A stretch of DNA of 64,000 bases from Niabella ginsenosidivorans (GTDB lineage Bacteria; Bacteroidota; Bacteroidia; Chitinophagales; Chitinophagaceae), in assembly GCF_001654455.1 (NCBI RefSeq), contig NZ_CP015772.1, forward strand, positions 4,898,001 through 4,962,000, read 5' to 3'. The notes beneath the pieces were generated by a model. It was not told where the DNA came from. It worked only from the letters and a program-made list of their open reading frames with translations, and searched no databases. The position numbers and the translations under genes were made by a program. Positions 1-64,000 of the stretch are shown here, in pieces; the first letter of the stretch is position 1, and each line of letters begins with the position of its first letter.

Positions 1-1907
1 ACGGGCTGGATCTGCTGGATCTGAACGGCAACCGGCTGCACAATTACAACACGTTAAACGCTGCCATAGGAAGCAATTTTATCGGCTCCCTGATAAAAAC
101 CCGGCAGGGGACTATTATTGCAGCAACAGACAAGGGTGCCTTTATTTTTTCCAAACCGGAAAATACCTTCCACCGTATTACACAGCTGCCAAATACATTT
201 TTCAGAACACTCCATGAAGACCCCCAGGGCAACATCTGGGCCGGTACCTATGGCAACGGTGTGTACAAATACCAGCCTCAAACCCAAAACGTATGCCATT
301 ATGTATTCTCGATCAACAATAACAAAAGCCTTGCCTGTAACATCACCAATGCTATTTATTACAGCGCTGATAGCATTACCTGGCTGGCAACGGAGGGTGG
401 TTTATGCCGCTTTGACGAGCAGACCCGTCAATTAAAGATTTATACCACCCAGGAGGGCCTGCCTGCCAATGTTATTTATACCATACTGGAAGACGGCAAA
501 AAAAATCTCTGGCTCAGTACCTCAAAAGGGCTGGTCCGTTTTACCCCGGCAACCGGGCATATGCAGCTCTTTTCAAAATCACAGGGTTTGCTGACGGACC
601 AGTTCAATTACCGCTCTGCATACAGAGACAACGATGGTACCCTGTATTTTGGAAGTGTAAAAGGCATGATCAGCTTTCACCCTGATTCTATTCCTGATGT
701 ACAATTCTCCGCACCTGTGTACATAACAGGTTTCCAGATCTATAATAAAGAGTTGCCGATCAACGCCGGTCATTCACCGTTAAAACAATCCATTTTATTT
801 ACCCGAAAATTAACATTGTCCCATAACCAGTCCACATTTAGTATTGATTTTGCAAGTGTAGACTATAATTCCCCGCTTACCATACAATATGCCTACCAGA
901 TGGTGGGGCTGGATAAAGGCTGGAACTATTTATCCAGCAACCGGAAGGCCTATTATACGGAGCTGGCGCCCGGTCAATACACGTTTATCGTAAAAACCAT
1001 TACAGATGATACCGGTAAGCCCGTTGATTTTGCACAGCTTGAAATCGAGATCCTGCCCCCCTTGTGGCAAACCTGGGAAGCTTATGTGCTTTATGCAGTC
1101 ACCGGGTTGCTGCTTATTTTCCTGACAATAAAATTCTTTATCAACCGGTCTAAAGAACGGCATAAAAGAAGAATGGAAAAATTAGCCTTTGAAAAAGAAA
1201 AGGAGCATTATGAAGATAAAATAGATTTTTTCACCAATGTGGCGCATGAGATCAAAACACCTCTTACCCTGATCAAAGGCCCTATGGAAAATATTATGGA
1301 CGAGATAGAAGCTACTTCTCCCATAAAAAAGAACCTGGAGCTGATGAGCCGCAATACCGACCGGCTGACGCACCTGGCCAACCAGATCCTTGATTTCAGG
1401 AAGATTGAAACGCATGGCTTTCACCTGAATTATACCACCGTGAACATTTCGGAACTGTTACAGGAGCTCTTTTCCCGGTTTCAACCCATTGCCGCGTATA
1501 ACCACCTCTCTTTTGAATTGCAGGCAGAACCGGATGTGTTTGCTTATGCGGATGAAGAAGCGCTGAATAAAATATTCGGCAACCTGATCGACAATGCGGT
1601 GAAATATGCCCGGAGCTTTGTACGGGTTCACTTAGCCTATACCAATGAGCACAACAGTTATAAAGCCCGTTTTATCAACGACGGGTTTGTTATTCCGGAG
1701 GAAGACCGGGATAAAGTATTTGAAAGTTTTTACCGCGTTAAGGACACGTCCGGCCAGTCAGGAACGGGCATTGGTCTTACGTTAAGCCGTACGCTGGCCG
1801 AAATGCATAATGGGCGCTTATTTATAGATCCTGATCAGCAGGAGGTCAATGTATTTGTGCTGGTACTACCTTTGAACCCTCAAACCCAAAAACCGGAAAT
1901 AGTATGA
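1..1907 (+). CDS. Two-component sensor histidine kinase (HTCS-like), 5' end outside the window
   Basis: The frame is open from base 3 and the gene starts upstream. The visible part begins with beta-propeller repeats (motif NIWAGTYGNGVYKY and relatives, to about 680). A Y_Y_Y-type Ig-like domain follows (about 750-1050), then one membrane segment (about 1075-1140) and a HisKA domain with the phospho-acceptor His in HEIKTPLTL (codon at 1245). The HATPase domain has the N-box FGNLIDNAVKYA and G-box GTGIGLTL. This is the periplasmic-sensor architecture of Bacteroidota hybrid two-component systems, which usually sense carbohydrate fragments and control a neighbouring utilisation locus. Here the polypeptide ends after the ATPase domain, and the receiver/AraC part is a separate overlapping gene. 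It probably senses the substrate of the minus-strand locus to its right. Confidence 0.93.
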   Translation, partial: GLDLLDLNGNRLHNYNTLNAAIGSNFIGSLIKTRQGTIIAATDKGAFIFSKPENTFHRITQLPNTFFRTLHEDPQGNIWAGTYGNGVYKYQPQTQNVCHYVFSINNNKSLACNITNAIYYSADSITWLATEGGLCRFDEQTRQLKIYTTQEGLPANVIYTILEDGKKNLWLSTSKGLVRFTPATGHMQLFSKSQGLLTDQFNYRSAYRDNDGTLYFGSVKGMISFHPDSIPDVQFSAPVYITGFQIYNKELPINAGHSPLKQSILFTRKLTLSHNQSTFSIDFASVDYNSPLTIQYAYQMVGLDKGWNYLSSNRKAYYTELAPGQYTFIVKTITDDTGKPVDFAQLEIEILPPLWQTWEAYVLYAVTGLLLIFLTIKFFINRSKERHKRRMEKLAFEKEKEHYEDKIDFFTNVAHEIKTPLTLIKGPMENIMDEIEATSPIKKNLELMSRNTDRLTHLANQILDFRKIETHGFHLNYTTVNISELLQELFSRFQPIAAYNHLSFELQAEPDVFAYADEEALNKIFGNLIDNAVKYARSFVRVHLAYTNEHNSYKARFINDGFVIPEEDRDKVFESFYRVKDTSGQSGTGIGLTLSRTLAEMHNGRLFIDPDQQEVNVFVLVLPLNPQTQKPEIV

Positions 1908-2665
1908 AGGCTGTAATTCTATTGGTTGAAGACAACAGGGAGATCCTGGATTTTATTGAAAGCAACCTGTGCGATCAATATACCGTAAAGAAAACCGCCA
2001 ATGGCAAGGAGGCACTGGAGGTGCTCCGGAACGAAATAGTGGATCTGATCGTAAGTGATGTGATGATGCCCCAGATGGATGGGTTTGAATTATGCCGGAT
2101 CATTAAATCCGATGTGGAGCTCAGCCACCTGCCCTGCATCCTGTTAACCGCCAAAAATACCTTGCAGGCACGCCTGCAGGGACTGGAGCTTGGGGCAGAC
2201 GTCTATATAGAAAAACCCTTTTCACCTAAACACCTGAAAATACAGATCTCCAACCTGCTGGAGAACCGCAATAAAATAAAAAACTATTTTGCCAACTCAC
2301 CCCTTGCCCAGCTAAAAACGATCGCCCATACAAAAGCCGATGAAAAATTTTTAGAAACAGTGAACCATATTATAGAAGAGCATTTGCAGGAGCCGGAGCT
2401 GGATGTGGACCGCCTGGCCCGGTACCTGAACATGAGCCGGCCTACTTTTTACCGGAAAATCAATGCGATCTCGGACCTAACGCCTAATGACCTTATCAAC
2501 CTCACCCGGCTGAAAAAAGCCGCCCGGCTGATGAGCGATGGCCATAACATCAATGAAGTATCCGAAATGGTGGGGTATAATTCCCCCAAGATCTTCAGCA
2601 AAAATTTTGAGAAACAATTCGGCATGATGCCTTCAGAATATATCTCCGGCCATTTAAAGGGATAA
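1904..2665 (+). CDS. Response regulator with AraC-type DNA-binding domain
   Basis: This is a 253-aa protein. The receiver domain (residues 1-120) has the acidic pair E9-D10, phospho-acceptor D52 (SDVMMP) and the Lys of EKPF. A C-terminal AraC/XylS helix-turn-helix (about 150-250) contains DVDRLARYLNMSRPTFYRK. The start codon overlaps the kinase stop as ATGA, so the two are translationally coupled. In Bacteroides relatives these modules form one hybrid protein. Here they are split at the kinase-receiver linker, either naturally or through a one-base frameshift. It probably activates the carbohydrate locus. Confidence 0.93.
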   Translation: MKAVILLVEDNREILDFIESNLCDQYTVKKTANGKEALEVLRNEIVDLIVSDVMMPQMDGFELCRIIKSDVELSHLPCILLTAKNTLQARLQGLELGADVYIEKPFSPKHLKIQISNLLENRNKIKNYFANSPLAQLKTIAHTKADEKFLETVNHIIEEHLQEPELDVDRLARYLNMSRPTFYRKINAISDLTPNDLINLTRLKKAARLMSDGHNINEVSEMVGYNSPKIFSKNFEKQFGMMPSEYISGHLKG

Positions 2666-2808
2666 GGGGAATAATACCATTTAAACTTTTAATTCGTCAG
2701 GATCTGACAGTGTTCTTTCAATGTAAATGGCATAAAAACCCTGTAACATCAGCAAAAAAGGAACCAGGAAGGTTTTCTTCAGACAGTCTTAAACCGGGCA
2801 GCGCCCGT

Positions 2809-3636
2809 TTATTTGATATAACCAAATTCTTTTAAAAAACGGGTAAGCTGCTCCAGGGTTTCGTTATAATATTTTGATCCCCTGTTATAATTGAAAAAGC
2901 CATGTCCCTGGCCTTCATACAACAGCAGATCACAACGGCTGCCTACCTCCTGCATTTTTTGCTGGTACTGTTTTGCTATTGCTACAGGAACCAATTTGTC
3001 CCGCGTTCCCAAAAAAATAATAGCAGGCGCCGCACCTTTCTTAATATTATGAAAGGGCGAAATTTCCCGGAACCGGTCCTTGAACAGGTCGTAACCATAA
3101 TTACCGGGTCCATTGTTCAATACCGGGTTAAACAAGGCCAGCAGATCGGGCCGCGCATTGATATGAAGGTCATCTGTTGCCTCATCAATTTGCGTAAGAT
3201 CGGCCGCTGCTGCTATATGCCCACCGGCAGAACCACCGGCTGCGGCAATTTTATCCGGGTCAATGCCCAATGCTGCGCTATGGCCCCTCAGATAACGGAT
3301 GGCAGAACGCCCATCCTTTACGCTTTCAAACGGAGTGGTTCCCTGTCTTGATTTTACCCTGTAGTCTGGTGTTATGGCGATCATTCCTTTTGAAGCGAAA
3401 AACAACGCCTGGTTTTTAAACTGGTCCATAGTGCCCTCTGCCCATCCACCGCCAAAGAAAAATATGATGGCCGGATATTTTGCTCCTTTTTTATAATCCG
3501 CCGGGTAATAAATTTTCATTTTGAGCTGCGTGGCGTCTGTTGTTTTATACGTTATTTCCACCACAGAAGGCTGCGCAGATACAATGACAGCACCAAACAG
3601 CATTATAATAAAAATGTATATGCTCTTTTTCATCAT
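2809..3636 (-). CDS. Secreted alpha/beta-hydrolase (carbohydrate esterase/lipase-like)
   Basis: This 275-aa protein starts with a typical signal peptide (MMKKSIYIFIIMLFGAVIVSAQ). The oxyanion-hole region is GGGWAEG, the nucleophile elbow is GGSAGGH, and the catalytic His lies near the C-terminus in GQGHGFF. This is the BD-FAE/esterase-lipase class, which removes acyl groups from plant polysaccharides or related esters. It is the last gene of the minus-strand carbohydrate locus, 82 bp after the ADP-ribosylglycohydrolase-like gene. The substrate cannot be read from sequence. A paralogous catalytic domain occurs at 30296-31807. Confidence 0.88.
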   Translation of the reverse strand: MMKKSIYIFIIMLFGAVIVSAQPSVVEITYKTTDATQLKMKIYYPADYKKGAKYPAIIFFFGGGWAEGTMDQFKNQALFFASKGMIAITPDYRVKSRQGTTPFESVKDGRSAIRYLRGHSAALGIDPDKIAAAGGSAGGHIAAAADLTQIDEATDDLHINARPDLLALFNPVLNNGPGNYGYDLFKDRFREISPFHNIKKGAAPAIIFLGTRDKLVPVAIAKQYQQKMQEVGSRCDLLLYEGQGHGFFNYNRGSKYYNETLEQLTRFLKEFGYIK

Positions 3637-3718
3637 CTTTTTTTAAAGAAATCAATCGTATGCCCGGCAGCAATCAACAACTGCTGCTGTTTTTCTTGCT
3701 GTTTGTTTTAATGAGCAC

Positions 3719-5272
3719 TTACTTTGTATCTGCCGTTACTGCCGGTTTACCGGCAAATACAATATAGCCCGGCTTTTGTATTTCATATCGATCGTCCGGG
3801 TTCAATACCTGAACCCGCACATGATGCCGGCCTGGTGGCAATAAATACTTCCAGGCAATTTCCTGCTTGCGGGAAGTAAAATCCGTAGGCAGGTGCACTG
3901 TTTCCGTTTTTTTACCATCAATAAATACATCGGCATGCACTATATACTCGGGGCTTTGATTGTTTTTCTTTTTTACTTCACCCCGAAGCACAAAGCCGTT
4001 CCCTTCGAAATCAAAGGAGAGCTCATTCCCCTTTATTATTACCCCTTTTGCCAGCACCGGGTATAAGCCCGGAAAACTTTTTTCATACTTTACCGGCACC
4101 GGCTTTTGGGTAAGGATCGTAACCGTACCATCGGCATACTGTCCGCCATTGCGTTTAATATTTTCCAGGGCATGCTTGTATCCTATTTCATAAACTTTAT
4201 TCAATGAGATCGTTGTGTATTTGAAATCAATATCCTCAGCCCCTTCCAGGCCTTTTTTCCAGTAATCAGGGATCCGGTCATACCCCAATACAACGCCTAA
4301 TATACCACCGGCGGATGAAGGGTTACAATCCGCATCCTGACCGGCACGTGTGGCTATTTCCAATGTTTTTCCAAAATCGCTATTACCATATAACAGGGCC
4401 ATCACCACGTAGGCAGAATTAATGGTTGCATCAATATCAAAGGGAAGAAAGATTCCGTCCGGACAGCTCAGATCGCTGGACCACTTGCGTTGCAGCTCAA
4501 ACCAGGTCTGCTGCCAGCTGTCAGGATATTCTTTATGCCAGCGGATTACATCCGCAATGCACTGGTAATAGCTGCTTTTAGCCGGGATCACCTGCAAAGC
4601 CTGCTCTACTATAGCATTAACGTTCTTATTCAGAAAAGCCAGCGTATATAAAGCGCCCATATACACACCACCATACCACCCATCACCATAATTCATAATA
4701 TGCCCGATCTTGTTGCTGATCGCCGAAGCGGCATTGGGCATACCCGGACTCATCAGCCCGGCATAATCCGCTTCTATCTGGTAATCGATATCGTCCGCAT
4801 GCGGGTTGTTTTGCCAGTGCCCGCTTTCCGGGGCTTTTATGCCATTGAGTATATTATACCGGGCAGCCTGGTTGGCGTGCCACAGCTTGTACCCTGCATA
4901 GGCAAAAGCATGTGCAAATGAATCTACAGGCGCATCAAGCCCCAGGCGCTCAAACACCTCCACAAAGGTCAGGTCCATATACAGATCATCATAGAGGCCG
5001 GGTGTTTCCAGCATCGTTTTTCTTACATAGCCTTTTTCCCAGAACAAGGGTTGATAGTCCTGTATAAAAGTGCCATTATACCGGAACTCATAGGGCCCTC
5101 CAAAAGTAACGCCGATGGTCTGTCCGGCCCAGCCGCCCCGGATCTTATCTTTTAATACTTTTTCACTGATGGTGATCTTTTCGCCCAGCTTTACCGGCTT
5201 CCCCGGTACCTGTGCCTGTATATGCGCAATACTTAAATACAGAACGAGCAGCAGTGCACTATTTTTTTTCAT
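3719..5272 (-). CDS. Secreted ADP-ribosylglycohydrolase-family protein
   Basis: This 517-aa protein has a signal peptide (to IAHIQAQ). The ADP-ribosylglycohydrolase fold shows an N-terminal metal-binding acidic run (YDDLYMDLT) and the C-terminal DADCNPSSAGG motif. About 120 C-terminal residues look like a beta-sandwich accessory domain. The family cleaves N- or O-glycosidic bonds to ADP-ribose; in the Bacteroides rus locus a member (RusGH) is part of a ribose-scavenging system. The gene lies downstream of the IS110 insertion, so its link to the promoter of the main train may be broken. A second family member is at 15119-16702. Confidence 0.88.
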   Translation of the reverse strand: MKKNSALLLVLYLSIAHIQAQVPGKPVKLGEKITISEKVLKDKIRGGWAGQTIGVTFGGPYEFRYNGTFIQDYQPLFWEKGYVRKTMLETPGLYDDLYMDLTFVEVFERLGLDAPVDSFAHAFAYAGYKLWHANQAARYNILNGIKAPESGHWQNNPHADDIDYQIEADYAGLMSPGMPNAASAISNKIGHIMNYGDGWYGGVYMGALYTLAFLNKNVNAIVEQALQVIPAKSSYYQCIADVIRWHKEYPDSWQQTWFELQRKWSSDLSCPDGIFLPFDIDATINSAYVVMALLYGNSDFGKTLEIATRAGQDADCNPSSAGGILGVVLGYDRIPDYWKKGLEGAEDIDFKYTTISLNKVYEIGYKHALENIKRNGGQYADGTVTILTQKPVPVKYEKSFPGLYPVLAKGVIIKGNELSFDFEGNGFVLRGEVKKKNNQSPEYIVHADVFIDGKKTETVHLPTDFTSRKQEIAWKYLLPPGRHHVRVQVLNPDDRYEIQKPGYIVFAGKPAVTADTK

Positions 5273-5463
5273 ATATATCTTTTTATCGATTTTAATACTG
5301 TGTAACTCCGCAAAAAAATATCATTGACTATGATACAAAAGAGGGTGTATCAAAAGCAATACCAGCTCAGTCACTGATAACCGCAAGTTCTTTAAAATAA
5401 CAAAACAACTGTCGTGCTGAGTTTTTTATTTGCGTAGCAAAAACAATGAAACAATGACAAACT

Positions 5464-5770
5464 TTTTATCGTCACCCTGTATGTAATGCAGTAGAGCCGA
5501 AGGGTCTCTAAAATCGCAGAAACTCCTCGGCTGCGCTCGGATCCGATAGCTATCGGATGACGATCTAAGACTCTTACGTTCAGCCTAATCAAAAATCTGT
5601 CATTAACAGGCACAAATAATAGAGAAATTAAGTTCTTTAAAATGACAAACTTTTTTACCGTCACCCTGAGTGGAGCAAAGCGAAACCGAAGGGTCTCTAA
5701 CTTTTGTAGAGATTTACCTTCGGTGAAATTGTTCTCCACTACGCTTCGCTTCGGTGCCAATGACAAGATA
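5464..5770. repeat. Two dispersed intergenic repeats (family A) and a perfect palindrome
   Basis: No convincing gene lies between 5273 and 5779. The stretch holds two copies of an imperfect inverted-repeat element beginning CGTCACCCTG and containing CGAAGGGTCTCT, at about 5470-5570 and 5650-5770. The first includes the 16-bp palindrome TCCGATAGCTATCGGA (about 5552-5567). Related copies lie near 17870-17950, 35215-35335 and, partially, 49868-49906. A 132-aa frame across this region simply translates the repeats. Confidence 0.75.
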
Positions 5771-5779
5771 TGTAATGCA

Positions 5780-7090
5780 CTATATTTCAACTAATTTCAA
5801 GTTGTGTTTTGTAGCCAGTTTCAATAAATACTGTTGCTCGCGTTGCTTTAATTGCTGTTCATATTTAGCAGCTCCTTGTTCTAAATAAGCTGTCCCTTTA
5901 GTCAGTAAGTTATAAAATGCAATAGCAATTTTTCTGGCTCCTGCTTTTATTGCAATTGCGGGACCTTTCCTGGTGCGTATTCTGCGTATAAATGTTCCAA
6001 TGGCTATATGTTTGCTATTGAGCAGCGATTGTGCGATCTCCCTGAATATCTGGCCCACTCTGGAACTGTTTTTCATTTTTGCTTTCCTGCTGCGGCTGCC
6101 GCTTTGGTTATGACCAGGGGAAAGCCCGCACCAGCTTACATAATGCTTTTCCGTAGGAAATCTACTCAGATCGGTACCTGTTTCTCCCAGCAGCTTCAAC
6201 ATAGAATAGTTGGTTACTCCCGGCAGACAGCCCGCATCTACACCGTATATATTGAGCAATTTTTGATTTAAATCCTTAATCATTGGCTTATGATGGCGTA
6301 CGGGCTTCTCCTTATGTACCGGCGCTACAAATGAACTACCTTGCTCCAGAAAAGAAAGCAACACTTCCATACGCTGATCTACTATGAGTATTTGCTGCTC
6401 ATGAATTTTCCAAAGCTTGAGGTTCTGTTCCAACAAGAACAGCCAGCTTTCATTGTAGTTGCCTTCTAAGGCCATCAATACCTCGTCTGCCTTTTTATCT
6501 TTTATACTTTTGTGACACAGGCTTAATAATACCTTTCCGTCCCTTTCCCCTCTAAGGATCGCCTCTATCATACGGATACCACTGACACCAGTAATCTGAG
6601 AAATAACCTCCGTCAATTTGATGTTCATCAACTCTAATGCCTTCTGCATTTTATTTACATAACTGCTGCCCATACTGATAATATCTTCCCGCTTCCGCAT
6701 TAGCATCCGGAGTTCTTTCAATCTACCGGCCGGTATATAGCTTTGCCGTACCAATCCTGCACTAAACATTTTCTGCATCCAACAGGCATCCGCAACATCT
6801 GTCTTCCGACCTTTTACCTGCTTTACCTCTTTGGGATTTACCAGGCATACACAGAAACCGGCTTGCTCCAGCAGCTCATGCAGCGCAATCCAGTAGACGC
6901 CTGTAGCCTCCATACATACATTTTTCACCTGCTGGCTCCTAAGATCTTCAATACACTTACGATAGCTAAACGTAAAAGTATCGTAACTTTTAACCGTAAT
7001 CCCATCACAGGAAACGAAGATTTTCTTTGAGCCGATATCAATAGCGGCTGCACACGCATTGTGTTGTTCAAAACTGACTAAATTTGACAT
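5780..7090 (-). CDS. IS110-family transposase (DEDD recombinase)
   Basis: This 436-aa protein begins with the DEDD RuvC-like domain (AAIDIGSKKIFVSCDG) and carries MEATGVYWIALHELLEQ, typical of IS110 transposases. The C-terminal Transposase_20 domain (about 290-400) contains LPGVTNYSMLKLLGETG and the catalytic-Ser region SWCGLSPGHNQSGSRSRK. Length is normal and the frame is intact, so the element may be active. IS110 enzymes are guided by a bridge RNA encoded next to the transposase. A folded non-coding segment just upstream (7119-7283) fits that role. The element separates the last two genes of the carbohydrate locus from the rest. Confidence 0.95.
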   Translation of the reverse strand: MSNLVSFEQHNACAAAIDIGSKKIFVSCDGITVKSYDTFTFSYRKCIEDLRSQQVKNVCMEATGVYWIALHELLEQAGFCVCLVNPKEVKQVKGRKTDVADACWMQKMFSAGLVRQSYIPAGRLKELRMLMRKREDIISMGSSYVNKMQKALELMNIKLTEVISQITGVSGIRMIEAILRGERDGKVLLSLCHKSIKDKKADEVLMALEGNYNESWLFLLEQNLKLWKIHEQQILIVDQRMEVLLSFLEQGSSFVAPVHKEKPVRHHKPMIKDLNQKLLNIYGVDAGCLPGVTNYSMLKLLGETGTDLSRFPTEKHYVSWCGLSPGHNQSGSRSRKAKMKNSSRVGQIFREIAQSLLNSKHIAIGTFIRRIRTRKGPAIAIKAGARKIAIAFYNLLTKGTAYLEQGAAKYEQQLKQREQQYLLKLATKHNLKLVEI

Positions 7091-7118
7091 AACTACTTTT
7101 TTAAGTATTAATTAAAAA

Positions 7119-7283
7119 AAGCAGGTTACAGCTCAAAGAGGTTCAATAAAAAAGCAATGTGCCAAACGGGAATGCTGCTGCAAACAGTATCACCAAACAT
7201 TAATGCACCATTCTTTGAAGCAAGTGTCGACAGGAGGTACAAAACACTAATCGATACGACGGCTACGCTGCTGTAACCTGCTT
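7119..7283 (-). ncRNA. Candidate IS110 bridge RNA region
   Basis: A perfect 14-bp inverted repeat (AAGCAGGTTACAGC at 7119-7132, its complement at 7270-7283) encloses 137 bp immediately upstream of the transposase on the same strand. In IS110-group elements the bridge RNA is transcribed from the left-end non-coding region ahead of the transposase and is about 150-200 nt, which fits. The target- and donor-binding loops cannot be assigned without the empty site. Assignment is by position, size and the closing stem. Confidence 0.5.
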
Positions 7284-7385
7284 CTTTCAAAGATACCACT
7301 TGTCATTACTCATTAATTTTGATCCCTAATTAACAAGTCGAAATGACGAAACTATGTATATTCATTTCCAACAACTTACAACACT

Positions 7386-7432
7386 TATCATTAACAGCCA
7401 GCCTGACGAACCATGATCCGATTGCAAAAATT
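7386..7432 (+). repeat. Dispersed repeat, family B
   Basis: This copy has TCATTAACAGCC followed by CGAACCATGATCCGATTG. Close copies occur at about 17997-18038 and 29990-30020, and in inverse orientation at about 35090-35115. All are intergenic. No gene is seen between 7284 and 7505. Confidence 0.65.
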
Positions 7433-7505
7433 CGCCCCTTGGCAGGCTTAACAGGACAATCAAAACTCTTTTGATACAGCTTCAAATAAGCTCTTATTTT
7501 TCCTT

Positions 7506-9386
7506 TCATGGTGAACGATACTGGCTTAAAAATGTTTTGAAATTATCCTTCCGAACAATAAACACACCCTCATGGGCATGCGCCTCCAGAAAACCGGTCA
7601 GCATTTTTATTTCCTGATCAGGGACGTTTCCTGTGTGCTGCAACCGGCGGATGCGCAGATCCAGATCCGCATACCGCAACATCAGGCCCAGCCGATGCAG
7701 GTTTTCCGCGATCCGCTTCTCCTGCATTCTTTTCGCCATTCCGGTTATAAATTCGTACTGTTTTGCCAGTACTGCCTGCGCCCTCCTGATCTCCTGCGGC
7801 GCCTTAAGGGTCGTATATGGGATACCGCTGTACCGGGGCAGGATCCGTTCAAGATCCGAATAAACGGTTAATGCCGCGGCGGCCTGGCTGCCATACCGTA
7901 TTTTACAATATTTTTTTATCAAGGCATCTACGGGTACGGACGGATCCCATGCAAGGGCCGCCAGGGTATAATGGTTCAGCTCATAGGTGTACCAGTCTCC
8001 CGGCTCCGCGTAGGTTGAAATACCCTGCAAGGGCAGGCCCGCATACCATTGCAGCTCTTTTTGAATAAAATGAGGAAAGATAACCGGGCGCGAACGCCAG
8101 GCATACTTACGGTAATAGGAATACAGGCCGATATTCCCCTTAAACCTGTTTCGCCAGGCCCGGATCGCAGCAGCGTATGCTGCGTTATTCGCATGGGCAG
8201 TGTCATAAATGGGTTGTTCAAAGCTCTGGTTGATGGGGCAGATATCCACCAGGATCTGTTTATTTAATGTTACCTCCTGCGGCGGCAGCAAAACCTGCCC
8301 GTAGGCGATCATCTCCAGCCGCGTGGAGAGCCGGTAAGCACGGAGGGCCGAGTCTACCTGGTTCAGCAGCGCTGCCTGGCGGTCTAAAGGCGATCCCAGC
8401 ATTTTCATATCATCACTTTCTGCCCATTTGGCTACATCGGGTGGCCAGCAATCGAAAATGTCTATTTCGGGATGTGCACGCAGGTAAGCAATAATATGGT
8501 TGATGAAGTACCGCACTGCCGGAGGATTGGCGGTATTGAATACCAGGTTCCGGGTGGAATCCCATTGTCCGTTCTTATTTTTGCCAAACCAATCAGGATG
8601 CCGGTGGAACAGCGTTCCCTGCTCCATATGTGGGTTAATAAAATTCTGGTATCCATGACCACCTACTTCCAGGAGAATCCCTCTTTTCTTTAATTCGGGG
8701 ATCAGTGCATTGCGCCAGTGATCCCATTGCACGCGACCTGCGCCCTGGTAATTCAGGGGCACCATTAATACATTCAGCCGGACCTTGGGCATCCAGTCGA
8801 TCAACTGCTGCAGGTTTTCACTATTGTGCGACCGGCCTTCTTCCACATCCAGTTTCCGGATGGCCATGCGGGGATGTTCTGTTACAGCGCCTGATGTGTA
8901 CCGGACCGTTGCAATTGAAGGAATGTATTCCGATTGCCCCTGATAAAAAGAAAATTGCGGGGCCAGCCACTCACAGCCCAGGCGATGCAGGAGGTCATAT
9001 ACAGCATACAGCAGCGCACGGCCGGAGCCGGCGGTGAGTGCCAGTACCTGTTTGCTGACCCGGATGGTATAGGATTCCTCCGCTAACGTTTTTTCAATTT
9101 GTAAAGAAATGGCAGGCTGCCGGGTACTGCCCTGAACGATAAGAAAGGAGGCGCCGGAAATCTGCTGTAAATAGCGGGCAAGCTCTGCAGCGGCAAACCG
9201 TTGGGTATTTGCAGGAGCAGACGGAAGGAGGATAACTGCAAGGGCTTTGCGGGCTTCAGCAATCCGGAATTCCGGAGCTGCATGCCACAGGTCATTACCA
9301 CAGACGGGATTCACAAGGGACCTCTTTGCCGACACCTGCATTGTCCACAGAAGTGCTACCGTTAATATATACCAGTACCGGTTCAT
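7506..9386 (-). CDS. Secreted DUF4838 / alpha-glucuronidase-N-like protein
   Basis: This 626-aa protein has a signal peptide (to TMQVSAK). Residues about 45-150 (NTQRFAAAELARYLQQISGASF) resemble the GH67 N-terminal/glycoside-hydrolase family 20-type accessory domain. The following domain matches DUF4838, a TIM-barrel-like glycoside-hydrolase relative common in Bacteroidota polysaccharide loci. Acidic residues in DIFDCWPPDVAKWAESDD lie where catalysis might occur, but no activity can be assigned. The start codon directly abuts the stop of the upstream beta-helix gene (TAG then ATG), so the two are co-translated. Confidence 0.82.
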   Translation of the reverse strand: MNRYWYILTVALLWTMQVSAKRSLVNPVCGNDLWHAAPEFRIAEARKALAVILLPSAPANTQRFAAAELARYLQQISGASFLIVQGSTRQPAISLQIEKTLAEESYTIRVSKQVLALTAGSGRALLYAVYDLLHRLGCEWLAPQFSFYQGQSEYIPSIATVRYTSGAVTEHPRMAIRKLDVEEGRSHNSENLQQLIDWMPKVRLNVLMVPLNYQGAGRVQWDHWRNALIPELKKRGILLEVGGHGYQNFINPHMEQGTLFHRHPDWFGKNKNGQWDSTRNLVFNTANPPAVRYFINHIIAYLRAHPEIDIFDCWPPDVAKWAESDDMKMLGSPLDRQAALLNQVDSALRAYRLSTRLEMIAYGQVLLPPQEVTLNKQILVDICPINQSFEQPIYDTAHANNAAYAAAIRAWRNRFKGNIGLYSYYRKYAWRSRPVIFPHFIQKELQWYAGLPLQGISTYAEPGDWYTYELNHYTLAALAWDPSVPVDALIKKYCKIRYGSQAAAALTVYSDLERILPRYSGIPYTTLKAPQEIRRAQAVLAKQYEFITGMAKRMQEKRIAENLHRLGLMLRYADLDLRIRRLQHTGNVPDQEIKMLTGFLEAHAHEGVFIVRKDNFKTFLSQYRSP

Positions 9387-10949
9387 CTATTGAAAGGTGG
9401 GCGTTTGAACATTTGCCACGTTAAGATTCATGAGCGTTATCCAGTTAGCAGCGGTCAGTTGTGTACCGTTGAACAGGAAATGATCAAATACCAGACCATC
9501 GAAAGGTTTGTCCGGATCGCCGGCAATGATGTAATTATGAAAGCCTTTTGACAGATCCATCTTTACGTTCCAGTTTTTAAAAGTGAGCCCGTGTATTTCG
9601 TTCGGGCTTGCTGCATTGGGAGAGACCCGGAAGATGAGCGGTACCGGGGTTTCGGTAACCAAATCCTCAATCACCCAGTCCTTTTGCAGACCGTACATAC
9701 CTCCTTCGGCAAACTTATCGCCCACGCAACTGATAACGCCGCGGTTCACCGCTTCATTGTTCCATTCTGCATGCAGGATATCTATACGGCTTACAGTAAC
9801 ATTGGTTGCATTTCCATTGCCCCAGCTCATTTGTATGATACCGCCGTTGTTCAGTTGCCAGCAAACACAATCCGTAAAGCGGATATTGTTGCGGTAGATC
9901 TTGATATTATCGTCATTCGCCCATATAAAACAATGGGACACCGTTGAGCCTTCATACGCGGCAATGCCATCGCAGTTGTAGGTCCAGGCCCCGATGGTCT
10001 TTACCCAGCTCACGGTATTGTTCTTACCGATCAACCGCACCGCAAAATGTTTCTGATCGGCAATGGTGATCCCTTCCAGCATAATGTTATTGCTCTGGTT
10101 GATGGCTTCCACGCAATGCGATTCCCGGTAATTCAGTTTTGCAGAAGATAGTATGCCTCTTCCGAAAATGTGCACATCCGGGTTGCCGTCCATGATCAGA
10201 GCGCCGTATACCCATGCCCCTTCAGCCAGGTACACATTTTTGATATGAGCGGGAATATGGAACACGCCCATATTGTGCACGCCCGGCCTGAAATAAATAC
10301 CGGTGTATTGCGCACCAATATCCGCAAAATCAGTATCGACAGCATTCCGGAATATCCTGTAGCTGCCGCTGGCAGTATCCGGTTTGTTGGTTTCTGCCGG
10401 GTTGGCAAAGAGCATCAGCCCGTTCTTATACCCATTGGCCCCAATCTCCACCGAGCACTGACCGGGCTGGTTCAGGGTGAATGTAATGGTGTTGCCATTT
10501 ACGGCGGGCGTAATGCCATATCTGGAGGGCAGTATGGTTACATTGCTGCTCATGGTAAGCCGGCTCTGGCTCAGCAGCTTTACTTCTATGGTAATGGTTC
10601 CTGAAAATGAAAAGGTAGACCAGTTGATGGTGCGGCCTTTAAAAATATTCAGGGGATACATATCATTGGTGGTCATGTTCATATACCCGGCCTGGTAAAC
10701 CGGGCAGGCATTCTGGAATACCACCTGCTTCTGCCGGACGCCGCCATTGCGGATAACGGTCACTTCATAAATATCAGACTGGGGAACACCTGTGTAAGAC
10801 ACAGTATCCGTTGCAGGAGGGTTCTCTCCATTGTCATTGTTGCCATCATCAATACTGCTGATCTTTGAACAGCCCAATGCCAGCAGCAGCATGATGCCAC
10901 CCAAAAACAATTTCAGATTGCTGTATAATAATCGGCGGATCGTTGTCAT
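9387..10949 (-). CDS. Lipoprotein with right-handed beta-helix (GH28/GH49-like)
   Basis: This 520-aa protein has a lipoprotein signal with lipobox LALGCS, so it is probably surface- or periplasm-anchored. After a beta-rich N-terminal domain (about 50-190), the C-terminal half has parallel beta-helix repeats, with NCDGIAAYEGSTVSHCFIWANDDNIKIY resembling the paired-Asp active-site region of polygalacturonase-like GH28/GH49 enzymes. It may hydrolyse a polyuronide or a glucan. The exact family is uncertain and a lyase cannot be excluded. It sits in the enzyme cluster between a sulfatase and the DUF4838 gene. Confidence 0.78.
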   Translation of the reverse strand: MTTIRRLLYSNLKLFLGGIMLLLALGCSKISSIDDGNNDNGENPPATDTVSYTGVPQSDIYEVTVIRNGGVRQKQVVFQNACPVYQAGYMNMTTNDMYPLNIFKGRTINWSTFSFSGTITIEVKLLSQSRLTMSSNVTILPSRYGITPAVNGNTITFTLNQPGQCSVEIGANGYKNGLMLFANPAETNKPDTASGSYRIFRNAVDTDFADIGAQYTGIYFRPGVHNMGVFHIPAHIKNVYLAEGAWVYGALIMDGNPDVHIFGRGILSSAKLNYRESHCVEAINQSNNIMLEGITIADQKHFAVRLIGKNNTVSWVKTIGAWTYNCDGIAAYEGSTVSHCFIWANDDNIKIYRNNIRFTDCVCWQLNNGGIIQMSWGNGNATNVTVSRIDILHAEWNNEAVNRGVISCVGDKFAEGGMYGLQKDWVIEDLVTETPVPLIFRVSPNAASPNEIHGLTFKNWNVKMDLSKGFHNYIIAGDPDKPFDGLVFDHFLFNGTQLTAANWITLMNLNVANVQTPTFQ

Positions 10950-10979
10950 TTGTAAAATGTTTATAATGAGGCTTCTGTA

Positions 10980-13184
10980 TTAATGCGCTCCTGCCTCCTT
11001 ATCCCTGAAAAATACTTTTGCCTTTTCAACAGGCTGGCGGCGCAGGCCCGGTCCGCTCCAGTCCAGCTTTACAAAAGGGTCTCCATTCTCTTCATCGCGG
11101 TAATATGAAAAACTGAACGGGTGCAGGCCGGCCTTTAAAAAGATCGTTTCCTGCCGCGGCAGATTGCCGGAATACCCATAGTCCGCATCCAGCACCTGTA
11201 TATCATGAATGCGCAGGAAAGACTTACCATCGCAAGCCATGTAAAAAGTGTATTCCCCATCACGAGGCACGGAAATATATCCGGTAAACACGGTTACCGT
11301 TTTCAGTTCCTTTCCTTTTTCGTTCAATTCCGGAAATTGTACATGATCCCTCGTTACCGGTTTCAATCCCGCCGTTTGGGGTATCCAGGGAAAGTTGCCG
11401 GTATAAATGCTCCGGTTCAACCCGGGAACAGGATCCACAACTTTTACAGCGGGCACCAATGCACTATCGTATGGGCGGGGTGATCCAATACCGATGTGAT
11501 GCAATTGCAATACCCGGTCCTGCACATACGACTGGAATACTGATACGCTTACAGAACCGGACGTATCCACATACGGCAGTTTTACCGCAAGCTGCCGGGC
11601 AGGATCATTGGCCAGGTTCTGCAGCTCCGCCGGATCATTCACCACATTGTAAATTTCAAAAGGGTCTTTGGCAGATTGGATATTGTACCGCACGGCTACA
11701 TAATCGCCTACGCGCAGCAATTGTGTCTGCCCGCGTACCCGGCCGCGCTTGGCAGGAGCGAACGCTGCGTAGTCCGGCGTCTTTTCTTCTCCGTGATATT
11801 CTATGTACACTGTCGGATCTCGTTGCACCCCTTTCCCGGTAAGCACCGGTAAAAGGGAAATGCCATCCATGCGTTGCGGAGCAGGCTGACCGGCAATATC
11901 AATAAAGGTGGGCGCCCAGTCATAATTGATGGCAGGTGTGGCCACCACTTTTTTTGCCGGGATATGCCCGGACCAGCGTACAATAACAGGCAGGCGCACA
12001 CCGCCTTCCCAGGTATCGGCCTTTATCCCTTCAAAAGGACCAAAGCTGGAAAAGAACGTGGGGCGGTTGGGTGGGAACCGGTCTTCCGGTAAATAGGATT
12101 CGTTGGACGGGCCGTTATCGGAAGTATATACAACAAGGGTGTTGTTATCAATATTCAGATCTTTCAGCAGCTGCATCAGGTCTCCCACGGCATCATCAAT
12201 GCGCCGGTTGGCAGTGGCGTACCGCTTGTAAGTGGCCGGCCAGGGTTTGTTGGGTGTGGAAGGGTCATTGTCATCATCATAGGTGGCATTTGCATATTCG
12301 GGATACATGTAGGAGTCCGGTGTGCCCGATGCGGTTGTGATCATGTGCCCTGGCTTGCCGATCCACTGCATGCCACCATGCAACCCGCCTCCTTTGGGAT
12401 ACGCCTGCGTGGGCAGCTCCTGTACGGCATGCGGTGTTTCAAACGCCAGGTATAAAAAGAAGGGTTTTGACTGATCCCTGCCGCGCACATGATCGGTGAT
12501 ATATTTTTTTGCCGCGGCGGTCCACAGGTCCGGTGTATAGCATTTATCCAGTTTTGAAGTGATGTTCGTTGTGTTCTGCCACACCCCTTTTCCATTCTCT
12601 GCCCAGTACTTCCGGTAGAGCGCTTCTTTCGGGTAATGCTCATGACCATCTGCATGGCGCATGTATCCGAAATAATAATCGAACCCGCGCTTTAACGGGT
12701 GCGCCGGCCACTGGTAACCGTTAAGGTCATATTTGTCATTCCCTTCAAGCCCCCATTTGCCGATCAGCGCCGTTGTGTAGCCCAATGTACGCAGCGTATT
12801 GGGCATGGTATAATTATCATCCAGTGCTTTGTCAAATTCATTGTCCCGCACATTGGAATGTCCCTGGCTTACGCCCAGCATCAGCGAGGCGCGGGATGGC
12901 GCGCAAATAGGAGCTGCCACATAATGCTGGGTAAATACTGCGCCCTCACTGGCCAGTTTGTCCAGGTGAGGTGAAATTTCGAATGGTTTTGAAGCATCGT
13001 GCAACTGTGCCCGCTGATTCTGAAAAAAAGCGCCGATGTCCCCATAGCCCTGGTCATCCGCAAGAATAAAAATGATATTGGGTTGCCTACCCGCCTTGCT
13101 TTGTGCTAACAGTTGCAGAGCACCAACCGAACAGGTCAATGCATATAAAAAAACAAACCGGAACAGCTCTTTTTTTAACCACAT
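10980..13184 (-). CDS. Secreted sulfatase with C-terminal PA14 domain
   Basis: This 734-aa protein has a signal peptide. The sulfatase domain has metal ligands D43-D44 (LADDQGYGD) and the formylglycine signature C94-A-P-S-R followed by ASLMLG, so it is a Cys-type S1 sulfatase needing a formylglycine-generating enzyme. The His of MIGKWGLEGN-like and TSDNGPS segments follows. The last 150 residues (TVFTGYISVPRDGEYTFY ... LDWSGPG) form a PA14 carbohydrate-binding module. It should remove sulfate from a sulfated glycan. It is encoded 16 bp before the beta-helix... downstream genes of the same strand, consistent with an operon. Confidence 0.93.
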   Translation of the reverse strand: MWLKKELFRFVFLYALTCSVGALQLLAQSKAGRQPNIIFILADDQGYGDIGAFFQNQRAQLHDASKPFEISPHLDKLASEGAVFTQHYVAAPICAPSRASLMLGVSQGHSNVRDNEFDKALDDNYTMPNTLRTLGYTTALIGKWGLEGNDKYDLNGYQWPAHPLKRGFDYYFGYMRHADGHEHYPKEALYRKYWAENGKGVWQNTTNITSKLDKCYTPDLWTAAAKKYITDHVRGRDQSKPFFLYLAFETPHAVQELPTQAYPKGGGLHGGMQWIGKPGHMITTASGTPDSYMYPEYANATYDDDNDPSTPNKPWPATYKRYATANRRIDDAVGDLMQLLKDLNIDNNTLVVYTSDNGPSNESYLPEDRFPPNRPTFFSSFGPFEGIKADTWEGGVRLPVIVRWSGHIPAKKVVATPAINYDWAPTFIDIAGQPAPQRMDGISLLPVLTGKGVQRDPTVYIEYHGEEKTPDYAAFAPAKRGRVRGQTQLLRVGDYVAVRYNIQSAKDPFEIYNVVNDPAELQNLANDPARQLAVKLPYVDTSGSVSVSVFQSYVQDRVLQLHHIGIGSPRPYDSALVPAVKVVDPVPGLNRSIYTGNFPWIPQTAGLKPVTRDHVQFPELNEKGKELKTVTVFTGYISVPRDGEYTFYMACDGKSFLRIHDIQVLDADYGYSGNLPRQETIFLKAGLHPFSFSYYRDEENGDPFVKLDWSGPGLRRQPVEKAKVFFRDKEAGAH

Positions 13185-13200
13185 GCAATAAGATGTTTAA

Positions 13201-15099
13201 TTAATCAATCTGATTTTGAAACCAGGCCAGCCGCCAACCTCCGGTCTTCCGGCCACCCGCTTCATAAAAGGGCACAAAAATCAATGGTGCAATACCGCCC
13301 GGATCAAAACGGAAATACACTGCCTGCTGGTTTTGCCTGCCGGAAACCGGTGTAAAAAAGGAACTTATTTTTTCCGGGGACAGCTGAAAATTCCGTTCAC
13401 GGTCTTTATGATCGATTAACCCGTTGCCGGCATATACCAATGGACCTTTGGTAACAGCGAACCAATCTGCGCGGTACATGTCTGCAGTTCCCTGCGGCAT
13501 AGTAGCAAATTCGGCACTGCGCACCACGCGCAGCGGCATCGGAAAATCAAGCTCAATCACATTTTGCTGATCCCAGTCCCTTACTAACCGGTAATAAGCG
13601 CCGCTGCTGATGCTGTCTTTATTGATCTTTTGCCCCTCAACGGTTATTACGGCATCTTTTGCCCAGTCCGGTATGCGGATAAATAAAGGGAAGCTGCTTT
13701 TTTGTGAAGGTTTTACGATCAGTTTTATTTTACCGTCGAAAGGATAACGGGTCTGCTGTATGAGCTGCACAGTATTATTGGGGCTTAGCGCTATTGTAGC
13801 AGACCCTGGCGTAAACAGGTTGCAGGCTATACCTCCCTGCCTTTTTGTATATATGATTGATGTTAATTCTTCAAGGGCCATCGCCCCGCTTGAGGGGCAG
13901 CAATCATTATAGTTGGCGGCAAAGATGCGCCCGTTGGTAAAGGAATGATAGGTCCAGAGCTGGCCATCAGACAACTGCGCGCCCAGCAATGCGTTATAAG
14001 CAGCTTTTTCTGTTTCCTGTGCATACCGGGCTTCTCCGGTAAGATGCAATAATAGTTTATTCAACTGGATCCATGCCATAATGCTGCAAGTTTCCACAAA
14101 GCCGGAAGGGTTCCAATATCCTTTGGTATTAAAACATTCCTTATGTTTCCCGATACCGCCCCAGGGGCCGCCAGTAATGGTAAGATGGTAATCACGGATA
14201 TTCTTCCAGGCGCTTTCAACCGCTTCCAGGTATTGGGGCTTATGGGTTACTTCATATAACTTAGCCAGCCCGGTAAGGTTCCAGATGATCTGGTAGGCCT
14301 TTCCATCTGCTACGGTTTCCAGGTCTTTATGCTTCTGCATGGACGCGATCAGCCGTAACCCGTCACGCTGCTCCACCTCTTTTACGATCAGCTCCCCAAA
14401 ATTCAGGTACCGCTGATCGTGGGTAGCCTTATATAATTCAACAACAGGATCCAGTACAACAGTAGCCGAATACCCGTAACGCGTGCCATAATTGGTAATA
14501 TTGGCAGCACCGTCTCCAAAGGTTTTCAATAACAGTTCCCCGATCTTTTTTGCGGCACCCAGGTAGCGTTCGTCCGGTATTTCTTTATTCAGTTCCAGCA
14601 ACCCGAGTACCATGCATCCCAGGCTCCATACATCCCAGGATTTCTGATGCTGCAAAGAAGCTTTACTGGTAATCCGCAACTGCGGGGAATAGGTGCCCAT
14701 ATACCCATCCGCCTCCTGGTTGGCCACCAGGTAGCCGGCTGTTTTAAGCAGCAGTTTTCTGAGGGTGTCATTTCCGGTTCTGCCTACGGCAAGTGATGCA
14801 GCATACAGCCATTTGCCGGCATGCTCGCCATACCAGTCTGTGGTCTGGTTCTGCTTTCTTGCTTCAGGGGTAAACATTTTAATAAGCGCCCCGTTGTTCC
14901 ATTCCGGAAGTGTGCGTAACCGCCCGTGCTCACTGAGCGCCATGGCACTCCCCAAAAGCCCGTCTACGGCAACCTGGCCGGGAGGAATATAAGCATCAGC
15001 AGGTAAACTATCATAAGGAATATTGCCGGCCCTGCCATTTGTCCGGCACAGGAGCAGGAGCACTAAAAAAAAGCATGTTTTAAAAAATCGTACAGCCAT
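13201..15099 (-). CDS. GH127-like beta-L-arabinofuranosidase
   Basis: This 632-aa secreted protein belongs to the DUF1680/GH127 group. The N-terminal (alpha/alpha)6 barrel has NQEADGYMGTY. The zinc and catalytic cysteines are visible: HKECFNTKG (about residue 320) and the vicinal pair in NDCCPSSGAMALEE (about residue 400), with Glu before the first Cys. C-terminal beta domains follow. GH127/GH146 enzymes release beta-L-arabinofuranose with Cys as nucleophile. In this cluster it may release furanose sugars that feed the transporter and the PfkB kinase. Confidence 0.9.
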   Translation of the reverse strand: MAVRFFKTCFFLVLLLLCRTNGRAGNIPYDSLPADAYIPPGQVAVDGLLGSAMALSEHGRLRTLPEWNNGALIKMFTPEARKQNQTTDWYGEHAGKWLYAASLAVGRTGNDTLRKLLLKTAGYLVANQEADGYMGTYSPQLRITSKASLQHQKSWDVWSLGCMVLGLLELNKEIPDERYLGAAKKIGELLLKTFGDGAANITNYGTRYGYSATVVLDPVVELYKATHDQRYLNFGELIVKEVEQRDGLRLIASMQKHKDLETVADGKAYQIIWNLTGLAKLYEVTHKPQYLEAVESAWKNIRDYHLTITGGPWGGIGKHKECFNTKGYWNPSGFVETCSIMAWIQLNKLLLHLTGEARYAQETEKAAYNALLGAQLSDGQLWTYHSFTNGRIFAANYNDCCPSSGAMALEELTSIIYTKRQGGIACNLFTPGSATIALSPNNTVQLIQQTRYPFDGKIKLIVKPSQKSSFPLFIRIPDWAKDAVITVEGQKINKDSISSGAYYRLVRDWDQQNVIELDFPMPLRVVRSAEFATMPQGTADMYRADWFAVTKGPLVYAGNGLIDHKDRERNFQLSPEKISSFFTPVSGRQNQQAVYFRFDPGGIAPLIFVPFYEAGGRKTGGWRLAWFQNQID

Positions 15100-15118
15100 A
15101 TCATTATTATTAAACGGG

Positions 15119-16702
15119 CTATTGGATCACCAGGTCTTTCCAGTAAGCATTACCGGAAACCTTACCCGGTATCAGCACCCGCTGATAAATCCGGATAGTC
15201 ACTTGCTGGTGCGCAAACTCCGTAAGATCAATCTTTATAGTTTTCCAGCCGCGGCCGGATGCGGGTCCTTCCATCAACTGATCGAACTTTTTATAATTAT
15301 TTATAAAGACCATGCATCTCCATGCCCGCATGGAATCCACCCCGACGCTCAAACGCAATTCCTTTTGTCCGTTAAGGGTAATGGTGCGCGTCAACAGCAC
15401 TCCTTTTACCTCATCACGCGGATAGGTTGCCAGCACACTGTCTTCCAGATAAGTAATGCCCCTGAGGCCGGGCATGCCCCCTCCCGCTCCGCCAAATCCC
15501 GGGTTACGGAGCTTCCATTCAGGGTTCCAGAAGCGGGTAAGCGCTTCCAGGCGGAACAATTCCGCCGGCTGTGTATGTACCGGCTCCGCTATTAGTTTTA
15601 TACGGCTTCCTGCAATAACCATCCCCTTGTTTTTAAGCAGCTGCAACCCGATTGCCGTGGTCCTGGCGGCCAGTTGAGCAATCGATTCGTTCACAGCAGG
15701 GGTCAATATTACACCGCCTAACTGCCGGCCAATGATCCGGTCACCCAACTGACGGACCATGCCAGCCGGAAGCGCGCTCATACCGTGCATAGCCGCCACT
15801 ACCGCACCAGCGCTGGCGGCATTACAATCTGCATCTGTAAAGTCGGCCGCCTGAAAAGCCAGGTTGACCGTTTTTAAAAAGGAGCCGTTGCCAAACCAGA
15901 CACAGGCCGCCACAATGCCACCATTAGCAACAGCGTTGTTGGAAGCGGGGTATTCTATCCGCCAGCGTTTTTCTATTGCAGAAAAAACTTCCGGTGCAGA
16001 TTTGCCGGCTGCAGCCAGCCGGATCACCATATCCAGGCATTGACGGTAAGGAGACGCCGGATGGATCAGCTGTGCGGCTTTACGTACAATGGTTCTGGTA
16101 TCCTTTTCGGTAAAGCCAAGGCTTACCAGTCCGGCAACAAAAACACCGCCATCGGCCCCTTCAGCATACCCGTTGATGTGCGTATATTTTCTTGCCAAGC
16201 TGCCGGCAACATTGGGGAGGCCCGGGGCAAGCATTCCATATAATTCTGAAGAAAACTGCGGGCCAATGGTATGCCATAATTTATTATACCGGGGATGCCC
16301 GCAATCCGGAGGCATTATGCCCCGCAGCATTAATAAGCGTGCCTGCTCACTGGATCCCCAGCTGCCCGCAGCATTCTGCAGCCATTGCTTTCCAAGCTGC
16401 TGCACGCTCATATCAATGCCGTACTGCTCAAATGCCCTTAAAGCCACCATTTCATAATACCAGTCATCGTCTACCGGCGCATGGGTTATGGTGTCGCTTA
16501 GGTGATCGATCCAGCTTACCGAAGCCGCCTTATGTTCAAAAGGCCAGCCCAGCATGGCTCCCAGGATCTGTGCCGCCCATACTGCCTTTACCCGGTCCTG
16601 GTACGCGGATAGCAAAAGCGGTTCCGGAGGCTTTTGTGCCTTAGCCCTGCAGGCTATACAACACACAATAAGGAATAATATGATCGTTCGTGTCTGCTGC
16701 AT
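15119..16702 (-). CDS. Secreted ADP-ribosylglycohydrolase-family protein (second copy)
   Basis: This 527-aa protein has a signal peptide (to IACRAKAQ). The fold begins QILGAMLGWPFEH and carries the acidic pair region VDDDWYYEMVALRAFE and the C-terminal TDADCNAASAGAVVAA motif. About 150 C-terminal residues look like an accessory beta-sandwich. It is a diverged paralogue of 3719-5272. Its start is adjacent to the stop of the sugar transporter gene, so the two are one transcriptional unit. In rus-like loci such an enzyme frees ribose from ADP-ribosyl compounds; the actual substrate is not provable here. Confidence 0.87.
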   Translation of the reverse strand: MQQTRTIILFLIVCCIACRAKAQKPPEPLLLSAYQDRVKAVWAAQILGAMLGWPFEHKAASVSWIDHLSDTITHAPVDDDWYYEMVALRAFEQYGIDMSVQQLGKQWLQNAAGSWGSSEQARLLMLRGIMPPDCGHPRYNKLWHTIGPQFSSELYGMLAPGLPNVAGSLARKYTHINGYAEGADGGVFVAGLVSLGFTEKDTRTIVRKAAQLIHPASPYRQCLDMVIRLAAAGKSAPEVFSAIEKRWRIEYPASNNAVANGGIVAACVWFGNGSFLKTVNLAFQAADFTDADCNAASAGAVVAAMHGMSALPAGMVRQLGDRIIGRQLGGVILTPAVNESIAQLAARTTAIGLQLLKNKGMVIAGSRIKLIAEPVHTQPAELFRLEALTRFWNPEWKLRNPGFGGAGGGMPGLRGITYLEDSVLATYPRDEVKGVLLTRTITLNGQKELRLSVGVDSMRAWRCMVFINNYKKFDQLMEGPASGRGWKTIKIDLTEFAHQQVTIRIYQRVLIPGKVSGNAYWKDLVIQ

Positions 16703-17701
16703 TTATTTACCTGCATAAATAATGAGCCCGATACCGACCAGGAATAACAGGAACATGGCTGTAAGCAGCGCATTAATGCGTGAAGCGCCTTTAAATTCTT
16801 TCCAGATAAACACGCCCCATAACGCCGCCACAAGCGTAGCGCCCTGGCCCAGGCCATAGGAAATAGCCGGACCGGCCTTCCCCGCGGCGATCAGGTTAAA
16901 GGAGTTACCCAGTCCCCAGATCAGGCCGCCTAATATCCCTACAAGATGGGTTTTAAAGTGGCCTTTGAAATAATCCGAATAGCTGACGGCAGCCCCTTCA
17001 AAAGGGCGCTTCATCAGCAATGTATTAAATACAAAATTGCTCAGCAGGATGCCGCAGGAAAAAATAAATACGGCTGTATAGGGCGTCATTTTTCCGGGTT
17101 CAGGATTTACAAAATTTTCCAGATCCATTGAGGCGGCAATAAACCGGTAAAAAAAGGACATCAATATACCGGCAACTATGGAAAGGATAATCCCTTTTGA
17201 GGAAACCGTTCCGGTACCGGCAGCTTTTCTTTTATAGGCAATGGCATTAAGAATGATGGCAAGCATTACCAGGGCAACACCTGTAAATAAAAGCACCGGA
17301 TCGCCTTTTTGCGCTCCCAGGTAATTGATAAACACACCCAGGATAAGCGCCAGCCCGATACCGATGGGAAAGGCTACCGCCATACCGGCAATGGCTATGG
17401 CTGCAGAAAGCAATATGTTTGCTGCATTAAAAATAACGCCGCCCAATAATGCTTTGCCAATGTTCACCGGGTCCGCCTGTGCCAGATCATTTGTAAAACT
17501 GCGGCCTTCACTGCCCGTGCTGCCCAGGGTAAACGCAGAAAGAACGGAAAAAAGAAAGATACCGATGACATAATCCCAGTAAAAGAGCTCAAAACGCCAG
17601 CTTTTACTGGCCAGCTTCTGCGTATTGGCCCAGGAACCCCAGCAGAGCATGGTAATGATGCAGAAAAGAACCGCCTGCGCATAACTTTGAACAATAAACA
17701 T
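16703..17701 (-). CDS. GRP/RhaT-like sugar permease
   Basis: This 332-aa protein has about ten membrane segments. It belongs to the drug/metabolite-transporter superfamily branch of glucose/ribose porters (N-terminal CIITMLCWGSWANTQKLA; GGVIFNAANILLSAAIAIAG). In Bacteroidota such permeases sit beside ribokinases, and the rus locus has one (RusT). It is placed to move monosaccharide released in the periplasm into the cytoplasm. A TAnnTTTG box lies about 75 nt upstream. The next gene follows without a gap. Confidence 0.88.
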   Translation of the reverse strand: MFIVQSYAQAVLFCIITMLCWGSWANTQKLASKSWRFELFYWDYVIGIFLFSVLSAFTLGSTGSEGRSFTNDLAQADPVNIGKALLGGVIFNAANILLSAAIAIAGMAVAFPIGIGLALILGVFINYLGAQKGDPVLLFTGVALVMLAIILNAIAYKRKAAGTGTVSSKGIILSIVAGILMSFFYRFIAASMDLENFVNPEPGKMTPYTAVFIFSCGILLSNFVFNTLLMKRPFEGAAVSYSDYFKGHFKTHLVGILGGLIWGLGNSFNLIAAGKAGPAISYGLGQGATLVAALWGVFIWKEFKGASRINALLTAMFLLFLVGIGLIIYAGK

Positions 17702-17774
17702 GTTTTCTTTTTTTGAAGTTTTTAAATGAGCAATCGTTGAAACCTTTATAAAATCTAATTGTAACAGCGTGAAA

Positions 17775-17810
17775 CAAAACTACCGGATACTACCCCGGAG
17801 TTTTGATCAA
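17775..17810 (-). promoter_or_regulatory. Candidate promoter of the transporter gene
   Basis: On the minus strand a TAGTTTTG box (17775-17782) matches the Bacteroidota -7 consensus TAnnTTTG. A TTG at 17808-17810 could be the -33 element, though at 25 nt the spacer is long. Transcription would start near 17767, giving a leader of about 65 nt. Confidence 0.4.
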
Positions 17811-18155
17811 TGCATTACATTTAAGTTTATCAGATCCGATCATTCGGATGACAAGTTCTTTTAATCGTCATCCCGACCAAACCTGCTGAAAGCGGGGGCG
17901 CGGAGGGATCTTATCTGTTATAGAGATTTCTCCGCTCCGCTTCGGTCGAAATGGCGCATTTGTATATTATTGATTATCAAAATATTATGCTGTATGTCAT
18001 TAATAGCTTGCCGAACAACGAACCATGATCCGATTGTAAATAACCAGACTGTCGCCATTCACTCTTTCGGCAATCCCGATCCCAATAGCTATTGGGACAG
18101 AAGACCTTTCGCTTACGTGATTTATCAGTATTTTAAAGAACTCAAAACTATTTTT
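17811..18155. repeat. Intergenic repeats of families A and B
   Basis: No gene lies between 17702 and 18191. A family-A inverted-repeat element (CGTCATCCCGACC ... CCGCTTCGGTCGAAATG) occupies about 17865-17955. A family-B copy (CATTAATAGCTTGCCGAAC ... ATGATCCGATTG) occupies about 17997-18038. The perfect palindrome TCCCAATAGCTATTGGGA lies at about 18082-18099. The stretch separates the sulfatase gene from the transporter group and may end one transcript and start another. Confidence 0.65.
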
Positions 18156-18191
18156 ATTACGGCCCTCACTGCGGCAGGCTGGATGCCTCCC

Positions 18192-19859
18192 TTAATGATC
18201 CTCATCAGGATCTTTTTCCCCGTTGCCCGGCCATTTGATGGCAGGATTGTATTTGGGATTGGCTGCCGGCATTTTTGCCCCTACGTCTTTGCGCCATTGG
18301 TGTAGCATGGATTGCAGCTCACCGGCCTTTGCTTTTTCAGTGGCCGCCAGATTGTGCTGCTCATAGGGGTCCTCCTTAATATTGAACAGCTCCACCGTAT
18401 TGTTTTCAAAATATTCGATCAGCTTATAATCGCCATACCGGATGGCACCACCCGGGCTTTGCGCCCCGTGATTGCTGTAATGCGGGAAATGCCAGAACAG
18501 CGGTTTATTCTTTAACTGCTGCGCCTGCTGCTCATTTCCTTCCAATAAGGGCACAAGGCTGGATCCGTCAACCCCATTCTGCCCCCTTGGCCGGGCTCCT
18601 AAACCAACCATATCCAGGATAGTCGCATAAAAATCCGTACTGATGACCGGTATGTCAGAATGAGCGCCCGGCTTTGTATGCCCGGGCCAGTAGATGATCA
18701 GCGGCTCCCGGATACCGCCTTCATACAGCCACCCTTTACCGCCCCGTAAGGGATAATTAGAAGTAGAAAAGGCTTTATCTGCATCACAAACGGAAACATT
18801 GCGCGCCGGGTTCCCGAAATTGGCAGCCGACATGCCTCCGTTATCCGAGAAAAAAATAATGATAGTATGATCTTCGATCCCCAACTCTTTTACCTTGTCT
18901 ACCACTCTACCGAAATTTTCATCCATATTTTCCACCAGTGCGGCAAACTGCGGATTGTCCTGTCTTTGTTTGATCTTAACGGTCCGGTCGGCAAATACCT
19001 TTATTCCCTGGTGTTGGCCATCATTCAGGCGTTGATTAAGCTGGTCCCTGGTAAAAGCGGCCGGGTCATCAGGGTTTCCTTCCAGTATAAAAGGTAAGGA
19101 ATCTTTTTTGGGCAGCTTATTCTTCTTTTTTTCATATTTGACCACCAGATCTCCACGCCCCTGTATGGGATCGTGCACCGCAAACTGGGCAAGGTAAAGG
19201 AAAAAGGGGCGCTCCCGGTTCTGCTCCATCCATTTCATGGCCTCGGTAGTAAGCCGGTCTGTAAGGTATTCTCCTTTTGGGCCGCCTTCAAGCCCTTTCA
19301 TATCAAAGGGAGAAAAATAGGTGCCGTTGGGCCATCCTTTATTGTATTGGGGCACATGCACATCAAAACCCTGTTTTTGGGTGGAAGCGGAGTCTTCTCC
19401 CAGGTGCCATTTCCCGTAAACAGCCGTTGCATACCCGTTTTCTTTCAGCACCGCAGGCAGGGGGTTGGCATTATAAGGCAGGTGCTGTTCAGACCGTACA
19501 TTCTTTAATTTCTGAAAGGAAAAATCCTTTCTGCCCGGCAACCAGTCTGTAAGACCAAGGCGTGCGGGGTACTGGCCGGTAAGAATGCTGGCCCTTGTAG
19601 GGGAACAAACCTGGCAGGCAGCATAAGCCTGTGAAAAACAGAACCCCTGTTTTGAAAAGTTATCAATATGCGGCGTTTCATAAAAGCTGCTTCCCTGGTA
19701 CCCCAGGTCTTTCCAGCCCAGGTCATCGGCCAGGAAAAAGATGATGTTCCATTTTTTTGCCGGTGAACCGGTTGAAGGCCGATGAGCAGACTGGCTGTAA
19801 ACAATGCTATCAGTAAATAATAACGCAGGCAGTATATACAATACAATCCATTTTTTCAT
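18192..19859 (-). CDS. Secreted sulfatase
   Basis: This 555-aa protein has a signal peptide (to VYSQS). It is an S1-type sulfatase with metal ligands D45-D46 (FFLADDLGWKDLG) and the full formylglycine signature C85-S-P-T-R followed by ASILTGQYPARLG. Further conserved segments are YGKWHLGE, FSDNGG and LRGGKGWLYEGGIREP. It resembles arylsulfatase A/N-sulfoglucosamine sulfohydrolase-type enzymes of Bacteroidota polysaccharide loci. It follows SusD by 65 bp. Together with the PA14 sulfatase it implies a sulfated substrate. Confidence 0.94.
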   Translation of the reverse strand: MKKWIVLYILPALLFTDSIVYSQSAHRPSTGSPAKKWNIIFFLADDLGWKDLGYQGSSFYETPHIDNFSKQGFCFSQAYAACQVCSPTRASILTGQYPARLGLTDWLPGRKDFSFQKLKNVRSEQHLPYNANPLPAVLKENGYATAVYGKWHLGEDSASTQKQGFDVHVPQYNKGWPNGTYFSPFDMKGLEGGPKGEYLTDRLTTEAMKWMEQNRERPFFLYLAQFAVHDPIQGRGDLVVKYEKKKNKLPKKDSLPFILEGNPDDPAAFTRDQLNQRLNDGQHQGIKVFADRTVKIKQRQDNPQFAALVENMDENFGRVVDKVKELGIEDHTIIIFFSDNGGMSAANFGNPARNVSVCDADKAFSTSNYPLRGGKGWLYEGGIREPLIIYWPGHTKPGAHSDIPVISTDFYATILDMVGLGARPRGQNGVDGSSLVPLLEGNEQQAQQLKNKPLFWHFPHYSNHGAQSPGGAIRYGDYKLIEYFENNTVELFNIKEDPYEQHNLAATEKAKAGELQSMLHQWRKDVGAKMPAANPKYNPAIKWPGNGEKDPDEDH

Positions 19860-19924
19860 CTGTTTATTTTTTATTTTTTTTAAAGATCATTGTATCCCGG
19901 CGAACAGGATTCCCTGCTGATCAA

Positions 19925-21532
19925 TTACCAGCCCGGGTTCTGTGTCAGGTTAGTGTTCAGCTCTCTTTCTTTCTGGGGCACCGGCCACAAATAATTCTTA
20001 TTGTCCCAAACCTGTGTCCAGCCGGGCACTTCTATTGTCTGCAACTGTCCCTGATCATCCTTATAAGTAATACCATATACTTTACCAGGCATAACTTCCC
20101 CGGCAATCTTCCAGCGCCGGATATCAAAAAAGCGTTGCCCTTCAAAGGCCAGCTCCACCATTCTTTCATGCCGGATGATGTTCTGCAGCTGTGCCTGTGA
20201 TTTGCCGGTTGTTATTGCCGGCTGGTTTACATCAGCACGCTGCCTTACTTTATTTAAGGCATCATAAAGCTTTTCATCCAATTGGTTCAGTTCTGTCTTA
20301 GCTTCCGCAAACGTCAGCAGCACCTCTGCATAACGTATCAGGATGAGGTTAATGCCGCAATTACCGGGATGGGCAAGATCTTCTTTGTTCACATACTTTT
20401 TAACATTGAAGCCTGTTGGGGAAACCACAAAGGATGAGCCAACGGCATCACCTGTTTTACTGTCTGGCAGCGAATTAAATATTTTACCATTGGGCAGGCT
20501 GTCTCCCGGAACAAATACGGAATACTGCAGCCGCGGATCACGGTTCTTATACGGATCGGCCGGGTCATACCCGCTGCCAGGATCGGTAATAGCTGCACCG
20601 TTTTTCATTTCATAGGCGTCCACTATTTTTTTGGTCGGCACCCATTTGCTGTTTGCATTCACACTGCGCGGCGCCAGTGCCTGAAAAATACTGTTGGAAT
20701 AAACATCCTGAACATACTGGATATCCAGGATCACTTCCGGGCTGTTTTCTGATTGATAACTGAACAACGTTTTATAAGAAGGCAGTAAGCTGTAAACGCC
20801 CAGATCCATTACCTGCCGGGCAGCATCGGCGGCCTCCTGCCAGCGGCCGGCGTAGAGCATTGCCCTGGCTTTCAACGCCAATGCCGCTCCTTTTGTAAAC
20901 CGTCCCACATCGCTTTGTTTAACGGGGAGCACTGCTGCGGCGGCATCCAGTTCGCTGGCAACAAAATCCCAGACTGCTTTAGCCGGGTCGCGGGTAACCC
21001 GCCGGCTTTCATCCACTGTTAATTCTGAAGTAACCAACGGAACATCTCCAAACAAAAACACCAGCTGGTAATAAAAATAACTTCTCAGGGCCCTTACCTC
21101 TCCTTTCAGCCGGTCAATAAGGGCAGGGTCTGTTACTTCTATCTTATCCACATTGGCCAGGAAGCTGTTGGCCGCGCGGATGCCCGCATAATTCCGCGTC
21201 CAGTCACCTGAAATACGGCTGTTTAATGCGTTGAACTGGCCCTGGGAAATAGAGGCTTCCTGCGGGCCCGTTGGGTTGGTAAACACAATATCAGACATAC
21301 AGTCCCAGCCTATAAAATGATCTGCATCCTCCGCCATATACGTATACACCGCATTGGCAGCAAGCACAGCATCTGTTTCTGTTTTCCAGAAGATCTCTGT
21401 TGAAATGCGATCGTTAGGAATCGTATTCAATAGATCCTTTTGGCACCCCCAAAGAAAAAGCAGCAGGAAAAGGACGCTCAAACTATTTACAGACTGTTTC
21501 ATTGTTTTTAATTTATTCTGTGAAAAAAACAC
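19925..21532 (-). CDS. susD: SusD/RagB-family outer-membrane glycan-binding lipoprotein
   Basis: This 535-aa protein has a lipobox (LLFLWGCQKD). N-terminal TPR-like helices are typical of SusD (FWKTETDAVLAANAVYTYM). The C-terminal half has LIRYAEVLLTFAEAKTEL, IRHERMVELAFEGQRFFDIRRW and the family-typical end YLWPVPQKERELNTNLTQNPGW. It captures glycans at the surface and caps the SusC transporter. It starts 6 bp after the susC stop, the usual arrangement. The glycan cannot be inferred from sequence. Confidence 0.96.
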   Translation of the reverse strand: MFFSQNKLKTMKQSVNSLSVLFLLLFLWGCQKDLLNTIPNDRISTEIFWKTETDAVLAANAVYTYMAEDADHFIGWDCMSDIVFTNPTGPQEASISQGQFNALNSRISGDWTRNYAGIRAANSFLANVDKIEVTDPALIDRLKGEVRALRSYFYYQLVFLFGDVPLVTSELTVDESRRVTRDPAKAVWDFVASELDAAAAVLPVKQSDVGRFTKGAALALKARAMLYAGRWQEAADAARQVMDLGVYSLLPSYKTLFSYQSENSPEVILDIQYVQDVYSNSIFQALAPRSVNANSKWVPTKKIVDAYEMKNGAAITDPGSGYDPADPYKNRDPRLQYSVFVPGDSLPNGKIFNSLPDSKTGDAVGSSFVVSPTGFNVKKYVNKEDLAHPGNCGINLILIRYAEVLLTFAEAKTELNQLDEKLYDALNKVRQRADVNQPAITTGKSQAQLQNIIRHERMVELAFEGQRFFDIRRWKIAGEVMPGKVYGITYKDDQGQLQTIEVPGWTQVWDNKNYLWPVPQKERELNTNLTQNPGW

Positions 21533-21538
21533 ACCGCT

Positions 21539-24500
21539 TTAAAATTGAATATTGACCCCTACAGTATACAACTGCGTCTGAGGATAGTAATTCTGTACAC
21601 CGGACATCGATTCTGGATCTATTTTCCAGTCGTTCAGCTTTGAAAAAGTGAGCACATTGGTGGCAGATATATACAGGTTTGCCTGATCAATAAATGCCTT
21701 TTTGATGAATCGCTGCGGCAACTGCCAGGACAGCTGAATGTTTTTGAACCTCAGGTAAGAGGCGTCAAGAACCAGCAGATCACTATTGGTCTGGTTCCGC
21801 AGATCCTGTTTTGTAGGCCGTGGAAAATAAGCGCCCGGGGTTTCTGGCGTCCAGTAATTGTCTTTATAGATACTGGGCACCATTCCTTCATAGTTACCTC
21901 CCTGGCCAAAGGCGCCGGCCATACGGATGCTGGATTTTGCAGCACCCTGCAACGAGATATTTAAAGCCACTGATTTATAGGAGAGGTTAAAGGCGCCGCC
22001 AAAAGTATACCTGGGAAACGTATTGCCCAGGTAGGTCTGGTCTGCCGCATCTATTTTATGATCATTATTCATATCCACATAGCGGACATCGCCGGCCTTG
22101 GCATCGCGCATATAAAACGGACCGGCAGCCGCTTCTTCATCTGACTGATACAATCCATTGGTCTTATACCCCCAGAACGCATAGATGGGATATCCTTCCT
22201 GTATGGTATAGCGCGGGTTTTGATCGGTACCATAGTAGAAGGGGCCCGTACCTGCCAGGTCCACCACCTCATTTTTATTAATGCTCAGGTTCAGGTTCAC
22301 CGCCAGGCCAAACTGCCCGAATTTATTAACGGAACCCGCCTGAAATTCCCATCCGGTATTATCAACCTTGCCTGCATTGCTGGGTCCGGCCTGCAACCCA
22401 AGGGTTCCCGGCACCGGAAGCGTAAGCAGGATGCCGGAAGTGCGTTTTTTATAATAGTCTACCGTAATATTCAACCTGCGGTTCAGCAACTGGGCATCTA
22501 TGCCCACATCTCCTTCCGTAGTTGTTTCCCAGGTAATATCAGGATTGGCCACCTGGGTTTGCACATACCCGGATACCGGGGTACCACCAAAGCTGTAGGT
22601 AACCTGGTGCAATGTTGGAAAATAGCTGTACAGCGCTACTGCCTGGTTGCCTGTTTGCCCCCAGGAACCTCTTATTTTAAGATCATTTACAATGTGTGCA
22701 ATACCATTCCAGAATTTTTCCTGTGATATACGCCAGCCCGCAGAAAAAGAAGGAAAAAAGCTGTATTGCTTATCTCCGGTAAACCGGGAAGAGCCGTCAA
22801 AGCGGGCATTGGTCTCAAAAAGATACTTATCGCGGAAGTTATAATTAAATCGCCCGAAGTAAGAACGCAATCCCCATTCCGCATCTGTTCCGTCATTATT
22901 TTTTGTAGCATCATCTGCGCCCTGGCCAATGGACTGAACATCGTTATTATAAAAGTTCTGACGATAGGCTTCCAGGTTGGTTGTTGTTGAAAGGATCTGG
23001 GAATAGCCCAACAGGAATTTTAATCCATGATCTGCTATTTTGAGCGAATAATTCAGGAGGTTATTTAATGTATATTCCCGGGCATTATCCCTGGATTCTG
23101 TAAGATTGTTAATAAGGTTGCGTTTTCTTACAATAGAAGAATCTCTTGTTTCCCAGGTGTTCTGGTATAGTTTTCCGCTAACATTGGTAACCCGGCCTGC
23201 AAACTGTGTGGTAAAATTCAATCCTTTAATAATATTCCAGGTTCCTTTAAGATTTCCTACAAGATAGTCTGAGGCCTGCCGGTTATACCCCCCTTTTCTA
23301 TCAGTAACAGCGGGTTATTGCCCTGGGTACCGCCTCCGTAATCCCCGTTGGGATATTGGGGAACTGCCCATATGCCGTTCTGCGTCATAAACTGGAAGAT
23401 GTTTGCCAGGCCATAAGGATTCAGGTTTTTTTCATACCGGTAATCCAGGTCGGCAGATACCGTAATTTTTGGTGAAACGGCAAAGTCTGTATTCACCCTC
23501 ATTTCAGTTACATTGGAATGTGTATTATCAATAATGCCTCCCTGGTCCAGGTAGCGGAGGCTCATCCTTCCCCTGAACTTTTCATTGCCACCGCTGACGG
23601 ACAAGGTATTGTTGATCTGTGGTGCCGTATGAAAAGCATAATTGTACCAGTCATACGGCAGGGGATAATGGATCGGATCTGCGGCATGGCCCTGAACATA
23701 TGCATCAATGTCCTCATCCCGGTAAGGTTTGGGCGGATTGGAGCCTACATTTTTATAGGCCAGGTTTTCCAGCTTCAGGTAGCTTTCCAGGTCCAGCGGC
23801 TCCGGGTTACTGACTGATTTCTGAACCGCATAATATCCGCTATAATTCACCACTACCTTTCCGCTTTTTGCCCTTTTGGTAGTGATCAGGATCACACCAT
23901 TGGAGGCCCTTGATCCGTATATAGCGGTGGAGCTGGCGTCTTTTAAAACAGACACGGATTCTATATCTGCCGGGTTAATATTACTGAACGGCTGTTCAAT
24001 ACCATCTACCAGAACCAGCGGAGCCACAGCTGCTCCGGAAAGATCTTCGCTGCTATATAAGGTATTGACACCCCTTAATACAATCGGCGTATTATTATTG
24101 CCCGGCTGCCCGCCTTTGTCAAGGATCGTAAGGCCCGGCAGCTGCCCCTGCAGCGATTGTTCCAGGCTGGTTACCGGCCTTCGTGTAAGGTCTTCACCGG
24201 AAATCTGGCTCACGGCACTGGTAAGGCTTACTTTTCTTTGTGTTCCATACCCTACCACAACCACCTCATTCAATGCATTTTCCAACGGGTCAAGCCTTAC
24301 CGTTAAAAACCCGCCGGTAGCCCGCAATTCCTGATCAGTATACCCTATAAAAGAAAAGACAAGCACCGTTTCCCTGTTGGGAACAGCAATTGAAAAACTA
24401 CCGGTACTGTCCGTAATGGTACCGGAGGAGCTGCCTTTTACCGTAACGCTTACGCCGCCTAATTGTTTCCCCTCATAATCTGTTACCCTTCCATTAACTA

Positions 24501-24609
24501 CAATGCGGGATTGCGCGGCTGTAAAGGCTTCGGGAAGCACCAGCAGTAATAACAGTACCGCAGCAGCAGGTATTAATTGTTTCATACACCATTTTTTAAT
24601 GAGTACCAT
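21539..24609 (-). pseudogene. susC: SusC/RagA TonB-dependent transporter, interrupted by a -1 frameshift
   Basis: The N-terminal 450 codons (24609 down to 23257) hold a signal peptide, a carboxypeptidase-regulatory-like domain (VNGRVTDYEGKQLGGVSV), the TonB-box region VVVVGYGTQRK and the plug (VLKDASSTAIYGSRASNG). The beta-barrel continues in another frame to 21539. The frame change falls at a homopolymer run, C6T4 on the plus strand (23288-23297). Adding one base restores EKGGYNRQASDYLVG and a continuous 1023-aa protein, the normal SusC length. This may be a sequencing error, a true null allele or slippage-based phase variation. It is otherwise well conserved. Confidence 0.9.
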
Positions 24610-24887
24610 TCCGGAAACGTCAGCACGCTTCCGTTTTTATTTTTCAGGGAGTGCGCTCATGAAGCTTCCCAATAAAAACTTGCTAATCTTTTTATAAGTC
24701 CGGGGATTAAAAAATCAAACAGTTTCCTTGCTAAAAAAAACACCTGCAACATCGGTCATCTTTACACGACCCAAAAGCCCAGTTCATCATTTAATACAGA
24801 CCTGTTTAGTTATTTATAAAAGTTTTTTCCAGTCTTATTATGCCTTTGTACTATCCGCATATCAACCAGTGAAAAAATTTGAGGCTA

Positions 24888-24930
24888 CAAAAATACCATT
24901 CCCATTTAGTCTACAAAATAAATAGACTAA
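24888..24930 (-). promoter_or_regulatory. Promoter and operator of the susCD train
   Basis: On the minus strand a -33 TTTG (24914-24917) and a -7 TATTTTTG (24888-24895) are separated by 18 nt, a near-consensus Bacteroidota promoter. The -33 element lies inside an 8-bp perfect inverted repeat, TTAGTCTA (24906-24913) and TAGACTAA (24923-24930). This is a plausible regulator site, for instance for the AraC-type regulator or a local activator. The leader to susC would be about 270 nt. No gene is seen between 24610 and 25108. Confidence 0.6.
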
Positions 24931-25108
24931 TATTTTTTTCGTTTCCCGGATCAATGCTTTATCATTTTTAAACAACGCTTTTGCAGCGCGGCCTCTGTTC
25001 CTTTCTGTTTTTTGTATGCTATTTCTTTTTCATTATCCCCCGGCAAGATTGTTATACTGCAACAACTTTTTTCAATACGGCAACCCGGTTTCTGCTATTC
25101 CTGCATCA

Positions 25109-26062
25109 TCACGTTTCCTTATCCACGTTACTGTACCTGCCGGGTTGCAGTTCCTGTGCAATCAGCTCTGTACGGTATGGTATGGAAGCTTGCGCCCCCA
25201 TCCGTGTTACGGAAATAGCGGCGCCCCCACAGGCAAAATCGACGGCCTCCTTAAGGCTTTTATTTTCCGAAACGGCTACAGCCAGCGCCCCATTAAATAC
25301 ATCCCCTGCAGCTGTTGTGTCAATGGTTTCCACCTTTCGTGTAGGCACCAGCGAGCAGGCACCGTTTTCACAGATAACGGCGCCCAGGGCACCCATGGTA
25401 ACCACTACATTTTTTGCGCCTTTTGAACAGATCCGTTTTGCTGCTTCTTCCGCAGATGCCAGGTCGGTTACCGTTATACCGGAAATCATAGATGCCTCCG
25501 TTTTATTGGGCGTTAATATATATACGGCTTCCAGCAGTTCCTGGCTGAGCACGTTGGCGGGAGCGGGATTCAGGATCACTTTTACCCCGTTCTGATGCGC
25601 GAATTGCACAGCAGCAGTTACCGTATCCATCGGTATTTCCAGTTGCACCAGTAAGATAGCCGCCTTGCTGATAGCATCCCGGGCACCGTCCAGGTCTTTG
25701 ACCAGCAGGTTGGAGTTGGCCCCGGAAGCCACCACAATGCTGTTCTCTCCCGCATCGTCTACTGTTATCAGTGCCACGCCGGAAGGGAGCTCTTCATCGG
25801 ACAGGATATACCGGGTATCAATACCCTCGTCACTGAAAAGCTGTATAAACTGCTTTCCAAAAACATCATTCCCCATCTTTGAAATAAAGGATACTTCTCC
25901 GCCCAAACGCGCTATGGCTACCGCCTGGTTGGCCCCTTTGCCCCCGGGGTTCATAAAAAAGGAACCAGATAAAACGGTTTCACCGGGAACGGGTATGTGG
26001 TTTGTTTTTACCACCATATCCATGTTGGAGCTTCCAACTACTACAATTTTTTTCTTTTCCAT
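25109..26062 (-). CDS. rbsK: Ribokinase (PfkB family)
   Basis: This is a 317-aa protein from the chosen start MEKKKIVVVGSSNMD. An upstream in-frame ATG at 26128 would add 22 unconserved residues. The PfkB signature 1 region is MNPGGKGANQAVAIARLGG. The C-terminal signature is IDTTAAGDVFNGALAVA with catalytic Asp in AAGD. It phosphorylates D-ribose or a related pentose in the cytoplasm. It lies upstream of susC on the same strand and, with the GRP permease and the ADP-ribosylglycohydrolases, gives the locus a ribose-scavenging signature. Confidence 0.92.
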   Translation of the reverse strand: MEKKKIVVVGSSNMDMVVKTNHIPVPGETVLSGSFFMNPGGKGANQAVAIARLGGEVSFISKMGNDVFGKQFIQLFSDEGIDTRYILSDEELPSGVALITVDDAGENSIVVASGANSNLLVKDLDGARDAISKAAILLVQLEIPMDTVTAAVQFAHQNGVKVILNPAPANVLSQELLEAVYILTPNKTEASMISGITVTDLASAEEAAKRICSKGAKNVVVTMGALGAVICENGACSLVPTRKVETIDTTAAGDVFNGALAVAVSENKSLKEAVDFACGGAAISVTRMGAQASIPYRTELIAQELQPGRYSNVDKET

Positions 26063-26214
26063 ATGCCTGCGATCGTTTACCAAAAATAGCGATCTGCCAG
26101 GGCGGTTTTCAAACCATTTTTTGAGCAATTATTAGTTCCTGATCAGGTTCTTTAATAAAAACCGAAACAGTAAACGATTAATTTATAGCAACTTATAACA
26201 ACATAATTTTTAAT

Positions 26215-26222
26215 TAATTTTG
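26215..26222 (+). promoter_or_regulatory. Candidate -7 box of the 26239 gene
   Basis: TAATTTTG matches TAnnTTTG and lies 16 nt before the ATG, giving a short leader. No convincing -33 element is seen. Confidence 0.4.
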
Positions 26223-26238
26223 AAAGACAACTTTATTT

Positions 26239-27750
26239 ATGACGCCCATTGCGCTGTTAAAACTGGTCAACTCTCTCTCTGGTGCCGAAAAAAGATATTT
26301 CAGGCTATACGCGGCATTCCAGGAGGGAGCAAAGGAATACGTACGCTTATTTGAATTAATGACCAGGAGCACAGTACCGGATATACGGAAACTGAAACAG
26401 GCTTTTCTGAAAGAAGCCCCGGAGGGCACCTGGGAAAACACCTGCAGCTACCTGGGTAAAACCCTTCTGGCTGCCCTGGTAACTGCAAAAAAAGAAAAGG
26501 ACGTTTTTATAGAGTTGCTGCAGCGGATACAGGAAGCCAAAATTTTAAAAGAACGCTCCCTTGAAGAAGAAGCGCTGAAGGTTATAAAAAAAGTGCACCG
26601 GAAAGCGGTGCAATACCAGTTGCCCTGGGTGGAGTATTATTGCCAGCGCTATATACTGAACCAGTATGCAGACAATAATTTTTCTGAACTGTCTGAAGCG
26701 GCCCTGGTAAAACTTCAAATGAACGGAAAGCATATTTTAAAAGGGTTTCATCATATCCATGATCATTATTCCCTGTATGAATTATTAAAATACCGCCTGA
26801 TCCACGGGGGAAAAGTGATCTCCGAGGAGGGCAGGAAAAAGCTCAATGATCTTATGCTGAGCGAAACGGTTCTGATTGCCAGCAAGTCAAAAAGCTTTAC
26901 TTCCCAAAAACTGCATTTATTGTTCCAGTCGTTCTTTTTTACGGACATCGGCGATTACACATCTGCATTAAAATCCTTTTATCAGCTGAATGCGCTTCTT
27001 GAAAAAAACGAGGACCTGCTTGATAAACCTCCGGTTGATTATCTTGAAGCCCTTAACGGCATTATCGACAGCCTGCGGATCCTGCACAATAAAACGGAGA
27101 TCCGTTACTACATCAGCAAGCTCAAAAAACTGGACCGTAATACTTTCCCGGAGTATTTCCGGTACCTGGTAAGAAAAACAGTGGCCCTACAGGAAATGGC
27201 CGGTTATTTATTGGGGGAGGAATGGGAAGCCGCCCTGCATTTTTTAAAAACCATCCCGGCAGATATCTTTCATCATTACGCAATGGTTGATGAAGAGAAA
27301 CAAAGCGCGCTTTATTTTTATGCCGGCCTGGTCCATTTTAAGAGCAGGGATTTCAAAAAAGCGCATCTGCTAATCCGGGAAGTGATGACGCAGTTCAAGC
27401 TTCCCAAACAGCTCATGATCAGCCGGGCCATACGGCTGCTGAATATTATTACCTATTATGAAAAAGGAGAGCTGCTGCACCTGGAGTATGAAATACGCTC
27501 TTATAAACGGTATTTTATGCAGCTGCGCCTGTTAAAAACAGAAAAGCTGTTATTCCGCATCATTGCGCTGACATCCGTGGGCAGCAAACGGTTACGGCTG
27601 ATGGAACCTGCTGCCAAAAAGATACTGACGGAGCTGCAGGAGCTTACCGCAAACCGGTATGAGCAGCAATTGCTCAATTATTTTGACTTTACCGGCTGGA
27701 TGAAAGAGCAGACCAATAACCTGCTGCAGCCGGTCATAACCGGGCATTAA
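26239..27750 (+). CDS. Helical-repeat protein of unknown function
   Basis: This 503-aa cytoplasmic protein has no signal peptide or membrane segment. It is rich in Leu, Lys and Glu and looks all-helical, with TPR-like periodicity (ALYFYAGLVHFKSRDFKKAHLLIREVM). Long proteins of this kind are common in Bacteroidota and have no assigned role. It diverges from the ribokinase gene across a 176-bp region. A scaffold or protein-binding role is only a guess from the repeat-like helices. Confidence 0.85.
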   Translation: MTPIALLKLVNSLSGAEKRYFRLYAAFQEGAKEYVRLFELMTRSTVPDIRKLKQAFLKEAPEGTWENTCSYLGKTLLAALVTAKKEKDVFIELLQRIQEAKILKERSLEEEALKVIKKVHRKAVQYQLPWVEYYCQRYILNQYADNNFSELSEAALVKLQMNGKHILKGFHHIHDHYSLYELLKYRLIHGGKVISEEGRKKLNDLMLSETVLIASKSKSFTSQKLHLLFQSFFFTDIGDYTSALKSFYQLNALLEKNEDLLDKPPVDYLEALNGIIDSLRILHNKTEIRYYISKLKKLDRNTFPEYFRYLVRKTVALQEMAGYLLGEEWEAALHFLKTIPADIFHHYAMVDEEKQSALYFYAGLVHFKSRDFKKAHLLIREVMTQFKLPKQLMISRAIRLLNIITYYEKGELLHLEYEIRSYKRYFMQLRLLKTEKLLFRIIALTSVGSKRLRLMEPAAKKILTELQELTANRYEQQLLNYFDFTGWMKEQTNNLLQPVITGH

Positions 27751-27791
27751 AGACCCGTCAGGAAAACGGGCAATCTTTTACCTTCCAATAA

Positions 27792-27944
27792 TTAATGATG
27801 CTGTTTAAAATACTGTATTTCCCTTTCGTGGTTTTTAGCCGCCTCCAGGGTATCAAATGTGCCCAGGTTCCTGCGCTTGTTTGTTTTCTTATCCGGGGTT
27901 CTTGAATAGATCCGGTATTTGCCTGATTTGAGTTTGCGTATCAT
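27792..27944 (-). CDS. Small basic protein (50 aa)
   Basis: The short frame starts MIRKLKSGKYRIYSR and continues with RRNLGTFDTLEAAKNHERE, ending in HH. It resembles the short proteins with a minimal AP2/integrase-N-like strand-helix fold found in many bacteria (RLYSR...R.NLGTF.S...A..HERAVQYFK). The coherent composition and this match support a real gene. The function is unknown; RNA or DNA binding is plausible from the basic charge. Confidence 0.75.
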   Translation of the reverse strand: MIRKLKSGKYRIYSRTPDKKTNKRRNLGTFDTLEAAKNHEREIQYFKQHH

Positions 27945-28133
27945 AACTGAAATAATTTAAAGAGTATAGTTATCAATAAACTTTTATTCTGTGTATAAAC
28001 ACACACTTTATTATTTACAATAAGCAAGCCGGAAAACAGCCCTGTACCGTCTTGTTTTATTAACCATCTGTTATAATTAGAGTTGTTTAAACTTATTTAT
28101 AGATTGCCCCGGGTTGGATTGCCCCGCAGGTCG

Positions 28134-28158
28134 CCCGGCTGAACGGCGTTCAGCCGGG
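28134..28158. repeat. Palindromic element, family C
   Basis: CCCGGCTGAAC-GGC-GTTCAGCCGGG is a perfect 11-bp stem with a 3-nt loop. Related elements lie at 49490-49514 and 51362-51385. The interval 27945-28315 holds no gene and otherwise shows no clear signal. Confidence 0.6.
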
Positions 28159-28315
28159 GGCAAAAAGCCTGGTAAAAAAAAACAACAGCTCCTTAAAACG
28201 GCGCTCCATAGGAGCGGACTGTTTGTTATTAACGCTAAACGTTTAAACAAATTCAATTATTTACAGCATAAGCACACGCCGTAAATGCTGTATATTTATA
28301 AAGAAACAGAACCTG

Positions 28316-29086
28316 ATGAATTATTTTGATCCAAAAACAGCAGCAGAACGGTATGCCAAAGGAAGACCCGATTTTCACAGCAATACAATTCAGCATATAA
28401 GAGACCATTTAAAGATCAATCATAAACTCGATACCGCGCTGGACATCGCCTGTGGAACTGGGCTTTCCACCAAAGCGCTTTTAGCAATTGCCACCCATGT
28501 ATATGGAACAGACAGTTCCCGGGAAATGCTCAATCAGGCACTGCAGCCCGATAAGATCCATTATACTATTGCCCCGGCAGAGGAGCAGCCATTTGCTGAT
28601 AACTACTTTGATCTTATTACTGTAAGCTCCGGTGTGCATTGGTTTAATATTGACCGGTTCCTGGCAGAGGCCCACCGTATTTTAAAAACAAGGGCCTGGC
28701 TGGTGCTTTATGAAAATCATTTTATTGCTGAAATGGAAAGTAATAAAGCGTTTACCAGCTGGTTCTTTACGGTCTATTTAAAAAAATATCCCTCACCGCC
28801 CCGGAACAACAGCTATGCCTGGACCAATGAAAACCTCAATCCAAAGAATTTCAATTTTATAACAGAAGAGCGTTTCAAGAATGTTGTTCCGCTGAGCAAA
28901 AAGCAGCTGATCCTGTATTTCACCACACAGAGCAATATTATTGCCGCTGTTGAAAAAAAGGAGGTCACTTATCAGCAGGTTGAAGACTGGCTGGATAAGG
29001 AACTGGCGGTGTTCTTTGATAATGACGACATCTTACGCTCCATCAACTACGGAAACTGGATCAAATTCATTCAGCGGGCAAACTGA
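28316..29086 (+). CDS. Class I SAM-dependent methyltransferase
   Basis: This 256-aa protein has Rossmann motif I ALDIACGTGLSTKALL (about residues 40-55), motif II around YGTDSSREML, and FDLITVSSGVHWFNIDRFLAEAHRILK as motif post-II/III. This is the Methyltransf_11 type, related to small-molecule methyltransferases such as trans-aconitate methyltransferase. The substrate is unknown and the neighbours give no clue. Confidence 0.9.
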   Translation: MNYFDPKTAAERYAKGRPDFHSNTIQHIRDHLKINHKLDTALDIACGTGLSTKALLAIATHVYGTDSSREMLNQALQPDKIHYTIAPAEEQPFADNYFDLITVSSGVHWFNIDRFLAEAHRILKTRAWLVLYENHFIAEMESNKAFTSWFFTVYLKKYPSPPRNNSYAWTNENLNPKNFNFITEERFKNVVPLSKKQLILYFTTQSNIIAAVEKKEVTYQQVEDWLDKELAVFFDNDDILRSINYGNWIKFIQRAN

Positions 29087-29240
29087 TGATCTATAAGTTG
29101 CGTTATTAATAAATTGGGGGGCCATCTTGCGGAAGTCTCCGGCCTGTACATGCCCGTAATTGAACCACTGCTTTAAGTGACCAAACCACACAGGCCCCAG
29201 GCCTGCGCGAAATAAGCACGCCTGGGGGTTATGACCCTGC

Positions 29241-29975
29241 GGGATCAAAAGTAAAAAGGGAGCAGAAGTTGTAAAAGCATTGGAAGGGAGTTACAATGAT
29301 ACGTACCTTTTTATGCTAAAACAAAATCTTGATATGTGGAAGCAGCATCAGCAACAGGTACATATCATAGACCAGCGGATTGCCTTACTGTTAAAAGATC
29401 TTGTAAAGGATAAGCCGGAAGTCAAAAAAGATGCATTGGGTAAAACTAAATCGGTACGCCATCATAAACCAGAAATAAAGAATCTGCATGTAATGATGGT
29501 TCAATTGTTTGGAGTGAATGTAAGCAGCATAGCAGGTATCAATGATTATACGTTGTTAAGATTGATAGGAGAAACAGGAGTAGATATGAGTCGTTTCCCC
29601 AGCATGAAACAATTTACAAGCTGGTGTAGTTTATCGCCGGGACATCATCAAAGCGGAAAGAAAAGTAAATGGATAAAGCGGGCACCTTGCAACAAGGCCG
29701 GTCAGATCTTTAAAGAAGCAGCCCAATCGTTAGAAAATAGTAAGCATAACGCGATAGGAGCATTTATAAGAAGATTAAAAGCACGCAGAGGCCCTGCTGT
29801 GGCTTACAAGGCCGGCGGAAGAAAAATAGCTGAAGCCTTTTATAACACACTTACAAAGGGAGTGGAATATGTAGAACAGGGTGTTAAAAAATATGAGCAA
29901 CAACTTAAAGCGAAAGAACTATCATTACTTCAAAAGTTTGCTAAAAAGCACAAGCTGCAAGTCGTTGATAATTAA
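29241..29975 (+). pseudogene. IS110-family transposase remnant (C-terminal half)
   Basis: The open frame encodes about 240 residues aligned to the C-terminal half of the transposase at 5780-7090. It includes KALEGSYNDTYLFMLKQ, SVRHHKPEIKN, INDYTLLRLIGETGVDMS and SWCSLSPGHHQSGKKSK. The N-terminal DEDD domain is missing: a stop precedes 29235 and no upstream frame restores it. It is diverged from the intact copy, so it comes from a different IS110 element. A TTG at 29280 could be read as a start, but a functional protein is unlikely. Confidence 0.88.
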
Positions 29976-29984
29976 ATGTCTAAA

Positions 29985-30060
29985 AAACTTGTCATTAACA
30001 ACTTGTCGAACCATGATTGTGTTGGTCGCTCTTAGGCAGGCTCAGGGTGACAATAGGATC
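29985..30060 (+). repeat. Dispersed repeat, family B
   Basis: The copy contains TTGTCATTAACAACTTGTCGAAC-type sequence, ATGATTGTGTTGG and GGCAGGCTCAGGGTGACAAT. It directly follows the IS110 remnant. The rest of 30061-30295 holds no recognisable gene. Confidence 0.55.
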
Positions 30061-30295
30061 ATCTTATTGCTATAGGAAGCTTGTCACTGTGAGCCTGGCA
30101 CCTGCCCGCCGTGGAGAGAACCCTGATTGTATTAGCTCTCCTTCGTCAATCAATATGACAATCAGGGAACCTTTTTAGTTACCCACACACGTAAAGAGAG
30201 ACATGGTAGTTTGTATATTAAACGCCTGGCTAACCGGACCAACCTGGAGCGTACAATCTTTTTTGCTTATCTTTCAATATACCTAAACGGAGGTT

Positions 30296-31807
30296 ATGAA
30301 AAGGCTCCTTATATTTTCCTTGTTAATTAGTGTTGCCATTGGGCTAAATGCGCAAACATCCTTGCAGCAGGATTCAGCCAAGAGCCGCTATCTGGAGGAG
30401 CAAAAGATACTGGGAAAAAGGTTTTCAGGTGTCTTTTATCCTAATTACACAAAAGTACATCAGCTTGGCGAAAAGGCATTTGTAGCAAAGATGGATTCAG
30501 CAGCCCGAGGGTTTTATACATTGTTGCGCCAGTATAAAAAAGCGCTCCCGGCAGCATATGCCGATTCTCAGCGCCTGGAGATCAAACTCTATTTTGATAA
30601 AATACTGGCGGAATATCCAACCAATCATGAAACGTATTCCGGTGAGCGACCCAAAAGCTACCCCATAATTGAAGCAAAGCTCCGGGACAATCTGCCGTTA
30701 TTTAATAACCCGGAATTGCTGGGCAATACGGACCTGATGTCTTTTATCCAAAGTTATCTGAGCTATAAGATCGAAATTGAACTAAAGAAAACGGCATATA
30801 ATGGTCTTTATAATAAACGATTGTATGCAATGTGGCACCTGCTGCCAAAATATATAAACGAGGAGCATTGCAGAATCTATCATCAGTATCATTTGCTGCT
30901 CGATCATATTACCAGTAATGGCTTTAAACACACCGAAGAACTTTATGATGCGTTTAAAAAGCATTGTCAGGACACCTCCTATACTAATAAGCTTGAGCAG
31001 GTCTATCGCAATGCCCGCAACGATCTGAAAGATCACCAGGTTCTGGAATACAAACAGATTGGCAATTATGGTCTGGACATTCATTTATTTAAAAATGACA
31101 AAGAAGGTAACAAAGAAAAGAAGCCGGTTATTGTATTCTTCCATGGGGGAAGTTGGTCAGAAGGGCAGCCATCATGGCATTTTCAGGCGTGTCGAAATTA
31201 TGCCGCAAAAGGCTGGATAGCCTGTTCCGTGGAGTACCGCATCTACGGGTCACAGAGCACCCTGCCTTTTGCTGCTGTCATGGATGCGCGATCCGCTATT
31301 CGCTGGCTGCGGGAACATGCCAATGAATTTGGGATTGATACCAGTCGCATTGTGGCAACCGGTAATTCCGCTGGCGGCCACCTTGTGCTGGCTACCGCTC
31401 TTGCCACTGACTGGAATGAAAAAAGTGATCACCTGCAATTTAGCCCGGTGCCAAATGTATTGTTGGTAAATTCCGGCGTTTACGATCTTACCGATGAAAA
31501 AACGGCCTGGATCAGGAAAGAGCTAAAAGATAAAAACCTGGTAAAGGGAATTTCACCAAATAATCTGGTACGCAAACACCAGCCACCCATGCTGTTAATT
31601 CATAGTAAAGCAGATAAGAATGTTCCGTATGAATCTGCTGAAAAGTTCTTGTCACTCATGCAATCTGCAGGCAATCCTGTTATTCTAAAATCGCTGGATG
31701 AAGGAGGACATTTTATTTTTGACAATCCACAATACACACCCACTGTTTTCGCCTGGCGGAAAGAATTTTTAAATGCCCTTGGGTATCCCACGAATGATGG
31801 CGAATAA
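30296..31807 (+). CDS. Secreted protein with C-terminal alpha/beta-hydrolase domain
   Basis: This 503-aa protein has a signal peptide (to GLNAQ). Residues about 25-255 are a helical domain I do not recognise. Residues about 265-500 form an esterase/lipase domain with oxyanion motif HGGSWSEG, nucleophile elbow GNSAGGH, an acid in HSKADKNVPYE and the catalytic His in DEGGHF. It is related to the esterase at 2809-3636. The gene ends about 150 bp before the CRISPR array. The substrate is unknown. Confidence 0.88.
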   Translation: MKRLLIFSLLISVAIGLNAQTSLQQDSAKSRYLEEQKILGKRFSGVFYPNYTKVHQLGEKAFVAKMDSAARGFYTLLRQYKKALPAAYADSQRLEIKLYFDKILAEYPTNHETYSGERPKSYPIIEAKLRDNLPLFNNPELLGNTDLMSFIQSYLSYKIEIELKKTAYNGLYNKRLYAMWHLLPKYINEEHCRIYHQYHLLLDHITSNGFKHTEELYDAFKKHCQDTSYTNKLEQVYRNARNDLKDHQVLEYKQIGNYGLDIHLFKNDKEGNKEKKPVIVFFHGGSWSEGQPSWHFQACRNYAAKGWIACSVEYRIYGSQSTLPFAAVMDARSAIRWLREHANEFGIDTSRIVATGNSAGGHLVLATALATDWNEKSDHLQFSPVPNVLLVNSGVYDLTDEKTAWIRKELKDKNLVKGISPNNLVRKHQPPMLLIHSKADKNVPYESAEKFLSLMQSAGNPVILKSLDEGGHFIFDNPQYTPTVFAWRKEFLNALGYPTNDGE

Positions 31808-31960
31808 ATACCTGTCAGCACCGTTTCACGAAACACTCCAAAACACACCGATGGCGCCTTTTCTGGTCTTCTGACCAATGAACCAAACCAACTTACAACC
31901 TCTTCCTGTTGTCGGTGAAAATTTATCTGCCGCAGGCATAACACCGGCAAAGGAAAAATT

Positions 31961-34922
31961 TTCGAATTAACTTTGGTCTTTGACAACTATAAACCATTTG
32001 GCCAATTGATAGACTCTGGTTGTGAATTGCTTTCTCCCGAACAATCGGGATTCGAATTAACTTTGGTCTTTGACAACGTTGTTGGCCTTTCGCCCAATAT
32101 TCAGTTCGTTGTGAATTGCTTTCATTTTTCGAATTAACTTTGGTCTTTGACAACTAGCGGGGTATCAGGTTCAGCCATTCGCGTTGTTGTGAATTGCTTT
32201 CTCCCGAACAATCGGGATTCGAATTAACTTTGGTCTTTGACAACCTGGTGTGTTTTCCACAAGTACAACACCTGTGTTGTGAATTGCTTTCATTTTTCGA
32301 ATTAACTTTGGTCTTTGACAACGTCATCTCATCCTTATCCTCAGAATATTCCGTTGTGAATTGCTTTCTCCCGAACAATCGGGATTCGAATTAACTTTGG
32401 TCTTTGACAACTAATAGTCCTGGCTTTGCTGCAGTGCATCGGTTGTGAATTGCTTTCTCCCGAACAATCGGGATTCGAATTAACTTTGGTCTTTGACAAC
32501 TGCTTGGCAGATGGATGTTTTGTGCCATTCGTTGTGAATTGCTTTCATTTTTCGAATTAACTTTGGTCTTTGACAACCAGCATGGCGCATTTGAAGGCAA
32601 CCGATTGTTGTGAATTGCTTTCTCCCGAACAATCGGGATTCGAATTAACTTTGGTCTTTGACAACTAAGCACCTGCACTACATTGGAACCGGCGCGTTGT
32701 GAATTGCTTTCATTTTTCGAATTAACTTTGGTCTTTGACAACACACCATCATTTTTGAACAGGACTGTATTTGTTGTGAATTGCTTTCTCCCGAACAATC
32801 GGGATTCGAATTAACTTTGGTCTTTGACAACTCAGGTTCAAGGCACGCCGTCCCAACTTCGTTGTGAATTGCTTTCATTTTTCGAATTAACTTTGGTCTT
32901 TGACAACCGCGGCCAATACGCCGCCTTTTTCCCGCCAGTTGTGAATTGCTTTCTCCCGAACAATCGGGATTCGAATTAACTTTGGTCTTTGACAACCAAT
33001 AGCGATTACGCTGGTGACGCAGAAGTGTTGTGAATTGCTTTCATTTTTCGAATTAACTTTGGTCTTTGACAACTTCCTGATCATCATCAAGGCCAACAAT
33101 ACCGTTGTGAATTGCTTTCATTTTTCGAATTAACTTTGGTCTTTGACAACCTCGCATACCGGTTCTGTTTTGCTTATTATGTTGTGAATTGCTTTCATTT
33201 TTCGAATTAACTTTGGTCTTTGACAACATCCCAGCTGCCGTTTTTACCAAGCAGGGTGTTGTGAATTGCTTTCATTTTTCGAATTAACTTTGGTCTTTGA
33301 CAACATTAATAGCCATATCTTTTTAATTCTACGTGTTGTGAATTGCTTTCATTTTTCGAATTAACTTTGGTCTTTGACAACCCTCTACGTCTGCGCATAG
33401 TTTATGGTTTGTTGTGAATTGCTTTCATTTTTCGAATTAACTTTGGTCTTTGACAACAGCCACTCCACAAAAGAGGCGGTATTAACAGTTGTGAATTGCT
33501 TTCATTTTTCGAATTAACTTTGGTCTTTGACAACGTAATGTATTTAACCCCTCCTTCGATGTGTGTTGTGAATTGCTTTCATTTTTCGAATTAACTTTGG
33601 TCTTTGACAACCATTTTGCTATGTTTTATAGAGCCGAGCTCGTTGTGAATTGCTTTCATTTTTCGAATTAACTTTGGTCTTTGACAACTTTTATAATTTA
33701 AAATCCCAGTGTTATTATGTTGTGAATTGCTTTCATTTTTCGAATTAACTTTGGTCTTTGACAACTTTTTCCAAGCCTATCTGCTAAATCCTTTTGTTGT
33801 GAATTGCTTTCATTTTTCGAATTAACTTTGGTCTTTGACAACGTTTTTATGAAAAATATCGTGTACCATCAAGTTGTGAATTGCTTTCATTTTTCGAATT
33901 AACTTTGGTCTTTGACAACAAAATTAAAACACTAAGCAAAGCATTGTCTGTTGTGAATTGCTTTCATTTTTCGAATTAACTTTGGTCTTTGACAACGCCG
34001 GATGGCCATGTTCATGTAAGCGTTTTGTTGTGAATTGCTTTCATTTTTCGAATTAACTTTGGTCTTTGACAACATGAACACCTTCGGAGAAGCGTGCAAA
34101 ATTGTTGTGAATTGCTTTCATTTTTCGAATTAACTTTGGTCTTTGACAACTCGTATTATCCAATCACACTTTTCCCTGCAGTTGTGAATTGCTTTCATTT
34201 TTCGAATTAACTTTGGTCTTTGACAACCAGGCGCAGGCCCTAAGCACAACAAGCTTAGTTGTGAATTGCTTTCATTTTTCGAATTAACTTTGGTCTTTGA
34301 CAACAGAAGCAGACAGCAACATAAAAGAGGCGCTGTTGTGAATTGCTTTCATTTTTCGAATTAACTTTGGTCTTTGACAACTATAGCTACAATAGCCAAC
34401 GAAATTATTACGTTGTGAATTGCTTTCATTTTTCGAATTAACTTTGGTCTTTGACAACTTTCTCATTGATAAACTCCACGAGCTAACCGTTGTGAATTGC
34501 TTTCATTTTTCGAATTAACTTTGGTCTTTGACAACATTGAAGTATTCCCAATCTGCCGCCCATTCGTTGTGAATTGCTTTCATTTTTCGAATTAACTTTG
34601 GTCTTTGACAACCCGGTTCCGTATAATGACAGCTGTATAACGGTTGTGAATTGCTTTCATTTTTCGAATTAACTTTGGTCTTTGACAACCTGTTTCTCTT
34701 TTCATTGTTTAAAGCTTTAAGTTGTGAATTGCTTTCATTTTTCGAATTAACTTTGGTCTTTGACAACTGCCCTATTGGCGGCGCTAAGGGTAAACCCGTT
34801 GTGAATTGCTTTCATTTTTCGAATTAACTTTGGTCTTTGACAACAAGGAAAACAACCGGTTGCGCAAGTTCTTCGGTTGTGAATTGCTTTCATTTTTCGA
34901 ATTAACTTTGGTCTTTGACAAC
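31961..34922 (+). CRISPR. Type II-C CRISPR array: 37 full repeats plus one truncated repeat, two repeat lengths
   Basis: The repeat begins GTTGTGAATTGCTTTC and ends GGTCTTTGACAAC. Thirty copies are 47 bp, with ATTT at repeat positions 17-20. Seven are 59 bp, with the hairpin TCCCGAACAATCGGGA there instead (starts 32019, 32186, 32353, 32442, 32607, 32773, 32938). Spacers are 29-31 bp, mostly 30. From the left the order is truncated, L S L S L L S L S L S L S, then 24 short copies. The truncated copy (31961-31987) lacks the 5' part and marks the likely old end, so growth would be from the cas2 side. The first 16 bases pair with the tracrRNA anti-repeat on the plus-strand crRNA sense. Every repeat contains TAACTTTG, a Bacteroidota -7 box. 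Confidence 0.98.
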
Positions 34923-34973
34923 TCGATTTGTCAAAACCCGCAACAGTAAAGGATTTCAGGTTGTCAACAGGAT

Positions 34974-35002
34974 AAAAAAACGGGCTTTACGCCCGTTTTT
35001 TT
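34974..35002. terminator. Bidirectional terminator between the array and the cas genes
   Basis: ACGGGC-TTTAC-GCCCGT is flanked by an A-run on the left and a T-run on the right, so it can terminate in both directions. It lies between the plus-strand array and the minus-strand cas2. Confidence 0.8.
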
Positions 35003-35085
35003 ATTGCTGATACCTCAAAATGGCTGTTTCTGTTATTATACCAATCAGATTTTTAAAAAGGATTGTCGCCCTGACAAAGGATATT

Positions 35086-35340
35086 TTTCAAATGAATCAT
35101 GGTTCGTAGTTCGGCAAACTCACTATGACAGGCTCACCATAACAAGAAAATTATGCTGTCATGCTGAGTTTTCAATTTACGTTGTAAAATCAATGTGCCT
35201 ATGGCATACTATTCTTTCGTCACCCTGACCGCAGCGAAGCGGAGCGGAAGGGTCTCTCAATTCTCGGATAGTCTGGTATCACAGGGAAGCCTCGGCTCCA
35301 CTTTGTTGCGCTCGGCATGACGAAAGTATAATTGGTTTTC
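35086..35340. repeat. Intergenic repeats of families B (inverse) and A
   Basis: There is no gene between 35003 and 35425. About 35090-35115 is an inverted family-B copy (AATCATGGTTCGTAG). About 35215-35335 is a family-A element (CGTCACCCTGACC ... GGAAGGGTCTCT ... CGCTCGGCATGACG). If the CRISPR leader lies on the cas side, it would be within or before this stretch. I see no clear leader motif. Confidence 0.55.
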
Positions 35341-35425
35341 AATACATAATGTACTCTGTCATTGGCAGCCGGTCAAAGGGATAAGCTCACCAGGACATCT
35401 CTTATTACGCCGGTTTTAACCGGTA

Positions 35426-36675
<1,250 letters not shown>

Positions 36676-36687
36676 GGCAAGCACATT

Positions 36688-39600
36688 TTAATACTCTCCT
36701 ACACTAATAATCTTCCCCAAATGATTGATACGGACTTTGACGACATCTTTTATTGCATTTAATCCTAATTGAGGCTTATATACAATATCCTTTAACTCCT
36801 TCCTTTCTTCAACATTCGTTTCCAAATGATGTCGAAAGAAATAGTTTTTACTCGCTATTTTCTGTACTCTAAACAAATTAGGACTAATCAACTTTCTATT
36901 ATCAGTATTTAATAAATCAATTTCCTTAGGATCAAACCCTGTTTTTTCATTTGGGAATACAAACATTTCATTTTGCTTCATTGTAAACAGGAATTGCCAG
37001 CCTATCCCTTTGTTATACTCCCTATCAATCACTGCCTCTCCGGCATTTACTAATTGCACAGCATCAAATAATGAAACAACCCTTTCCTGCAAATTCCCCT
37101 CTGCATCCCGGTAAATAGCTACGTGATGATTGTTGCCGGTACTTACAAAAGAACTGGGTATCAGCTTTCCGTTTTCATTTAAAATAGCATTCCCAAAATG
37201 GTCTTTTTTATAATGTAGCGCTTCTGCATTTTTAACACCGCTGATGGTTACCCGTTTTATAGTAATTCCTTTGGCCTCATTCAACCATATTGGGTTTTTA
37301 TCCAAGTCGGAAAAAGCTTTCTTGGGATCATTGCCAAAATCGACAAGACGCTTCAACAGTATTTTTTTAATCCCTTCATCTAAGACTTTTTCAATTGTTT
37401 TTACATCTTTCAGGTTTTCAGGAGTTACATCTTTGCGAATGGAATAATCATCATTCAGCCAACGCAATAAAATTTTTTCGGGCAGTAGCTCTTGCTTGGC
37501 CTCATCAATATAAAGAGGATTTTTGCTCAACGTATTTTTACCCCCGAAAGCCTTTTTAGGATCGTTTCCATTTGTTGTAAGTCGTTCCAACAGAAGTTTT
37601 CTATACTGTGGGTTTACAACCATCCCAATCGTTTCCGCATCAAACTTCGGTCCTACTTTTTCCTCTTTGCTTTCATAATAGCGATATCTGCCATAAATGG
37701 TTTCTTTGTGCAATTGTCCACGCGGAGTAAGTTCCGTTTTTATTTTCTCACCTTTGGCTGTCTTTATTTTATTCTTATTTTTAGTAACTACTTTATTCTT
37801 AGCCTTATGTGAAATCAGCACATTTTCCAGATGTTCTTTTACCACTTCCCGAAAGTTGGGCATTGGAGCCTTGAATCTTCTTTTTCGGTTCCCCAGATCA
37901 TCATACACCAGGTCTGTTTCTTTTTCCTCAATCTTGCTCACGACAGGATGCCATTTGCTGGCCTCATCTTTACGTGCGTTCAGGTGATTTAAATACTGAA
38001 TATGGCTATGTCGTGTAAAAGCGATGGTCAATGCATCCATCGCATGATGACGATGATCGTTGCGCTTAGTCCAGTCAATAATACGCTCTTTTTGACCACC
38101 ATCCTTTTTCTCAACCATTTCTGTTAAGCCCAGGGCTCTGAATTTTGGCAAATTAATTTCCTGCATCACATTTACCAAATCCCAATCCTCACGCAGTCTT
38201 GCCGTAATTTCACCGCTGGTAGCAACCACACTACGGCAGATTGCATAAAGCATATTCTTTGCTTTTTTAGCTATATACTGGCTCTCCCGGAGATCTTTTT
38301 CAATAAAACCATCCCCTATATCAATAAGGCGCTTTTGTAATTTTTGAAACTTCGCCTTGTTAATGCCCTCTTCCTTATTTTTCTTTCCCAATTCAAAAAG
38401 GCTGGTTATCCGGGAAATATATTCTTCCAACGCCAGTTCTCCGTATTTACCAAGGATATAGTCGTAGGCGGTTTTATTTCCTTTATCCTGATTATCTTTT
38501 CTAAACACAACCGTTTTGTTAGAAAAACTATCATCAAATAAACTCATTTGCGGAATGATGTGGTCTATATCAATCTGCTTACTGAACAAGATGTCGGGGG
38601 AGATGTAGGTATTAGTGTATAAATCTTTATAGCCGTTATTCTTTAGCTCTTCGTACAGTTTGTAGCGAATAATATCATTTCGGGAAGGATTGGACACTCC
38701 AAACTGGGTTTGCAGGATCTTAATTATTTTCTCATGTAATTGCTTTGCGGCGTTAATATTTGTTGTCATCTCAGCCCTCTCTTTTGCGTTCTTTTTTAAT
38801 TCACGGGCCAGCTCAATCCGTATTTCATCAAAATGAAAATCATCAGATAAGCCCCGGGCTTTTCGCCGTTTATTTTCATCATCAATCAGGGCATTGACCA
38901 CATTAACCATTTGGTTGAGGATTTTCTCCACTACCGGGCTGCGCAATTCATTCTTTTTCAATAAACCCAGTCGCTTTTGCAAAGGCCGGGTAGCTATCTC
39001 TTCTTTTGAAAGTGAAGAGGCGGAATGTCTATAACCTGCTTCCCTACAAGCTTTGTCATAAGTAAGCTCTTTGATGAAGGGATAAATTTTCCGCATTGCC
39101 TTACTACTCAAACTACCATAATCCCCACTGAAAGCAACATTCACTAAAATCTTCGTATGCTCTGGCCTGAATCCAAACCTTTCGCACAGCTTCTTTTTTA
39201 ATCCAATATTATCATGTCCATATATAAAAATATCTTCCTGTAAATATTTTTTATTATCATCCTCCGCTGAATACAGCAAATGCCATAACCGATATGCCGT
39301 TTGTTGCTCAAATGCCTTACCATCTGCTTCTGCGTCAAAATCTAAAATTGTGCTATTAATACCCAAAACTTCAAAAACAGCATGCACCATTTGTTTAATT
39401 TCTGATGCGGACTTTTCGATTTTGGAAACATCAATATCATCGCTGCCGCTTAATTTCAACAGATCTTCATCATATCCCTCCAATTCCAAAATTTTCAGAT
39501 AGGCATCGTACAAAGATTTATTGGTGCGATTCCCCTCCAGCGTATGATAATTGGCTTCCCAATCCTTCGTTTTATAACCCAGAATTTTTATGGCTTCACT

Positions 39601-40965
39601 TGCTAACAGGTTTCCTTTAATATTAAGCTCGTCAAAGAGTTGCTGTTTAGCAGTCATATCCGGCACAAACACTTCTTTGGAACTTTTGTTGCGAAACTCC
39701 AGGTTATTTAATACCTGCCATATTTTAAACTCCTGGAACAATGGTGATGATTTAGGTGCAACCCGCAAGCCTATCCGCTTTTTTATCTTTAGTCCGTTCT
39801 TTTCAACTTCTATTTCCTTACTCTCAAATTCACAAAAGCTGATCAGCCCTTTTTGAGACTTCAATTTTCGCTGATAAAAAATAATAACGTCACGAATTTC
39901 TTCTTTTAATGCAGCAGTCAGTTCTGGATGAAACTTTGCCTGCGTTTCCCAAATGGTTTCAAACTCATCCAGGTAATCCTGCCGGTAAAAAACCTGCCCC
40001 TTCAGGCGGGTGTGCGGATTTTGTTTCAGTTGCTGATATAAATACTGGCCAACGGTTTGCTTGTTAAAAAACAATTCTTTGCTCCGGTCAGAAATAGCCC
40101 CCAGGTAGCCGCTGGATTTATTAAGGTCATTGTTTATTTCAGTAATCACGTAAGCCACTTCCTCTTTTGTTAATTGTTGATCAACGGCTTCGCTACGCCA
40201 TTGATAGGCTTTCAGTTTTTTTTCCTCCCTGCTGCCTTTATTTTCTGCTGTATTAAAACCATATTGTCCCCAAAATGCGGCTGATGTAGCCCGCTGTCCT
40301 TTTCCTTCCAAATGTTTTTTAAACTCTTCCGTTAATATTTCAGGATAAAATTGCTTTTGAAAACTCCACACCTTATCCAACTCTGCATTCAGATCAGACC
40401 GGTAAAAATCGGGCAGGTATTTTTTGCCCTCTTTTAATAACAGGTAAGAGAGCTGACCGGGAGTAAGGTTTTCTTCATATAATCTTTTAGCTACAGCCAT
40501 TCCGTCAATCAGCTGGCCCTCATCTTCGTTCTTGGCTTTCCGGCTGCTTTTATAGCCCCGCTTTTTATTAATAGCCAACAGGACCCGAGCAAAAGCTTCC
40601 AATGGAATTTCAGCAGTAGCAGCCAATGCTCTTACCGCATACGTAGCATGTGTTGTATTTTTGCCGTCCTCAGCAAGTTTTGTATCCACTGTAATAATAT
40701 GATTCGCTTTCAGTACCTCAATTAAATGATGCCGCCGGAGCTGGTAACGGTCCAGATTACGGCGCATGCCTCTTTTAAGCGTTCTATCAGCATTTACAGA
40801 TACCGGCCTGCCTTTTTCAAAATTGGTTTGTTCATCCGTGGTCAGGGGGTTTACACGAACACCTATCAGCTCAACAGCAGAGTTTTGATAATCTTCATCT
40901 TCAATTACTTTGGCAAAACCGATGGAAGTAGTGCCCAGATCGAGGCCCAAAATATTCCTTCTCAT
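36688..40965 (-). CDS. cas9: CRISPR-associated endonuclease Cas9 (type II-C, 1425 aa)
   Basis: All catalytic elements are present. RuvC-I is LGLDLGTTSIG (D9), and the Arg-rich bridge helix is near 64-88. RuvC-II is IRIELARE (E718). The HNH domain has DIDHIIPQ (H802), N816 and N825. RuvC-III is HRHHAMDALTIA (H974, D977). At 1425 aa it is long for II-C but typical of Bacteroidota Cas9. In the C-terminal WED/PI part two copies of a segment reading NDPKKAF ... NP.(W/Y).(N/D)EAK occur at about 1123-1157 and 1202-1232. It cuts DNA guided by crRNA:tracrRNA. It heads the cas9-cas1-cas2 operon, and the tracrRNA gene is divergent upstream. Confidence 0.98.
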   Translation of the reverse strand: MRRNILGLDLGTTSIGFAKVIEDEDYQNSAVELIGVRVNPLTTDEQTNFEKGRPVSVNADRTLKRGMRRNLDRYQLRRHHLIEVLKANHIITVDTKLAEDGKNTTHATYAVRALAATAEIPLEAFARVLLAINKKRGYKSSRKAKNEDEGQLIDGMAVAKRLYEENLTPGQLSYLLLKEGKKYLPDFYRSDLNAELDKVWSFQKQFYPEILTEEFKKHLEGKGQRATSAAFWGQYGFNTAENKGSREEKKLKAYQWRSEAVDQQLTKEEVAYVITEINNDLNKSSGYLGAISDRSKELFFNKQTVGQYLYQQLKQNPHTRLKGQVFYRQDYLDEFETIWETQAKFHPELTAALKEEIRDVIIFYQRKLKSQKGLISFCEFESKEIEVEKNGLKIKKRIGLRVAPKSSPLFQEFKIWQVLNNLEFRNKSSKEVFVPDMTAKQQLFDELNIKGNLLASEAIKILGYKTKDWEANYHTLEGNRTNKSLYDAYLKILELEGYDEDLLKLSGSDDIDVSKIEKSASEIKQMVHAVFEVLGINSTILDFDAEADGKAFEQQTAYRLWHLLYSAEDDNKKYLQEDIFIYGHDNIGLKKKLCERFGFRPEHTKILVNVAFSGDYGSLSSKAMRKIYPFIKELTYDKACREAGYRHSASSLSKEEIATRPLQKRLGLLKKNELRSPVVEKILNQMVNVVNALIDDENKRRKARGLSDDFHFDEIRIELARELKKNAKERAEMTTNINAAKQLHEKIIKILQTQFGVSNPSRNDIIRYKLYEELKNNGYKDLYTNTYISPDILFSKQIDIDHIIPQMSLFDDSFSNKTVVFRKDNQDKGNKTAYDYILGKYGELALEEYISRITSLFELGKKNKEEGINKAKFQKLQKRLIDIGDGFIEKDLRESQYIAKKAKNMLYAICRSVVATSGEITARLREDWDLVNVMQEINLPKFRALGLTEMVEKKDGGQKERIIDWTKRNDHRHHAMDALTIAFTRHSHIQYLNHLNARKDEASKWHPVVSKIEEKETDLVYDDLGNRKRRFKAPMPNFREVVKEHLENVLISHKAKNKVVTKNKNKIKTAKGEKIKTELTPRGQLHKETIYGRYRYYESKEEKVGPKFDAETIGMVVNPQYRKLLLERLTTNGNDPKKAFGGKNTLSKNPLYIDEAKQELLPEKILLRWLNDDYSIRKDVTPENLKDVKTIEKVLDEGIKKILLKRLVDFGNDPKKAFSDLDKNPIWLNEAKGITIKRVTISGVKNAEALHYKKDHFGNAILNENGKLIPSSFVSTGNNHHVAIYRDAEGNLQERVVSLFDAVQLVNAGEAVIDREYNKGIGWQFLFTMKQNEMFVFPNEKTGFDPKEIDLLNTDNRKLISPNLFRVQKIASKNYFFRHHLETNVEERKELKDIVYKPQLGLNAIKDVVKVRINHLGKIISVGEY

Positions 40966-41013
40966 ACGTTTATTATTGATCCTGGTAAAGTTAAATCCTC
41001 ATAGCAAAATATT

Positions 41014-41029
41014 TTACGGGTTCCCGTAA
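41014..41029. promoter_or_regulatory. Palindromic operator of the tracrRNA promoter
   Basis: TTACGG-GTTC-CCGTAA is a perfect palindrome with a 4-nt centre. It ends 21 nt before the tracrRNA -7 box at 41051. The same palindrome-N21-box geometry occurs at 44250, 59701, 60387 and 60772. The centre would be near -43 of the transcript, the position of a class II activator. It also lies about 50 bp upstream of the divergent cas9 start and could affect both. Confidence 0.7.
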
Positions 41030-41050
41030 TAACTACAATAAAAACTAATT

Positions 41051-41058
41051 TATATTTG
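41051..41058 (+). promoter_or_regulatory. tracrRNA -7 box
   Basis: TATATTTG matches TAnnTTTG and ends 5 nt before the anti-repeat, placing the transcript start at about 41063-41066. Confidence 0.7.
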
Positions 41059-41063
41059 CTTTT

Positions 41064-41141
41064 GAAAGCAATTCACAATAAGGATGATTCCGTTGTGAAA
41101 ACATTTAGCGCCTCGCCTATCTGCGGGGCATTTTTGTTTTT
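41064..41141 (+). ncRNA. tracrRNA
   Basis: The anti-repeat GAAAGCAATTCACAA (41064-41078) is complementary to repeat positions 2-16. The II-C-like nexus region AAGGATGATTCCGTTGTG follows. The terminator stem is GCCTCGC (41110-41116) with GCGGGGC (41123-41129) and two T-runs. The mature length is about 70-78 nt. It is transcribed away from cas9. Both repeat lengths in the array share the 16 bases it pairs with, so one tracrRNA can serve all crRNAs. Confidence 0.93.
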
Positions 41142-41164
41142 AGCTATCAGACCTCTATTTTTAA

Positions 41165-41208
41165 AAGAGAGGCATTGCGCCTCTCTTAAATTGAAAGCAA
41201 TTCACAAC
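41165..41208 (-). other. Second anti-repeat / solo half-repeat with adjacent hairpin
   Basis: GAAAGCAATTCACAAC (41193-41208) is a perfect 16-nt complement of the CRISPR repeat start, one base longer than the tracrRNA anti-repeat. Next to it is the 9-bp hairpin AAGAGAGGC-ATTGC-GCCTCTCTT (41165-41187). On the plus strand it would be an anti-repeat without a tracr tail. On the minus strand it reads as a repeat 5' part followed by a hairpin and a T-rich run, like a crRNA-like RNA that could pair with the tracrRNA. No gene is seen between 41209 and 41439 apart from short hairpins (for example CCTGAGAT-GCT-ATCTCAGG near 41373). Confidence 0.6.
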
Positions 41209-41439
41209 TCATCAATCAACCACGTATTATCATTATCAATGAGTTTCAATATTCATTTTGTAAAATTAATAAATATACGTGGATTTATTGATGACAATTT
41301 TAAAAATAAAATTATTTTGTACTATCTTCGTTCCTATAAATGCGAAACGCCCCGTTTCCGGAGCGTCAATCCTGAGATGCTATCTCAGGAGCTGTTCTTG
41401 TATTATCAAAGATAAATTGAAAAATGCAAATAACCAAAT

Positions 41440-42048
41440 ATGGAAAGAATAATTGCTTATATTGACGGATTCAACCTTTATTTTGGGATGAAACAAAATG
41501 GCAACGGCACGCTATGGTTGAACCCACAACAGTTGGTTTTATCTCTATTAAAATCGCATCAGGAATTAATATCGATAAAATATTTTACCTCCCGGATACG
41601 TAATAACCCTGATAAAGAAGACCGGCAAAAGACCTATTTAGAAGCACTCGAAACTCTATCAAACTTTAAAATAACCTATGGCCACTATCAATCACATATT
41701 GAAACATGTCGTAGATGTGGGCATAGTTATCCATACTCTAATGAAAAAATGACTGATGTAAATATTGCCGTCGCAATGATGGAAGACGCGCATAATAGCC
41801 TATATGATACAGCGATTTTAATAACAGGGGATAGCGATTTGGTTCCTCCGATCAATTCCATTCATAATATTTATCCAAATAAAAGAGTATTTGTCGCATT
41901 TCCTCCTAATCGTTCCAATCTAAGCGTAAAAAATGTAGCTAAGGGAAGTTTAGTAATTGGCCGAAAGAAATTAGCAGAGGCTCAATTTCCTCCAGTTGTT
42001 ATAAAAGCAAGTGGGTTTAGGTTAATAAAGCCGAGTACCTGGATATAA
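41440..42048 (+). CDS. NYN-domain (LabA/DUF88-like) putative RNase
   Basis: This 202-aa protein has the NYN/PIN-like catalytic pattern: YIDGFNLYFG at the N-terminus, EKMTDVNIAVAMMEDA in the middle and AILITGDSDLVPPI, giving the conserved Asp set of this metal-dependent nuclease fold. An inserted zinc knuckle is suggested by CRRCGHSYPYS. NYN proteins often cleave RNA, and some are linked with defence. It stands alone between the CRISPR locus and the accessory block. Confidence 0.88.
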   Translation: MERIIAYIDGFNLYFGMKQNGNGTLWLNPQQLVLSLLKSHQELISIKYFTSRIRNNPDKEDRQKTYLEALETLSNFKITYGHYQSHIETCRRCGHSYPYSNEKMTDVNIAVAMMEDAHNSLYDTAILITGDSDLVPPINSIHNIYPNKRVFVAFPPNRSNLSVKNVAKGSLVIGRKKLAEAQFPPVVIKASGFRLIKPSTWI

Positions 42049-42071
42049 AACCTGCTCCTTATACGATTTTC

Positions 42072-42302
42072 TTATCTTTTAATCAATCTGAAAAACTCCT
42101 CAAGCGTTAAATCTCTTGCAGTATAAATTTTGTGCAACGTATAAAGGCTGATTTTATACGCTGTTTTTTTAAAATCAATAATTTGCCGTATTGTTTTTTC
42201 ATCTACCTCATGTTCATCAGCAAAAGAACGCATAGAACCTTCTCATTGGGCAATCCACTCTTTATTGATGTAGTTGCAAATATCGGCACTGAGGCCATGC
42301 AT
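42072..42302 (-). pseudogene. XRE-like regulator remnant, copy A of a duplicated segment
   Basis: On the minus strand MHGLSADICNYINKEW leads to an in-frame TGA. After it MRSFADEHEVDEKTIRQI ... LEEFFRLIKR (53 codons from ATG at 42233) reads like the helix-turn-helix core and end of an XRE regulator. Copy B at 48022-48252 has the same frame, length and TGA. Either a nonsense mutation preceded the duplication, or the short 53-aa frame is a real product. The copies bracket a 5.9-kb block. Confidence 0.6.
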
Positions 42303-42306
42303 TAAA

Positions 42307-42429
42307 TTATCGATCCTCAACCCCGAATTCAAAATCCAGCAGTTTTTTAGGATGAACTTTCAGTCCTTTTGCTATGGCTACTAAAACTGATAAAGTTGTA
42401 CAGTCTCCTCCATTGATGATTTTATAACC
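42307..42429 (-). pseudogene. Degraded helix-turn-helix protein, C-terminal fragment
   Basis: A short minus-strand frame reads INGGDCTTLSVLVAIAKG then LKVHPKKLLDFEFGVED and a stop. This matches the last two helices of XRE-type regulators. No start is found and the sequence further upstream is degenerate. A more decayed equivalent follows copy B near 48255-48380, just beyond the intact XRE gene. Confidence 0.5.
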
Positions 42430-42483
42430 ACCTAGGTTAATTCATCCGCAGCTTCTTTACAGATTTTTAATAGTTCCAAAAAT

Positions 42484-42608
42484 TAAGTATATTTAGCAAA
42501 ATAACCATTTGGAAAATTGAAACTGCTAAAGCAAAATAACCAGAATTATTGCAGAAGAAAACAAAATTTTTAACTAATAAAAACTATTGCACAATCGTAT
42601 TTTAAGCG
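42484..42608 (+). repeat. Repeated leader module, copy 1
   Basis: It begins AAGTATATTTAGCA, contains AACCATTTGGAAAATTGAA and ACTGCT, and ends near TTTTAAGCGTT. About 80% of it recurs at 44334-44460 upstream of the Kiwa-like pair. A weak partial copy (AAGTATATTAGCAAAGCAAC) lies at about 46107. It sits just before the 42686 gene. Confidence 0.6.
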
Positions 42609-42685
42609 TTACAAACAACTGCAAACATTTTGTAATTTCGAAAAATCAGCTCGTTGGTGACAAGTATAGCAGATACCCTAAACAG

Positions 42686-43399
42686 ATGAACGATATAGCA
42701 ACAAACTATTATTTTGGGGGTTACTACTTGACCAAACTCAGGCCTAAAGGTTATGGGTCTGGCTTGGGTAATTTGATATATACTTGCAGCGAGTGCATTA
42801 ATGACCCCTTACTTGACACCTGGTCTTATAGTTGGGCAACGGACAACAACAAACAAATAGACGAAATAAAAAGTAATTTTAAGCTGTCGGAAAACCAAAT
42901 AGACAAGATTAGAAATTGGGTAAACGACAAGATCCAGGACAACAAAATTGGATTTTTAAATGTGTTCCAGGACCTTGAAACCGCACTTGATTATAAAAGC
43001 AGGTTCTTTATTCATTTAAGTGACATAAAAATTTTTGCCCTCTATTTTGACGCAAACGAAAAAGAGGCTATTCTTAAAGAGTTCAGGCCACAATCCGAAA
43101 CCATGAGAGAAATTGGATTGCGTTTGACACTTTTGAAGGAAATACTAGAACCGGAAAACGAAATAGTTTTAGGATACGACTATATTGGAATTGAAATTGA
43201 CGGCAGTTTTCATAGTTTTCATTGCCACGACATCGGGAGGGAACTGGCCGGCAAATTTGGTTTGGTTTTAAACGAATATGGCTTATTTGACAGCAACTTA
43301 AATTCAAAACAAGTGCTCGACTATTTGAACGACGAAAAAAACGGTTGTGAACCCGTTCCCTGGTTTATTGTAAAGACAAAACTTGTGCGGGATGTATAA
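42686..43399 (+). CDS. Protein of unknown function
   Basis: This is a 237-aa protein from ATG at 42686 (MNDIATNYYFGGYYLTK). A TTG at 42587 would add 33 residues from the repeated leader and is less likely. There is no signal peptide or membrane segment. The C-terminal part (GYDYIGIEIDGSFHSFHC ... GCEPVPWFIVKTKLV) is rich in acidic and aromatic residues, like many toxin-immunity proteins, but I recognise no named family. It lies inside the 5.9-kb block bounded by duplicated pseudogenes. Confidence 0.65.
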   Translation: MNDIATNYYFGGYYLTKLRPKGYGSGLGNLIYTCSECINDPLLDTWSYSWATDNNKQIDEIKSNFKLSENQIDKIRNWVNDKIQDNKIGFLNVFQDLETALDYKSRFFIHLSDIKIFALYFDANEKEAILKEFRPQSETMREIGLRLTLLKEILEPENEIVLGYDYIGIEIDGSFHSFHCHDIGRELAGKFGLVLNEYGLFDSNLNSKQVLDYLNDEKNGCEPVPWFIVKTKLVRDV

Positions 43400-43579
43400 A
43401 ACACAGGCCCCAGCAGGCGATTTGGCAATAGGGCGGGGCAACGAAAATAAATGTATTTAAACCAGTAAAAGCAATTATAGATCCCTGTTTAAGCGTTTAC
43501 AAACAATTATAGCCGTTTAATGGCCTCAACAATCGGCGGGTTGGAGGCAACCTTTTCACTCATACCTTAAGACTTTGAA

Positions 43580-44179
43580 ATGAGAAAAACTATAAAATGG
43601 ATTTTAATAATACTTGGTGGCGGGCTTTTACTTTTCTTTGGTTGCGTTTTTTACGTTTTTTCAACTTTCAGATTTGACGACGGAAAACATTATTCAACTC
43701 AAGACCTGATAGACAATTATAATCAAAAGAGCAACCAAATTACTGACTTAAAAACATATGTCAACAAAATTATACCTACGAGCAAATCTGTGGACATAGA
43801 ATTTGAGGGAAATAAAAAATTGTTCATTTTTCATTTGAAGGATACGAACAATTATGACAGCAATTGGGATTTAAACTTAAACTCAGCAAAGACAGACACA
43901 CTTTTGAAAAAACTGAACTGGACAAAAGAAACATTAAAAGTGCTAAAAGAAAAACTTGACGCAGCAAATTGTATTTCTGTAAAAAGTGGCGAACCTTGCA
44001 ATATTGGCTTTCAACGAAGTGGAATGGGAAAATTTTACTATAACATATTTGACAACCCGATCCCAGACAGTTTAAAAAATAAATACAATGACAGTTGTAC
44101 GTATATTCTTTATACAGACAAAGTCGTTTTAGAGTATGGGGGTGGTGCAATTGGGCCACAATGCTTTCCAATAAACTAA
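43580..44179 (+). CDS. Membrane-anchored protein of unknown function
   Basis: This 199-aa protein has an N-terminal membrane segment (IKWILIILGGGLLLFFGCVFYVF), either an anchor or an uncleaved signal. A soluble domain of about 170 residues faces outward and carries two late Cys residues (NCISVKSGEPCNIGF). I recognise no family. The codon use and AT-richness match the surrounding island rather than the carbohydrate locus. Confidence 0.65.
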   Translation: MRKTIKWILIILGGGLLLFFGCVFYVFSTFRFDDGKHYSTQDLIDNYNQKSNQITDLKTYVNKIIPTSKSVDIEFEGNKKLFIFHLKDTNNYDSNWDLNLNSAKTDTLLKKLNWTKETLKVLKEKLDAANCISVKSGEPCNIGFQRSGMGKFYYNIFDNPIPDSLKNKYNDSCTYILYTDKVVLEYGGGAIGPQCFPIN

Positions 44180-44249
44180 TTGGCGGTAAGAAAAGCTACC
44201 GCTAACAAGCAGGTTAGCAATACCGCGAGGCAACAAACACCCTTCCCCT

Positions 44250-44265
44250 TTACGGTTTCCCGTAA
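44250..44265. promoter_or_regulatory. Palindromic operator upstream of the Kiwa-like pair
   Basis: TTACGG-TTTC-CCGTAA is perfect apart from its centre. It is followed after exactly 21 nt by TATATTTG (44287-44294), the same arrangement as at the tracrRNA. The transcript would run toward kwaA, 255 nt downstream, through leader module copy 2. Confidence 0.65.
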
Positions 44266-44333
44266 TCACACCATCTTAAAGCAAAATATATTTGTCCTAA
44301 GACACTAGAATTTTTTTTAACAATTAAAAAAAG

Positions 44334-44460
44334 AAGTATATTTAGCAGTACAACCATTTGGAAAATTGAAACTGCTGAAGCACAAAATACCAGGACGGTT
44401 GCGGAACTAAACAATTTTTTTAACTAATATACGCGATGGCATAGCCGTGTTTAAACGTTT
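44334..44460 (+). repeat. Repeated leader module, copy 2
   Basis: AAGTATATTTAGCAGTACAA ... ACCATTTGGAAAATTGAA ... TTTAAACGTTTAG closely matches copy 1 at 42484-42608. It lies between the promoter at 44287 and the Kiwa-like pair. Confidence 0.6.
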
Positions 44461-44554
44461 AGTAATTGCGTCAATTGGCGAGGTAGTGGCAACCCTATGA
44501 ACCGAGTCCGTGCAAAAATTGAAGAAACAATATAATTATTAACAATCCGTAAAA

Positions 44555-45076
44555 GTGAAACGCATTTATCAACTTTTTCTAGCTTTCAATTCAACTTGGT
44601 TAATTGTTGTTGTTTATCTAGTAAAAGAAAAATATAAGTTCAATATTTTAGACAGTTATCCGATGTATTATTCTTGGGCAATATTCATATTAATTCCAAT
44701 TTTTCTAACTGCATTAAGTTTTTTAATTGCTTTGAAATTGCCAAAAGATAATTTAAGAAGCAATTCTGTTACTGAAATAGAATTAGCCAATAATAATTTT
44801 TTGCCAACCTATTTAGGTTATTTTTTTGTATCGCTTGGTGTTAACGATATTTCAACTTTAATAGTTGTTTTTGGAGTTATTTATGTGTTTACATACTTAT
44901 CACAGACCCTATATTTCAATCCAATTTTTCTACTTTTTGGTTATCATTTTTATTTCATAAAGACGACAACAAATGTGAAAATATTTTTGATTACTAGAAA
45001 AAAACTCAAAGTTCCGGGTGACGAAGAATTCGAAAATCTTAAGAGAATAAATAATTATACATTCATTGACTTATAA
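44555..45076 (+). CDS. kwaA: Kiwa-like membrane protein KwaA
   Basis: This 173-aa protein starts at GTG and has about four membrane segments (residues about 8-25, 40-63, 84-108, 115-135) and a short charged C-terminal tail. Size, topology and position just before a KwaB-like gene fit KwaA, the membrane sensor of the two-gene Kiwa anti-phage system. Divergence from the well-known proteobacterial form is considerable, so this rests on the pair. The downstream gene starts 10 bp after its stop. Confidence 0.65.
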   Translation: MKRIYQLFLAFNSTWLIVVVYLVKEKYKFNILDSYPMYYSWAIFILIPIFLTALSFLIALKLPKDNLRSNSVTEIELANNNFLPTYLGYFFVSLGVNDISTLIVVFGVIYVFTYLSQTLYFNPIFLLFGYHFYFIKTTTNVKIFLITRKKLKVPGDEEFENLKRINNYTFIDL

Positions 45077-45086
45077 CAAATTAATT

Positions 45087-45899
45087 ATGGCGAACTATAT
45101 ATTTGGTAAAGTAAAAAGGAAACAAAAAATGTTTCGAATAATTGAAACTGAGACTCAGGTTTATGATATAGCAAACCTTGTGTTGAATGGAATTGATTAT
45201 AACCCAGCAACCTTAATCGAAGATGAAGAATTATACAAATTGACAAATTTTTCTGAATCGGATTACTGTTTAGACTTCTTAACAAACGAATTAAATACTG
45301 TTGAACATGACCAAATTTCAAAAGAAGATTTAAAGAAATTATCATTTATTTGTACTGTTCAAGACAGTTTATATTTTTTCCAAATAATAAATTCAACCTT
45401 CTTTATAAGTAAAAAATGGTTTTCAATAGATGAATTGACATTAGAAACTGAAAAACCAATAATAACTATTAACTCTTTTGCAGATGCCATTTATGATAAG
45501 CAACAGGATATCTTGTACTTTAAGAAACTTACATCTGCTCAAAAAATCTTTAAAGGAATGGACCAATTGTACAAGGAAGCAACAGAAGCTGAAAGCGAAA
45601 CATTTTTAGAAAATGACTTCCTTGAAGTATCACAAGATTTTGTTGTAGCCCAAATTTCTATACCCAATAGAAAGCGAATAGCTTTAGTAAATGAAACCTT
45701 GAACAGACTTTCCGATGAAGAAAAATTAGCTATCTACAACTATACAAATCAGTATGGCCAAGTTGTATATGAGAATGGTAAGTTCAAAATTGAAAGTGAT
45801 GATGATTTGAAATTTGTTTTATGGGGAATCGAACAAAGATTTTATACAACTCAAGTTGGAGGAGAAAAAAGAGTAGCAAACTCAATAATAAGTATTTAA
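45087..45899 (+). CDS. kwaB: Kiwa-like KwaB (DUF4868) protein
   Basis: This is a 270-aa protein from ATG at 45087 (MANYIFGKVKRKQKMFRI). An upstream in-frame start at 45066 overlaps the previous gene. It is a soluble, acidic protein. The C-terminal block (RIALVNETLNRLSDEEKLA ... RFYTTQVGGEKRVANSI) resembles the conserved end of DUF4868/KwaB proteins, which bind DNA and act with KwaA during phage infection. The family call is from pattern recognition, not a search. Confidence 0.65.
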   Translation: MANYIFGKVKRKQKMFRIIETETQVYDIANLVLNGIDYNPATLIEDEELYKLTNFSESDYCLDFLTNELNTVEHDQISKEDLKKLSFICTVQDSLYFFQIINSTFFISKKWFSIDELTLETEKPIITINSFADAIYDKQQDILYFKKLTSAQKIFKGMDQLYKEATEAESETFLENDFLEVSQDFVVAQISIPNRKRIALVNETLNRLSDEEKLAIYNYTNQYGQVVYENGKFKIESDDDLKFVLWGIEQRFYTTQVGGEKRVANSIISI

Positions 45900-46021
45900 G
45901 GCAGCAATTAACATGGTATTTATAAAAGATGGGCTGACATCAGTTATTAAATTTTTACCAACTATTTTGCCTGTGCCTTGCATAGGTACCCAAACTATGA
46001 CACAAGGATAGAAGCGCTTCT

Positions 46022-46064
46022 TTACGGTTTCCGCAATAATGCTCTGCGATTGAGAATGTTTTTG
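46022..46064 (+). promoter_or_regulatory. Degenerate palindrome-promoter element
   Basis: TTACGG-TTT-CCGCAA (46022-46036) with TGTTTTTG 20 nt later (46057-46064) looks like a weakened version of the palindrome-N21-TAnnTTTG promoter. It would serve the DUF4145 gene at 46203. No gene is seen between 45900 and 46202. Confidence 0.4.
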
Positions 46065-46202
46065 TATAACCAGGGGTAAAAGACTTTTTATCAATTGTAA
46101 AAAATAAGTATATTAGCAAAGCAACTAACTTTGATGAAACAGAAACTGACTGAAAAAAAAAAGAGATTGCTAGACAATTGTAAGATATATACTTAACTAT
46201 TT

Positions 46203-46856
46203 ATGAGTAACATACCCATACATACAAAGACAGGCGACAGGCATATTACAGGGTTGCCAGACAAATGCCCATATTGCCATAAATCAATTACGCCGAATCC
46301 ACTATACGGGCATAAGCATAAGGATAATTTCGATGTGTTTTTCTTTTGTCCTAATGATCAATGTAAGAGATCTTTTATCGGCTACTATGATTGGGGTCCA
46401 GTGGCATCTGTATCTAACTATTTGCATAAAACAAGTTTTGGCTCATTAACTGAAAGAGATTTTTCTAATACTATAAAGGGTATATCAGTCCAATTTGAAA
46501 TAATATATAATCAAGCTTATTCTGCTGAACAGCAGAATCTGATTGAAATATGTGGCGTTGGTTATCGAAAGGCACTTGAATTTTTGATTAAAGATTATGC
46601 AATTCAAAATCATCCTGATGATAAGGAGAAAATTGAAAAACAGTTTTTATCAGCAACTATTGAAAGATATGTAACTGACAGTAGAGTAAAATCGGTAGCG
46701 AAACGAGCTGTATGGCTTGGAAATGATGAAACTCACTATATAAGAAAATGGGAAGGCAAAAACTTGGAGGATTTAAAAAAACTCACAGATCTAACAATAC
46801 ATTGGATTGAAATGGAAGCCTTGACAAAGAGTTTTAATGAAGATATGCCGGATTAG
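46203..46856 (+). CDS. DUF4145-domain protein with zinc ribbon
   Basis: This 217-aa protein has an N-terminal zinc ribbon (CPYC ... CPNDQC) followed by the helical DUF4145 domain with IEICGVGYRKALEFLIKDYA and WLGNDETHYIRKW. DUF4145 proteins occur in restriction and other defence loci, alone or fused to nucleases, and their role is unresolved. There is no membrane segment. It stands just after the Kiwa-like pair in the accessory block. Confidence 0.85.
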   Translation: MSNIPIHTKTGDRHITGLPDKCPYCHKSITPNPLYGHKHKDNFDVFFFCPNDQCKRSFIGYYDWGPVASVSNYLHKTSFGSLTERDFSNTIKGISVQFEIIYNQAYSAEQQNLIEICGVGYRKALEFLIKDYAIQNHPDDKEKIEKQFLSATIERYVTDSRVKSVAKRAVWLGNDETHYIRKWEGKNLEDLKKLTDLTIHWIEMEALTKSFNEDMPD

Positions 46857-47007
46857 TAGTTAATTACAAATACAGAAAAAGACTATGACAATAGCAGTAG
46901 TATAATTTATAATAGAAATCAAAGTATGTAACGGATAAAGCCATTTGTAAATGTTTACATGTTATACTAATTGGCAACTAACTTCGCTTGGTGCTTAATT
47001 AATTGAA

Positions 47008-47979
47008 ATGACGACAAATCAAGATGTTTTAGCGTATTTAAAGTATTACGGGGATTTAGTCGAAGATGGGTATTTAGATGCAAAGAAATCAGCTGATGCC
47101 CTTTATGGCTTCGACAAATCTTTAAGATATTTTCTTTATCAAGAAAATTCAGATATTCAAGATATAGAATTTGAAATTCCTATAAAAATTCAAAAAGGTA
47201 GTTGGGAAGCATTAATTCCGGAAAATATTGAGCAATGGATTAAAACTATTGCACTTATTAGTGCCGGAGCTTATAGTAAGAAAGCATTAGAGAAGATGGC
47301 TGAACGAGATTTTGAAAAGATAGGCTTTAAGGATATATTTAAAAAAGCTTTTCAAGCTTTTTTATGGGTAATAAAAATAGCTAAACACTTAAAGACAATG
47401 CGGAAGCGAGACTTTAAAGATGTTGAGTTTACACAAGACAATAAAATTGTTATAATAAAAAATGATGAGAATCAAAGTCTTTCTGTTCCGATTGAATATC
47501 TAGAAAAATATGCAGGTTGTCCCGAAAATATATTTGCCCAAATAACAAAAATTATTGAACCCCAAAGAGAATTAGAAATAGGACTCAATGATACTGACGT
47601 CAAAGATGACGAAAGAAAAGTCCGCGTAGCCATTAGTGAAAAGCAAATATTTTACAGTAAGGATGAAGATGACGAAATTTTATTCCCAGAATTACAAGAC
47701 GGGCAATATATTGAACTTGGAGGACACATTACAAGAGGAAATGAAAACTCAAATACTATTGGATTCTTTTATAAAGGACATGTTCTTACATGTTCTCCAG
47801 AAAAAGGTAATATCAACGAGCACAAATCAAAATTATTTTCAAATTGTTTAATCAAAGGGCGCATTGATCGGATTTCAAAAGAAGGGGAATTGATAGAAAA
47901 GAGACCAAGAATAATATTTAGCGAACTTATACTTCTTGACAAACCATTTCTTGATTTATTTTCAAACGAAGAAACGTAA
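47008..47979 (+). CDS. Protein of unknown function in the defence block
   Basis: This 323-aa soluble protein has an N-terminal segment DLVEDGYLDAKKSADALYGF followed by DKSLRYFLY, an amphipathic helical middle (AGAYSKKALEKMAERDFEKI) and a beta-rich C-terminal part after about residue 190. I cannot name a family. It is the last gene of the block before pseudogene copy B. The position suggests a defence or stress role, which is inference only. Confidence 0.75.
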   Translation: MTTNQDVLAYLKYYGDLVEDGYLDAKKSADALYGFDKSLRYFLYQENSDIQDIEFEIPIKIQKGSWEALIPENIEQWIKTIALISAGAYSKKALEKMAERDFEKIGFKDIFKKAFQAFLWVIKIAKHLKTMRKRDFKDVEFTQDNKIVIIKNDENQSLSVPIEYLEKYAGCPENIFAQITKIIEPQRELEIGLNDTDVKDDERKVRVAISEKQIFYSKDEDDEILFPELQDGQYIELGGHITRGNENSNTIGFFYKGHVLTCSPEKGNINEHKSKLFSNCLIKGRIDRISKEGELIEKRPRIIFSELILLDKPFLDLFSNEET

Positions 47980-48021
47980 TAGCTAGCAATTTTAAAACAA
48001 ACGACGCAAACGTTAATACTA

Positions 48022-48252
48022 TTACCTCTTAACCAACCTGAAAAACTCCTCAAGCGTTAAATCTCTTGCAGTACACATTTTGTATAAGGTATAAAGGCTG
48101 ATTTTATACGATGCATTTTTAAAATCAATAATTTGCCGTATTGTCTTCTCATCTACATCATGTTCATAAGCAAAAGAACGCATAGAACTTTTTCATTGGG
48201 TTATCCATTCTTTGTTGATGTAGTTGCAAATATCGGCACTGAGGCCATGCAT
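48022..48252 (-). pseudogene. XRE-like regulator remnant, copy B of a duplicated segment
   Basis: This is the same structure as copy A (42072-42302): MHGLSADICNYINKEWITQ, an in-frame TGA, then a 53-codon frame MRSFAYEHDVDEKTIRQI ... LEEFFRLVKR. The two copies are exactly 5950 bp apart and about 85-90% identical by eye, and similarity extends about 100 bp further upstream. It directly follows the intact XRE gene 48386-48634. Confidence 0.6.
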
Positions 48253-48385
48253 TAAATTATCACTCCTCAAACTCAAATTAAAAATCCAGCAGTTTTTTAG
48301 AATGGACTTCCAGTCCTTTTCCTGTGGCCACTAATACTGGATAAAATTGTGTTGTACTTCTCCATTGGAAAATATGTGAAGAAAA

Positions 48386-48634
48386 TCAGTCAGAAAAAAA
48401 ATCCTTTATTTCTGCATCTAAAGCGATAGCCAGTTTAACAAGGGTAAGAAATTCAATATTTTTTTGCCCGTTCTCTATCCTGCTAATTTCCGTTCTGTTA
48501 ATTCCGGAAGCAATTTCCATATCGAGCTGTGTTAACTTTTTCTGTTCTCGGAGTCTTCGAAGGCGTTCACCAAATAGACTTATTTCCTGATTATATCGCT
48601 TTTCAAGTTTATTCACATTTCCAAGGTCTGCCAA
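48386..48634 (-). CDS. XRE-family transcriptional regulator
   Basis: This 82-aa protein has a complete Cro/cI-type helix-turn-helix (LRRLREQKKLTQLDMEIASG followed by INRTEISRIENGQKN) and little else, so it acts as a small repressor or antitoxin-like regulator. A near-perfect palindrome, GTGAGTTATAGCTCAC, starts 17 bp upstream of its start codon. A divergent promoter box lies beyond it. It probably controls both itself and the divergent transcript. Confidence 0.9.
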   Translation of the reverse strand: MADLGNVNKLEKRYNQEISLFGERLRRLREQKKLTQLDMEIASGINRTEISRIENGQKNIEFLTLVKLAIALDAEIKDFFSD

Positions 48635-48650
48635 TGTTAAAAAAAATAAA

Positions 48651-48691
48651 GTGAGTTATAGCTCACATTTTGATTTATATTACTATATTTG
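48651..48691 (+). promoter_or_regulatory. Palindromic operator and divergent promoter
   Basis: GTGAGTTATAGCTCAC (48651-48666) is symmetric at 14 of 16 positions. TATATTTG (48684-48691) is a plus-strand -7 box 17 nt later. The palindrome overlaps the -33 position and lies just upstream of the XRE gene, so the XRE protein is the likely ligand. Confidence 0.55.
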
Positions 48692-48752
48692 TGCTGAAAT
48701 AATATTTTTGCGATTACTTCATAAAATTATTTGAAGCATTCGCTTTCAGTCT

Positions 48753-48861
48753 CGACTTGAAAACTGGTAATTTTTAAACACACGAGACGATAAGCAGAAT
48801 GGCTCACGACCTAGGCGTGGGCTCTCTTATCCGTGTGTGGGTGTACCAGTACCTCAAGTCG
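48753..48861 (+). ncRNA. Strongly folded non-coding region (structured RNA candidate)
   Basis: Nested complementary segments form a closed multi-stem structure. They are CGACTTGA (48753-48760) with TCAAGTCG (48854-48861), ACTGGTA (48763-48769) with TACCAGT (48844-48850), CACAC (48779-48783) with GTGTG (48833-48837), GATAAG (48789-48794) with CTTATC (48826-48831), and GCTCACG (48802-48808) with CGTGGGC (48816-48822). It follows the promoter at 48684 and precedes the gene at 48917, so it could be a stand-alone RNA or a 5' regulatory leader. I recognise no named RNA family. Confidence 0.55.
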
Positions 48862-48916
48862 GTAAGTTGAGCACCACGCCTTTTTGTGCGGGTGCCCGGC
48901 CTAAAACTTTTTTGTT

Positions 48917-49411
48917 ATGAATAACGCCGTTACTACACCAGTGCAAAACACCAACCCCCATTTTAATGAGGCCCAATGGCTGCAGGCCCTGTTCCTGCTG
49001 GCAGAGGCACAAAGCTGGCTGCAGCAATTGCAGGAGGCGCTTATCTGGCAGCTGCCGGTAAAGCACCGTAAAAAGCTGCTGCGCCAAAGCTGGTACCTGA
49101 GTGCCAAGGCGCTGGCGCATATTTTAGAGCGGCATTATTATAAAATACCCGGCCATCCGTACACGGCCAAGTTTACTATAGCTATACCGCAAATTGTAGC
49201 TTGTATAAAAGAAGCAGGGGCGCAACAGGCCATGCCCCTGCCCGAACCCAAAGGGGCTGGGGTGCCCCGCAGCCGCCACCTGCAACGGGTATGGGATGCG
49301 GGTATGGCTGTGGGGTATGACCCGGCAGGGAATACCGTAACCGTCATTACGGTTATAGCCAGCACCAGCGGTGAAATCATCACCGCCTTCCCCGGCGCCA
49401 TGCCGCCGTAA
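48917..49411 (+). CDS. Protein of unknown function
   Basis: This 164-aa protein has no signal. A helical N-terminal half (LFLLAEAQSWLQQLQEALIWQ) is followed by a C-terminal part ending YDPAGNTVTVITVIASTSGE and IITAFPG. The end resembles small RNase-toxin folds of the BECR type, in which a late strand often reads GEIITAFP. This is a weak resemblance without a search. It lies directly after the folded RNA region. Confidence 0.65.
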   Translation: MNNAVTTPVQNTNPHFNEAQWLQALFLLAEAQSWLQQLQEALIWQLPVKHRKKLLRQSWYLSAKALAHILERHYYKIPGHPYTAKFTIAIPQIVACIKEAGAQQAMPLPEPKGAGVPRSRHLQRVWDAGMAVGYDPAGNTVTVITVIASTSGEIITAFPGAMPP

Positions 49412-49424
49412 GATCTATGAGGTC

Positions 49425-49906
49425 TTTACCCGGCATGAAACAGACCTCATAGGTCTTGCCACGCATTCCGCGGAAGGAGCCGAAGCCCGCCCGACTGAAC
49501 ACCGTTCGGACGGGGGTCTCCCCTGATTTGTAAGAGATGTTTCGACTGCTCCCGCTACCGCGGGATCCGCTCAACATGACGATTAAAAGATAATGCGTAA
49601 GCAACTGTTCAAAGCTCATTTGCCAAGCACACCGCTCAATAGATATTCCCCCGACAATCGCCCCCGCAACCGATTGTCGGTGCCCTTTTTTATTCGCTTA
49701 TTTTTTTATTGCTTTCAGGTGCTCATGAGCTCCCTTCGGTCGGTTGCTCCACTTTTTTGGGCAAGCAAAAAACGTGGAAAATGATAATTATAAACCCTGT
49801 GATTGAACCTTTTATCTTTTTCTTAAGGCACCTATGAGTGCCAAGCATTTGGACAGGAAAAAAGAGATGCCTCGGCTACGTTACACTCCGCTCGGCATGA
49901 CGTAAA
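49425..49906. repeat. Composite intergenic repeats
   Basis: No gene is supported between 49412 and 49933. Visible elements are an inverted repeat AGATCTATGAGGTCT/AGACCTCATAGGTCT (about 49411-49455), a family-C palindrome CCCGACTGAAC-ACC-GTTCGGACGGG (49490-49514) and a partial family-A element (ATGCCTCGGCTACG ... CGCTCGGCATGACG, about 49868-49906). A 63-aa frame at 49593 is repeat-derived. Confidence 0.55.
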
Positions 49907-49933
49907 AATGATGCATTATAAAATAAAAAACAT

Positions 49934-50539
49934 ATGAAAAACAAAACCCTTAAGGACCCGTTTAAAACCACCCGCTGGCAGGGCGAGGCTGTTACAGACC
50001 CGCGGCAGGTATTTGCAGAACTGTTCCTATTTGCAGGGCTGTGCAGCTACCGCCATTTTATAAAAAAGCTGCTGCAACATGCCGGCGCTGCAAAACCCTA
50101 TAAAGGAAAACCACGGGAGGATGTATGGCTGTATGCGCGCATGATCCGCTCCACCCTTATTGCCGCTTATGCGCTATCCGCCGTAAAACGCAACCCCATA
50201 ACAGCGGAAGAAGGCAACCTGCTGAACAAAAAATTCTATTGCAGCGGCTATAAGAGCGCCAGTGTATGGACAGATCTTCCGCGGTTTCTTTCCAAAAAAG
50301 AATACCGCAACCCCTACCGGGCCTTTGCTGCTTTTTTTAAATACCAGTCCTTAAAACAATGGCTGAGAAGCTGGCACAGGATAGTAAAGGCGGCCCTTGC
50401 TGCAAAGCCCCTGCGCCGGGCACCGGATGTGCTGGCGCTGTATTGTTACCTGGCAAAACTCATAGAAGCCGCGCATTTAATTGATGTAAGGGAAACCATG
50501 CATGTAGATGGCGCCATTAAAGGGCTTAACAGGGAGTAA
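49934..50539 (+). CDS. Unknown protein, first of a tandem paralogous pair
   Basis: This 201-aa basic, helical protein has no signal or membrane segment. Its start LKDPFKTTRWQGEAVTDPRQ followed by VFAELFLFAG parallels MDPFHTESWCQQCTTDPYRV followed by FALCFEHAG of the next gene. The middle (FAAFFKYQSLKQWLRSWH / LRKFFNYQPRERWKAALH) and the end (LALYCYLAKLIEAAHLI / FAVWFYLSKLLEMAWLV) match too. So the two genes are diverged tandem duplicates of an unnamed family. No function can be given. Confidence 0.75.
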   Translation: MKNKTLKDPFKTTRWQGEAVTDPRQVFAELFLFAGLCSYRHFIKKLLQHAGAAKPYKGKPREDVWLYARMIRSTLIAAYALSAVKRNPITAEEGNLLNKKFYCSGYKSASVWTDLPRFLSKKEYRNPYRAFAAFFKYQSLKQWLRSWHRIVKAALAAKPLRRAPDVLALYCYLAKLIEAAHLIDVRETMHVDGAIKGLNRE

Positions 50540-50609
50540 ACAAGAGGCGGTACTCCTCTTAGCATTGATTAAAAAAAACTCCTGTTGTTTTACTCCAAAA
50601 TAAAAACTT

Positions 50610-51164
50610 ATGAACATCATAAAAACAATGGATCCCTTTCATACAGAAAGCTGGTGCCAGCAATGTACTACCGACCCCTACCGGGTGTTTGCGCTTTGTT
50701 TTGAACATGCCGGCAGTATTGACCAGCTGCGCAAACTATTGCTGTACCTGCCGCTTTTTATTGACCAGCCAAAGCCCGCCGGCAAAATACCGCCTTACAC
50801 CATTTGCCAGGCCTTTATGGCCATTAGCTCCGTTATTGATGCGGCCTATGCCATTTATACAGGAGGCAGCCGGCTTCAGGTAAAAAAGCCCGGGGGGTAT
50901 CAATCCGTTTTTCAAACAGCCGCACCGCCCGGCCAGCGCAACTTTGCTGCTTATCTTATTACGCAAGGAGAGTATGCCCGGCTTTACAAAGTGCTGCGGA
51001 AATTTTTTAACTACCAGCCCCGGGAGCGTTGGAAGGCGGCCCTGCATGCACTACTGTACCACAGCTTAACCGGCAATGCCATTGGCATTGAACTAAATGT
51101 GTTTGCCGTATGGTTTTATCTTTCCAAACTGCTGGAAATGGCATGGCTGGTGGCAGCATGCTGA
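50610..51164 (+). CDS. Unknown protein, second of a tandem paralogous pair
   Basis: This 184-aa protein is homologous along its whole length to the preceding gene (shared DPF.T..W...TDP..VFA, F.YQ....W and F.YL.KL.E). The start is taken at MNIIKTMDPF; an inner Met two residues before DPF is possible. It is helical and soluble. The gene is 70 bp after its paralogue and probably cotranscribed. It is followed by the operator region of the HTH gene. Confidence 0.75.
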   Translation: MNIIKTMDPFHTESWCQQCTTDPYRVFALCFEHAGSIDQLRKLLLYLPLFIDQPKPAGKIPPYTICQAFMAISSVIDAAYAIYTGGSRLQVKKPGGYQSVFQTAAPPGQRNFAAYLITQGEYARLYKVLRKFFNYQPRERWKAALHALLYHSLTGNAIGIELNVFAVWFYLSKLLEMAWLVAAC

Positions 51165-51262
51165 GGTGGATTGCAAGGCCAGTGCCTGAATTACTTATTG
51201 CGCAGCTGGTGAATCCTGAAAACGTTTGCAGGTGAGAACACCTGCAATGGCAAAAAAATCAA

Positions 51263-51317
51263 TTGTAGACAAGCAGGTTGTAGACATTTAAAAAATCTAC
51301 AATATCTTTGTCTACAA
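51263..51317 (+). promoter_or_regulatory. Operator cluster and promoter of the 51403 gene
   Basis: Two direct TTGTAGACA (51263-51271, 51278-51286) face two inverted copies, TCTACAA (51296-51302) and TGTCTACAA (51309-51317). The -7 box TATCTTTG (51303-51310) lies between and over the inverted copies. Four sites around a promoter suggest tight, probably cooperative repression or autoregulation by the HTH protein encoded downstream. A family-C palindrome (51362-51385) lies in the leader. Confidence 0.6.
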
Positions 51318-51402
51318 CCGGCATTTGCACCAGGCGCTTTATAAAAGCATCCAACTAAAATCCGTCCGAACGGCATTCAGCCGGGCGGGCATAAAAAACA
51401 GG

Positions 51403-51933
51403 ATGATGAAACAATTTATGAAAGAAACCGGCTTTACCATCCGCGAACTGGCGGGCCTTTTTGGCGTTTCGCACAGCGTGGTAGGGCATCACCTCAAAGG
51501 CAACCGCTCTTTACCCACAGCCGCACTGATACAATTTACCCAACTGCAGGGCGACTGGCAGGCGTTTTGTAAAAGCGACTGCAAAGAAGCAATTCCCGTT
51601 ACACATGCGCGCTCAAAAATACGGCAGCAGGCAGCCCGCTTCTGGAAGCAGGAGGTAGCCACCGCAAGCTTTGAGGTAGCCCGGCTGAGCCGGCTGCTGG
51701 AGCAGCAACAACAACGCTACCGGAAACTGGAAGCCAAGCTCCGGTTTATTATTTTGCAAAGAAAGATTTATACGGATAAGGGGCGTACCCTGTTTTTAAA
51801 AATACGGGAAGACGCCGTTTTACAATCCATGAACAATTGCTGCCCGGAAAAGCAGGCAATACTGCAATACCGGCTGGAGCTGGCCAAACAGCGCGAACAG
51901 CTGGCTATTGCAATGACAAATTCATTGCAATAG
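51403..51933 (+). CDS. Helix-turn-helix protein with coiled-coil tail
   Basis: This is a 176-aa protein from ATG at 51403 (MMKQFMKETGFTIRELAGLF). An upstream in-frame ATG at 51325 would translate a dispersed repeat and is unlikely. The helix-turn-helix is FTIRELAGLFGVSHSVVGHH. The rest (about 75-175) is a long coiled coil (ARLSRLLEQQQQRYRKLEAK). It may be a DNA-binding regulator that dimerises by the coil and binds the operator cluster just upstream. Confidence 0.78.
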   Translation: MMKQFMKETGFTIRELAGLFGVSHSVVGHHLKGNRSLPTAALIQFTQLQGDWQAFCKSDCKEAIPVTHARSKIRQQAARFWKQEVATASFEVARLSRLLEQQQQRYRKLEAKLRFIILQRKIYTDKGRTLFLKIREDAVLQSMNNCCPEKQAILQYRLELAKQREQLAIAMTNSLQ

Positions 51934-51954
51934 GAGCAATTACGGAATTGCCCC

Positions 51955-52224
51955 TTATGAAGCCTTTCTCACTTCTATAATGGGGGCGCCTAATTCAGCC
52001 TCCAGTTTAGCAATCGTTTTCAGCGTAAGATTATGATTCCCGCTTAACCATTTATTAATTTCTGAGGGTTTTTTATTCATACGTTCGGCAAGCGCTTTTT
52101 GCGTGTAGCCCTTTTGCCGCATCAGCTCATTGATACGCACAACAATATTGGTATATTGCCGAACAAAAATGCGCACTTCTTCCGGGGTTTCATCCAGAAT
52201 TCTCTTTGCAACCTTACTTCTCAT
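51955..52224 (-). CDS. XRE-type antitoxin
   Basis: This is an 89-aa protein from ATG at 52224 (MRSKVAKRILDETPEEV). A helix-turn-helix in the C-terminal half (YTQKALAERMNKKPSEINKW) ends in the antitoxin-like NHNLTLKTIAKLEAELGAPI. It starts 10 bp after the stop of the gene upstream, in the toxin-first order typical of HigBA-like systems. It probably represses the pair and neutralises its partner. Confidence 0.82.
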   Translation of the reverse strand: MRSKVAKRILDETPEEVRIFVRQYTNIVVRINELMRQKGYTQKALAERMNKKPSEINKWLSGNHNLTLKTIAKLEAELGAPIIEVRKAS

Positions 52225-52234
52225 CTTTATGAAT

Positions 52235-52765
52235 TTATAAAATAATTTCACTGCTATTATCTGACGACTTCAATTTCCTGTTTTTTGCATCCACAATTAT
52301 TTCCCTGGTTCTAAGGGCTTCCTCTATCCGCTGAGCAAACCGGCAGGCTTCTCTCCATTTAATATTCAAGCCACTGCTTGCCTGGTTGGTTTGGGCAGAT
52401 TTTACACCTCCATTAAATAAAACAACCAGGTCTTCCCTGTTTTTAATACGCAACGCGTATAACCGTAACGGAAAATTGGGATATAGAAAAACAAGCGCTC
52501 CAATTTGAACCCGGCCTTTATTGGGCAACCCTGTTACTTCATTTTCAAAACGGTTAAACAAGGCATCAATAGCACCATGCTCATCTCCAATACTGTCCAA
52601 AATAAAACTCAGCAATTGCTGAGCTGCCCGCTTATATTCGGGTAACTGATCGTATTTATTAAAGAACAGATCTGTTTCATTTTCCGATGCATGAATCCTG
52701 CGTACACTGTAAAAACTGCATTTACGCCCTTCATCATCCCATATTTCCAAAGCAAAGGTATTCAC
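52235..52765 (-). CDS. Putative HigB/RelE-like toxin
   Basis: This 176-aa protein is somewhat longer than classical HigB. The central strand pattern FPLRLYALRIKNREDLVVLF followed by NGGVK recalls the RelE/HigB/Gp49 fold. N-terminal residues (FALEIWDDEGRKCSFYSVRR) are an added domain. The toxin call rests mainly on the downstream XRE antitoxin and gene order. It is a possible ribosome-dependent mRNase. The 241 bp upstream to 53006 hold no visible gene. Confidence 0.65.
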   Translation of the reverse strand: MNTFALEIWDDEGRKCSFYSVRRIHASENETDLFFNKYDQLPEYKRAAQQLLSFILDSIGDEHGAIDALFNRFENEVTGLPNKGRVQIGALVFLYPNFPLRLYALRIKNREDLVVLFNGGVKSAQTNQASSGLNIKWREACRFAQRIEEALRTREIIVDAKNRKLKSSDNSSEIIL

Positions 52766-53006
52766 TTATAAGTTAATTAGCAAGTTCATTATTCTTCCCA
52801 GCAAAATTTTAATGAAACACCTGGTTCTGAATGCATTAGTGTTTTATAAATATAGACTGCGGTGTTTTCATTAGTATTTAATCCCTTTCTATAAAATTAC
52901 ACAAATACAAGCTTAAAATGCGGTATTTCTATAAAAATATTTGATGGTAAAGCCCATGGGTATCTTTATTCCCAAACAGCATCAGCCCAGACTTTATTTA
53001 CACTCA

Positions 53007-53513
53007 TTAATGATAGAACGGAACCGGAACAGCCGGAACAAATACCCTAAGGATCATTTCAAAAACTGGCAAAAGGCAAATGATAAACCCTATTAATACC
53101 ATTCCCCTTACAAGAAAGAACATAAAATTGCCGGCAGCAACTTCTTTTGCTCCGTTTCTTTTTCCGGTAACCATAACAAACAGCATATTTGCAATGAAGT
53201 ACCAAAGCAACAACCATACAATGCTTAAGCCGGTAAACAATGAACCTGTTTTAAAACATTCAAACAGGGCCGTGGCAGAATTTATTTTGTAAATATTATC
53301 CACGGCTTCAGCAAATACAGCAACTTCTTTTGCAATGATGAACGCACCGGATAAGAACAGCGTTGCAAACCAAACTCCAAAGGCCGGTTCTGTTTTTCCA
53401 TCTTCGGAGTCTCTGTTTTTTGCCTTGCGCAGCAGCAATTGTATGCTCATTAAAATAATAGCCAGGGCTATTATTATTGCTATACTTAAGGTGATTGCTT
53501 TTGCCGTTTCCAT
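53007..53513 (-). CDS. Four-helix membrane protein of unknown function
   Basis: This 168-aa protein has four predicted membrane helices (about 8-28, 47-68, 95-118, 130-155). I recognise no family. It starts 1 bp after the stop of the transglutaminase-like gene and is the last gene of the tight minus-strand operon 58070-53007. This suggests a subunit of a membrane complex with its neighbours. Confidence 0.75.
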   Translation of the reverse strand: METAKAITLSIAIIIALAIILMSIQLLLRKAKNRDSEDGKTEPAFGVWFATLFLSGAFIIAKEVAVFAEAVDNIYKINSATALFECFKTGSLFTGLSIVWLLLWYFIANMLFVMVTGKRNGAKEVAAGNFMFFLVRGMVLIGFIICLLPVFEMILRVFVPAVPVPFYH

Positions 53514-53514
53514 A

Positions 53515-55179
53515 TTATTCTGATTTAAGTGATATGCTCCAATAATTTAAGTTGGTTATTTTGTTGGGTATTATTCCCGGTTTTATAGCTGCTGCCGTTG
53601 TTTCCCATAATACATACCGCTGTGCATTATAAGTATATGCAATACCGCTATAGGGCAGGTTTATACCGATTAATGAATGGTTATAGTAGTTGCTGTTCAA
53701 CATGGCAACGTCATAACTATAATGCGAAAGCATGGTGTAGAGTAATAAAGTGCGGGTATCGCAATCGCCGCTTAACGTAGCCATAAATTCCACGGGTGTA
53801 TTAATGCCAAACCGTTCATACCCATCGCACCGGGCATCATTGCCGGATAAATAGCTTTTGATAAAATTGTCGGCATACAAGGAACCATCGCAGGCATCCG
53901 GCAATACAACGGTATAGGGGATATCCTGCACAAAAGAAACAATGAGCTCTGCAAATTTATCTGCAGGTAAATGCTTTACGGTTCTAATGCTGTCAAATAA
54001 TTGATAAACACCCGGCAAATTATTTTTATCGTTTTCTTTTAAACGATACACCATCTCCTTATAGCTATCTTCTGTATTACCCCGGCTGTTTAAATTGTTC
54101 TTAAAGGAAGAAGCATTCATAAGCGCAGATTTCTTTACCCAGAATTTCCCCGCATATTCGTTGCCGTCATAATCCTTCCAGCTCCGGTAATGTGTAATAA
54201 GCGAATCCTTAACCGATGTTTGATTAACGGTATCTGTTACCGGGTAGTAGTGGCGTTTCCTTTCTTTGGGTTTATCCTGAACGATGGATTTTGGAACAGA
54301 AGGGTGTTCGGAACGCTGGCTTGTATTAATAATTGAAACAATAATTCCCGCCAGGAGCACTGCACCGATGCCCCTGAAGATCCATGTCCAAAACAGCTCA
54401 GGGACCAGCCGGAAAATGACTGACAACAACAAAAAAGGCAGCATGATTGCAATTTTGGGCAGCAGTAACACCAGGAATACCAGCCCGATAATTCCACTTA
54501 AAACGCCAACCGAGGAAGACAGGCAACCCTCGCCCACCGGTGTTGTTAAGGGCCTTTTGTATTGCCACTCCCCCCAGTATTTTGTCTTGTAGTTGGAATA
54601 ATAATATTCTGTTCTTTGGTATCCGTTTTTAAACTCAATATTCCCTGTTGGTATAACCGTTTTTACAGGCCCTGTTGCGCTTTTTACAGGCTGAGCGGTT
54701 CCTGTTTCCACATCTTGCAAATATTCCTTTTCCTCGTAATCCTCTGTGCAAAAATCAAGTAAGTAGCCTGTTATTCGTGCTTCAATAGTACCAAAAACTT
54801 CATTACCCTCCGTTTGATGCAACGCTGCTATAAAATGAACATTGGCTATTTGTGGTTCGTGGATATTCAGTTCATATTCTTTCCCATCCTTTTCTACAAT
54901 AACGGGGAGCAATTTTGGCAATCGTTCTCTTGGAAACTGAACATCAGGCGTAAAAGTAAATGGAGTCCGGCTAATGGCGGCATTGGATACTTCCGCTTCA
55001 TAAATATGGAAATCATAAAACTGAGCCTGCTTATATTCCAATTCTTTCCTGCCATCCATTTCGCCCCAATACTTCCCGTACAATGTACCCAACAGATAGG
55101 TTCTCCTGGGTACTTCCCTTGTTTTGTTGACCAGCCTGTATTTCCGGCCCTTTTTATCAAGAAATATCTGTTCTTCCAT
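53515..55179 (-). CDS. Membrane protein with C-terminal transglutaminase-like domain
   Basis: This 554-aa protein has a cytoplasmic N-terminal beta-rich domain of about 220 residues. Two to three membrane helices follow (about 225-300), then a C-terminal domain with the transglutaminase-like triad: Cys in SGDCDTRTLLLYTML, His in NYYNHSLIGINLP and the acidic residue in YVLWETTA. Such domains hydrolyse or crosslink peptide amides; the target is unknown. The start codon overlaps the preceding stop (TAATG-type overlap at 55179). Confidence 0.78.
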   Translation of the reverse strand: MEEQIFLDKKGRKYRLVNKTREVPRRTYLLGTLYGKYWGEMDGRKELEYKQAQFYDFHIYEAEVSNAAISRTPFTFTPDVQFPRERLPKLLPVIVEKDGKEYELNIHEPQIANVHFIAALHQTEGNEVFGTIEARITGYLLDFCTEDYEEKEYLQDVETGTAQPVKSATGPVKTVIPTGNIEFKNGYQRTEYYYSNYKTKYWGEWQYKRPLTTPVGEGCLSSSVGVLSGIIGLVFLVLLLPKIAIMLPFLLLSVIFRLVPELFWTWIFRGIGAVLLAGIIVSIINTSQRSEHPSVPKSIVQDKPKERKRHYYPVTDTVNQTSVKDSLITHYRSWKDYDGNEYAGKFWVKKSALMNASSFKNNLNSRGNTEDSYKEMVYRLKENDKNNLPGVYQLFDSIRTVKHLPADKFAELIVSFVQDIPYTVVLPDACDGSLYADNFIKSYLSGNDARCDGYERFGINTPVEFMATLSGDCDTRTLLLYTMLSHYSYDVAMLNSNYYNHSLIGINLPYSGIAYTYNAQRYVLWETTAAAIKPGIIPNKITNLNYWSISLKSE

Positions 55180-56273
55180 TATTCATTATTTTCCTGATAA
55201 AAAGTCCGTAACAGTTCCGTTTCAGCAGTCAGCTTCCTTGTTGCCGTTTTATATTTGGTACGAAACGGATGATCTGCCCAGTATTCATATTTTTCAAACG
55301 CGCTTTCCTGCACCTGTAAGTCATTTTCCAACTGTGCATACAGCAGCTGATATTTCTCCGGATTTATGTTCTCCAGTCTATTGAGATGTGGCATTAAGTT
55401 TTCCCAACAGGTCCTGTTATAATGCCTGTTCCTTTCAACCAGCCGGATGGTGTATTCTTTTTTAAATTGCTCATATTCTTCAAGTATGATCCTATACTCA
55501 ATCAGTGATTTTTGAAAATAAAAATCCGCAGTGCGGATGGAATTGATATTAACAGAAAGAATCTGTTTAGATAAATTATCAAAGTCTGTAATATTCCCCC
55601 CTAATTGTTCCCTCAAATGCCGCAGCCCTTTTTCCGTATCCCTGCTTTCAAAATCATCCCTGAAACTTTTTACTGAAATTTTCCTTATGCCATATTTAAA
55701 ATAAACAGGAAGCAACAGAATGCTGCAAACAAAAACGGTTAGCATCCAGGACAGCGGTTGATTGTTGAGAATGGATTTTAGTATTTCGGCAAACCGGTCA
55801 CCTTCCTCGTAATTATGAGAGAAGATCCACACATTAACGGGCTGTGCTACCACTACCGCAAGAAAGGTTATTAAACCCAACCTGAATAAAAATGAAAAGC
55901 TCAGCAACAGTCTTTTCTCTTTTTTCTTTTCTTCAATAATGATCTTCTTTTTTTTGCCATTCTGAATGATCGTTTTCTTTTGTGCTACGGGCAATAACGC
56001 CGGAGAAATGGTGTATAATAACAGTAAGTAAAGAAGGGTAACCAAAAATGCCCAAACAACGGCTACAGGAATACTGATCCACCGGGCATTGTCAAAAATA
56101 TGCGATACAAAAAGCCCTGCACTCAGCCAGCAACCAACAAATATCAATAGCACAAATGCTCCTATCAACGCAAACCGGATTTGAATACCGGTACTACATT
56201 TCCGTATTATAAAATCGTCTTCGCCTGAAAAAGAACAGAAAAGCAGTCTTAAATTATGAATTGCCTGATTCAT
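55179..56273 (-). CDS. Polytopic membrane protein of unknown function
   Basis: This 364-aa protein has about four membrane helices in the N-terminal half (about 32-52, 65-88, 128-150, 175-195) and a helical C-terminal cytoplasmic region of about 160 residues (FQKSLIEYRIILEEYEQFKK). It overlaps the DUF4407 gene by 20 bp. I recognise no family. The tight coupling implies a complex with the DUF4407 protein. Confidence 0.78.
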   Translation of the reverse strand: MNQAIHNLRLLFCSFSGEDDFIIRKCSTGIQIRFALIGAFVLLIFVGCWLSAGLFVSHIFDNARWISIPVAVVWAFLVTLLYLLLLYTISPALLPVAQKKTIIQNGKKKKIIIEEKKKEKRLLLSFSFLFRLGLITFLAVVVAQPVNVWIFSHNYEEGDRFAEILKSILNNQPLSWMLTVFVCSILLLPVYFKYGIRKISVKSFRDDFESRDTEKGLRHLREQLGGNITDFDNLSKQILSVNINSIRTADFYFQKSLIEYRIILEEYEQFKKEYTIRLVERNRHYNRTCWENLMPHLNRLENINPEKYQLLYAQLENDLQVQESAFEKYEYWADHPFRTKYKTATRKLTAETELLRTFYQENNE

Positions 56274-57531
56274 CAGGAGGTATGTTTTTTATATAGTCAT
56301 CAAGGTTTTCATCAATTCGTTTCTTTTCCCTGTTTTTATATTGCTCCACTGCATAATTTGTAAGCTCCTTTTGTATATCCGTTAGTTTTATTTTTTCATA
56401 AACCATTTTATCTGCTTCATGATTCATTACCAAATGCCGTTCCTGCCCTGCTTTATCTTTATAATAATCATACCGAACTTCAATACCGTTTTCTGCTTTT
56501 ATCAGCTCATCCCGGTTTTCGGCCAGGTAATCATACGGCGTTTTTATAAGCATCAGCTTAAAGAAAACCGGTGTTAATTCTATTGCCATAAACAGCAGGG
56601 TAATAAAAAGGGAAATAACCCAGCCCGCTATTTCATGGGCTTTCTGTATCCTGATCAGCAAGCCGTCTAATGTAGCGGCCTTTTGCTCGGCACTTGCTAT
56701 GTCACTTTTCTTTTCGTCATCAAATTTTTTCATATCCGCTAATGCAGCAAGATATTCCGGAGTATTCTTCAGCTCTTTCAATTGGTTTTCTATAATGCCC
56801 GCCTGGCGTTCCAATTCTTCAGCCCTGGGTCCAAATGCTGCTCCGTTACCATTTTTACCTGTTATTTCTTTGGAAATTTCTGAACGCAGATCGGTAATAG
56901 CGGCTTCTTTCGCGTCAATATCATTCTGAATTTTTCCCAGCTTGGCTTTTGTATCAGCCACTTTTTTATCATAATTTATTTTTGCCTGTTCAATCCCCGC
57001 TTGTTTTTCTTTTTCCTGTTGTTTTTGCACCGCCAGATCAATTTCCGTTTTAAACATTCTTATTTCAACCGGTTTGGAAATGGTCAATGCGATGATGGCA
57101 CCCATCAGGATACGTGGGATGGCCCCTTTTAGTTCTCCCCAGGTTATGGCTTCTGTACCATCGCCTTTACCCGTGCTTGTTACTATAAACCGGTCAATAT
57201 TAAAAATGATGAGCCCCCATATGATACCGAATAAAACAGATAGTATCACCGTTTGGGGATCTGTAGGGATATAGGTTGTATTTTGAACAACCGTTTTTGT
57301 TTTATCAAGAACATCCGCCGTTTTTGGAGAAAAGATCGTATAAAATGCATAGCCGCCTGCAAGGCCGGCCATTGCCCCGGTTGCAAATACAATGCCGCCC
57401 AGGCACATATACTTTACCTGGTCGCTATAGGTTGCCCGTTCCAGCAAATACCGGTCGCCACCCGCGGCCTTCCATAAAAACCGCATGACACTGCTTGAGG
57501 CCGGAGTTACATAATAGTCTCTTACTTTCAT
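56254..57531 (-). CDS. DUF4407-domain membrane protein
   Basis: This 425-aa protein has the DUF4407 pattern: N-terminal helices (YMCLGGIVFATGAMAGLAGG), GIIWGLIIFNIDRFIV, a long coiled coil (about 185-275, rich in K, E and Q) and a further membrane segment near 300 (VISLFITLLFMAIELTPVFF). The family is widespread but uncharacterised. The coiled coil between membrane pairs suggests a large periplasmic or cytoplasmic stalk. It overlaps the upstream gene by 4 bp. Confidence 0.88.
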   Translation of the reverse strand: MKVRDYYVTPASSSVMRFLWKAAGGDRYLLERATYSDQVKYMCLGGIVFATGAMAGLAGGYAFYTIFSPKTADVLDKTKTVVQNTTYIPTDPQTVILSVLFGIIWGLIIFNIDRFIVTSTGKGDGTEAITWGELKGAIPRILMGAIIALTISKPVEIRMFKTEIDLAVQKQQEKEKQAGIEQAKINYDKKVADTKAKLGKIQNDIDAKEAAITDLRSEISKEITGKNGNGAAFGPRAEELERQAGIIENQLKELKNTPEYLAALADMKKFDDEKKSDIASAEQKAATLDGLLIRIQKAHEIAGWVISLFITLLFMAIELTPVFFKLMLIKTPYDYLAENRDELIKAENGIEVRYDYYKDKAGQERHLVMNHEADKMVYEKIKLTDIQKELTNYAVEQYKNREKKRIDENLDDYIKNIPPDESGNS

Positions 57532-58070
57532 ATAAAATCAGTTTGGCTAAATAAGGAATGATTGAGTTGTATGTTCGGGTACCTGAGTTTTACCCGGGAA
57601 TGTTTCAACTGGATGTTTGGAGTAGTAACCGCTAATTTTGAATAGTTGGATAGTTGCGCTTTAATAACTTTGCCCGTGTCATTCAGTTTTCTTAATTCTA
57701 TTTTAAACAATTTGCTTTTTACGGTTTTCTCAGCAATTACAGAAATGAGAAACTTTTTTTTCTTAAAAAATCCATGTACCACCAATTCAACCGGTATTAC
57801 AGGCACATTTTTCAGGTTCAGAATAAGAATTTCCTGTTCTGTTGTTCTCTTAATATTTTTAAAGTTGTACCAAAGCGCGTTTCTGAACCGGTAACGAATT
57901 ACCAGGTAGCTTTTGTCAAACAGGTACCTTTCTGCATAAGAAAGTTGTAAAAGCGTAATGGCTTTTCGCCGCCTGAAAAGGACCCTGAAAAACCGCCCGA
58001 TAATGATAAATACGAATTTTATCTTTTTTCCTGCAGGCTTAATATAGTCGGAGAAATAAAAAATCGTCAT
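57528..58070 (-). CDS. First gene of the DUF4407 operon, unknown function
   Basis: This 180-aa basic protein has one hydrophobic stretch near the N-terminus (KFVFIIIGRFFRVLF) and a beta-rich remainder. The pattern ILNLKNVPVIPVELVVHGFF resembles proteins with a conserved N-terminal beta domain, such as the DUF4138/TraN-like fold, but not convincingly. Its stop overlaps the DUF4407 start (ATGA-type), so it belongs to the same operon. Confidence 0.68.
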   Translation of the reverse strand: MTIFYFSDYIKPAGKKIKFVFIIIGRFFRVLFRRRKAITLLQLSYAERYLFDKSYLVIRYRFRNALWYNFKNIKRTTEQEILILNLKNVPVIPVELVVHGFFKKKKFLISVIAEKTVKSKLFKIELRKLNDTGKVIKAQLSNYSKLAVTTPNIQLKHSRVKLRYPNIQLNHSLFSQTDFI

Positions 58071-58148
58071 TACTTGTTTTGATACTTGCGATTATTAAAG
58101 AAGATCCTGTTCCGATACAAACCGATGCAACAAAATACAGGGATACAT

Positions 58149-58499
58149 TTAATTACACAGGCTCCGGTCTACATACACTTTATTACCGCCGGATGTAAGA
58201 TAATAGCAGCCGCCTCTTTTTCCCCGGTAATATACCCTGCCGGCGGTGGATTTGCGGGTAGTTGTTTTCTTTTTAATTGCAGTACTGCTTTTGCTAAAAT
58301 CAGAGCTGTACGCGTTATTAATCCCTACATTTTTGTTATTTACAGATGGTTTTTGTTCACTGACATACTCCCAGGTATAATTGCTATACAGCTTTACGGT
58401 GGCCCCATCTGTAGTCTTTACGATATGCTTCACTTTTTTCTGAGCGCAGGAAGCATGAGTAAACAAAGACAGCATTAAGAACTGGATCACCCGGCTCAT
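58149..58499 (-). CDS. Small secreted basic protein
   Basis: This 116-aa protein has a signal peptide (to THASCAQ) and a Lys/Thr-rich linker. The C-terminal motif GKRGGCYYLTSGGNKVYVDR ending in Cys resembles the short basic-adaptor-type domain (GPRGGRYY...GKKVYV) found in many bacterial and viral proteins. It is probably periplasmic or secreted. Its ATG overlaps the stop of the HsdR-N-like gene, so the two are translated together. Confidence 0.72.
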   Translation of the reverse strand: MSRVIQFLMLSLFTHASCAQKKVKHIVKTTDGATVKLYSNYTWEYVSEQKPSVNNKNVGINNAYSSDFSKSSTAIKKKTTTRKSTAGRVYYRGKRGGCYYLTSGGNKVYVDRSLCN

Positions 58500-59608
58500 A
58501 GTGTAGCATTTAGTTGTTCCTTTTCACTGTTTTTCTGATAATTACTAACCGTAGCCAGCAATTCCTTCCGGTACTGGTAAATATCATCCAGCGATGCCAG
58601 CAGCTTCCGCTCGCCATTATCTTTCCCCTTGTGAAATAATTCCAGGTACTTTTTTGAAAAATTAAAATGCAGTCTGGCCAGCGGTTTGCGGTTATTATCG
58701 TCCAGCAAAATGCCAAAATAAGACTGGGTGTCCCTGAAGGAGATACGTGCGGCCGGAACCACTTCCCGCAGAATAGCTTTTATGATCTGCGAACCTTCTA
58801 TTTCCTCTTCCGTAGTGATCAGTTTTGGTGAATCCGGGTTCTCGTCAATGGGTGCAACTTCCCTTTGCTCCTGTTTTGAAGGATTTTTCTCATTGATGTT
58901 TAAGGCATTCTTCAGCCGGAAGTTGATGGACTCATTAATAGAATTGGAGATGGCCCTTCGGGCATATTCTTTAAAGCTGGCAAGCCGGGATGCTGTTAAC
59001 GGCTTTTCAAAAAATCGGTTCACCAGCAACTTTACCAGCTCATCCGACGGATCTTTGAGCTCTTTTTCAAACTCGTTCCGGATGGCCTTTATATACTTTA
59101 AGTCCTCCGCTGAATCCAGGATGCCTTCCAGGTTGTAGCCGTTCCTGGTAAATTTTTCCAGGATCTTGATACCGGAGTCTTTAAGGTTGGAAAGTTCCAG
59201 GGTAAAAAAGGGTTTATCATCCATAATGTTCGGGCGCTCCAGGTCTGCATAAAAATTATATACCAACCCGTTTGTCAGTACTCCAAAACGCGATTTGGAA
59301 ACATGATAATACCGGTGCAGCTGGGAATTGTGCGCATCTGCATTTTCTTTCCAGTGCTTACATTCAATGATCAGGATGGGCTTGTCCTCTTTTTTGATCA
59401 CATAATCGATCTTCTCTCCTTTTTTTGTCCCGATGTCGCAAATGTATTCGGGGATCACTTCGGTCGGGTTAAAAATATCATACCCCAGGATCTGGATAAA
59501 AGGCATTACAAAGGCATTCTTTGTAGCTTCTTCTGTATGGATCTGGTCTTTCAGCGCAGCTACCCTCTGGTGCAGCTGCTCCAGCTTTAGTTTTAAATCA
59601 TTTTCCAT
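58496..59608 (-). CDS. Stand-alone HsdR-N (type I restriction R-subunit N-terminal-like) protein
   Basis: This 370-aa protein has an N-terminal PD-(D/E)xK-like domain (about 20-150) with Asp in KKGEKIDYVIK and the Glu-x-Lys pair in PILIIECKHW, as in HSDR_N domains. A helical middle and a small C-terminal beta domain (ISFRDTQSYFGILLDDNNRK) follow. No helicase domain or partner M/S genes exist, so it is not a type I system. Single proteins of this kind are common in Bacteroidota and may be nucleases of unknown role. It lies downstream of a palindrome-promoter element (59701). Confidence 0.85.
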   Translation of the reverse strand: MENDLKLKLEQLHQRVAALKDQIHTEEATKNAFVMPFIQILGYDIFNPTEVIPEYICDIGTKKGEKIDYVIKKEDKPILIIECKHWKENADAHNSQLHRYYHVSKSRFGVLTNGLVYNFYADLERPNIMDDKPFFTLELSNLKDSGIKILEKFTRNGYNLEGILDSAEDLKYIKAIRNEFEKELKDPSDELVKLLVNRFFEKPLTASRLASFKEYARRAISNSINESINFRLKNALNINEKNPSKQEQREVAPIDENPDSPKLITTEEEIEGSQIIKAILREVVPAARISFRDTQSYFGILLDDNNRKPLARLHFNFSKKYLELFHKGKDNGERKLLASLDDIYQYRKELLATVSNYQKNSEKEQLNATL

Positions 59609-59671
59609 TTTACGGCAGTTATTTTATGAACAGCAGTTTTTTTGATAACAAAAACATTTAATAATCTACAG

Positions 59672-59716
59672 CTAAGGTAACCGGCGATCCTTCACATCCA
59701 TTACGGGAAACCGTAA
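59672..59716 (-). promoter_or_regulatory. Palindrome-promoter element of the HsdR-N gene
   Basis: TTACGG-GAAA-CCGTAA (59701-59716) is followed on the minus strand after 21 nt by TACCTTAG (59672-59679), one mismatch from TAnnTTTG. The gene starts about 60 nt further. Confidence 0.55.
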
Positions 59717-59809
59717 ACAGTAAAATTTTTTATCTTAAAAAAACGGTGCTTTTCAAGCAGGCTAATAGATTATATACATTTGGTTGCACAAGCTTATAAC
59801 CCCCTGGTA

Positions 59810-60331
59810 CTACTTTCCGAAGGGCTTTTTGCGATGCCGCCAGTTCCAAGGTGCCACCGGCTTTTCGTCTGCCCAAAGCCCCTTTTTCTGAAGCCGGGCG
59901 GCCGTTTCCAGTGCCGCATATTCCCTGCTGTGAGAATATCTTTTAAAATGCCAGGCGAGGCCATTCTTTACCAGCTCTTTGTTGAGGTTCCGCCCGTCCT
60001 CCAGGATCACTTCTGCGATCAGCCGCTTATTCCGGTCGTATTGATGCTGTTGAATGAGGGTCACTTCTTTACCAAAGCATAAGCCGGCAGCAAACTGTTT
60101 GGCCCGGTTTCCAAAGGGCTGTTTCTTTTCCGGGCAGTCAATATGCGCCAGGCGCACCACCTGTTGTTTCCCCCCGATCAGCAATACAAAGGTGTCGCCA
60201 TCCTTTATGCCAATTACCTTGTAGGCTTTTTTGTTTTCAGCACCGCTCAGCCCGCTGTTATACGTTTTACCCGATAAGCCATTACAGGCAATCAAAAGCA
60301 GCAAAAGAATGGTTGCACTCCAGCGGATCAT
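59810..60331 (-). CDS. Thermonuclease (SNase)-family lipoprotein
   Basis: This 173-aa protein has a lipobox (LLLLLIACNG). The staphylococcal-nuclease fold is clear: VIGIKDGDTFVLL, catalytic Arg in VVRLAHIDCPEK, Glu/Arg pairs in KQPFGNRAKQFAA and YDRNKRLIAEVILEDGRNLN, and GLAWHFKRYSHS. It should be a membrane-anchored extracytoplasmic DNA/RNA nuclease. A near-ideal palindrome-promoter element lies just upstream. Confidence 0.92.
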   Translation of the reverse strand: MIRWSATILLLLLIACNGLSGKTYNSGLSGAENKKAYKVIGIKDGDTFVLLIGGKQQVVRLAHIDCPEKKQPFGNRAKQFAAGLCFGKEVTLIQQHQYDRNKRLIAEVILEDGRNLNKELVKNGLAWHFKRYSHSREYAALETAARLQKKGLWADEKPVAPWNWRHRKKPFGK

Positions 60332-60357
60332 TTATTAGAAGAGTTATTGCTTTTGCA

Positions 60358-60402
60358 CAAACTTATCATTGCAGGGAGTATCCTCATTACGGAAAACCGG
60401 AA
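60358..60402 (-). promoter_or_regulatory. Palindrome-promoter element of the thermonuclease gene
   Basis: TTACGG-AAAA-CCGGAA (60387-60402, one mismatch from symmetry) is followed after exactly 21 nt by TAAGTTTG (60358-60365), 26 nt before the ATG. Confidence 0.7.
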
Positions 60403-60510
60403 TGAATGGATGCAGCATGGGTATAACCTTTTTCGATTCGTGAGGACGCGAACCGGGGCAATCAGCCGTAAATACCAACAACAATTTAATTGCCCGGAGC
60501 ATCTTTAAAA

Positions 60511-60726
60511 TTACTTACACACCCCGCAACTGCCCCCGTCTTTTGAACAATGCTTGCAATACCTGCAATTTTTACAGGCCCTGCATGATTTGCTGCCGGT
60601 ACAGGTTGCCATTTCATTTTTGTATCCCGCTTCAGCAACATACAGGCGCTCATTACTTGCGGCGCTGCAGGAGGCCAGGAATAAAAAGATAAAAACGCAA
60701 CGCTTAGAGCGATTAAAAGACTTCAT
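60511..60726 (-). CDS. Small Cys-rich lipoprotein
   Basis: This 71-aa protein has an N-terminal hydrophobic signal with lipobox LFLASCSAAS. The mature part ends in a dense Cys array (CRACKNCRYCKHCSKDGGSC) like a metal-binding or disulfide-rich knot. The function is unknown. It has its own near-ideal palindrome-promoter element. Confidence 0.72.
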   Translation of the reverse strand: MKSFNRSKRCVFIFLFLASCSAASNERLYVAEAGYKNEMATCTGSKSCRACKNCRYCKHCSKDGGSCGVCK

Positions 60727-60742
60727 CTTCTGTTTATTTCTG

Positions 60743-60787
60743 CAAATGTATCCGCACGGAGAACCGGAGCATTACGGAAAACCGTAT
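60743..60787 (-). promoter_or_regulatory. Palindrome-promoter element of the Cys-rich lipoprotein gene
   Basis: TTACGG-AAAA-CCGTAT (60772-60787) is followed after exactly 21 nt by TACATTTG (60743-60750), a consensus -7 box 16 nt before the ATG. Confidence 0.7.
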
Positions 60788-60821
60788 TATTCCAGACCAA
60801 AGAAAGGTAAACCCCACACTG

Positions 60822-61787
60822 CTAATTTGACTTTACAGGCAGCGGCTGCTTTTTTAAAGGGAGGATATGTTTTTCATAAATATACCCGGTCAGAGGCTTT
60901 AGTGTGCGTTCTGTATAAACAGGATGTACACCCCTTTCTGTATAAAACTCAATTTTTCTGCCAAACTTTATGTAAAATACCTTGTTAATATCTGCTTCCG
61001 TAATCGTATCCGGCCGGGTTATCTTTTTAAAATAAACCAGCTTTTCAGAATCCAGCGCAATTACTAAAGCGCCATGCACTTTTTGGCTGCAGGATATTTG
61101 CTGGTAATGATCACCGGCCCAGTACATACAGGAACCTTTCATTGAGCTCGCCATAGGACCAGGTACACTCTTATTTGTTCCAACCCAATAAATAATGATT
61201 CCTGCCAATACTACTATAATTGCCGAAAGAGCAACAGGCCCTTTTTTAATATGAAAACCGGTCTTTGAAAAATTAGTTCCAGACCTGGTAACCGCTATCT
61301 GCAGTCCTTCATTCGGATTCGTCAACGCTTTGTCCGGTTGGTCGGATCCATTGGAGGTCTCCCCGTTTTTTTCTTTGTTACAGTTATATTTCTCCGTTCC
61401 GTCAATCGTTGTTTCTGAGTTTTCAGGATGATCGTAATGTCTTCCCAACTCAAAAGGCCTTGGTTCAAAACCGATCAACCAGGCAAGGAGCTCAATATTT
61501 TTTTCGTCTGTTGATGCGGTTTCTTTTCTCAGAAATTTTATCAGTGCTTTGAACTTATCTGCTTCATATCTCTTTATCGCCTTCAGTATTACTGCCTGGT
61601 CATTCCCTTCTCCAAAAAAAGCTTCCAAGACTCTTCCATCTTTCCTGGAAAATCTTTTTGTACAAGCCCTCAAACATGCTTTTTTGATTTTTGCCGGCGT
61701 TGGCTGCATAAGATCTAACGGCAGGTCATTTTCACGCTGCTTTTTCTCATAAAGCTGCAAAACAAGTTCCTGGTATTGCTCAAACAT
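60822..61787 (-). CDS. Single-pass membrane protein of unknown function
   Basis: This is a 321-aa protein from ATG at 61787 ([20 protein letters not shown]). A TTG at 61805 would extend it by six residues. The N-terminal half is cytoplasmic and helical, with a Ser/Asn/Glu-rich linker. One membrane helix is near residues 190-212 ([18 protein letters not shown]) and the outer domain is about 110 residues. The topology resembles anti-sigma-like or sensor proteins, but no motif proves it. Confidence 0.75.
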
Positions 61788-61791
61788 GTTA

Positions 61792-61835
61792 CAAAGTTTG
61801 TGCAATAAAGCTACGGAATTTACGGAATCCCGTAA
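61792..61835 (-). promoter_or_regulatory. Palindrome-promoter element (looser) of the 61787 gene
   Basis: TTACGG-AATC-CCGTAA (61820-61835) is symmetric. AAACTTTG (61792-61799) lies 20 nt away, one mismatch from the consensus. Further TACGG/CCGGAA half-sites crowd 61812-61880. No gene is seen from 61880 to 62140. Confidence 0.5.
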
Positions 61836-62140
61836 ACATTACCGGAATTCAAATGGAAAGACCGGAATTATCGGAACCGATTAATAATCAACCTATTACA
61901 TCGATCTATTTTTGTTGTGCACTCAGTTGAATGGCTCCTTTGCTAAGAGCGCTCCTGTACAGCACTGATTGCTCCGGGATGTTGAAAGCGGTTGTCTTTA
62001 AATGGTTTTGGGAAGCGTTTACCGGCTTCCGCAATCAATATCCTCCCCACTTCCCAAACGCGTAAGAAGCGCTTCTTACTGCACTGACATCCCTGCGCCG
62101 GAACCGGCAGCAGTATTCCTAAAATTTAAAATCATAAAAA

Positions 62141-62305
62141 ATGACAGAGTTCATACTTGCATTTTTGTTGTCGTTAATGTCACATCATCCATGTCCGACA
62201 ACAATACATAACGGCACACAGATAACCATCATGGATGATATAGGCGGAGAAACAGGGCATATACCTCCTTCACCACCACCGCCCCCACCGCCCGCTGACC
62301 AATAA
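62141..62305 (+). CDS. Small proline-rich peptide (54 aa)
   Basis: The short frame begins MTEFILAFLLSLMSHH (a possible signal or membrane anchor) and ends in a run of eight prolines nearly unbroken before ADQ. A strong terminator follows directly. The start lies after an A-rich stretch. It could be a secreted or anchored peptide. No family is known to me. Confidence 0.55.
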   Translation: MTEFILAFLLSLMSHHPCPTTIHNGTQITIMDDIGGETGHIPPSPPPPPPPADQ

Positions 62306-62317
62306 CAAGGTCCGTTT

Positions 62318-62352
62318 AATAAGGCAAGAGCGCATCTTGCCTTATTTTTTTT
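62318..62352 (+). terminator. Rho-independent terminator
   Basis: AATAAGGCAAGA-GCGCA-TCTTGCCTTATT is a 12-bp perfect stem followed by a T-run. Confidence 0.9.
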
Positions 62353-62417
62353 AATCCTGATAAAATGGATCATTAAAAAACAGGCAATTTTTTTTATTTT
62401 TAAGCTAAATACCTGTC

Positions 62418-64000
62418 TTGATAAAATTGCACATTTACCAGCTGCTAATTGCCATTGCCTGTTTTTTTGGATGTACCCGGCAGCGTAACACAACCCCGGT
62501 TGTTACATCTACCGATTATAAAAAAGGGGAATCCCTTTTAAATATAAAGAACGATTCCGCCTTTTATTATTTTAACAGAGCGGCATCTGCTTCCACGGAT
62601 AGTTTGCAGATTGCAATGGCATATACTTATATGGCCATTATTCAATCGGATGCGGGGGATTATTTTGGCAGCCAGGAAAGCCTGCTGCAGTCCCTAAAGC
62701 TCCTGGATGAACGAAAAGAAAAAGATCAGCAATGCCTTTTATCTGATTATAATGAACTGGGAAGCACCAGCCTGCGCCTGAAGAATTATGACGCAGCGAT
62801 TGATTATTATAACCAGGCATTAAAGTTCACCAAAGACAGTAATTACAAAAGAGTTACCTTAAATAATAAAGCAGTTGCCTGTCAGGAAAAAAAGGAATAT
62901 GCCCAGGCGCTTGCAATCTACAGTTCCATTATAAGTGAAAGCAGAACAGATAATAAGGAGTTTGCCCGCATTCTATCCAATATGGCCAAGGTAAAATGGC
63001 TGCAGCACCCCGGATATAATGCTGCCCCTGAATTTTTAACTGCCCTGCAGATCCGGAAAAATGAAAATGACAACTGGGGCTTAAACGCCAGTTATGCACA
63101 TCTGTCGGATTATTATCAACATGCTCATCCGGATTCTGCATTGATCTATGCAAATAAAATGTATGCCATTGCCCGGCAGCTAAACAGCCCTGACGATGAA
63201 TTGTATGCCTTACAAAAATTAACGCTGCTGAGCCCGCCGGAAGCTATAAAAACATACTTTACACGTTACCAGCAGTTGAGCGACAGCTTGCAAACTGCAA
63301 GGAATAATGCCAAAAACCAGTTTGCGCTCATCCGCTATGAAGTGGCAAAAAACAAAGCCGATAAACTGGCCCTGCAAAAAGACAATACAGAAAAAAAGAT
63401 CCAGATCCTGGTTCAATGGGGATTGCTTTCCGGCACCATCATCCTTGCCATTGTTATTTTCTTTTGGTACAAAAGGCGTAAACAACGCATGATCCGCGAA
63501 CAGCAATTAAACACCTCCCGGAAAATACATGACGAGGTGGCCAATGGTATTTACCGGATCATGTCGGAAGTGGAGCATGCTGCATTTGTAGAAAAAGAGC
63601 CCCTGCTGGACAAGCTGGATATCGTTTACGAACGATCACGGAATATATCCTATGAACACCCTGAAACCGTTCACCCTGATTTTCAGCAATCGATTACCGA
63701 ATTGCTGGAATCATTCGCCAGTGAAACCACCCGTATCCTGATCGTGGGTAATACCAAAGAAATATGGGAGGGCCTATTACCAAAAGCTAAAACTGCATTA
63801 AAACACGTTTTGCAGGAACTGATGATCAATATGAAAAGACATAGTGCAGCCGGGAACGTGGTGGTAAAATTTGAACGGTCAGAAAGTTTGTTAAAGATCC
63901 TATATTCCGATGACGGAATTGGCCTTCCTCCTGGTTTTCATTACGGAAACGGGCTGACCAGTACGGAAAACCGTATGAAAATGATCGGGGGCAGGATTAT
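62418..64000 (+). CDS. TPR sensor histidine kinase, 3' end outside the window
   Basis: The frame is open from 62409 to the window end. The likely start is TTG at 62418 or 62427, since no ATG precedes the lipobox-like IAIACFFGC. About 290 residues of TPR repeats follow (NYDAAIDYYNQALKF, EYAQALAIYSSII), then a membrane helix near 63410-63470. A HisKA_3-like dimerisation motif has the phospho-acceptor His in SRKIHDEVANGIYRI. An HATPase domain begins (LQELMINMKRHS, DDGIGLP, NGLTSTENRM). It is probably a NarL/LuxR-type two-component kinase with its regulator downstream. Confidence 0.88.
   Translation, partial: MIKLHIYQLLIAIACFFGCTRQRNTTPVVTSTDYKKGESLLNIKNDSAFYYFNRAASASTDSLQIAMAYTYMAIIQSDAGDYFGSQESLLQSLKLLDERKEKDQQCLLSDYNELGSTSLRLKNYDAAIDYYNQALKFTKDSNYKRVTLNNKAVACQEKKEYAQALAIYSSIISESRTDNKEFARILSNMAKVKWLQHPGYNAAPEFLTALQIRKNENDNWGLNASYAHLSDYYQHAHPDSALIYANKMYAIARQLNSPDDELYALQKLTLLSPPEAIKTYFTRYQQLSDSLQTARNNAKNQFALIRYEVAKNKADKLALQKDNTEKKIQILVQWGLLSGTIILAIVIFFWYKRRKQRMIREQQLNTSRKIHDEVANGIYRIMSEVEHAAFVEKEPLLDKLDIVYERSRNISYEHPETVHPDFQQSITELLESFASETTRILIVGNTKEIWEGLLPKAKTALKHVLQELMINMKRHSAAGNVVVKFERSESLLKILYSDDGIGLPPGFHYGNGLTSTENRMKMIGGRI

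Follow-up and report, generated by a model that had tools for sequence, protein, structure and literature searches.

The stretch of DNA analysed here (the window) comprises 64,000 nt of Niabella ginsenosidivorans (GCF_001654455.1, contig NZ_CP015772.1, positions 4,898,001-4,962,000 of the forward strand). It carries a Type II CRISPR-Cas locus (Cas9, a repeat array and a tracrRNA recognised by eye, the anti-repeat of which is complementary to the CRISPR repeat), a Kiwa pair in which both KwaA and KwaB are found with moderate scores, a run of genes for nuclease-like and small proteins and, at its edge, the gene of a histidine kinase (Table 1). The limits given for the array are those of the repeat copies listed, to which 8 further copies of one family have to be added. 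The protein at 60822-61787, without a Pfam or NCBIfam match, was taken from an inner ATG, as the -7 box overlaps the longer ORF.

Table 1. Features of the window and of the gene directly following it
Feature	Position (nt)	Strand	Remarks
CRISPR array	31941-34844		47-nt repeats, some lengthened by an insertion
Cas9, 1425 aa	36688-40965	-	RuvC_III, HNH_4
-7 box towards cas9	40986-40993	-	TAACTTTA, one mismatch; 20 nt from operator
Operator between divergent cas9 and tracrRNA	41014-41029		TTACGGGTTCCCGTAA, exact; boxes on both sides
-7 box towards tracrRNA	41051-41058	+	TATATTTG; 21 nt from operator
tracrRNA	41059-41140	+	ends approximate, by eye; anti-repeat TGAAAGCAATTCACAA and terminator-like hairpin
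Further leader copy	42463-42641	+	E 3.8e-26; operator not found there
Operator before Kiwa pair	44250-44265		exact
-7 box before Kiwa pair	44287-44294	+	TATATTTG
Conserved leader	44302-44482	+	nhmmer E 1.3e-41, model including this copy (one of nine members)
KwaA	44555-45076	+	PADLOC E 5.7e-13
KwaB	45066-45899	+	PADLOC E 1.9e-10
HSDR_N-domain protein, 370 aa	58496-59608	-	Pfam E 2.9e-14
-7 box	59672-59679	-	TACCTTAG
Operator before HSDR_N protein	59701-59716		exact
Thermonuclease-like protein	59810-60331	-	SNase E 5.8e-26; lipoprotein-like N-terminus by eye
-7 box	60358-60365	-	TAAGTTTG
Operator before SNase lipoprotein	60387-60402		one mismatch
Cys-rich lipoprotein-like protein, 71 aa	60511-60726	-	ORF; similar proteins among other targets
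-7 box	60743-60750	-	TACATTTG
Operator before Cys-rich small protein	60772-60787		one mismatch
Conserved protein, membrane segment by eye	60822-61787	-	ORF
-7 box	61792-61799	-	AAACTTTG; 20 nt from operator
Operator before membrane protein	61820-61835		exact
Histidine kinase, N-terminal TPRs, 549 aa	62418-64000, continues to 64067	+	TPR_12, HATPase_c
Operator and start of box embedded in kinase gene	63961-64000	+	reading towards regulator gene
Response regulator, 221 aa	64064-64729		outside the window, just past its edge

An earlier note on this DNA had described six palindromes of the form TTACGG-N4-CCGTAA, and all are present at the places claimed, four of them exact (41014, 44250, 59701 and 61820) and two with one mismatch (60387 and 60772). 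Five are followed after exactly 21 nt by a box (TATATTTG twice, TACCTTAG, TAAGTTTG and TACATTTG), while at 61820 the spacing is 20 nt, also as described, and the box (AAACTTTG) has one mismatch to TAnnTTTG. The weaker form reported at 46022 does exist, as a decayed copy, TTACGG-N3-CCGCAA, upstream of an incomplete leader repeat at 46081. The palindrome was said to be absent from the carbohydrate half of the window, which holds for up to one mismatch; with two mismatches it occurs there at 1777 and 9784. At up to two mismatches the window holds 10 palindromes versus 2.15 expected from shuffles. A seventh site, overlooked before, lies at 63961 inside the histidine kinase gene, with two mismatches and a perfect box at 21 nt that extends beyond the window end.

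By itself the palindrome was rejected as a regulon marker, because genome-wide it is not enriched over its reversed control (7 versus 5 exact copies, 33 versus 43 at one mismatch or fewer), although these 21 kb contain 4 of the exact 7. The composite of palindrome, fixed spacing and -7 box, a scan for which had been proposed, is enriched in the same genome (11 versus 1 in the control, up to two mismatches), and in 17 congeneric genomes palindrome-N21-TAnnTTTG gave 83 matches with up to one mismatch versus none for the reversed pattern. When any spacing of 8-34 nt was allowed, 32 of 37 exact matches lay at 21 nt, the others at 10 nt (2), 19 nt (1) and 31 nt (2), with 1 match in the reversed control. 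This search replaced a spacing tally in the fetched loci (32 of 130 at 21 nt), which was circular, the loci having been chosen by the 21-nt pattern. The regulon of fixed architecture that had been proposed is borne out, its scope being far wider than one genome.

The box TAnnTTTG, which we take to be the -7 element of the Bacteroidota primary-sigma promoter, is present at the sites, TTAG variants also occurring. The -33 element of such promoters is TTTG, which was not found 19-21 nt upstream of the box in 82 and 88 aligned sites, the inner arm of the palindrome standing there instead. Because the arm replaces TTTG, such a promoter should be weak when unaided, and the position over the -33 region is, as had been suggested, like that of an activator. 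Quite unlikely is the opposite, a repressor reading in which the palindrome keeps RNA polymerase away and an inactive kinase sets defence free: the site does overlap the -33 region, a place from which repressors can act as well, and in a different genus a cas9 promoter is repressed by CovR according to an abstract (PMC12216829), but neither a spacing fixed almost to one base nor the inner arm in the place of TTTG agrees with it.

Class II activation by Crp/Fnr proteins uses a two-fold site centred near -43, which the palindromes fit, and a member of this family had been named as the activator. This reading was dropped because the motif co-occurs with a response regulator, in the genus as well as in a sample of the class, and it now seems highly improbable. 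Within the genus 13 of 17 genomes have the regulator (with internal stops in G003 and partial in G012), and these are the 13 in which the motif occurs (83 matches, control 0), while in the class-wide sample both occur in the same 6 of 119 genomes, the co-occurrence being scored for the response regulator only and partly due to sites at the regulator locus itself. Among relatives, at up to two mismatches, 150 matches were found in 16 regulator-bearing genomes (control 18), versus 20 in 43 genomes without it (control 34). Of 50 named motif-bearing genomes, 48 have the regulator and 2 have no match to it. Moreover, the regulator and TPR kinase genes adjoin the sites of the window, and their operon itself carries conserved sites. 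It is therefore probably this pair, rather than a Crp/Fnr protein, that reads the site, and the palindrome is likely where one sensor-regulator pair, present in many Bacteroidota, docks on the DNA.

Judged from its model and from profile searches, the regulator is of the NarL/FixJ type (with a LuxR-type HTH), RcsB being the closest solved structure. Its receiver domain matches Pfam Response_reg (E 1.7e-7), and E9, D10, D59, S94 and K117, in line with the acidic pair, phospho-Asp, Ser/Thr and Lys of NarL/FixJ receivers, are invariant in 15 sequences. The HTH has no Pfam match; the model (mean pLDDT 86.4) places helices at 157-217, in agreement with a C-terminal four-helix HTH of LuxR type. RcsB came first in both the structure search (E 5.1e-11) and the profile search (E 1.6e-9), and full-length structural matches include LiaR, VraR and DesR besides RcsB.

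In 14 of 21 loci a site with up to two mismatches immediately precedes the regulator gene, 13 times inside an identified kinase gene, and 13 of the 21 have a site of the same orientation in the 300 nt that follow the regulator gene, where N. ginsenosidivorans has none. Among 11 congeneric kinases no segment exceeds the embedded site in third-position identity (1.00, against a mean of 0.61 over 473 segments), a value shared with the segment that starts one codon before it; among 17 kinases it is second (0.88, versus 0.91 one codon earlier and a mean of 0.545 over 449 segments). Its box ranks third in both sets. Of 19 kinases, 4 have changes in the arms of the site, and in 13 site plus box are at the two-mismatch limit. 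Since the embedded site ties for the most conserved third codon positions in the kinase gene, autoregulation of the regulator is suggested.

At cas9 the palindrome and the tracrRNA-side box are present in all eight congeneric loci with the regulator and in none of the three without it. On the cas9 side, only 6 of these 8 have a box with no more than one mismatch; in G001 it has two, and G003 lacks a usable one. Of seven cas9 loci in motif- or regulator-bearing genomes outside the genus, four have no site (G031, G112, G197 and G257) and two have weak ones (G229 and G273).

Across genomes the targets include cas9/tracrRNA, Kiwa, CBASS, TIR, AbiH and PrrC-like genes (in N. ginsenosidivorans, besides cas9/tracrRNA, Kiwa and a TIR gene), with recognised defence systems at about 20 of 82 sites by our own tally, which supports the earlier claim of many defence and nuclease targets. 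Here genes are the longest ORFs rather than the output of a gene finder, so that some first ORFs are spurious (e.g. one over the tracrRNA); no ORF of at least 100 aa lies within 600 nt at 23 of the 82 congeneric sites (one of the 83, G016:C196, at a contig end, being left out) and at 20 of the 89 sites of the named set. Of 20 random control regions, 2 that overlapped site regions were excluded. PADLOC tallies were abandoned as a measure of defence enrichment, as hits are not resolved by gene and target and random sets both match (37 families in 57 target genes, 25 of them listed, versus 47 in 75 random genes, the latter, among the 25 of 47 families listed, largely helicase and ATPase models).

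Many targets lie outside the known defence genes (Exo_endo_phos, DUF1508, lipoproteins; 25 of 58 target Pfam families listed). The most recurrent ones are HSDR_N (6 of 57 first target genes), secreted-nuclease-like, DUF1508, TerB_C and small lipoprotein-like or Cys-rich proteins, several named by eye. This lends weight to a reading in which this pair does run a genuine regulon, the purpose of which is a general envelope or DNA-stress response with defence as one branch only, as does the structural nearness of the regulator to RcsB, VraR and LiaR, which serve envelope stress. Against it, unrelated defence systems recur at sites in different species, and the families of 75 random genes (25 of 93 listed) are TonB plugs, metabolic enzymes and similar; it is nevertheless a serious possibility, if somewhat short of an even one.

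Part of the recurrence could also reflect the spread of a mobile promoter-leader cassette by recombination rather than selection for co-regulation. A leader of ~200 nt, 66-84% identical pairwise, does precede unrelated defence genes and also occurs in short arrays, but nhmmer found no leader at the window's cas9/tracrRNA, HSDR_N, SNase and kinase sites, and some copies (e.g. at 42463) lack an operator, which leaves this explanation unlikely. As a structured RNA the leader is unsupported, none of 13 predicted pairs showing changes on both sides, and Rfam returned for 40000-62000 only a snoRNA (E 0.0036) and a ribozyme (E 0.82), both below cut-offs and taken as chance. Integron attC sites end in GTTRRRY, an end that, by eye only, is not conserved here.

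Read from the site, its spacing, the co-occurrence, the conservation of the embedded site and the target identities, a dedicated two-component system very probably controls a dispersed regulon that includes defence genes. As we infer its working, a kinase with N-terminal (probably periplasmic) TPR repeats would detect a cue and phosphorylate the 221-aa RcsB-like regulator, a dimer of which would bind TTACGG-N4-CCGTAA with its inner edge 21 nt from the -7 box, i.e. where a Bacteroidota -33 element would be, and recruit RNA polymerase without a -33 box. From one symmetric site tracrRNA and, less surely, cas9 would be turned on, as would other defence systems (here Kiwa and the TIR gene) and the recurring nuclease-like and small envelope proteins, while the site inside the kinase gene would drive the regulator in a presumed positive feedback. 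One signal may in this way switch on much of the cell's immunity together.

By fold, at ~23% identity and from other organisms, the closest solved relative is RcsB of the Rcs phosphorelay, presented in abstracts as an envelope stress system; the Rcs kinase architecture differs from that of the TPR kinase. Two-component control of cas genes is known from the gammaproteobacterium Marinomonas mediterranea and from Streptococcus agalactiae, where the regulator, CovR, has the OmpR/PhoB fold, a class other than that found here. PpoS/PpoR (BarA/UvrY-like) of M. mediterranea is likewise a kinase plus response regulator, controlling two CRISPR-Cas systems and phage resistance, but acts with a CsrA/sRNA cascade, and the abstract reports no common operator over many unrelated defence systems (PMC8523701). 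CovR, in the control of Cas9, acts directly on cas transcription, but by repressing a distal promoter within a virulence network, and its abstract does not mention a two-faced site (PMC12216829). FimS/FimR of Porphyromonas gingivalis, similar by description, pairs a Bacteroidota kinase having a periplasmic TPR sensor domain with a cognate activator, its signal also not being known, but controls fimbriae (PMC11053733). No regulon such as the present one was found in the titles and abstract openings of the literature searched, and the examples above address the timing of costly immune-system expression one strain at a time. With operator and regulator gene readable from sequence in many Bacteroidota, each strain's regulon becomes predictable and the signal arming these genes directly testable in tractable species, while the motif may help to find new defence genes. 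Flavobacterium johnsoniae is such a species, with the motif in L212 and two copies of the regulator in G442.

More tentatively, the dedicated two-component system could be an alarm of the Bacteroidia, in which a TPR kinase facing the envelope signals that phages, or some insult akin to them, have struck and raises adaptive as well as acquired innate immunity. If so, one operator and positive feedback would raise cas9 and tracrRNA in step, and new defence systems would come under its control on acquiring the operator, in part through a prefabricated promoter-leader cassette. Phages, too, would have placed genes of their own under this alarm; in viral contigs the motif was found in seventy stretches, versus none for the reversed control.

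The six palindromes TTACGG-N4-CCGTAA reported in the earlier note (at 41014, 44250, 59701, 60387, 60772 and 61820) and their -7 boxes (TAnnTTTG) lie where that note had put them, as a re-reading of the window sequence shows. In the 5.63 Mb genome of N. ginsenosidivorans, where the window covers positions 4898001-4962000, there are 7 exact copies of the bare palindrome and 33 when one mismatch is allowed, versus 5 and 43 copies of the reversed pattern used as control; by itself it is therefore no commoner than the control. Four of the seven exact copies fall within the 21 kb concerned of the window, and all seven have a box 20 or 21 nt away that departs from the consensus at one position at most. 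The composite of palindrome and spaced box (up to two mismatches) has 11 matches in this genome versus one for the control. When the gap was allowed to vary from 8 to 34 nt in the 17 Niabella genomes, 32 of the 37 exact matches (one in the control) had it at 21 nt, and the rest at 10 nt (two), 19 nt (one) or 31 nt (two); both 31-nt cases are promoters of the 61820 type, whose one-mismatch box sits at 20 nt. The gap itself shows only weak base preferences in an alignment of 82 congeneric and 88 named-species sites, in which only gap and flank columns are informative, since the sites were picked by pattern and the arm and box columns are circular.

In Bacteroidota, a -33 TTTG is expected 19-21 nt from the -7 box, and the inner arm of the palindrome ends 21 nt upstream of the box, i.e. 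at the place expected for this element. A regulator bound to the operator would take over the role of the -33 contact, in the manner of class II activators. We infer that the regulator activates rather than represses, a reading favoured by the constant distance and by the lack of a -33 element. At a membrane protein gene the box ends so close to the ATG (the same 4-nt gap recurs in loci L060, L101 and L131) that a leaderless transcript is suggested.

Judged from sequence, the regulon is real and widespread, and it has an identified candidate regulator, encoded next to a histidine kinase with TPRs and a HATPase_c domain. A receiver domain is present in the regulator, whose structure model (mean pLDDT 86.4) best matches RcsB (E 5.1e-11, about 23% identity), which is again the best match in a profile search (1.6e-9). 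Among 59 relatives (own genome included; E up to 1e-30), it is present in 16, namely 13 of the 17 Niabella genomes and, from outside the genus, G024, G025 and G031; the match in G003 has internal stops, and that in G012 covers residues 70-221 only. With up to two mismatches, the 16 bearers hold 150 motif matches versus 18 for the control, and the 43 remaining relatives 20 versus 34. With one mismatch, the genus holds 83 matches, all in the same 13 genomes as the regulator, and none in the four without it (control, 0). A class-wide sample of 119 genomes (E up to 1e-25) has regulator and motif in the same six, the single control match lying in another genome, and in a phylum sample the motif occurs in 22 of 247 genomes, versus one control match each in two. 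G082 has two regulator matches, as do several named species.

A scan of 84,980 named species yielded at least 119 stretches with the motif. Among the 80 stretches listed, all but two bear Bacteroidota names; the exceptions both come from a single MAG that carries the label Bifidobacterium and is probably mis-binned. The regulator is present in 48 of 50 tested of these 80 (weakest match E 2.7e-48); it has no match in L184, a MAG of the Flavobacteriaceae, or in L202, a Kaistella.

The regulator locus itself carries sites, which suggests autoregulation. A motif with up to two mismatches and its box at 21 nt lies ~100 nt upstream of the regulator gene in 14 of 21 loci, and 13 of these sites are embedded in an identified kinase gene; around the upstream site of the second G006 locus there is no kinase match. 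The embedded site reads Thr-x-x-Arg (ACG GNN NNC CGT) in 15 of 19 kinases, with variable middle residues (Glu/Val, Asn/Ser/Thr) and fixed outer codons, and is altered in G024, G025, G078 and G082. Its third-position identity among 11 congeneric kinases is 1.00, the highest of 473 windows (mean 0.61) and tied with that one codon earlier, the box ranking third at 0.91; among 17 kinases it is 0.88, second to the one codon earlier (0.91) of 449 windows (mean 0.545), the box again third (0.87). In 13 of 21 loci a further site lies no more than 300 nt beyond the regulator gene and faces the same way, in several cases pointing to a small gene; the own genome has none there.

Feature coordinates, in the window or in the fetched locus named
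Feature	Source	Position	Remark
Kinase gene	window	62418-64067	adjoins the 60-62 kb sites; then the 221-aa regulator gene
Second regulator copy	G006, L101	10277-10942	no kinase match alongside
Membrane protein gene, -7 box and ATG	window	61787-61799	box ends 4 nt upstream of ATG
Leader	window	42463-42641	precedes an ORF
Leader, partial	window	43446-43539	precedes an ORF
Leader	window	44302-44482	
Leader, partial	window	46081-46148	precedes an ORF
Leader	L047	6028-6233	
Leader	L124, L051-L054, L057, L134, L135		
Palindrome beside Cas9	G023, L330	2438	degenerate boxes
CRISPR repeats	window	31941-34844	two forms
NYN-domain protein	window	41440-42048	downstream of tracrRNA

A leader of ~200 nt (66-84% pairwise identity) follows the operator in nine loci and stands in front of differing genes: TIR, Kiwa, CBASS (twice), DUF2130/PDC-S37 (twice), an AAA ATPase, a PrrC-like gene and one more. 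Its invariant TTAGCA may belong to a second -7 box. RNA structure is unsupported in the aligned copies. The genus has 25 copies, mostly in short arrays, in eight of 17 genomes, all eight bearing the regulator; the repeats could be either a promoter-leader cassette or a recombination site.

PADLOC matches were obtained for 16 of 20 hand-picked target proteins, including TIR-TM in the own genome (1.8e-101), KwaA (5.7e-13) and KwaB (1.9e-10) in the window, a CBASS cyclase (7.9e-156) with a TIR effector (1.5e-119), PDC-S06 (PrrC-like), Ppl (1.6e-122), PDC-M11A (1.1e-207), PDC-S28 (4.3e-118), PDC-S37 in two operons, and AbiH (1.4e-11 across 39 residues, with a Pfam AbiH match of 1e-33 for one target), as well as, from named species, one protein resembling ThsA/SIR2 (1.7e-17) and one that is PLD-like (DrmC, 1.1e-6). 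About 20 of the 82 genus sites stand at recognised defence systems (7 cas9/tracrRNA, 13 others), a non-exhaustive tally; of the 13, two (L054, L124) are included because they resemble scanned ones, and some on account of a second or third gene. The named set includes C5 methylases (3 of 68), HsdM, ResIII and Cas9, and also Exo_endo_phos (6), DUF1508 (5) and many uncharacterised proteins; the families listed for genes taken at random from these genomes include TonB plugs and metabolic enzymes. Defence is a clear part of the regulon, not necessarily its purpose. The exact composite also occurs in 70 stretches of IMG/VR contigs (L353-L422; reversed control, 0), upstream of phage or prophage genes, among them genes named by eye as CI-like repressors and many for small proteins without assignment; prophages flanked by host sequence may account for some of these contigs, and part of the matches may then be host DNA.

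In the literature searched (titles and the starts of abstracts, with few subscription papers), neither this operator nor a two-component regulon joining these defence systems is reported. The nearest systems are PpoS/PpoR (PMC8523701) and CovR (PMC12216829), and for kinase architecture FimS (PMC11053733).

Cas9 is matched in 27 of 69 chosen genomes. The cas9-tracrRNA gap holds the palindrome (up to one mismatch) in 8/8 congeneric loci with the regulator, all with a tracrRNA-side box (up to one mismatch) at 20-21 nt; the cas9-side box has up to one mismatch in six loci and two mismatches in G001, and G003 lacks it. A site is found in 0/3 congeneric cas9 loci without the regulator and is lacking in eight of nine others taken as regulator-free, the status of most non-genus genomes being derived from motif presence or absence. 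G023, which has no regulator match, has a palindrome with poor boxes beside a Cas9 of similar type, possibly a relic after transfer. Seven non-genus loci in motif- or regulator-bearing genomes include one good site (G209), two weak ones (G229, G273) and four without. The Pedobacter chinensis locus, itself found via the motif, has perfect boxes on both sides. The CRISPR repeats come in a 47-nt form and a longer one with TCCCGAACAATCGGGA in the middle, and both contain TAACTTTG, a -7-like box.
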